A stretch of 28,070 nucleotides of DNA. It comes from a virus. A program made the translations under genes and the position numbers. The notes beneath the pieces are model-generated. The model was not told the DNA's origin. It ran no database searches and saw only the letters and a program-made list of their open reading frames with translations. The DNA is taken from positions 1 to 28,070 of IMG/VR virus record IMGVR_UViG_3300037225_001478; one strand, given 5' to 3'. Positions 1-28,070 of this stretch are shown here, in pieces; position 1 is the first letter of the stretch; each line of letters starts with the position of its first letter.

Positions 1-366
1 TTGAAGCCTCAATTATCATTTGAAGTCTTTGATGAATACCTGAAGATTACTCTCTACGGGGAGGGGAATCCATTCGTCCATGTTGCCGATATTAATAACG
101 CTATAATGACCATCAAGAAGTTATCAGAGGAAAACAAGCGCACAAAAATTCTTGTCGATGCGTTCAATGTGCCTAATGTGAGGGATATGCAAAAATTTTA
201 TATCGGCGCGCTGGTTACCACTATATTCGGAAATAAATTCAAATTAGCGATGCTTAGAAAGCCGGAGCACATAAACAAGTTTGCGGAGAACATGGCGGTA
301 AATAGCGGAGCTAACGTACACGTTGACAGCAGCGAACAAAAAGCTCTTAGCTGGTTATTGACGTAG
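1..366 (+). CDS. STAS-like small cytosolic protein
   Basis: A 121-residue protein read from a TTG at the first base of the window; it ends with TAG at 364-366. The pattern of alternating strands and helices, with a central ILVDAFNVPN strand/turn and a later KFAENMAVNSGANVHV stretch ending in a short acidic helix, resembles the small SpoIIAA/STAS-like proteins common in Desulfobacterota, which are thought to bind partner regulators. Homologues begin at about the same place, so the gene is probably complete, but an upstream start outside the window cannot be excluded. It lies before the phage packaging genes and is separated from them by a 250-base non-coding stretch, so it may be host DNA or an unrelated early gene. 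Function is inferred from fold resemblance only. Confidence 0.55.
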   Translation: MKPQLSFEVFDEYLKITLYGEGNPFVHVADINNAIMTIKKLSEENKRTKILVDAFNVPNVRDMQKFYIGALVTTIFGNKFKLAMLRKPEHINKFAENMAVNSGANVHVDSSEQKALSWLLT

Positions 367-392
367 ATTCGTAAGCGATCATCGCGCCTTTG

Positions 393-425
393 AAATCGTA
401 ATCCTCAAATCGCTCTTTACGATTT
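393..425. other. 9-bp perfect inverted repeat in the 367-618 non-coding stretch
   Basis: AAATCGTAA at 393-401 is answered by TTACGATTT at 417-425 around a 15-nt loop. No T-tract follows on the + strand, so a classical terminator for the first gene is not well supported. It sits just upstream of the terminase genes and could be an operator, a packaging-site element or a weak terminator. I see no convincing promoter in 367-618. Confidence 0.4.
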
Positions 426-437
426 GTTGATGCAAAA

Positions 438-491
438 CGTAGTCCGGATTTTTAGACCCGTTTGATAACGGACATAAATGTCCGCGCTACG
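438..491. repeat. Two opposed copies of palindromic repeat family A
   Basis: Positions 438-460 are a reverse-oriented copy of the element found elsewhere as cgggtctaaagacccg followed by gactacg. Positions 469-491 are a forward copy with a different stem: cggacataaatgtccg followed by cgctacg. Both keep the TAAA loop. In the second copy both stem arms have changed together (GTC/GAC to ACA/TGT), so pairing is preserved. The ATG at 478 lies inside the loop of the second copy, which argues against it as a real start codon. Confidence 0.7.
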
Positions 492-618
492 TATCAATCC
501 TTACCCGGTCTTACCCGCAAAATACCTTGTCAAGTCCTTTAACTGTCGTTTGAGAGCCGCCCAGCCCCACCCAGAGCCAGCCAAAGAAATCACAAAAATC
601 AGGGCTTATAATGCAGCC

Positions 619-1071
619 ATGAAAAAAGAGCGGACTTCTAAACCCGATAAAACCGAAATTCAAAAAGCAATCTGTAATATGATTGCCGCATCAAACAAAT
701 CTGTCCGCAGTATTCTCAAGGAATTATCAAAATCTAAAAATGGCGTACCTGATCTGTCCACATTCATGGAATGGCTCAATGATAAAGAATTTGCACAGCA
801 ATACGCGCGGGCCAAAGAAGAGCAGTACGCGTTTTTAGCGGAGGAGATACTGGAAATTGCCGATGATGAAAGCCTTGATGTTGCCTTTGACGATAAGGGC
901 AAGCCGTTTGTTGACAAGGAGCATATCACCCGCTCCAAACTCCGTGTGGATGCCCGCAAGTTGATTTTAAGCGAACTAAAGCCGAAGATATCCCCGGACA
1001 AAACAGGCGCGGGGCATGGCGCGGAGGCAGGTTTAACCGTTAACATTATTGATAAGTATGAGGTCAGGTAG
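619..1071 (+). CDS. Terminase small subunit (Sf6/bbp29-like)
   Basis: This 150-residue protein should recognise the phage packaging site and recruit the large terminase. The segment AICNMIAASNKSVRSILKE, followed by STFMEWLNDKEFAQQYARAK and AEEILEIADDES, matches the helix-turn-helix and central-domain pattern of Sf6-type small terminases, which have a similar length. The reading frame is open back to an ATG at 478, but that codon lies inside a repeat hairpin and would add 47 residues unlike the family. The ATG at 619 puts the family's first helix about 18 residues in, so I prefer it even though its ribosome binding site is weak. Its stop codon overlaps the start of the large terminase by one base. 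The C-terminal 20 or so residues (glycine- and alanine-rich, then NIIDKYEV) would contact the large subunit by analogy. Confidence 0.8.
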   Translation: MKKERTSKPDKTEIQKAICNMIAASNKSVRSILKELSKSKNGVPDLSTFMEWLNDKEFAQQYARAKEEQYAFLAEEILEIADDESLDVAFDDKGKPFVDKEHITRSKLRVDARKLILSELKPKISPDKTGAGHGAEAGLTVNIIDKYEVR

Positions 1072-2525
1072 TGGAGATCACAATTCCTTATAATTACACG
1101 CCGCGAAATTATCAGGCAGGGCTGTTTAATTGCATTCCGAACGGTTATAAGCGCGGGGTTGCTGTGTGGCACAGGAGATCAGGCAAAGACAAGACCCTGC
1201 TCAATCTCATCGTAAAAGAAGCCCACAAGCGTGTCGGTACGTATTATTACTTTTTCCCCACGTACAACCAGGGCCGGAAAGTTCTATGGGACGGAATAGA
1301 CCGCGACGGATTCCGGTACATGGATCATATTCCGGAATCTATACGCGAGAACACTAACCAGGCTGAAATGAAAATCAAGCTGAAGTGCGGCTCACTCATC
1401 CAGATCATCGGGACGGATAACATCGACGCGATCATGGGTACTAATCCTGTGGGGTGCGTTTTTTCGGAGTACAGCTTACAGAACCCCGCGGCATGGGATT
1501 TGATACGGCCTATTTTAGCGGAAAACGGCGGATGGGCGCTATTTAATTACACGCCCAGGGGACGCAACCATGGTTTTATTTTATATGAAATGGCGAAGAA
1601 TAACCCTGCATGGTTCTGCGAATTGCTCACCGTCGATGATACCGATGTGGTCAGTCCTGGAATGATTCAGGCTGAACGAGAATCAGGTATGTCGGAATCA
1701 AAGATCAAGCAGGAATTCTATTGCTCGTTTGAGGCTTCACTGGATACGTGTTTCTTCATGGGAGTTCTTGAAGATCATAAATATTTACAGGCGGGGACCA
1801 TCGGCAGCGTTCTTATCGATAAGAAGACAAAGGATATTGATTTTATCGAGACTACGCAGGGAACAATCGAACTGTGGCGTTTTCCGTATTTCCTGACGGA
1901 TAAGTGGGACCAGCTCCACTGGAAGTACCGCTATTGTATCGGGTCCGATATCGGAGAGGGATTGCAGCAGGATTATTCTGTGGCTTATGTCTATGACCGC
2001 TGCAAAAAAGAGTTTGTGGCCCGCATGCGGAGCAATGCGATTGATTCGTACAAGTGGGGAGACAGGCTTTTTAATTTATCCCGCTATTATGAAAACGCGC
2101 TAATCGTTCCGGAGAGAAACGGCGCGGGCATCACCACGATCGACAGGCTTATCGCTCTCAAAGCAAATTTGTATGTCAAAGAGAAAATCGATTCGATCGG
2201 CAAGGCGCTCACCAAGCAATACGGTTTTTTAGAGACTCGTGAGGCCAAGCAGCTGGTCTGCGGATCTCTTAAATCGTATCTGGCACAGCACAAGCCGGTT
2301 TATTGCCGGTACCTGCTGGGGGAATGCGCAACTTTTATCAAGGATGAAGAAAAGGAAAAGCTGGGTGCGGACAGTAATTTTCACGATGATTGCGTGATCG
2401 CCGCGGCGCTCGCGCTGCATGGAGATTTTTATCTGCCGAAGTGTGAAAAGATTCCAAGGCCTGTAAGCGGCTTTCGAGCGCGTCAGGCTGCAGAGGCGAA
2501 AGAGGGGGAAATATGGGCGAGTTGA
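1071..2525 (+). CDS. Terminase large subunit (packaging ATPase/nuclease)
   Basis: This is the motor that pumps DNA into the procapsid and cuts it. The N-terminal ATPase domain has a Walker A-like segment HRRSGKDKT (residues 34-42), a Walker B-type strand ending in FSEYS (131-135, with the acidic residue E133) and a coupling motif NYTPRGRNH (159-167). The C-terminal RNase H-like nuclease domain shows D293 in GSDIGEG, E348 in VPERNGAG and the HDD pair at 438-440, the expected metal ligands. At 484 residues it is normal for the family. It starts at GTG 1071, inside the stop of the small subunit, with GAGGTCAGG just upstream, which implies translational coupling. Its last codons (2513-2525) are duplicated at the start of the next gene; see the repeat entry there. 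Confidence 0.93.
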   Translation: MEITIPYNYTPRNYQAGLFNCIPNGYKRGVAVWHRRSGKDKTLLNLIVKEAHKRVGTYYYFFPTYNQGRKVLWDGIDRDGFRYMDHIPESIRENTNQAEMKIKLKCGSLIQIIGTDNIDAIMGTNPVGCVFSEYSLQNPAAWDLIRPILAENGGWALFNYTPRGRNHGFILYEMAKNNPAWFCELLTVDDTDVVSPGMIQAERESGMSESKIKQEFYCSFEASLDTCFFMGVLEDHKYLQAGTIGSVLIDKKTKDIDFIETTQGTIELWRFPYFLTDKWDQLHWKYRYCIGSDIGEGLQQDYSVAYVYDRCKKEFVARMRSNAIDSYKWGDRLFNLSRYYENALIVPERNGAGITTIDRLIALKANLYVKEKIDSIGKALTKQYGFLETREAKQLVCGSLKSYLAQHKPVYCRYLLGECATFIKDEEKEKLGADSNFHDDCVIAAALALHGDFYLPKCEKIPRPVSGFRARQAAEAKEGEIWAS

Positions 2526-2526
2526 A
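2513..2526 (+). repeat. 14-bp direct repeat, left copy (pairs with 2671-2684)
   Basis: The sequence atgggcgagttgaa occurs here across the terminase stop codon and again at 2671-2684, where it forms the start of the next gene. The two copies bracket a block of palindromic repeats. Joining them restores a compact boundary in which agaggggg (from about 2502) would be a strong ribosome binding site for an overlapping start. This looks like a target-site duplication. Confidence 0.75.
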
Positions 2527-2670
2527 ATTGTTTCCACTTCCGTCACTTCGCGACACCTCGGCCTGCGGAGGACATTAATTGTAGGACGCGTTTCCAAAAA
2601 CGCGCCACTCGGATCGTTCAGGGAACGATCCCTACAGTATAGTTCGTAATGACAAAAGGGAGAGAAATCA
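2527..2670. repeat. Palindromic repeat cassette, families D and C
   Basis: A family D element (about 2530-2579; shared core ends gcggaggacattaattg) is followed by a family C element (2580-2640; opens gtaggacgcg and ends ccctacagta, with internal hairpins acgcgtttccaaaaacgcg and gatcgttcagggaacgatc). No gene is visible. About 20 bases before 2671 carry a short ribosome binding site, gggagag. Confidence 0.75.
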
Positions 2671-3189
2671 ATGGGCGAGTTGAACCATCAAAGTGACAGG
2701 CAAAGTGACAGGCAAAGTGACAGGGAGAAACTTAAGCGCACAAAGGAAGTCGTTAAACTGGATGGCCGTTTGCTCGAAGCCTGCGCTGAATTACGGCACG
2801 CAGTTGAACATCCGAATGAGAGCGCGGATATTATTATTGCTAAAGGACTTTACCGCAAGAAGGACCCGGAAGCGATTATGACAATTGACTGTGACGGCGT
2901 TGTTGTCGGGTACAAAATAAAAGAGTGTTCGCCGCTTGCGATCAATCCGTATTACGACCGGTATGTTTATGTGAGGACTCCCAATTATCGCCTTAAGGAT
3001 TTATCAGACAAGGAACTGGCGACGATAAAATTTACTGTTTTGGAATCATTCTTTGAACAGCAGCAGGGAGAGATTCATGTTGAAGTGATCGGGGAAGGCG
3101 CTCTTTTGATGTGGCAGAGGTTCATGGTGGCTTTTGCCTACAAATATCAAAACGCGACGGTGCAGGTGCCGAGAGGATTACCGCAATGA
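2671..3189 (+). CDS. Uncharacterised small phage protein between terminase and portal
   Basis: A 172-residue soluble protein that I do not recognise. It begins with a low-complexity stretch encoded by three perfect 12-bp tandem repeats (2689-2724), read as SDRQSDRQSDRE. A globular part then alternates strands and helices (for example AIMTIDCDGVVVGYKIKE and RYVYVRTPNYRL) and ends in a helix rich in aromatic residues. Its place between large terminase and portal suggests a packaging or virion-accessory role, but nothing shows one. The start is supported by gggagag eight bases upstream. Its TGA stop falls in gcaatgaca, a string that also ends the family B repeats. Confidence 0.7.
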   Translation: MGELNHQSDRQSDRQSDREKLKRTKEVVKLDGRLLEACAELRHAVEHPNESADIIIAKGLYRKKDPEAIMTIDCDGVVVGYKIKECSPLAINPYYDRYVYVRTPNYRLKDLSDKELATIKFTVLESFFEQQQGEIHVEVIGEGALLMWQRFMVAFAYKYQNATVQVPRGLPQ

Positions 3190-3191
3190 CA

Positions 3192-3351
3192 GAAAAACAA
3201 TCCTCCTCCGGCGCTTCGCGCCACCTCCTCCAAAGGAGGACAGGTAAGGAACTAATAGTTAGATTTGCGGGTCTAAAGACCCGGACTACGAAAGATTAAA
3301 AGAAGAGATTGCCACGCCGCATGAGATGCGGCTCGCAATGATAGACGAAGG
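3192..3351. repeat. Palindromic repeat cassette, families D, A and B
   Basis: Family D at about 3201-3243 (hairpins ccggcgcttcgcgcc and ctcctccaaaggag), family A at 3264-3299 (cgggtctaaagacccg at 3268-3283) and family B at 3305-3343 (ccgcat gag atgcgg apex inside gagattgcc...gcaatgata). The string gcaatgaca at 3183-3191, across the previous stop codon, recurs at 3352-3360 just before the portal ribosome binding site. It therefore brackets the cassette, although family B itself ends in nearly the same string. Confidence 0.75.
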
Positions 3352-3373
3352 GCAATGACACGATAGGAATAAT

Positions 3374-5344
3374 ATGCAAAATCAAGATGAGACATTGGTG
3401 ACGCCCACTTCGGGAATTAATATTAAGAAAATACAGGAATCCGGCGCGGATGACAAGGTGGTGGAAGTCTATCGCCTTTTGAAGCGATACAAGGAAGACA
3501 CCGAGCGTCAGGAGTGGGAGAAGCAGGTCTATAAGCGCGGCTGGGAAGTGGCCTGGGGGAAAAAGGACGCTTTGTGGTCCGATGAAGAAAAGAATCAGAT
3601 GATTAATCGCGGGCAGATTCCTATTGCGATCAATGACGTCAGCAAGGGCGTTCAGGGATCCGCGGCCGTGGCTACAGCCAATAAGCCAGGCATTAATGTC
3701 AAACCGATAGGATCGTCTGATTTGTACGTCGCGGAGTTGCTCAAGCGCGGGTTTGACTTTGTGTGGGGGCAGAATAACGGCGGGGAAGTCCTGTTTGATG
3801 TGGTGAAGGAATGCAAGACGGGGTCGCTGGGCGTGATCGATGTAAAGTTCGATGAAACAAAAGGAAAGTTCGGGAAAATTATTTTCCTCTCCGATAATCC
3901 GCTGGATTACTATTGGGACAAGAAGTCGCGGCTCTCAAGCAAGGTTGATTCCCATCTTATCAAAGCTCACCTGATTACGAGGCAATACGCTAAAGACAAT
4001 TACGATGTCACGGATGACGACCTCGAGTTTAATATGGTGCCGAAGGATTCAGAGGTGGGGCAATCTTCAGCGGGTCACCCGGGTGAGGATGAATACGCCC
4101 GCATGCTTACTTCCGAGGATAAAGATAGTCGTTCTGACCATGACCCAGCCGAGGACGCCGATGTTTATGAAATCGAAGCGTGGCTGATCAAGAAAGAGAA
4201 AACACACTCCGTGATGACGGTTAATCCTCAAACGTCCGCGGTCGAGAAGTTTGAGTTTGACTCTAAAAAAGAAGCCCAGGCGCGGATTGATGAATTAAAG
4301 AGCGAGTTCGGGTTGGACGCCACGTACAAAGAGAAGGTTACCGAAGTCCGGAAACAGCGGATCATTGTCGGCAAGAAACTCATCTCCGAAGAAACCAATC
4401 CTTACGGCCTGGATTCCGACGCCGATCCGGTTATTCCAAAACTGTTGGTCGGCCATGATCGGTCTTATAGCGGCTATTTTGTGGGGCCGACGTACAGGGC
4501 AATCGAAATATCAAAGAGCCGCAATAAACGCCGCACGCAGACGGTTTATGTCATTTCCAAGAACATTGACGCGCCTGTCATGATGACGGAAGGTTGCAAG
4601 TGGGAGAACGATCCAAAATACGGCGATAGCCTGAAGGTGCCCAAAGACGCGCCGTTTGCGCCTTCGCGTTTGCTTCCCGGGACGACGTCTTCGGAACTGA
4701 TGGCCATGGAGCAGCGCGACGAAGTGGCGCTCAATGATGAGTTCGATATGCAGGAAGTGATGAAGGGGAAATTGCCGCCGGGCGTTGATTCCGGGAAACT
4801 CGTTATCGCCCTCCAGGATCAGGCGGGTATGATGTCCACGCCATTCTTAGGCGTGGTGGAATCAACCATCGAGAAAACGGCAAAAGTTTTATTTTCATTG
4901 ATGCTGCGGCACTGGCCGAGGCAGATGTGGGAGCGTTTGATCGATCCGGAAGAGGTAAGTAGCTGGCAGCCGGAAAAGGATAAACAGATTGACCCGAACA
5001 CCGGAGAGACCGTGCCGCCCGATCCCAACGATATTCAGGCCAAGTGGATTGCGGCTGTCGATCAGGTGCGTCCCGCGGACATCACCAAAGACCCGCCTAT
5101 CGATCTGGAAGGTCTGCATATCAGGATTGTTGCCGGTTCGACGACACCGACAAACAGGATGGCGAAACGCCTCGATGCCATGGAAATGGTGAAGGCTGGT
5201 ATTTATCCGCCGGAAATCGCTTTGGATTACATCGACGATCCGAACGCGGATAAAGCAAAGATATTGTTACAGCAGGAGAAACAACAGCAGATGCAGATGA
5301 TGATTGCACGAAGCGGCAATAGCGGGGGCGGCGGTGAATGTTAA
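3374..5344 (+). CDS. Portal protein (P22-type)
   Basis: This protein should form the twelve-fold ring at the capsid vertex through which DNA enters and leaves. At 656 residues it is in the range of the P22-type portal family. The N-terminal part is helical and charged, followed by PIAINDVSKGVQ (from about residue 83) and then ATANKPGINVKP, the pattern that in P22-type portals leads into the wing and clip region. The C-terminal region has helices around GVVESTIEKTAKVLFSLML and a glutamine/methionine-rich tail (QQEKQQQMQMM) ending in a glycine run, consistent with a barrel-like extension. The start has an AGGA ribosome binding site. The stop overlaps by four bases the 3' end of a gene on the opposite strand. 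The assignment rests on sequence pattern plus position after the terminase. Confidence 0.85.
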   Translation: MQNQDETLVTPTSGINIKKIQESGADDKVVEVYRLLKRYKEDTERQEWEKQVYKRGWEVAWGKKDALWSDEEKNQMINRGQIPIAINDVSKGVQGSAAVATANKPGINVKPIGSSDLYVAELLKRGFDFVWGQNNGGEVLFDVVKECKTGSLGVIDVKFDETKGKFGKIIFLSDNPLDYYWDKKSRLSSKVDSHLIKAHLITRQYAKDNYDVTDDDLEFNMVPKDSEVGQSSAGHPGEDEYARMLTSEDKDSRSDHDPAEDADVYEIEAWLIKKEKTHSVMTVNPQTSAVEKFEFDSKKEAQARIDELKSEFGLDATYKEKVTEVRKQRIIVGKKLISEETNPYGLDSDADPVIPKLLVGHDRSYSGYFVGPTYRAIEISKSRNKRRTQTVYVISKNIDAPVMMTEGCKWENDPKYGDSLKVPKDAPFAPSRLLPGTTSSELMAMEQRDEVALNDEFDMQEVMKGKLPPGVDSGKLVIALQDQAGMMSTPFLGVVESTIEKTAKVLFSLMLRHWPRQMWERLIDPEEVSSWQPEKDKQIDPNTGETVPPDPNDIQAKWIAAVDQVRPADITKDPPIDLEGLHIRIVAGSTTPTNRMAKRLDAMEMVKAGIYPPEIALDYIDDPNADKAKILLQQEKQQQMQMMIARSGNSGGGGEC

Positions 5345-5847
5345 TACTCTTTATTTCTGACAATTTTATCGATATGGCTTTTGGCTGTCTCATATATTCG
5401 ATAATGATTTTCTTCGAATATTACGTTTTTACAATTAAGTTTCAAGAATTCCGGACAGCAAAATTTATTTGATAGATAGATAAAAGGCAAATCATGTGTT
5501 TTGCAGATAGGAAATCTATCAACCACGAAAGAATCGTTGCTATAAATTGTTGTTTTCCACTTTTGTTCGCCAATGGGGAAATATTTTATTTTATACGGGA
5601 GAGATTTTGATGGGTTTAATATTCGAGACATTATGGCATACATTAATACAACACTGCACAGAACCAATAGGATTGTTGACCATAATGGCATGGGTGACTG
5701 CAGTATTTCAAATAAAATATGTTTTAGACTTTTGGAAAAAGCCACACCCCCCAGTGTCGCAGCAACAGCAAAAACAATTAATGAAACAATTGCATTATGC
5801 ACATCTGCGAATATTTTTTTTAGCCATTGTTTTAGTATTTTCAACAT
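5341..5847 (-). CDS. Reverse-strand membrane protein with a Cys-rich tail (moron-like)
   Basis: A 168-residue protein read against the direction of all surrounding phage genes. It has a basic amphipathic N-terminus, two predicted membrane helices (about residues 18-38 and 55-74), and a soluble C-terminal domain with C115-K-T-H118, C130-C131 and C139, a layout that could bind zinc. I do not recognise the family. It fills the gap after the portal, overlapping its end by four bases. Upstream, on the minus strand, is a candidate promoter shared almost base for base with another reverse gene (see 5887-5915). Independent promoter, opposite strand and no structural role are the marks of a moron, a gene expressed from the prophage for the host's or prophage's benefit, such as superinfection exclusion. 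That function is inference. A + strand frame (5610-5879) competes for this stretch. Confidence 0.6.
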   Translation of the reverse strand: MLKILKQWLKKIFADVHNAIVSLIVFAVAATLGGVAFSKSLKHILFEILQSPMPLWSTILLVLCSVVLMYAIMSRILNPSKSLPYKIKYFPIGEQKWKTTIYSNDSFVVDRFPICKTHDLPFIYLSNKFCCPEFLKLNCKNVIFEENHYRIYETAKSHIDKIVRNKEY

Positions 5848-5886
5848 CTGCTCTTTTTTTTCGATTGTCGGGTGGATAATGTATTA

Positions 5887-5915
5887 TGATTACCATTTTA
5901 TTTATTATTATTCAA
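5887..5915 (-). promoter_or_regulatory. Candidate promoter for the reverse gene at 5341-5847
   Basis: Read on the minus strand, TTGAAT (5915-5910) and TAATCA (5892-5887) are separated by 17 bases of A/T-rich DNA. The surrounding 64 nt (5888-5951) match 11443-11506 at all but two positions, and both copies sit upstream of a minus-strand gene. The -10 match is modest; the case rests on the spacing and the shared context. Confidence 0.5.
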
Positions 5916-5929
5916 GAGGTTGGAATTTA

Positions 5930-6068
5930 CGGGTCTAAAGACCCGGACTACGAAAGATAAGAAAGTAGGGCGCGTTTCCCTAAACGCGCCGCGCGGATCG
6001 TTCAGGGGAACGATCCCTACAGTAGATATGGGATTGCCGCCCTTCGACAGGATCAGGGCGCAATGACA
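5930..6068. repeat. Palindromic repeat cassette, families A, C and a B/E hybrid
   Basis: Family A hairpin at 5930-5945 (cgggtctaaagacccg, then gactacg), family C at 5965-6025 and, at 6031-6068, a family B frame (gattgcc...gcaatgaca) whose apex is replaced by the family E hairpin cccttcgacaggatcaggg (6040-6058). Nesting of E inside B shows that these units recombine as modules. Confidence 0.75.
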
Positions 6069-6082
6069 AAGGGAAGTAGGCA

Positions 6083-6172
6083 ATGACTGACGTGCAGAAG
6101 AAAATCATCATTGAAATATTAAAAGCCCTCAAGGGCATTGAAAGGATGTTGCAGGAACTTATTAAGAAATAG
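6083..6172 (+). CDS. Putative 29-residue amphipathic peptide
   Basis: A very short frame with a usable ribosome binding site (gggaagtagg) ending five bases before ATG 6083. The peptide is a single regular helix by eye, with isoleucine and leucine spaced like a coiled coil (KKIIIEILKALK, then RMLQELIKK). It is followed by a good intrinsic terminator at 6201-6238, which supports a real transcript end here. The start codon lies in gcaatgac, the same string that ends the family B repeats. I know no homologue. It could be a genuine small regulatory or membrane-active peptide, or a chance frame. Confidence 0.4.
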   Translation: MTDVQKKIIIEILKALKGIERMLQELIKK

Positions 6173-6200
6173 CTTACGTTTCGATCAGTACACGAAATTA

Positions 6201-6238
6201 AAGGCGGCTTATCTCGAAAGGGATGGCCGTCTTTTTTT
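6201..6238 (+). terminator. Intrinsic terminator
   Basis: AAGGCGGCT (6201-6209) pairs with GGCCGTCTT (6225-6233), with two wobble pairs, and ATC (6211-6213) with GAT (6222-6224). A run of seven T follows (6232-6238). It separates the packaging/portal transcript and tiny peptide gene from the scaffold-capsid genes. The 80 bases from 6239 to the scaffold start hold nothing else I can name. Confidence 0.7.
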
Positions 6239-6321
6239 ATGCCTTCTGGACGGGCTTTAAATGTCCAAGAAACCGGTTACCGTGGCGACCGCATAAGCCA
6301 TGCGATTGAAAGAGAGGAATT

Positions 6322-7431
6322 ATGGGACTGGGAGATTTCGCAAAAGAAGAGTTCAGCAAAGAAGAGCTGGAGGCTTTGGGAGAAACTCCGGAAAAAGTTG
6401 ACGATACTAAGACGGACGATGGAACCGGAACAATCCAGACCGAAGTTAAGACTGATGAGGTTAAAACGGAAGAAGTCAAGACAGAGGTCAAAACCGAGAC
6501 AGATGTTAAACCCGTCGAATTGTCAACCGATGAAAAAGCAATAGCAGATCAGGAAGGCGTCAAACTCATTACCGACGACAAAGGCAAACAATGGCTCGTT
6601 GATGATGAGGGCGCGAAAATCCCGGTGGAGAGATGGCGCAAGAACTTCGCAAAGACACACGCGGATGTCGATACCGCCAAAAAGACCGCCGAAGAAACGA
6701 ACAGAAAATTAAACCTTCTCAAAGAGTTAGGAGTTGAAAAGTATTACGATCTTTATCCCGATGAAAAACCGGCAAATTACGCGCCTCCGGTAAAGGCCGA
6801 CGCAGCCGCGGCAACCGCAGCTATAACTGACGAAGATTTCAATACGATGCTCGTCAATGGTGGCAAATATAACGGCTGGGCTTTAGGCGATGTGGCGAAG
6901 GAAGACCCGATAGCGGCAAGTCTGATGCTCAATAATTATCTGGAGAGCAAACGGGCAGTCGTTGAAAAGGAATCAAAACGCCAGGCTGATTTTCAGCAGA
7001 ACTTCGAACAGGAACGCAATTCGTTTTGTTACAACAGGGCAAAGGAGCTTTTTAACAAGTCCGATAATTTCACGGACGCGGAAAAAGCGCAGGTGGTCAA
7101 AGTCTACGAGGATTTATCCAAGTGGATGCTTGACAACAAAAAGAGCCATTACAATATGGAAGACGCCTATGCCCTGATGAACAAAGACAATATTATTGCC
7201 TCCAAAGTTGCCGAAGCCTCCAAAGCTGCAATCGAAAAGCTGACGAAGCCGGGAGCGAAGTCCATCGGCACTGTTTCCACAGATGGAAAGCAAACGGGTT
7301 TTGAATCCTATTTGACGATGACGGAAGATCAGTTGTCGGATGCCATTGATAAGATGACGGATAAAGAATTTAAGACGTTTCTGAAAGACGCTCCGAAAGA
7401 ATTACGGGATAAACATCCGGGGGTGTTCTGA
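6322..7431 (+). CDS. Putative scaffolding protein
   Basis: A 369-residue, strongly acidic and lysine-rich protein immediately before the major capsid gene, where phages of this type encode the scaffold that guides procapsid assembly and then leaves. Residues about 40-62 are a low-complexity run of EVKT/DEVKT-like repeats. The middle is predicted to be largely helical with long charged stretches and an alanine-rich segment. The C-terminus has a compact helical domain (TMTEDQLSDAIDKMTDKEF) that could contact the coat protein, as in P22. GAGAGGAATT precedes the ATG. No single motif proves the function; composition and position do most of the work. The next gene follows after 36 bases and is likely cotranscribed. 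Confidence 0.65.
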   Translation: MGLGDFAKEEFSKEELEALGETPEKVDDTKTDDGTGTIQTEVKTDEVKTEEVKTEVKTETDVKPVELSTDEKAIADQEGVKLITDDKGKQWLVDDEGAKIPVERWRKNFAKTHADVDTAKKTAEETNRKLNLLKELGVEKYYDLYPDEKPANYAPPVKADAAAATAAITDEDFNTMLVNGGKYNGWALGDVAKEDPIAASLMLNNYLESKRAVVEKESKRQADFQQNFEQERNSFCYNRAKELFNKSDNFTDAEKAQVVKVYEDLSKWMLDNKKSHYNMEDAYALMNKDNIIASKVAEASKAAIEKLTKPGAKSIGTVSTDGKQTGFESYLTMTEDQLSDAIDKMTDKEFKTFLKDAPKELRDKHPGVF

Positions 7432-7467
7432 CTTTTTGTGAAGGCCAACACATAAGGAGTTTTAAAA

Positions 7468-8457
7468 ATGGCTGATTTTACATTTACGACAGGCAACGCC
7501 CTGACCCGCAAGGCATGGGCTAAAAAGTGGTGGATGGAAGCAAAGACGACATCGTACTTTTATGAGAACGGTTTTGTCGGGACTTCCGATTCCAATATCA
7601 TCGTCGAATTCGCCGACCTGCAGAAAGAGCAGGGCGACGTGATAACCATCGGGCAAATCCGCGAGCTCTCAGGCGGCGGCGTCCCTAATGACAGTATCAT
7701 GGAAGGCAATGAAGAAGCTCCGGCGACTTACGACAATTCAATCACGCTGACCCAGATTCGTAATGCGGTGCGGACGGCAGGCCGTGAAACCGAAATGCGG
7801 GTTTCAGACAATAAGATCAGGGAATACGCCAAGGAGCTTTTACAACGGTGGATGGCGGCAAAGATCGATCAGGACATCTTCACGGCGTTGGGGAATAATC
7901 CCACCAAGGTTATTTATCCCACGGGCGTAACCACGACCGCAAACATCGTGAATACGGCTTATATGACGCTGTCTTTGATTTCGCAGTGCGTGACCTACGG
8001 ACGCAAAGCCAAGCCTTTAATTATCGGCCCCACGGTCAAAGGCAAAGCAATGAACGGCGTTATCGTCATGGCTCCCGATCAGGCTTATGACCTCTCCGAA
8101 CGTGACGCGGCATGGTCTCAGGCGCAACGCGAAGCACAAAAGCGCGGAGATGATAATCCCATTTTCGGGATTGCCCTGGGTGTTCACAAGAACTGCGCGA
8201 TTCACGATCACCAGAGGGTGGCGACTACCACCGCATGGGGAGCAGCCTCGACTCTGGCAGGAGCTACGGCGCTGTTCATGGGTATCGGCGCGGGTTCGAT
8301 TGCTTATTCCAACAAAAAAATCTGGGAGGAAAAGACTTTCGATTACCAGAATAAAGCAGGCTTCTGTATTGGCTCCATCTACGGCGTGAGCAAGAACGTG
8401 TTTAACGCCGCCGATATAGCGGTTATTGCCGTGAGGACTTACAGGTCAAATAACTAA
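7468..8457 (+). CDS. Major capsid protein (N4 gp56 family)
   Basis: This 329-residue protein should form the capsid shell. Its N-terminal region, the central motif IGQIRELSGGGVPND followed by MEGNEE, and the later VNTAYMTLSLI, LIIGPTVKGKAMNGVIVM and RDAAWSQAQREAQKRGDDNP stretches are the pattern I know from the N4-gp56 (DUF4043) family of HK97-fold coat proteins. Length is a little shorter than N4's own protein but ordinary for the family. It has the best ribosome binding site in the head block (AAGGAG, nine bases from ATG), as expected for the most abundant virion protein. It follows the putative scaffold gene. No N-terminal cleavage segment is evident. Confidence 0.85.
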   Translation: MADFTFTTGNALTRKAWAKKWWMEAKTTSYFYENGFVGTSDSNIIVEFADLQKEQGDVITIGQIRELSGGGVPNDSIMEGNEEAPATYDNSITLTQIRNAVRTAGRETEMRVSDNKIREYAKELLQRWMAAKIDQDIFTALGNNPTKVIYPTGVTTTANIVNTAYMTLSLISQCVTYGRKAKPLIIGPTVKGKAMNGVIVMAPDQAYDLSERDAAWSQAQREAQKRGDDNPIFGIALGVHKNCAIHDHQRVATTTAWGAASTLAGATALFMGIGAGSIAYSNKKIWEEKTFDYQNKAGFCIGSIYGVSKNVFNAADIAVIAVRTYRSNN

Positions 8458-8553
8458 CTGATTATGGCGGCTAGTTTGCACTGGCCGTGCAGATGATAAG
8501 GGGGTCTCCCGCCCCTGCCGCCGCCCGAACACAGGGAGATTGAGGAAAATATA

Positions 8554-9237
8554 ATGGCAGAAGCAAAAAAGAAAGACCCGGTCTCAGCGGGAGAAGATAA
8601 GGGTACAGCGGGAATGAAGGGAATACCGATGGGCGAAGGGCCAAGGAAAGAGATTGCCACGGCTCCCAAGGGTCGCCTCGCAATGACAGAGGCGGAGCTT
8701 AATTTTCAGCCGATACCGCTCAAAGCGGCACGTGTTTCGCGTCCGTTTGACGGCTATCCTATGAAACGCGTCACAATAGGCGGGACTGAAACGTATCTGG
8801 CCTATGTGGTTGCTCTTAATCCCACGGTTGCCGTCCGGTTGGACCCATCAAACCGGAAAGTGAAAATGAAGGATGGAACTTTTGAGCAGGTCAAAAATAC
8901 TCATGCCCGTTTTATCCGGGATTATGAGGAAAACGAAAACACCGAAGTTGTCTTTGACCGCATTATGGAAATCGGCGGCAAAGAATACTATTGCGCAATC
9001 GTTCCGTCGCACAACGTCCGCGCCCAACTCTGCTTTAAATACGAGGATAAAAACAAGCGCATTGTCGTCGATTCCAATTATTTATTTCTGGATACGGCAC
9101 AGGATCAGCGCCTTAAACGCGTATTTGAGCAGATCATCAATCCGAAGCTGCAACTTGAGCGCGAGGCGGCATTTATAGCCGGTGAGTCCACCCAGGACGC
9201 CGGCGTTGAAAAAACTCTGACCGAGGACGAGGTCTAA
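8554..9237 (+). CDS. Structural protein of unknown role carrying a translated repeat
   Basis: A 227-residue protein after the capsid gene, family not recognised. From about residue 46 it reads as a globular mixed fold (for example YPMKRVTIGGTETYLAYVV and ARFIRDYEENENTEVVFDRI). Residues about 32-46 are encoded by a family B palindromic repeat (8649-8688), which stays in frame and is read as KEIATAPKGRLAMTEAE. The ATG ending that repeat (8683) could be a second start for a 184-residue form, but only the ATG at 8554 has a ribosome binding site (TTGAGGAAAA). Possible roles are head-completion or minor capsid protein. The preceding 96 bases (8458-8553) contain a GC-rich stretch without a clear terminator. 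Confidence 0.7.
   Translation: MAEAKKKDPVSAGEDKGTAGMKGIPMGEGPRKEIATAPKGRLAMTEAELNFQPIPLKAARVSRPFDGYPMKRVTIGGTETYLAYVVALNPTVAVRLDPSNRKVKMKDGTFEQVKNTHARFIRDYEENENTEVVFDRIMEIGGKEYYCAIVPSHNVRAQLCFKYEDKNKRIVVDSNYLFLDTAQDQRLKRVFEQIINPKLQLEREAAFIAGESTQDAGVEKTLTEDEV
8648..8690 (+). repeat. Family B palindromic repeat inside a coding region
   Basis: The frame agattgccac...gcaatgacag, seen as intergenic DNA at 3305, 13411, 15630, 15736 and 16859, occurs here within the coding sequence. The apex ggctcccaagggtcgcc is a different, still partly paired, stem. Its length keeps the reading frame open. Confidence 0.75.
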
Positions 9238-9240
9238 AAT

Positions 9241-9891
9241 ATGGAAGCTCAGATAAAACCACAGGGGTTATCCCAAAAAAACCTTGTTGACCTGCTGTAT
9301 ATGATTGTGGCGGCGATAGAAGGGATTTGCACCAAACTCGATGCCGACGCCGGCGTGCCGCTTACGACTTACACCGCCAATGTTTTTACGGCGAAATTTA
9401 AAGGCAATATCGAGGATTCACGCGGCAACAATGTAATGAACTACGTAGCGAACAAAGATCATTTGTATGTGGAAGTTAAGCCGACAGGAATTTCAGACCG
9501 TGATTTAAATGCGTTGCTCTATCAGATATTCGATATGATGAATACGCTGACGACGCAACTCGACACGGACGTTCTTACCGATTCCAATTACAATGCTTTG
9601 GTCTATGTGGCGATTTACTTGTGGATGGTGACAGGTCAGGACGGGAACATCCTTGGAAACGGCAATGAGTATTGGTTCAATCCTCAGGGTATGACGAATC
9701 AGCGGCATTTTATTGATTGCCTGGCGGCAATCGTCAATTCGATTGACACGCTGACTCAGAAACTCGATGCGGACGGGACCGTAACAGATACAAATTACAC
9801 GGCGCTTTGGTACACGGCCACAATTCTCATGGTGATAGAAGATTGCTACGGGAATCAGTACGGCAATAATTCCACAGCGTATGCGCCTTAA
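9241..9891 (+). CDS. Structural protein made of three similar helical repeats
   Basis: This 216-residue protein consists of three related units at about residues 8-63, 82-137 and 149-207. Each opens with G(L/I/M)(S/T) and a long helix containing a ....L....I....LT.(K/Q)LD(A/T)D pattern. A second helix with Y-A-L/Y-T-A follows, and then a (Q/D/E)D.(R/Y)GN turn. The third unit is closest to the second. I do not know the family. Location among head genes suggests a capsid decoration, head-tail joining or internal protein. It starts three bases after the preceding stop, with GAGGT upstream, and is followed after 36 bases by a secreted-type protein. No signal peptide or membrane segment is seen here. 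Confidence 0.7.
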   Translation: MEAQIKPQGLSQKNLVDLLYMIVAAIEGICTKLDADAGVPLTTYTANVFTAKFKGNIEDSRGNNVMNYVANKDHLYVEVKPTGISDRDLNALLYQIFDMMNTLTTQLDTDVLTDSNYNALVYVAIYLWMVTGQDGNILGNGNEYWFNPQGMTNQRHFIDCLAAIVNSIDTLTQKLDADGTVTDTNYTALWYTATILMVIEDCYGNQYGNNSTAYAP

Positions 9892-9927
9892 ACGGCATTT
9901 TAAATGCCACTTTATATGGAGGATATG

Positions 9928-10800
9928 ATGAAGAAACAATTTTGGTTAATCAGTTTGATTATTATGTTGACGGTAGTTTTTACGCTTCCTGTCTTCGCGT
10001 ATAACGATTTTTACGCGCAGGTGGTCAAGCGCGATAACACCTCTACGGGCAATATTGCTCTAACACCCATTACCACGGGAATAACCTATCAGGTTCTGGA
10101 TGCGGGAACCAACACCATTTCCACTCTGACAAAATTCGCGGATAATTCCTATACAGCGGTGACTAATCCAGTGACTCCCACTGTCTTTGCGGCCTCTACC
10201 GGCGGCAACGGAAATATAAAGTTTAGAAACGCTAACACAACCGTTGATATTATCGTCACGGACACCAACGGCGGCTATACTGCCGTTGTGAAGGGATTTT
10301 CACTCAGTCAGCACACCATTGTCATCGATGAGACGCCGAATATGCCCCATCACGGCATCATATGGTTTGCGCCGTCCACGGCTGAGACTTCAACAGGAGT
10401 TTCTTTTGTGCCCGATACTTTTGTCGGCGATGTGCGCGTTCAGGTTATTACAACGGATTCGGCCAAGACCATTGCCGTTGGTCTGTTATCCACTCAGACA
10501 AACGGAAGCGCGACCGGCTTTATTACCGGATTGCTGATGACCACAGCGGGATATGTCGCGGACACTGCCGTCTCTACTAAGGGATCAAACGGCCAGTATG
10601 TTCCGGCAAGTACCTACGGAGCGTTTCTATACACCTGCACGACCGGTACGGATTCGGCCAATGTCGATCTTGTGGGCGGGAAAACTTATACCGGTTATAT
10701 CGTGACAGGCGCAAACGCGACAACGATATCGTATACCGGCAGCGGCGGAACAACCACGGCAGCGGGTTATATCCATTACTGGTTTACCCGGATGAAATAA
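9928..10800 (+). CDS. Phage structural protein with a Sec signal peptide
   Basis: A 290-residue protein in the structural block with a classical signal peptide: KK at the N-terminus, a hydrophobic core (FWLISLIIMLTVVF) and a VFA cleavage site before YND. The mature part is rich in Thr, Ser, Gly and Asn with alternating beta-strand pattern (for example NIKFRNANTTVDIIVTDTNG), like virion fibre, decoration or Ig-like proteins. The frame is open from an ATG at 9904, but GGAGG at 9918-9922 fits the ATG at 9928 best and places the KK at the start. Its last 24 bases recur at 11504-11527, downstream of an inserted cassette. Export of a structural-looking phage protein is unexpected; two other genes here share the feature. 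Confidence 0.7.
   Translation: MKKQFWLISLIIMLTVVFTLPVFAYNDFYAQVVKRDNTSTGNIALTPITTGITYQVLDAGTNTISTLTKFADNSYTAVTNPVTPTVFAASTGGNGNIKFRNANTTVDIIVTDTNGGYTAVVKGFSLSQHTIVIDETPNMPHHGIIWFAPSTAETSTGVSFVPDTFVGDVRVQVITTDSAKTIAVGLLSTQTNGSATGFITGLLMTTAGYVADTAVSTKGSNGQYVPASTYGAFLYTCTTGTDSANVDLVGGKTYTGYIVTGANATTISYTGSGGTTTAAGYIHYWFTRMK
10777..10800 (+). repeat. 24-bp direct repeat, left copy (pairs with 11504-11527)
   Basis: This end of the secreted structural gene, including its TAA stop, is repeated exactly at 11504-11527. Each copy is followed within about 20 bases by a similar GAAA-loop hairpin, so the duplicated unit may be about 70 bases with the second half diverged. The pair brackets the two genes at 10863-11150 and 11136-11417. 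Confidence 0.8.
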
Positions 10801-10814
10801 GTGCCTCCTAGACT

Positions 10815-10843
10815 AACCTGGGCGGGGAAACCCGCCCGGTTTT
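10815..10843 (+). terminator. GAAA-loop terminator hairpin
   Basis: GGGCGGG (10820-10826) pairs with CCCGCCC (10831-10837) around a GAAA loop, extended by AACC/GGTT with one bulged base. Four T follow. It ends the transcript of the secreted structural protein. Confidence 0.7.
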
Positions 10844-10862
10844 GAGGACAAGGGAATTGATA

Positions 10863-11150
10863 ATGAAGGGAAAGTACGCATTACAGCATAAATATACCGG
10901 AAGCCCATTTATGCGATGTTGTAATTGCCATTTTTGGTTTTCAGAAGAATCAAAAAAGGAAGGGCAATGCAGACATAATTCTCCACCGTGGTATATCACT
11001 AAATTCAATGATTATTGCGGATCATGGGGAGATGCAGTTGGATTGTTTGAAGAATATTTCAAGAGATCAAACGGAAATTTATTCGATAAAAATTACAAGT
11101 TTGAGAATTTTCTCGAAGAGAAATATGGCGATATATTAGCGAAAACATAG
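10863..11150 (+). CDS. Small Cys-rich protein (putative zinc-binding)
   Basis: A 95-residue soluble protein with cysteines at 19, 20, 22, 36 and 52 in the order CCNC...QCRHNSPP...DYCGSW. I recognise this as a recurrent pattern of small uncharacterised phage and bacterial proteins that probably bind a metal through four cysteines. The frame extends to a TTG at 10842, but AAGGGA lies seven bases before the ATG at 10863, which I choose. It is within an insertion bracketed by the 24-bp repeats and overlaps by 15 bases the 3' end of the convergent gene on the minus strand. A regulatory or accessory role is possible; none is shown. Confidence 0.65.
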   Translation: MKGKYALQHKYTGSPFMRCCNCHFWFSEESKKEGQCRHNSPPWYITKFNDYCGSWGDAVGLFEEYFKRSNGNLFDKNYKFENFLEEKYGDILAKT

Positions 11151-11417
11151 ACTAATAATTATGGCAAAAACCGATATGACTAATGAAATAAATGCAACAA
11201 TTAAAGAACGTTTTGAAAACACAAGCATATCGTTTGTTAAATTTACGAGTGCTTCCGTCATGGAAAGCATTTTTGATTCGCGATCTTTTATTCGACGATT
11301 CCATTCTTGGCGTGCAGAAATATGATTATCTGCAGAAGAGGGGGAGGCACAAATGTTTTTGATTATTTCTTCGTCTGAAGCTTTTGAAAAATTGAATTCC
11401 ATAGTTTTTGGCTCCAA
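11136..11417 (-). CDS. Reverse-strand single-span membrane protein (moron-like)
   Basis: A 93-residue protein with a charged, helical N-terminal domain (NHISARQEWNRRIKDRES) and one C-terminal membrane helix at about residues 72-91. The frame is distinct from the neighbouring forward genes and no better forward frame overlaps it. Its upstream DNA carries the same 64-nt promoter-and-repeat module as the reverse gene at 5341-5847, although the two proteins are not similar. It lies inside the 24-bp-bracketed insertion, opposite the Cys-rich gene. A prophage-expressed accessory gene, such as exclusion or lysis control, is a reasonable guess only. Confidence 0.6.
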   Translation of the reverse strand: MEPKTMEFNFSKASDEEIIKNICASPSSADNHISARQEWNRRIKDRESKMLSMTEALVNLTNDMLVFSKRSLIVAFISLVISVFAIIISLCFR

Positions 11418-11441
11418 TGTTTATTTTTGGGGATTTTGATA

Positions 11442-11470
11442 CGATTAGCATTTTATTTATTATTATTCAA
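11442..11470 (-). promoter_or_regulatory. Candidate promoter for the reverse gene at 11136-11417
   Basis: On the minus strand TTGAAT (11470-11465) is followed 17 bases later by TAATCG (11447-11442), a poor -10; TATCAA lies slightly further on. Evidence is mainly the near-identity of 11443-11506 with 5888-5951, which also precedes a minus-strand gene. Confidence 0.45.
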
Positions 11471-11484
11471 GGGGTTGGAATTTA

Positions 11485-11506
11485 CGGGTCTAAAGACCCG
11501 GACTAC
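11485..11506. repeat. Family A palindromic repeat
   Basis: cgggtctaaagacccg at 11485-11500 followed by gactac, running directly into the right copy of the 24-bp repeat. Confidence 0.8.
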
Positions 11507-11527
11507 TGGTTTACCCGGATGAAATAA
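11504..11527 (+). repeat. 24-bp direct repeat, right copy
   Basis: Exact copy of 10777-10800, here non-coding. It marks the right edge of the inserted two-gene cassette. Confidence 0.8.
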
Positions 11528-11547
11528 ACTTTCAACCTCCTTTAGCT

Positions 11548-11574
11548 AACCGAGGCGGGGAAACCCGCCCGGTT
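11548..11574 (+). terminator. Second GAAA-loop hairpin
   Basis: GGCGGG (11554-11559) pairs with CCCGCC (11564-11569) around GAAA, with AACC/GGTT below an internal loop. It is a diverged copy of the hairpin at 10815-10843 but lacks a T-run, so it may be a decayed or weak terminator. Confidence 0.5.
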
Positions 11575-11603
11575 AATAAAAATAAAACGCAAGGGGAATG
11601 AGG

Positions 11604-11834
11604 ATGGAACGCGAAGCGATCAAGGAAGCTGTAAAGGAAGCTCTAAACGAAGAACTTAAATCATTCTACATTGACCGCGAAACTCATTACAAACAACATG
11701 AATTTCTTGGCGAAATGATGAAGTATGCAGAAACTTGCAAAAGCGCTGTTTTGAAGGCTGCAATAACTTTCATTGTCGGTGCTGCGATAGGTTTAATGGG
11801 ACTTGGATTTTATATTAAACATGGTTTCAAATAA
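11604..11834 (+). CDS. Small membrane protein, holin-like candidate
   Basis: A 76-residue protein with a charged helical N-terminus (EAIKEAVKEALNEEL), a conserved-looking IDRETHYKQHEFLGEM segment and one C-terminal membrane helix at about residues 51-69. It sits directly before the lysozyme gene, the usual place for a holin or holin partner. Small phage proteins with DRE.HY..H followed by one membrane span are common in this position. AAGGGG six to seven bases before ATG 11604 favours that start over ATG 11598. One span with a large soluble N-terminus would suit a pinholin-like or anti-holin role, but this is inference from context. Confidence 0.6.
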   Translation: MEREAIKEAVKEALNEELKSFYIDRETHYKQHEFLGEMMKYAETCKSAVLKAAITFIVGAAIGLMGLGFYIKHGFK

Positions 11835-11844
11835 GGAAAGATAA

Positions 11845-12294
11845 ATGACCATCGAAGATATTATCAAACCTATTCTTAAGGTCAGGGAAGGTTTCAGTCT
11901 GAAGGTCTACAAAGACTCTCTGGGCTACGATACGATTTATTACGGCCATAAGGTGGTACCAGGGGAAGTCTATCTCGGAACACAGGCGGACGCGGATGCT
12001 TATCTTGAAAAAGATATTAATGTTGCGGAAAATGCGGCCGGTTTTATCTTTCCCGAATTTAAATCATTTTCGTTATCCAGACAGGCCGCACTCGTCATGC
12101 TGATATTCAATATGGGTGCGGATAAGATCAAGCGCGGGTTTCCCCGATTTGTCCATGATGTAAATATCGGCGATTGGGACGGCGCGGGGAATGAATTGAA
12201 ATACTCCGATGGGAAATCGGTTCTTAGCAGTTGGTTTAAAGAAGTTCATCCCGACCGGGCAAACGAAATTATTAATATGCTGATTCAGGGGTAA
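11845..12294 (+). CDS. Phage lysozyme (GH24, T4-type endolysin)
   Basis: This 149-residue enzyme should cut the glycan backbone of peptidoglycan at lysis. The catalytic triad of T4 lysozyme (E11, D20, T26) is matched in spacing by E15 (VREGF), D24 (YKDSLG) and T30 (YDTIYYGH). The expected helical C-terminal part follows (LSRQAALVMLIFNMGADKI). The usual GIGH after the threonine is YYGH here, a mild departure. No signal or anchor sequence is present, so it would rely on a holin to reach the cell wall. It begins ten bases after the holin-like gene, with GGAAAG upstream. Confidence 0.88.
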   Translation: MTIEDIIKPILKVREGFSLKVYKDSLGYDTIYYGHKVVPGEVYLGTQADADAYLEKDINVAENAAGFIFPEFKSFSLSRQAALVMLIFNMGADKIKRGFPRFVHDVNIGDWDGAGNELKYSDGKSVLSSWFKEVHPDRANEIINMLIQG

Positions 12295-12317
12295 ATTTTT
12301 AAATAGGAGAAGAGCAT

Positions 12318-12330
12318 AGTTGTATTAAAA
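12318..12330 (+). repeat. 13-bp direct repeat, left copy (pairs with 13344-13356)
   Basis: agttgtattaaaa follows the lysozyme gene here and recurs at the end of the amidase gene, where it encodes the last codons and stop. Together the copies bracket the HNH and amidase genes. The left copy lies just after a purine-rich tggagaag-like stretch and could be the remnant of a deleted gene. Confidence 0.55.
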
Positions 12331-12337
12331 AAAGAAA

Positions 12338-12366
12338 CTGGATTCCGGTTTTCACCGGAATGACAG
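12338..12366. repeat. Palindromic repeat family F
   Basis: ATTCCGGT (12342-12349) pairs with ACCGGAAT (12354-12361) inside the frame ctgg...gacag. Elements of this form are scattered through many Desulfobacterota chromosomes by my recollection. Single copy in this window. Confidence 0.65.
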
Positions 12367-12420
12367 AGGTTCTTCTGACGGGTGGCCACTCTGACGAAGA
12401 AATAAAAAGCAAGGAATTAA

Positions 12421-12459
12421 GGGGCATGTCGGTGCCGACACATCGATGTGTCCCTTTTT
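12421..12459 (+). terminator. Terminator between lysozyme and HNH genes
   Basis: GGGGCATGT (12421-12429) pairs with ATGTGTCCC (12446-12454) through Watson-Crick and wobble pairs, with an inner CGG/CCG hairpin. Five T follow at 12455-12459. It would end the lysis transcript. Confidence 0.6.
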
Positions 12460-12482
12460 CTTTGCCCTTAGAGAGGTGAAAA

Positions 12483-12836
12483 ATGAAATCGGTAAGTAAT
12501 GCGACAGAGAAACATCCGGCATCGGCGAAGCGGTCAGGCTCATGGCCTAAAGCGCGTAAAGATTGGCTCGCTGATCATCCGAATTGCGCGGTGTGCGGAG
12601 GTAATAAAAAGGTTGAAGTTCATCATAAGCATCCTTTTCATGTTCATCCGGAGCTCGAGTTGGAACCTTCGAATTTTATCACGCTCTGCGAAAACGACAA
12701 GGACGGTGTGAACTGCCATTTGCTTTTCGGTCATCTGGGGAATTTTAAGAGCGTTAATTTGAGCGTCGAAGCAGACGCGGAGAATTGGAAGAACAAAATA
12801 ACCTTACGACCAAAGAACGCAAGCGAGGTGTGCTGA
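12483..12836 (+). CDS. HNH endonuclease-like protein
   Basis: A 117-residue protein with a full HNH core: zinc-site pair CAVC (C35, C38), the VEVHHKHP strand and histidines (H47, H48), N64 in EPSNFITLCE with C69, and NCHLLFGH (C78, H79, H84). Phage HNH proteins of this size often help the terminase cut DNA for packaging; others are homing nucleases. Here it is away from the terminase, between lysozyme and amidase, so either is possible. GAGAGGTG precedes the ATG. The stop overlaps the next start (TGATG), suggesting coupling. Confidence 0.82.
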   Translation: MKSVSNATEKHPASAKRSGSWPKARKDWLADHPNCAVCGGNKKVEVHHKHPFHVHPELELEPSNFITLCENDKDGVNCHLLFGHLGNFKSVNLSVEADAENWKNKITLRPKNASEVC

Positions 12837-13354
12837 TGAACGATCTTACTTTATACAATAAGTTACGACCCACGATTCAGACCGGCGATCTGATTGAGTG
12901 GCATGAAGATAGTATACTGGGAGCGGCTATAAGGGAACGCACCGGGTATGATGTCAATCACAGCTCGCTTGTCGTTGTTCTGAACAGTCCGTACGCAGGG
13001 AAACGGGTGCTTCTGTTTGAAGCTTTAGCGGACGGGATTGATATTACCTTTGCCTCTCAAAGATTCGGTACAGATGAAGGACACGCTTATTACTATGCGA
13101 TGAAATCTGAACTTGATGCGATGCGTCCAGGGATTGAAACGATTGCTTTTGGTTATGTGGGCGTTCCTTACGATTACATAGGAATTGCGGAGATCCTCGT
13201 TCTTGGACATCAGAAGATCGGCAATGACAAGAGAATATTCTGTTCAAAGTTCGTGGAAGTGGCTCACGGCGGTCAGCCTGACGATATAGCGTACTGGCCG
13301 GGAGAGTTGCCGGTGAAACTTCAGCATTGGCAGGGAAGGGTAAAGTTGTATTAA
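12836..13354 (+). CDS. Permuted papain-like amidase/peptidase (YiiX/NlpC-P60-related)
   Basis: This 172-residue protein has the order expected for circularly permuted NlpC/P60-type enzymes. IQTGDLIEWHED comes first, then the catalytic histidine candidate H42 in NHSSLVVV, a strand with E62 (LFEALADG), FGYVGVPYDYIG, and the nucleophile candidate C136 in IFCSKFVEV. Such proteins cleave amide bonds in peptidoglycan or lipids; in phage they are lysis or entry enzymes. The start at 12836 overlaps the HNH stop and follows GAGGTG; an in-frame ATG at 12785 lies within the HNH gene and is unlikely. Position near the lysozyme supports a cell-wall role. Confidence 0.75.
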   Translation: MNDLTLYNKLRPTIQTGDLIEWHEDSILGAAIRERTGYDVNHSSLVVVLNSPYAGKRVLLFEALADGIDITFASQRFGTDEGHAYYYAMKSELDAMRPGIETIAFGYVGVPYDYIGIAEILVLGHQKIGNDKRIFCSKFVEVAHGGQPDDIAYWPGELPVKLQHWQGRVKLY

Positions 13355-13356
13355 AA
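13344..13356 (+). repeat. 13-bp direct repeat, right copy
   Basis: Exact copy of 12318-12330, here covering the final codons and stop of the amidase gene. Confidence 0.55.
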
Positions 13357-13357
13357 T

Positions 13358-13450
13358 TTCCACCTCCGGCGCGTTCGGGCCACCTCCGCCAGCGGAGGAC
13401 ATATAAATGCGAAATTGCCATGCCGCATGAGATGCGGCTCGCAATAACAA
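13358..13450. repeat. Palindromic repeat cassette, families D and B
   Basis: Family D at 13358-13407 (ccggcgcgttcgggcc and ctccgccagcggag hairpins), nearly identical to the copy at 15685-15733, followed by family B at 13411-13450 with apex ccgcat gag atgcgg. Confidence 0.8.
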
Positions 13451-13460
13451 AAGGCAAAAT

Positions 13461-15260
13461 ATGAACCTTGACCCATTGGGATTCAATCAAAATACAGATC
13501 CGTCGGGATTAAATAATTATCCCGCTCTGCTTGCCGTTGAGACGCACGAATCTGCGCCTCCCAATGAAAATTGGTGGGACAAAACCAAAAGAATTATCGG
13601 CGAAGTCGGGCATGCCAGAAACGCTTCTATTGCAGCGGCAGCTAAACCTCTTGGTGAAGTTGGTGCCTCTTTAATTACAGGAACTGCCGCACTTGGGCCT
13701 GCTATTGGTTCGATGTTAATTCCAAGTCAGGAATCTATAGACAATCTTATAAATGGCAATTGGAACACATTTATTAATCCCAGAGTAGAACTGCAAAGCA
13801 GACTAAACAGGGCAAGACAGGCCGCAGGTTTATTTACATATGAACCAACAAATCCGGAAGCAAAAACGATTTTAAAACCTGTTAATGATGTAGTGGGATT
13901 TTTACCCAAATACGGAGGAGAAGCCAGAGATTATTATAATAGTCTTGGGGATCAGGCGGAGAAAAATGGTGATTTAAAAACAGCCGAGGCATGGCGATAT
14001 TTAGCAACAACAACCGACTTTAGCGCTGAAGCATTAAATTTGTATGCCTTGAGTAAAGCCGGAAAGACAGGCGGTATATTAAAAGAAAAAGTTACACCGC
14101 CTGAAATTAATTTGGGTGATTTATCAGGAGATGGGAAACCATATTCTATAACTCAATTACCAGCACCCCAAGAGCCTATTGTTAACAGAGTCGGCAATCC
14201 TTACAGGACATCTGCGGATGCTCAAAGCATAATGGAGAGTAAAGGGCTTGCCGATACGCACGAGGTCATTCCTTATGAAAGCGGCTTTGCGTTGCAAAGA
14301 AAAGGCGCCCAATCCCTGCTGCAGGATTTACTGGACCCACTGAAATTATATAAAGAACCCGTTCCCACCCAAGAGACACCCGCACCAGTAAAAGCTCAAT
14401 CTGTGCCATCCATGCCAGGTATAGATACAAAAGAACCATGGCAGATGACACCGGACGAACTAAGTCTTTCACATCGTACTATCATAGAAAAAGCTCTTTC
14501 TGAAAACAAACCCGTTCCAGCGGAAGTCTTAAAGGATTATCCCGATTTAGCAATTGAACATGGAAAATCAATCATTGATCAAATGATAAAAGATCATACT
14601 GATAAGCCTGCCGCCATGTATCGTGATGATGTTGGAACAATAGAATTTCCATGGGGGAAGGAAGGAAATCCGAAAAATAGTTATTATGGCGGCTTCGGTG
14701 TTTCTCATATAATTGCGAAACATGGTGAACCTGTAGCTAATAAGGTGGTTGAGGTTATTGCCGAAGGTGATATTTGCAAAGAATCTGGCCCCCCGAATGG
14801 CACAAGAATTGATGTGAAATACGATGGTCACACCGCAATATTATCTCTTTATAAAAATAGAAACCGTGAAACGTGGTTGTTGACAGGCTGGAAAGATGAC
14901 ATACCCACTGGTGAACCGGAAGGGGAGTACGGCCCTGCCGGGTCTACGCACAACGGGCCTATGCGTTTTCGTCCCGATGTGGGAGCAGTGAATAAAAATT
15001 TAATAACTCCGGCAAAAGATTTTGTCAATAGCAAACACTATAAAGACGATTATAAAAAAACCCCCGGTGTTCCTGAGGAATCTAACAACCTTCAGGACTA
15101 CGCACATCAGACCTCCGGTAGCCGTTCTGATGTGGGTGCGGGAGTTGATAATAATTTAACACCAGCAAATGATTCTGTCAATAGCAAACACAATAAAGAA
15201 GGTAAGAATTCCCAGCAGGGTAGAATTGTGCCTCGTGGAAGAATTAACGGACAATACTAA
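13461..15260 (+). CDS. Polyvalent-type phage protein with a C-terminal nuclease-like domain
   Basis: A 599-residue multidomain protein. Residues 1-200 are helical with an alanine/glycine-rich, possibly membrane-interacting segment (about 58-88). Residues 328-365 carry a motif ending KPVPAEVLKDYPDLA, which I associate with phage and plasmid polyvalent proteins. Residues about 390-480 resemble the phage Barnase/EndoU/ColicinE5-RelE-like (PBECR) nuclease group: WGK, FGVSHIIAKHG with H416 and H421, a VIAEGDI turn and a closing WLLTGW strand. Such proteins are thought to ride in the virion and act in the newly infected cell. The C-terminus contains a diverged tandem repeat (505-528 and 556-579, sharing VNSKH). 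The stretch is more A/T-rich than the capsid genes, suggesting separate ancestry. AAAGG precedes the ATG. The domain call is by pattern only. Confidence 0.65.
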   Translation: MNLDPLGFNQNTDPSGLNNYPALLAVETHESAPPNENWWDKTKRIIGEVGHARNASIAAAAKPLGEVGASLITGTAALGPAIGSMLIPSQESIDNLINGNWNTFINPRVELQSRLNRARQAAGLFTYEPTNPEAKTILKPVNDVVGFLPKYGGEARDYYNSLGDQAEKNGDLKTAEAWRYLATTTDFSAEALNLYALSKAGKTGGILKEKVTPPEINLGDLSGDGKPYSITQLPAPQEPIVNRVGNPYRTSADAQSIMESKGLADTHEVIPYESGFALQRKGAQSLLQDLLDPLKLYKEPVPTQETPAPVKAQSVPSMPGIDTKEPWQMTPDELSLSHRTIIEKALSENKPVPAEVLKDYPDLAIEHGKSIIDQMIKDHTDKPAAMYRDDVGTIEFPWGKEGNPKNSYYGGFGVSHIIAKHGEPVANKVVEVIAEGDICKESGPPNGTRIDVKYDGHTAILSLYKNRNRETWLLTGWKDDIPTGEPEGEYGPAGSTHNGPMRFRPDVGAVNKNLITPAKDFVNSKHYKDDYKKTPGVPEESNNLQDYAHQTSGSRSDVGAGVDNNLTPANDSVNSKHNKEGKNSQQGRIVPRGRINGQY

Positions 15261-15294
15261 CTTTTCAATAAAAAATGACAAAGGAGCAAATAAA

Positions 15295-15546
15295 ATGAAA
15301 TCGAATCTATTGAGACTGAATTTACAGGACTTGGGGCATGGTTTTATCATGGCTGTGGGAGTGGTGTTTATCGCGCCTCTTCTTCCGATTCTGCAAACCG
15401 GCGCTTTCCCTGATACGGCGACCATTAAATCGTCTTTGGCGGCAGGACTTGCCGCGGGGCTGGTTTATCTCGGGAAGAATCTTTTTACAAATTCGCAGGG
15501 GGAAATCGGCAAACCTGAGATAAGCAATTATAAAATAGAGGGATAA
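15295..15546 (+). CDS. Small two-span membrane protein, holin-like candidate
   Basis: An 83-residue protein with two hydrophobic segments (about residues 14-33 and 45-60) joined by a short turn, ending in a polar tail. The segment LVYLGKNLFTNSQGEIGKP is the part I recognise from small phage membrane proteins often labelled holins. The frame is open further upstream, but AAAGGAG lies nine bases before ATG 15295. It is separated from the lysozyme by 3 kb, so the window has two holin-like genes; which one times lysis is unclear. Its stop region (AGGGATAA, 15539-15546) recurs next to the adaptor start. Confidence 0.6.
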   Translation: MKSNLLRLNLQDLGHGFIMAVGVVFIAPLLPILQTGAFPDTATIKSSLAAGLAAGLVYLGKNLFTNSQGEIGKPEISNYKIEG

Positions 15547-15780
15547 AAATATTTCGGTTCAATCTGCAAGATTGAACCAACGTATAGATTTACGGGTCTA
15601 AAGACCCGGACTACGAAAGATTAAAGGAAGAGATTGCCACGCCGTCCGAGGGACGGCTCGCAATGACAGAGGGGAAACAAACAATCCACCTCCGGCGCGT
15701 TCGGGCCACCTCCGCCAGCGGAGGACATATAAAACGAGATTGCCACGCCGCGCGAGGCGCGGCTCGCAATGACCGAAGAA
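15547..15780. repeat. Palindromic repeat cassette: hairpin, A, B, D, B
   Basis: A perfect 10-bp hairpin (ggttcaatct, loop gca, agattgaacc, about 15556-15578) is followed by family A (cgggtctaaagacccg at 15593-15608), family B (15630-15668, apex ccgtcc gag ggacgg), family D (15685-15733) and family B again (15736-15774, apex ccgcgc gag gcgcgg). AGGGATAA flanks the block on both sides (15539-15546 and 15781-15788). No gene is visible. Confidence 0.8.
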
Positions 15781-15791
15781 AGGGATAATCC

Positions 15792-16727
15792 ATGTCTGAT
15801 TTTTTAACCTTCGCTACGCTGTATCAGGATTGCTGCCGGTTGATCGGCGATCTCAACAAGAGCCGTGTTAATGAAGTCAAATCCGTCATCAATTCCGTCT
15901 ATCTCGATGAAATGCTGAATGTTGACGAATTAAGGCCGCTGTTCTGGCTGCGGCGCTTTAGCGATTCGATATTGATGAAGCTCTCCGATACGGCGGTTTC
16001 AATCTCAAACGCGAACCCGGCGGTGATGGTGACTACAGGAGACATTTACGCGACCAATGATATTGTGACGCTTTACAATATGCAGGTCATGCCGCAGTTG
16101 AGTAATCGCACGTTCCTCCTGACGCGCACTGCGGCATCGACCTACACCCTTGCAGACATCAACGGGTTTCCTATCGATACGACGAGCATCGGTAACCTCT
16201 CGACAAGTTCTTATCAGCAGGTGGGACCGGCCAACGCCGTTCAGCACAGGGGAATATTAAGCCCGTGGCCCATACGGCAGATCATTCAAATGAATCTGAT
16301 CGGCTTTATCAATCAATTAACCGCGATCAGTGAGCACGATCTTGAGCAGTCGATCACGTGGTGGGGCAACAGCAAAACGCGTCCGCTGCATTATCATCAT
16401 ATAAAGGCGTTCACGAATGCCGGCGTTGAGACGAACGTCATTCTCTGGTTCAACTGCAACGATCAGGCCTACGGGGTGCGGCTCTGGTACGAGGCAAGAC
16501 CTACATTACTGGTTAATGACAGTGACGTGCCTTTATTGCCGCCGCAGTTCCATGCGGCAATCGAAGCGGGCGTAGTGACCCGTTTGGGTGAAAACAAGGT
16601 ACAGGTGGAGGCGGGTGTTGTCTGGCCGCAGCTCTATAAGGCGCAGTGCGACGCGCTTAGGTCTTATAATAGAAAGCTGTGGTACGAGTACGAGAAAAAT
16701 CAAAGAGGCGAAATGTACATGCTATGA
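15792..16727 (+). CDS. Head-tail adaptor / tail-tube protein (P22 gp4 / T7 gp11-like)
   Basis: A 311-residue protein that should bind the portal after packaging and carry the tail. The N-terminal segment FATLYQDCCRLIGDLNKSRV with long helices, the following beta-rich middle, and the closing helices around LLPPQFHAAIEAGVVTRLGE are typical of podovirus adaptor proteins. The middle contains an insertion-like beta region (about residues 75-150), larger than in the short P22 gp4. Position directly before a nozzle-like gene fits. The start is supported by GGGAT eight bases upstream, a site that appears to be one arm of a duplication (15781-15788). The stop TGA lies in the first bases of a family E repeat. 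Confidence 0.75.
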   Translation: MSDFLTFATLYQDCCRLIGDLNKSRVNEVKSVINSVYLDEMLNVDELRPLFWLRRFSDSILMKLSDTAVSISNANPAVMVTTGDIYATNDIVTLYNMQVMPQLSNRTFLLTRTAASTYTLADINGFPIDTTSIGNLSTSSYQQVGPANAVQHRGILSPWPIRQIIQMNLIGFINQLTAISEHDLEQSITWWGNSKTRPLHYHHIKAFTNAGVETNVILWFNCNDQAYGVRLWYEARPTLLVNDSDVPLLPPQFHAAIEAGVVTRLGENKVQVEAGVVWPQLYKAQCDALRSYNRKLWYEYEKNQRGEMYML

Positions 16728-17016
16728 CCCTTCGACAGGCTCAGGGCACGATATTATTTACTCAGGGAACGATGCATGCAATCCGGACGCTGAGCTTGCC
16801 GAAGCGTCAGGGCACGATTTACGGGTCTAAAGACCCGGACTACGAAAGATTAAGGGAAGAGATTGCCACGCCGCATGAGATGCGGCTCGCAATGACAAAG
16901 GGGGAAATAATCCACCTCCGGTGCGTTCGGGCCACCTCCCCCAGGGGAGGACATTAATTGTAGGGCGCGTTTCCCTAAACGCGCCGCTCGGATCGGAAGG
17001 TGTTCGATCCTTACAG
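16728..17016. repeat. Largest palindromic repeat cassette: E, E', A, B, D, C
   Basis: Family E (tgacccttcgacaggctcag, from 16725), a second E-like hairpin (about 16787-16816, gacgctgagcttgccgaagcgtc), family A (16822-16837), family B (16859-16896), family D (16911-16959, hairpin ctcccccaggggag) and family C (16960-17020). TATGAC occurs at both edges (16723-16728 and 17017-17022). A forward frame runs through part of it but has no sign of being a gene. Confidence 0.8.
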
Positions 17017-17034
17017 TATGACAGAAGGAAACAT

Positions 17035-19656
17035 ATGAAACGCTTTTTAACGATATTATTGATATTGCTTAATTGCTCGATTTGTTTCGCGGATGATCTG
17101 GTGCCTTATTCTTTCCCGTTTACCGGAAAGTGGAATCCGACGGAAAACCCGATGCTGCTGGATGATTACGGGTTGCAGGATATTCAGAATCTTCGCAAGT
17201 GGGGAAAGCATTTCAGAGGCGTCAAAGGACACAGCAGGATAAATCAAACCACCCTGGGGACGTCATATACCATTGCCAATGGTTTCCATTTTCGGAAGGG
17301 CAATCCGGTGGAATCCCATGTTTTCGCAAACATTAACAACAGTGGCGCTTTTTCAATCTATAAATCAATCAATACAGCGGCAGTCCCGAATCAGGATACT
17401 TTTTCAAGTTTTATTGCCTCGACCGCAAACAGCGTTAATTTTTCACCCGCGCCGGACGGTTCGATGGTGGCCCTCGACGGGGTGACGAATTATATCTGGG
17501 GCGGGAATGAAGCCCGCTGCGCTTCGTTTTTAAACTTTGACGCAACGGTTTCGTCATCATTCCTTTATGATTTCACGACTCAGGTCAATAACACTGCTAT
17601 AAACGCCAATAACGTGGCCACACTGGTAGCGGATGCCAGCGGCACCACGTCAGTGTATATCGGTTCTATCAGACCGTTGCAGGGCGTTAAGTTCTATATT
17701 GCAACGGCTAATTCCACAAACGCAACGGCAGACGTTCAGGAATGGACTGGCACGGCGTGGAGTTCCGTTTCTTCACTGGCGGACGGAACTGAAATATTTG
17801 GCCCAATAATAAACGGACACGGGTCACACACGACCATGGCGCAGACTGGCGAAATATCCTGGGCAAGCACGGTTTCAACGTCAAAGCTGACCGTCATCAA
17901 TAATATCGCCCTGTATTATTACAAATTCACTTTTACCGGCATGCCAAGCGGCGTACAGGTTTCTTTCTGCACGGTGGACGCGCCGGTTCAGACGATTGTG
18001 GATATTTGGGACGGATCGGAAAGAACTATTGTAGCCGGAGTAAATTATAATTCAATCGTCGGTTATGCCGACTATACGACCAACATTATGAAACGGGATT
18101 ATGATGGCAGCGACAATTCGACTTACTGGAGTTGGTATAAACACGGTTTGGGAGGGGGACCACAAGATTGTATTTATCTGGCATTTTCAGAGCCGATGAT
18201 GGGATTTATTATTGAGTTCAATAACATTTTTTATAACTCAAATGCAGGCGCGGCAATGACGGTTCAGTATTGGAACGGCGGCTCGTGGGTCAGCGTCACG
18301 TCTTTAGTGGATGGAACAGCGGGAACGGAAGCAGGAAGTTCAACTTCTTTGATGCATAGCGGCAATGTCATGTGGCAGCAGCAATCTCCGGCCGCTGAAT
18401 TTCAAACGAAAGTTAATCAGGAAGGACCGTTTTACTGGTATCGCATCTATTGGAGCACTGAGACATATTCCACCAACTATGGTGATGTTCGGGTTGATTA
18501 TGTTGCCGGCATTCCGTGCCAGAAGCAGCTTCACCCTTACAGGTTTGCGACCATGTGGCAGGGTCGCCTCTGGCTTTTCAACGATCAGACACAATACAAT
18601 AATTCGGCCATTTATTCGGCGCTTAATACGTCCAATGTTTTTAACGGGACGGATACCGGGACGTTGCAGTTCGGCGACCAGACGCCTGTTATCGCCGCCG
18701 CCGCTATTTACAATATGTATTTTATGTACAACGGCCTTGAGCAACTTATCGTTGCCAAAGAGAATGAAACATATCGCTTGTCGGGCACATCGCCATCTAC
18801 CTGGGTGGTGCAGCGGATATCCGCGAATGTCGGGTGTGTGGCACCCCTTACAATGGTTTCGGCGGATGTGACCGCCGTGGATAATGCCAGAAAGCAGGTG
18901 GCTATCTGGATGGGCGACAAGGGCGTTTACATTTCCGACGGTGCGACGGTGCTGCCTATTTCGGACGATATTCGATGTTATTTCAATCCTAACGATATCC
19001 GGTATATCAATCCTTCGATGCGCTCACAAAGCGTAGGGTGGTATGATCCGTCAACCAAGTCTTATAAGCTCCTGATTGCTTCCGGGGCAAGTGCGACGAC
19101 ACTAAACCTGGAGCTGGAGTATTCGCTTCAATATCAGGAATGGACAAAGATTGTGCGCCAGATCGGCAATGCGGGAGCTGCTAATAATCCTCTTCAATCA
19201 GGTTGGCAGGTTTACGATACAAACGGAATCAGTTACACCTACGGAGGCGATGCCAACGGGTATATTTACCGGCTCGAAGACACGAACCGGTGGGACGGGA
19301 CAAGTATAACATCATATTTGCAGACGAAAGACATTCTTCCCGAGCCGTCCGCGCCGCTTCTGCATGATTCGACTATCGAATATCTTCAGGTGGCTTATCT
19401 TAAAAAGCAGACTGGACAGATCACTATTGAACATTTCGGGGACGGCATGGCTACCGCGGATCAAATCAACGGGCAGTCGGGTCCTGCAAGCATTTCCGCT
19501 GCGGACGCCTTGGGCGCAGGGTATAACACGCAGTCGGTTCTTTTGGGGCCGAATCTTTATCATTCGTTTTTGTTTCAGGCGACGACCAATGTGGGTGACG
19601 GTTTGGAATTAACCGGATTTTCTTTCTATTACGATGTTCACACAGCAATAAGGTAG
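17035..19656 (+). CDS. Nozzle-like tail protein with a Sec signal peptide
   Basis: An 873-residue beta-rich protein. The opening of the mature part (GKWNPTENPMLLDDYGLQDI, then a KGHSRIN turn) is the pattern of podovirus tail tubular/nozzle proteins (T7 gp12, P22 gp10), which form the channel tip. It also begins with a signal peptide: MKRFLTILLILL core and a CFA cleavage site before DDLVPY, unexpected for a cytoplasmically assembled tail part. Two copies of one domain lie at about residues 207-305 and 378-480, sharing V.(E/Y)W.G..W.SV.SL.DGT. The C-terminal third has propeller-like strands. I take ATG 17035 because AAGGAA precedes it; the frame opens earlier within repeats. The next gene begins six bases after the stop. 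Confidence 0.72.
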   Translation: MKRFLTILLILLNCSICFADDLVPYSFPFTGKWNPTENPMLLDDYGLQDIQNLRKWGKHFRGVKGHSRINQTTLGTSYTIANGFHFRKGNPVESHVFANINNSGAFSIYKSINTAAVPNQDTFSSFIASTANSVNFSPAPDGSMVALDGVTNYIWGGNEARCASFLNFDATVSSSFLYDFTTQVNNTAINANNVATLVADASGTTSVYIGSIRPLQGVKFYIATANSTNATADVQEWTGTAWSSVSSLADGTEIFGPIINGHGSHTTMAQTGEISWASTVSTSKLTVINNIALYYYKFTFTGMPSGVQVSFCTVDAPVQTIVDIWDGSERTIVAGVNYNSIVGYADYTTNIMKRDYDGSDNSTYWSWYKHGLGGGPQDCIYLAFSEPMMGFIIEFNNIFYNSNAGAAMTVQYWNGGSWVSVTSLVDGTAGTEAGSSTSLMHSGNVMWQQQSPAAEFQTKVNQEGPFYWYRIYWSTETYSTNYGDVRVDYVAGIPCQKQLHPYRFATMWQGRLWLFNDQTQYNNSAIYSALNTSNVFNGTDTGTLQFGDQTPVIAAAAIYNMYFMYNGLEQLIVAKENETYRLSGTSPSTWVVQRISANVGCVAPLTMVSADVTAVDNARKQVAIWMGDKGVYISDGATVLPISDDIRCYFNPNDIRYINPSMRSQSVGWYDPSTKSYKLLIASGASATTLNLELEYSLQYQEWTKIVRQIGNAGAANNPLQSGWQVYDTNGISYTYGGDANGYIYRLEDTNRWDGTSITSYLQTKDILPEPSAPLLHDSTIEYLQVAYLKKQTGQITIEHFGDGMATADQINGQSGPASISAADALGAGYNTQSVLLGPNLYHSFLFQATTNVGDGLELTGFSFYYDVHTAIR

Positions 19657-19662
19657 GAAACT

Positions 19663-19980
19663 ATGGACTACGATAACTTTATTCAATCTTTAAGGGACTC
19701 AAGAGACAGAGCGCAGGCGCAGGGAAGGCCGCTATCCGCAGAGGAAGCGCAGGGAGCGACGCAGCCGATCTTCCAACAGCAGGGAGCGCAGCAACTTCAA
19801 TCGCAGGCATTGAACACCGATTACGACCGGCTGGCGCAGGAACGCTGGAAGACGATGGCTATGATGAACGCGGCGGATCAGACAAGCCGTAATATGTTGT
19901 GGCAGAATCTTATCAAGAGCGGTGGATCGCTTGCCATGATGAATTATTATAATAACCCGTATAATGGGGGTACAAAATGA
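19663..19980 (+). CDS. Small internal-protein paralogue
   Basis: A 105-residue Gln/Ala-rich protein with helical character. Its order of motifs (LRDSRDRAQAQGRPLSAEE, a Q-rich stretch, DRLAQERWKTMAMMNAA and LWQNLIKSGGS) matches the first 105 or so residues of the next protein (ARRQALLTGKPFTDQET, DQLAQNRWATQAQIDAA, LFGNLINTGGS). The two genes therefore look like a partial tandem duplication. It overlaps the next gene by four bases (ATGA). Position after the nozzle suggests an internal virion or ejection protein. Ribosome binding site TAGGAAA overlaps the nozzle stop. Confidence 0.65.
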   Translation: MDYDNFIQSLRDSRDRAQAQGRPLSAEEAQGATQPIFQQQGAQQLQSQALNTDYDRLAQERWKTMAMMNAADQTSRNMLWQNLIKSGGSLAMMNYYNNPYNGGTK

Positions 19981-21203
19981 ATATGGATTTAGCAGGGATA
20001 TTGAATGAAGCAAGGCGGCAGGCGTTACTTACCGGAAAACCTTTCACGGATCAGGAAACGCAGGGCTTAACCAATGCGTGGCGAAACGCTCAAATGGGAT
20101 TATCCAATGAACAACGGCAGAATCAGCTTGGGCGTGATCAACTGGCGCAAAACCGCTGGGCGACTCAGGCGCAGATAGATGCCGCGCAGAAAGCGCAGAA
20201 CACTCAGTTATTCGGAAATCTGATTAATACGGGCGGCTCGGCGGTTGGTATGGACTGGCTGAAAAATAAACAGGCCGGAACACCGGATAATTCCTTGATT
20301 TCAGAGGGATGGAACGGGGCTAAGAATTTATTCAATAACGGCGTGGATAAGATGGGTAATCCGTTCGGGCTTGGCACTTCTGCGCCGCCACCCGATTATA
20401 CGGGTATGGGCAGTTTAAACATGCCTGCTGTTTCTGCCTCTGGTCCTGCCGCGGGTGCAGTGCCGGGAGGGACTGCGGACGCAGGCGCAGCAGTTCCGTC
20501 TATGATTCCGGGTGCAGTTCCTGACGCGGCGCCGGCAATGGGAGACGCCGGTAATTTTGCAGGGTCGTTATCTTATAATCCCGCTGGGGCTTCGGATGTG
20601 ACTTCTTCCGTTTTAGCTCCCGTGTCTGCTCCAGCTACGGATGCTGCCGCTAATCTTGGAGCTAACGCGGCAGCAGACGCCGCAGAAACAGCCGTAGATG
20701 CGCCAGCAGCTACTGGAATTGGCGCTAGTGCTATGATGCCGTATGGTTGGACTCTTCCTCTTGCAAGTGGATTACACAAAGGAGTTGATGCGTTATTTAA
20801 TATAAATGAAGATAATACAGGCAAGGTTATCGGTGATGTTTTTGATCCCCTCAAAGCTGTGAGCGATTTATGCGGCACATGGATTTGCACGGCCACGGCC
20901 AAACATTCCACTATGTCTCACGCTGAAGAATCAATAATGAGTAAACTTCGAAGATACGCTCAAAAGAATCATCTCGGATGGTGGGATTCCTATTTTAAAA
21001 ATGGGACACATCTTGTCAAGGAAATAGCCTCACAGGAAACCGATTTGCCGAAGTTCTACGATAATATCAGAAAAATTCTTGTCGAACCGGTCATTAAAGC
21101 CTTCGACAAAGACCCTGAAGCGGCGTTCCAGATTTACCTGTTTATCACACAGACTTTATTCAAGGCTTATATGCCTGAATTTGTATTTAAGGAGATTGAA
21201 TAA
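19977..21203 (+). CDS. Putative internal virion protein with C-terminal CxxxxC domain
   Basis: A 408-residue protein in three parts: an N-terminal Gln/Ala-rich helical domain like the whole of the previous protein; a low-complexity Ala/Pro/Gly/Asp region (about residues 130-250) with hydrophobic stretches; and a C-terminal domain starting near residue 298 with LCGTWICTATAK, followed by SKLRRYAQKNHLGWW and a long helix. The last part recalls the small Cys-x-T-A/LRxFRD domain found at the ends of many phage tail and secreted proteins. It overlaps genes at both ends by one to four bases, as in a single operon. An ejection or tail-tip role is likely by position, in the manner of P22 gp7/gp20/gp16, but not shown. 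Confidence 0.6.
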   Translation: MNMDLAGILNEARRQALLTGKPFTDQETQGLTNAWRNAQMGLSNEQRQNQLGRDQLAQNRWATQAQIDAAQKAQNTQLFGNLINTGGSAVGMDWLKNKQAGTPDNSLISEGWNGAKNLFNNGVDKMGNPFGLGTSAPPPDYTGMGSLNMPAVSASGPAAGAVPGGTADAGAAVPSMIPGAVPDAAPAMGDAGNFAGSLSYNPAGASDVTSSVLAPVSAPATDAAANLGANAAADAAETAVDAPAATGIGASAMMPYGWTLPLASGLHKGVDALFNINEDNTGKVIGDVFDPLKAVSDLCGTWICTATAKHSTMSHAEESIMSKLRRYAQKNHLGWWDSYFKNGTHLVKEIASQETDLPKFYDNIRKILVEPVIKAFDKDPEAAFQIYLFITQTLFKAYMPEFVFKEIE

Positions 21204-22855
21204 TGGAATCTAATAATCCTTATTATGTTCCTCCGGTAATACCGGATTTAAGCCCGCAGATTATGCAGTTCGGCGAAATGGGAATACGAAACGATCAGCT
21301 TGCCGCTCAACGTGCCATGGAGCAACAGAAGATTAATAATGAAGCTGATTATCATAATAAATCCATCGGAATTGAACAGCAGAATGCCAATACAAATGCG
21401 CAAATGGCCTCAGTCCATCAGGCTGCTCTTCCCGCTACGAAACAGCCATGGAATATAGACCAGTTCAACGCGTTAAAAAATAAGTTTATCCTGAATGGTC
21501 TTCCAGTCGATCAATTAAACAACGTTTTAACGCCGCTTCAACAAATGGCGCAAGACCCGAATATGAATAAGGGCGATATCGCCAATGCCATTGAGCATAA
21601 TTGGAGCAATCCGGTTGACCCCGCAGATGCTTCCAAAGGCACAATGGGATTTAAGGACAATATGATTGCCGGTCTTCAAACACAGGCCGAGACGCTTGCG
21701 AGAAAAGCCGCTGGAATGGACGACAATGATCCCAAAAAAGCGGGAGTAATAGCGGACCTTAATAAATTACAGAACGTGCAAAAACAATTTGCTTCAATCA
21801 CACCCGAGCAGGTCAAACAGGCATTCTTTCCCGATGTATATCAGGAAGAGGCAAATACAAAGGCTGCGTTGTTCGCGGCAGGTGACGCTACAAGGGCGGC
21901 AAAATTAAAACCTGAAACTCAATTTATAGACAATGAGACGAAGCTATATATGAGTAATGGTATGTCTCAAGAACAAGCAAATGTTAAGGCTTTCAAAGAT
22001 TTATCTAATATAGAGGCTGCAAAAATGAGGGCAGGAAGAACACAGATTAGTATGGGTGGGCCTCCTATGCCTGCCAATATTCAACCGGCAGCACCCGGAC
22101 AAAGAAATGAAGCTGCTTTACAAGGAGTTTCGGCCGGTGACGCTGCGGTAATAAAGCAACTCGCAGATTACAAGATACCGTTACCCTCAGGAATGGCCTT
22201 AAGAACTCCATACTGGCAAAACATTCTTGGAAGAGTTGCGGTATATGAACCAACATTTGATGCGACACAATATAACGTGAGAATGGGAGTCAAGAGAGAC
22301 TTCACATCGGGTAAAACAGCAAATATTGTCAATTCTTTAAATACCGTTGTCGGACATCTTGATACCTTATCTCAAGTTGCGGATAAATTGGATAATGGAA
22401 GCGTTCAGAAATGGAATCAATTTAGAAATGCTTTATCAACAAATCTTCAAGATGATCCGAGAGTGACTAATTTTAATACTGCTGCCGCCGCCGTAGCCGG
22501 TGAATTAGCAACAGTCTTTAAAAACACGGGAGGAACTGATCAGGAAATTAAAGCATGGCATGATAAAATGTCTTCTTCTCAAACACCTGCTCAGCTTCAC
22601 GGTAGCATTAATGAAGTAATTAATTTATTGGGAAGCCGTCTTGACGCTTTACGTAATAAGTATGAACAGGGACTCGGAAAACCAATGGATTTTAAACTTT
22701 TGTCACCAAAATCCAGAACAATATTAAAAGGACTTGGCGCGAACGTTGACGAGATGGACCCCGGCGGATCAATATCTAACCAAATTGTTCAAACGGGAAC
22801 GCCGCAAATGGGTAATCAAGGCAACCGTCCGCCCTTATCATCTTTTCAGAAATAG
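21203..22855 (+). CDS. Putative ejection (internal virion) protein
   Basis: A 550-residue protein. Residues 1-75 are Gln/Asn-rich helix; the middle is helical with repeated Q and N; residues about 310-510 form the most family-like part. There, GDAAVIKQLADYKIPLP, a long FTSGKTANIVNSLNTVVGHL stretch and AAAVAGELATVFKNTGGTDQ follow an order I have seen in uncharacterised phage proteins encoded near tail genes. No enzymatic motif is visible. ATG shares a base with the previous stop (TAATG) after AAGGAGATT. Its place between an internal-type protein and another large helical protein suggests it is packaged and ejected with the DNA. Confidence 0.6.
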   Translation: MESNNPYYVPPVIPDLSPQIMQFGEMGIRNDQLAAQRAMEQQKINNEADYHNKSIGIEQQNANTNAQMASVHQAALPATKQPWNIDQFNALKNKFILNGLPVDQLNNVLTPLQQMAQDPNMNKGDIANAIEHNWSNPVDPADASKGTMGFKDNMIAGLQTQAETLARKAAGMDDNDPKKAGVIADLNKLQNVQKQFASITPEQVKQAFFPDVYQEEANTKAALFAAGDATRAAKLKPETQFIDNETKLYMSNGMSQEQANVKAFKDLSNIEAAKMRAGRTQISMGGPPMPANIQPAAPGQRNEAALQGVSAGDAAVIKQLADYKIPLPSGMALRTPYWQNILGRVAVYEPTFDATQYNVRMGVKRDFTSGKTANIVNSLNTVVGHLDTLSQVADKLDNGSVQKWNQFRNALSTNLQDDPRVTNFNTAAAAVAGELATVFKNTGGTDQEIKAWHDKMSSSQTPAQLHGSINEVINLLGSRLDALRNKYEQGLGKPMDFKLLSPKSRTILKGLGANVDEMDPGGSISNQIVQTGTPQMGNQGNRPPLSSFQK

Positions 22856-22864
22856 GAGAATATC

Positions 22865-24559
22865 ATGGCCTTTGACGTTCAAGGTGCTTTAAAAGCAGGG
22901 TATAGTGTAGATGAAATAGGTAATCATGTTGGTTTTGATGTTGCCAGTGCAAGAAAGGCCGGTTATTCAGATGATGAAATAATGGGTCATCTTTCCGGTG
23001 GTTCGTCTTCACCGACACCTCAACCTAATCCTACCATGATGCAAAAAATCGGTTCTAATTTTGACAAGCAAATGCAGGATGCACAGAATATAAGTCAAAA
23101 TCCGAACCTGTCTGCACCTGAAAAATATCTTGGGTATGCCGGAAAAGGTTTAAATCTTTTTGCCAATACCGCCCAGAATGTTCTTGGTTCGATTATTCCC
23201 GATTCCGTGCAAAAAGGCATTAGCACAATAGTAACAGGAGCGAGAAGGGCTATTATATCAGATAAAAACGCTGATTTTTTAAAGAATGAATATGACCAGT
23301 TTTTAAAGAATAATCCACGTACGGGAAACTTGATGAATGCTGCAGGAAATGCCGTCAATGCCGGCGTTACTTTGGGGTCTCTTAATCCCACTGCCGAAGC
23401 AATAAAAGAGGTTCCAACTTTGGTGAAAGGTGGTGCAAACACCATTAAGCAAGCTGCCTCTAATTTAATGACAAAAACGCCTGCAGAAATAGACCAAGGA
23501 TTAACAAATATTGTCCAGACCGGAATTAATAAGGGTATTCGTCCGTCTGTATCAGGAAAAGGAACGGCGGCAGCAGCATCAGATTATTACGACCGAGCAA
23601 AATCAGGCGTTAAAACCATTATTGACAATAAAGATAATCTTGCACTTACGGATGCGGAGGGAAACACTGTCACAGGACAATTACCACAGAATTTAAAACA
23701 ATTCTCAGAGGCCATTGACCAGACGAAGAAATCTATTTATCAGCAATACCATGATATGGCCACACAAGCCGGTGGTCAAGGCGCGACATTCGATTCTACC
23801 GGAATATTAAGCAAACTTGATGGTGTTTCTAAAGATTTAAAATTCAGCCCCGATGTAAGAAAATATGCTGATGACCTTAAGGGTGAAATATCAGAACTTC
23901 AAGGTCAAACACCGGAAGTCATAGAGGCACGTATAGCCGACCTTAACAATTCTCTTAATGGATTTTATGAAGGACGTATCAGCAAAGCAAAGGCACAGGT
24001 TGACGCCTCCGTAGCAAATCAAATGCGGCAGGAACTTGATAATAACATTATGAACTCTCAAGGCCCCGGCTATCAGGATTTAAAGAATCAATATGGCGGT
24101 TTAAAAACTCTGGAAAAAGACGTTAATCATCGAGCAATAATTGACGCACGTCAAAGTCCAAAAGGATTAATTAATCTATCTGATATTTTCACAGGTGGCG
24201 ATATTGCAGCCGGTTTACTTACTCTCAATCCTGCATTGGCCTTGAAAGGTATTGCCGGTAAAGGCATTCAAGCATGGTACAGAATGAGCAATAATCCAAA
24301 TTACATGGTCGGTAAAATGTTCAAAGACGCTGATAATTTGATAAGTAAAGGAGCTTCTTCCAGATCGGCGAGTAATTTAACAGCGAATACTCCGCCTGTT
24401 CAACCTCTCGTAAACGCACCGACACCGGAACCATCTCCTATTATAAATCCAAGCGTTGCAATCGGCCAAAATTCAGGAGTTCAAACGGGAAACTTAACGC
24501 CGTTTAGAGTAATACCTGTCGGCAAACTTACACCACGGAGAACAATACCCGGACGATAA
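22865..24559 (+). CDS. Putative ejection protein with GYS-DEI repeats
   Basis: A 564-residue protein starting with two short repeats, ALKAGYSVDEIGNHV and ARKAGYSDDEIMGHL (residues 8-43), a motif common at the start of large internal phage proteins. The central region is long helices with coiled-coil character (about 260-420), the segment around 440-470 is hydrophobic (GLLTLNPALALKGIAGKGI) and could insert in a membrane, and the tail is proline-rich. These are the traits of proteins that form a conduit through the cell envelope during DNA entry. AGGAGAAT precedes ATG. It is the last of the compact block before the tail fibre. No catalytic residues are seen. Confidence 0.6.
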   Translation: MAFDVQGALKAGYSVDEIGNHVGFDVASARKAGYSDDEIMGHLSGGSSSPTPQPNPTMMQKIGSNFDKQMQDAQNISQNPNLSAPEKYLGYAGKGLNLFANTAQNVLGSIIPDSVQKGISTIVTGARRAIISDKNADFLKNEYDQFLKNNPRTGNLMNAAGNAVNAGVTLGSLNPTAEAIKEVPTLVKGGANTIKQAASNLMTKTPAEIDQGLTNIVQTGINKGIRPSVSGKGTAAAASDYYDRAKSGVKTIIDNKDNLALTDAEGNTVTGQLPQNLKQFSEAIDQTKKSIYQQYHDMATQAGGQGATFDSTGILSKLDGVSKDLKFSPDVRKYADDLKGEISELQGQTPEVIEARIADLNNSLNGFYEGRISKAKAQVDASVANQMRQELDNNIMNSQGPGYQDLKNQYGGLKTLEKDVNHRAIIDARQSPKGLINLSDIFTGGDIAAGLLTLNPALALKGIAGKGIQAWYRMSNNPNYMVGKMFKDADNLISKGASSRSASNLTANTPPVQPLVNAPTPEPSPIINPSVAIGQNSGVQTGNLTPFRVIPVGKLTPRRTIPGR

Positions 24560-24577
24560 ACTTTCATGAGGTAATTT

Positions 24578-26803
24578 ATGCTTAAACGATTTCTGATATT
24601 CTTATTGATTATTCTATTTATTCCCCTGACGGCAAACGCGGATTATCTTGTGGGCGGTACTCAAAATTATCCATTAAGTATCGATCCTGATCTGGGCTCA
24701 TCAGATACCACGGTGAGCTCTCAGAACGCGGTTTATACATATATCACGAACAATTGCGCACCGGTCAACGGTTACCTTGTCACAACAAAAAACGTGCCAT
24801 CACTGACAAACAGTACCAATTTAGGTGCTTTTTCTACTGGTATGTTAAAAGTTACAGTTTCCGGCGGCCAGGCGGTATTATCCATCGGAGTACCCGGTGT
24901 AGATTTCGCCACTTCTTGCCCAACAGCTACTTATGCCAGTTTATCATCACATTATCTTATGCTTCAAAATGATTCTACTTTGCCAAATTCGTTTAATCTG
25001 GGCTCATTATCTTCCGGATTAATAAAAATAACGGTTTCCGGAGGCGTGGCAGTTCCTTCTGTAGCCGTTGAGGGCGTGGATTACTTGACAACCGGCAGTT
25101 TAATCGGCGTAAATACAAATTTAACGTATTGGGCAAGTTTTATGCCATCGTCAGACGTTAAAACGCTTCTGAATGAGGCAAATATAGCGGCAATAAAAGC
25201 ATTCCTCGGTTATTATACATCAGGTGACACAATTTCAGGTACATTTATGGGCAATCTGACGGGTAATGTCACCGGAAACTCCTCAACAGCCACGGCATTG
25301 GCTCAAAAAGGCACTAATTGCTCCGCCGGTTACGCTCCATTGGGCATTGATGTGTCAGGCAATGCTTACGGGTGCTGGTTAGTTCCAACGGGCGGTGGAG
25401 GCGGTGGGGGAAGCGTAGATTTATCATCACCCGGTACAATCGGGGGGACTACGCCGGGCATAGGATATTTTTCCCTGCTTTATGCCAATAAATACAATTC
25501 CAACAGTACGGACGGGTCACGGTATGCGAACATCTATAATACGGCATCTCATCATTCGGCGCCATCGATCGGTGATTTTGATTTCATGGGATCACCGCCC
25601 CAATGCTATTTTTATAATGGATCTTCATGGGAACTATGCGTAGGTTCAGGCGGTGGAGGTGGTGGAACTGGCACAATTATAGGTTCCACCGGTTTTACCG
25701 ATAAGGCCATTGTGACAGCGAACGGGACCGGAGGGGCAACGATTGAGGGGTCACCCTGCACCATAGCCGCGGACGGTACAATGACTTGCCCTGGCAATCC
25801 CTGGATTAATTTTTCAACGGCGGCTTCAACGCCTGCTTCTTCATGGTGGCTGGGCGAAGATGACACGACTGGCAATTTCTGGATAGGAACGGGCAACGCT
25901 TATTTAACAGGCGGACTGATTTCTTTTGACACATCAGGCAATGTAAATATCCCAGCCACAGGGTTAATAATATTTATTATATATTATAGTATACAATTTT
26001 TTAACAACACACATAGTGTAAATGATTTCTATCCGTTTATATTAAATGGAAGTAAACAATTTTTACTGGATTTATTCTATAGCACCGGCAAACAAGTTAT
26101 CCTGTTTCATTCAGTCATCGATTCATTAGGTGTATTATGGTTTCTTCCATCCCTGTTTTCCGCGATTATTATTTTTTATTTTTTCTTAAAATTATTTGAA
26201 AAATATTCCGTTGCCGTTCAGTCAATAATAATAATTTTATTAGCACTTGCCGGATACATGATCGGCAAGCATGTCTTATTATTGCCCTGGAGCATTGATA
26301 TATCACTTGTGGCACAAATTTTTATGTTTAGCGGTTATTTAATGCAAAAATACAGAATCTTTGAGAAAAAATCTCCCATTTGGCTTTTGGCTGCAGCCGC
26401 CGGTATTTGGATCTTGGATCTTTATATGGGCGGGATTAACATGAGTGAGCGTGAATACAATAATCCTGCTGTTTCGACAATCGGTGCGATAGCTGCAAGC
26501 TATCTCATAATGAAGTTATCATGTTTTTTATCGAAGAGCGCTTCCTTCTACTATAGGGCCATATCTTATATAGGAAGGCAGTCCCTTGTTATTCTTTGCT
26601 TCCATCAATTAGATACATTCGTTTGTGCTCCAATTATTATTAGATATTCTGCCCTTTTATGGCTTTACCAAAATAATCTTTGGATAATTTTAACAGGCGT
26701 TCGCGTATCTTGTTCATTACTTATTGCGGAAATAATAAAACGCCTCCCCCTTGTGAAATCAGTCTATTATCCGAAAATGTCAAGCATAATTGGGGGACGG
26801 TGA
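24578..26803 (+). CDS. Tail fibre with signal peptide fused to a truncated acyltransferase-3 domain
   Basis: A 741-residue chimera. Residues 1-22 are a signal peptide (hydrophobic FLIFLLIILFIPL, cleavage after NA). Residues 23-462 are a phage fibre: paired repeats around STGMLKVTVSGG and SSGLIKITVSGG, the fibre motif GNLTGNVTGNSSTATALA, glycine hinges near 272 and 360, and a final SGNVNIPATG. From about residue 463 the protein becomes hydrophobic with many membrane helices and conserved-looking LGVLWFLPSLFSA and ISYIGRQSLVILCFHQ, typical of the second half of acyltransferase-3/fucose-acetylase proteins. The first half, with its catalytic histidine motif, is missing and no internal start precedes it. 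The base composition also changes at about 25964. This is either a recombination scar, a decayed gene, an assembly join or a true fusion. Confidence 0.7.
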   Translation: MLKRFLIFLLIILFIPLTANADYLVGGTQNYPLSIDPDLGSSDTTVSSQNAVYTYITNNCAPVNGYLVTTKNVPSLTNSTNLGAFSTGMLKVTVSGGQAVLSIGVPGVDFATSCPTATYASLSSHYLMLQNDSTLPNSFNLGSLSSGLIKITVSGGVAVPSVAVEGVDYLTTGSLIGVNTNLTYWASFMPSSDVKTLLNEANIAAIKAFLGYYTSGDTISGTFMGNLTGNVTGNSSTATALAQKGTNCSAGYAPLGIDVSGNAYGCWLVPTGGGGGGGSVDLSSPGTIGGTTPGIGYFSLLYANKYNSNSTDGSRYANIYNTASHHSAPSIGDFDFMGSPPQCYFYNGSSWELCVGSGGGGGGTGTIIGSTGFTDKAIVTANGTGGATIEGSPCTIAADGTMTCPGNPWINFSTAASTPASSWWLGEDDTTGNFWIGTGNAYLTGGLISFDTSGNVNIPATGLIIFIIYYSIQFFNNTHSVNDFYPFILNGSKQFLLDLFYSTGKQVILFHSVIDSLGVLWFLPSLFSAIIIFYFFLKLFEKYSVAVQSIIIILLALAGYMIGKHVLLLPWSIDISLVAQIFMFSGYLMQKYRIFEKKSPIWLLAAAAGIWILDLYMGGINMSEREYNNPAVSTIGAIAASYLIMKLSCFLSKSASFYYRAISYIGRQSLVILCFHQLDTFVCAPIIIRYSALLWLYQNNLWIILTGVRVSCSLLIAEIIKRLPLVKSVYYPKMSSIIGGR
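25955..25985 (+). other. Composition and protein-family junction
   Basis: At about 25964 the fibre coding sequence passes without a stop into A/T-rich DNA encoding membrane helices. I see no repeat or insertion-element end at the join. It could be the phage-host border, a recombination point or an assembly chimera. Confidence 0.55.
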
Positions 26804-26946
26804 GGATGCTACATTACAAATGGCAATCTGCAATTTTATTAACTCAAACAGATTGAACATAGAGTATAACAAACAATCTACTTCTTCCTGAAAAACGTTG
26901 CGCATATACTACGCATTTTGCACTAATATGGCTTAATTTGGGAAGA

Positions 26947-26967
26947 AAGGAGGGTTATCAACTCCTT
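26947..26967. terminator. Weak hairpin between convergent genes
   Basis: AAGGAG (26947-26952) pairs with CTCCTT (26962-26967) around a nine-base loop, in the 178-base gap between the convergent acyltransferase genes. Only a broken T-rich run follows on the minus strand, so termination is uncertain. I see nothing else in 26804-26981. Confidence 0.3.
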
Positions 26968-26981
26968 GGGGAAACAATTTC

Positions 26982-28070
26982 TTAATTAATAAATAATATA
27001 TCCTTCACTTTGATTCCATCTATCCACGACAGGATTTTTTCAAACCGAAGCAACTTCCTGATGTATTCTATGACTACGGAAACAATCAAACTGATGGACA
27101 GCAGGACAAGAAAAATCAGATAGGGGTATTGGAAACCATAGATGAAATCAGGCCAGTAATAGGCGAAAATAAATGTATGGAACAAAAATATATTGAACAG
27201 GTGATGACCCATAAAAGTCAACGGCCTTTGTATAAGCGGAAGAGATTGCGTGATTTCAAAAATGAATAATATGATGATGAGCGCGTAAATCCAGTCAAAC
27301 CCCTGACGTTTGAGAAAACCAATGTTGATAATATTGGGTAAATACTCACGGACATAGACAGAAATTAAAATTCCCGCCCCCAGGAGGATAAACCGGAAGA
27401 TGCCCAATCGCTTGAGCCGTATGCTGATGCGCGCCAAACCGTTGGTGCGCGCCAGACAAATGCCCAGGGCAAATGTAAATATCCAAACCGTCAGAAAGAG
27501 GAACCATTTTGTTACAGGCTCCTGCGGAAAATTAAAAAGAAAACAGACCAGCAAAAACCAAATCCCGAATTTCTTGGTAAGATAATAAATCAAAGGAAAA
27601 AGCAGATACAGGGCAAGAATAAGGCTCATGAACCACCATGTCGCATTGTAACCATAGCTGACACTGTCTATAAACATGTGAAAACCGGTCATCTGAATGA
27701 ATAATTTCAGATATGACGCTGTCGGGAATACCATTGACAGGGGTCTATATCCTGTCAAGATGCCGATGGGAATGAATATAAGGGCAATAAGCCAGTAGTT
27801 CAGGTAGAGACGAGGCAAACGCTTTTTGTAAAATGCCAGCAGACCTATGGGCCTGTCCCCAACGGAAACAGCCAAAGCATAGCCGCTCAAGATGATGAAG
27901 ATAGCCGCGCAAGATTGTGCAAACTTCGATGATATACATACAGGGATACTGCAAATATCGCATTTCGAAGCGAAAAGATGGTGCCATAACAGCAGCAGTA
28001 ATGCTATGCCCCTGGCCGCATTGCTGGCATTAAGGTCGTATCGGATGATTGTTTGATCGGTCATACTCAT
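26982..28070 (-). CDS. Acyltransferase-3 family membrane protein (O-acetyltransferase-like)
   Basis: A 362-residue integral membrane protein with about ten hydrophobic helices. The N-terminus has NAARGIALLLLLWHHLF, matching the R-G-I...H motif that carries the catalytic histidine in acyltransferase-3 proteins, followed by AIFIILSGYALA and, after a loop, ATWWFMSLILALYLLFPLI. These proteins transfer acetyl groups across the inner membrane onto O-antigen, capsule or other cell-surface sugars. Length is normal for the family. The ATG lies at the edge of the window; a longer N-terminus is possible but not needed. Next to a phage fibre gene, as in Sf6, it may alter the receptor and block superinfection; equally it may be a host surface-polysaccharide gene bordering the prophage. 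Confidence 0.8.
   Translation of the reverse strand: MSMTDQTIIRYDLNASNAARGIALLLLLWHHLFASKCDICSIPVCISSKFAQSCAAIFIILSGYALAVSVGDRPIGLLAFYKKRLPRLYLNYWLIALIFIPIGILTGYRPLSMVFPTASYLKLFIQMTGFHMFIDSVSYGYNATWWFMSLILALYLLFPLIYYLTKKFGIWFLLVCFLFNFPQEPVTKWFLFLTVWIFTFALGICLARTNGLARISIRLKRLGIFRFILLGAGILISVYVREYLPNIINIGFLKRQGFDWIYALIIILFIFEITQSLPLIQRPLTFMGHHLFNIFLFHTFIFAYYWPDFIYGFQYPYLIFLVLLSISLIVSVVIEYIRKLLRFEKILSWIDGIKVKDILFIN

Follow-up and report, generated by a model that had tools for sequence, protein, structure and literature searches.

The closest described counterparts of the phage cassettes considered here are the GTAG-tagged REP and REPIN elements with their RAYT transposases (PMC3733652, PMC3116915, PMC8266576), whose dissemination is described as unsettled (PMC3116915, PMC8266576) and which have been reported only in core parts of host genomes, being absent from laterally transferred regions (PMC3686654). 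Two of our repeat families, C and D, share with them the form of short extragenic palindromes, an unpaired GTAG, a double hairpin in the case of D, and a position beside bacterial Y1 transposase genes, but differ in lying in a phage, within composite blocks that include other families and are bracketed by variable duplications. Nor are C and D confined to core chromosomes, many phage boundaries being occupied, in contrast to the earlier report (PMC3686654). CGTC-tagged REPs and Rickettsia palindromic elements (PMC3733652) provide a second comparison: families A and B resemble TGTC-ended palindromes, and one B copy lies in frame within a coding sequence as Rickettsia elements do, whereas the stems of family B are longer and two-part. 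The inserts also resemble bacterial MITEs (Correia, NEMIS) in that they are mobile repeats, short and non-coding, that lie at the edges of genes, but have neither common terminal inverted repeats nor a fixed target duplication. Phage morons and lambdoid boundary sequences are small inserts lying exactly between compact genes, at boundaries reused among relatives, and the cassettes share both properties; here, however, much of the inserted DNA consists of non-coding palindromes of apparent host type, and the boundary is duplicated. The kind of element is already known, and it is the phage setting, with its variable duplications and readable junctions, that is new; our literature search on REPs in phage genomes found no relevant paper.

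The phage clade and its repeat families

The window, by which we mean the whole 28,070 bp stretch analysed, is an IMG/VR virus record that we read as a tailed-phage contig. Its genes lie nearly all on the + strand and encode terminase subunits, a P22-like portal, a major head protein, a phage lysozyme and an HNH protein. Ten further viral contigs are close relatives of the window, about 83-89% identical to it in nucleotide sequence (about 87% for those with empty sites). They represent about four independent lineages beyond it, the effective sample being about five, and one more distant relative stands at 70%. Contigs are named below by c numbers, some with a second label (c50025, L128; c49719, L006; c37196, L001; c37099, L009; c47643, L131/L014). 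The contigs c21182, c50025 and c49719 are 100% identical to one another, as are c37099, c37196 and c37184, and since these are separate assemblies with the same arrangements we reject an assembly artefact. Searches of INPHARED gave no useful match for the portal and no match for the cassette.

The window cassettes are explained by a small number of short repeat families: A (TCCACCTCCGGCGC..GGAGGACA), B (GAGATTGCCACG..CTCGCAATGACA), C (CGGGTCTAAAGACCCGGACTACG), D (GTAG-hairpin-hairpin-CTAC) and E (CCCTTCGACAGGCTCAGGG), while F, a GTGAA/TTCAC hairpin, occurs in relatives only. Family B is palindromic and its structure is maintained: 97% of cells are paired, 6 of its 11 pairs are changed on both sides in compensatory fashion, and its covariation score was reached by none of 500 shuffles. 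Family D folds into two hairpins after an unpaired GTAG (z -3.9) and has the double-hairpin arrangement of a REPIN, GTAG..CTAC, and family C, read on the minus strand, starts with GTAG followed by a hairpin; the description of GTAG REPs and REPINs as imperfect palindromes of 20-40 bp, or head-to-head pairs of these, with an unpaired GTAG thus applies to both C and D. There are a dozen or more repeat copies per longer contig of the clade, at unrelated gene boundaries, and the orientation of the A-D copies is nearly uniform.

All features of the window are given on the + strand. Besides the cassettes at the boundaries treated below, cassette 3 (5885-6064) comprises a module M (5885-5922), C (5926-5958), D (5965-6024) and E (6040-6064), and an A+B cassette at 13359-13449 (A 13359-13401, B 13411-13449) has no duplication that we could find. 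The in-frame B copy (8650-8690) lies within the coding sequence 8554-9237 and is absent from relatives. The segment 12309-12330 resembles 13335-13356 (86%), a match that is not significant alone.

Repeats similar to A, B, C and D are present in genomes of one Desulfobacterota class, to which a Deltaproteobacteria MAG was the entry point, with 27-28 identical bases in the best bacterial D copies. In that class D and C flank Y1/IS200-like transposase genes: about ten D-like matches surround a PF01797 (Y1_Tnp) gene at loci L175/L137, C lies on either side of a Y1_Tnp gene at L173, and a C-like repeat is found at L177. Such flanking is the hallmark of RAYT-linked REPs; it was seen in genomes of that class and not in the phage. 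The sharing of repeats suggests that this class is the phage host, and the cassettes are, on the same comparison, best described as clusters of host-type REP/REPIN-like short palindromes, A and B being left outside any named REP class. This REP-like, host-type identity was overlooked in the initial annotation. The portal was not found in 155 genomes of the putative host class; within IMG/VR, exact matches to the C and A-D strings come from this phage clade only, and the exact 28-base C pattern gave no hit in genome contigs.

The association of C and D with Y1_Tnp genes, and the REPIN layout of D, bear directly on the possibility that a host RAYT (TnpA-REP, a Y1 HUH enzyme) moves REPs and REPINs into single-stranded phage DNA in the course of infection, with repair then making the duplications. 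The near-uniform orientation that targeting of a single replication strand would produce, the TTGA or TTAA that often precedes A junctions, and the unsettled state of REP dissemination in the literature would all accord with it. We nevertheless consider it unlikely: the insert units are composite or truncated and are not REPINs, one cassette brought a phage flank along, no RAYT adjoins A or B at the examined Y1_Tnp loci (where only short partial A matches within D stems were seen), and none of the scanned phage proteins is a RAYT. IS200/IS605 relatives, moreover, insert without target duplication, whereas duplications are present here.

Duplications at gene boundaries

Four boundary duplications, of 14, 9, 8 and 6 bp, had been proposed from the window alone. 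All four string pairs are present, but only those of 14 and 8 bp are real duplications. The 14 bp string ATGGGCGAGTTGAA lies at 2513-2526, where it covers the end of the terminase large-subunit gene and the original start of the next gene, and again at 2671-2684, the start of the gene 2671-3189, and it occurs nowhere else in the window. Between the copies is cassette 1 (2527-2670; A 2533-2574, D 2581-2640 and a tail with a new ribosome-binding site, RBS). This site is empty in c50025 and c49719, with an exact single copy of the string, and in c37196 and c37099, with a single copy bearing one substitution; the terminase stop of the empty form overlaps the start of the next gene by 13 nt, while in the window the right copy begins exactly at the ATG. 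The probability of a chance overlap of at least 13 bp with the empty site is 3e-5 (0.003%). In the c47643 lineage this boundary is likewise filled, and the two copies there have diverged.

At site 13 the 8 bp string AGGGATAA forms the stop of the gene 15169-15546 (15539-15546) and, on the other side, the probable RBS of the gene 15792-16727 (15781-15788). The cassette between them (15547-15780) consists of a hairpin, C (15589-15624), B (15630-15670), A (15685-15727) and a second B (15736-15776). The empty site of c47643 (AGAGGGATAATCCATG) has a single AGGGATAA that doubles as stop and probable RBS. By string matching alone the p value of this pair is only about 0.02-0.04, as the longest string common to two boundary windows is at least 8 bp in 2-4% of cases under the null; the empty-site comparison is far stricter, a chance overlap of at least 8 bp having a probability of 3e-4 (0.03%). 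The contig c37099 shares the left junction of the window but has other cassette content, which argues that cassettes were remodelled after insertion. We regard it as nearly certain that sites 1 and 13 are real insertions with real duplications, and the earlier proposal that removal of a cassette with one copy restores a compact boundary is borne out at both by the relatives.

The remaining two pairs fared differently. At site 2 (cassette 3190-3373; A 3201-3242, C 3264-3299, B 3305-3345) the 9 bp string GCAATGACA (3183-3191 and 3352-3360) is the constant 3' end of family B, with seven copies in the window, and in comparison with the empty site of c50025 the flanks do not overlap (duplication length -19). 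The 9 bp duplication, which the initial annotation had called ambiguous on account of the similar end of B, is accordingly rejected, and no target duplication is demonstrated for this cassette. At site 14 (cassette 16728-17033; E, an E-like repeat, C 16818-16853, B 16859-16897, A 16911-16953, D 16960-17023) the right TATGAC of the 6 bp pair (17017-17022) lies inside family D, in a constant 3' tail (..CAGTATGACA) that also occurs in c50025, and this pair is rejected too; it had been flagged as possible chance, and a match of at least 6 bp is indeed expected in 26-39% of random pairs of boundary windows. Comparison with c47643, which lacks the cassette, moves the right junction to 17034 and gives an overlap of TATGA (5 bp, in which ATGA is a stop/start overlap) between 16723-16727, the stop of the gene 15792-16727, and 17034-17038, the start of the gene 17035-19656, with a chance probability of 0.7% for an overlap of at least 5 bp. 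This weakly suggests a corrected duplication of 4-5 bp. The relatives with empty sites, then, carry one copy at sites 1 and 13, show no overlap at site 2 and shift the junction at site 14.

Duplications are not limited to these boundaries. In the window, 24 identical bp at 10777-10800 (the end of the gene 9904-10800) and 11504-11527 (non-coding) bracket a 0.7-kb insert (10801-11503), which comprises two small ORFs, a module M (11440-11477) and a C cut at 11506; a terminator-like hairpin is also present on each side of it. The initial annotation had passed over this pair. In c50025, c21182 and c49719 a 1.26-kb insert is surrounded by three imperfect copies of the start region of the gene that follows the portal (a duplication of at least 13 bp when compared with c47643). 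The end of the same gene has a second insert, which is flanked by AAGGGTAG, as read by eye against c37196. An A element in c47643 lies between 11 identical bp, and in c37099 51-bp copies (16893-16943 and 17019-17069; 50/51 identical) bracket a 75-nt piece, made up of an A end and D, inside a non-coding cassette. Overall the lengths are 5, 8, 11, 13+, 14, 24 and 51 bp (13+, 8, 11 and 51 bp in relatives), those of 24, 11 and 51 bp having no clean empty site for comparison. At several sites it is the edge of an adjacent gene that is doubled, and the genes on both sides are left intact.

Three further cases are less clear. In c37099/c37184/c21077b an F copy inserted behind the gene for the major head protein is flanked by ACTAACnATTA (10/11), with an overlap to empty sites that depends on the alignment; a lone C at c50025 12843 has an ambiguous duplication of about 8 bp with a gap; and the AAGGGTA flanking the second insert of c43776 could be the end of the inserted gene itself.

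Origin of the junctions

That the duplication lengths vary, as had been noted against a single transposase, holds at sites 1 and 13 and at the further sites, and makes a fixed-stagger transposase unlikely. Such an enzyme could have moved the repeats as MITE-like elements with staggered-cut target duplications, as their short, repeated, non-coding nature and the direct repeats on both sides would suggest. The range of 5-51 bp, the insert ends drawn from different families with no common terminal inverted repeats, the elements truncated where they reach a junction (C at 11506, B at 17014 of c37099, D at L016) and a B-C-A composite that in the same order occupies different boundaries in c37099 and c50025 all argue against it, and we regard it as very improbable.

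Recombination among related phages certainly reshuffles the boundaries as well. Core genes are common to the relatives while boundary content, including whole small genes, varies, and site 1 is markedly different in c21077 and c37099, two contigs with 96-97% identity. It is nonetheless doubtful that filled and empty boundaries were only exchanged, the duplications being old out-of-register joints with no repeated de novo insertion: each cassette would still need one original insertion, the families recur at unrelated boundaries, and the 51-bp duplication sits inside a cassette.

The reading that we prefer, and to which we give about an even chance, is that REP-like repeats of host type (families A-E) entered the phage lineage and now spread between gene boundaries, as single repeats or composite blocks, by template-switch copying. 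During illegitimate copying, as the phage DNA is replicated or repaired, a growing strand would use a short stretch of homology to jump to a donor that carries repeats. It would copy one repeat or several, in some cases together with neighbouring phage DNA, and return upstream of its exit point, so that the target edge is copied twice. Where genes overlap, only products that re-copy the stop/RBS/start edge would survive, and most of the duplications kept would thus approximate the functional overlap in length. The lengths compare as follows: 14 bp against a 13-nt ORF overlap, 8 bp for a stop plus RBS, and 4-5 bp for ATGA. Selection for an intact stop/RBS/start probably decides which duplications persist, although the 51-bp duplication, lying inside a non-coding cassette, was not made by selection on genes. 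The part that such selection may play behind most retained lengths was not considered in the initial annotation.

The template-switch step is itself deduced from its products only. Microhomology or template switching with selection fits them better than either a fixed-stagger transposase or retro-insertion, and of the repair- or retro-type mechanism first proposed the repair-type half thus appears the better one. Reverse transcription of repeat-cluster transcripts at nicked phage DNA could account for the variable lengths and for an orientation uniform relative to transcription; there is, however, no constant 3' end and no A tail, truncation occurs at either end, no reverse transcriptase domain was found among the scanned window proteins, and we think it extremely unlikely. 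The near-uniform orientation of A-D counts against template switching, since an enzyme acting on one replication strand would give it too.

It is possible, and we suggest it only tentatively, that REPs and REPINs in general spread by replication-coupled copying, whether RAYT-initiated or by template switching, which duplicates a variable stretch of target, and that this phage clade records the junctions. If so, it would provide a route for the horizontal movement of REPs supposed to be core-only. The presence/absence polymorphism in the clade supplies before and after sequences of insertion events, which make RAYT transposition, template switching and recombination between relatives directly testable.

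One junction preserves adjoining phage DNA. The stretch that leads up to the A-D copy at 6204 in c50025 resembles the start of a gene lying 1.5 kb further upstream (GGGTA-AGAATATGGCAGAATTAAAAGTGTTT); this likeness sets in at the GGGTA common to both gene ends (null about 0.001). The sequence upstream of A copies in bacterial genomes is unrelated, and the stretch is therefore phage DNA carried along with the repeats. The sequence preceding A shows similarity at site 1 and at 17481 in c47643 as well, which could partly be target similarity.

The boundary downstream of the terminase gene

Two viral contigs that are 97% identical overall, L003 and L001, are wholly different at the boundary between the terminase gene and the next gene (L003 2876-3048 versus L001 3540-3561), where one of the pair carries F-type hairpins, a family seen only in relatives, and a diverged gene start. 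Because contigs so alike differ completely at this position, the sequences point to recent local recombination there. Three perfect tandem copies of the 12-bp unit CAAAGTGACAGG (2689-2724) lengthen the N-terminal end of the gene that follows the terminase, an expansion confined to the window.

A recurrent module and palindromes near and within genes

A conserved module of about 38 nt, TATGATTAGCATTTTATTTATTATTATTCAAGAGGTTG, is present at 5885-5922 and 11440-11477 and recurs in other contigs (L020 near 3478-3515, L128 5893-5923, L132 613-644 and L016 near 1444-1469). It lies at the 3' end of differing inserted small-gene segments or immediately 5' of a gene start, and may be a carried leader/RBS region.

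The coding sequence at 8554-9237 contains an in-frame family B palindrome (8650-8690) that is missing in all relatives, a situation like that of the Rickettsia palindromic elements. A lone palindrome, GGATTCCGGTTTTCACCGGAATGACAG (12340-12366), similar to the widespread TGTCATTCCGG-type (CGTC) REPs, lies upstream of an HNH gene that the relatives lack; the 22 nt preceding it resemble 13335-13356.

Protein domains

The 599-aa protein encoded at 13461-15260 has a PBECR1 nuclease-like domain (PF18809, residues 385-480). At the contig end (24578-28070), two acyltransferase-domain (PF01757) ORFs lie on opposite strands; in the first, the domain continues in frame from an N-terminal part that resembles a tail fibre.
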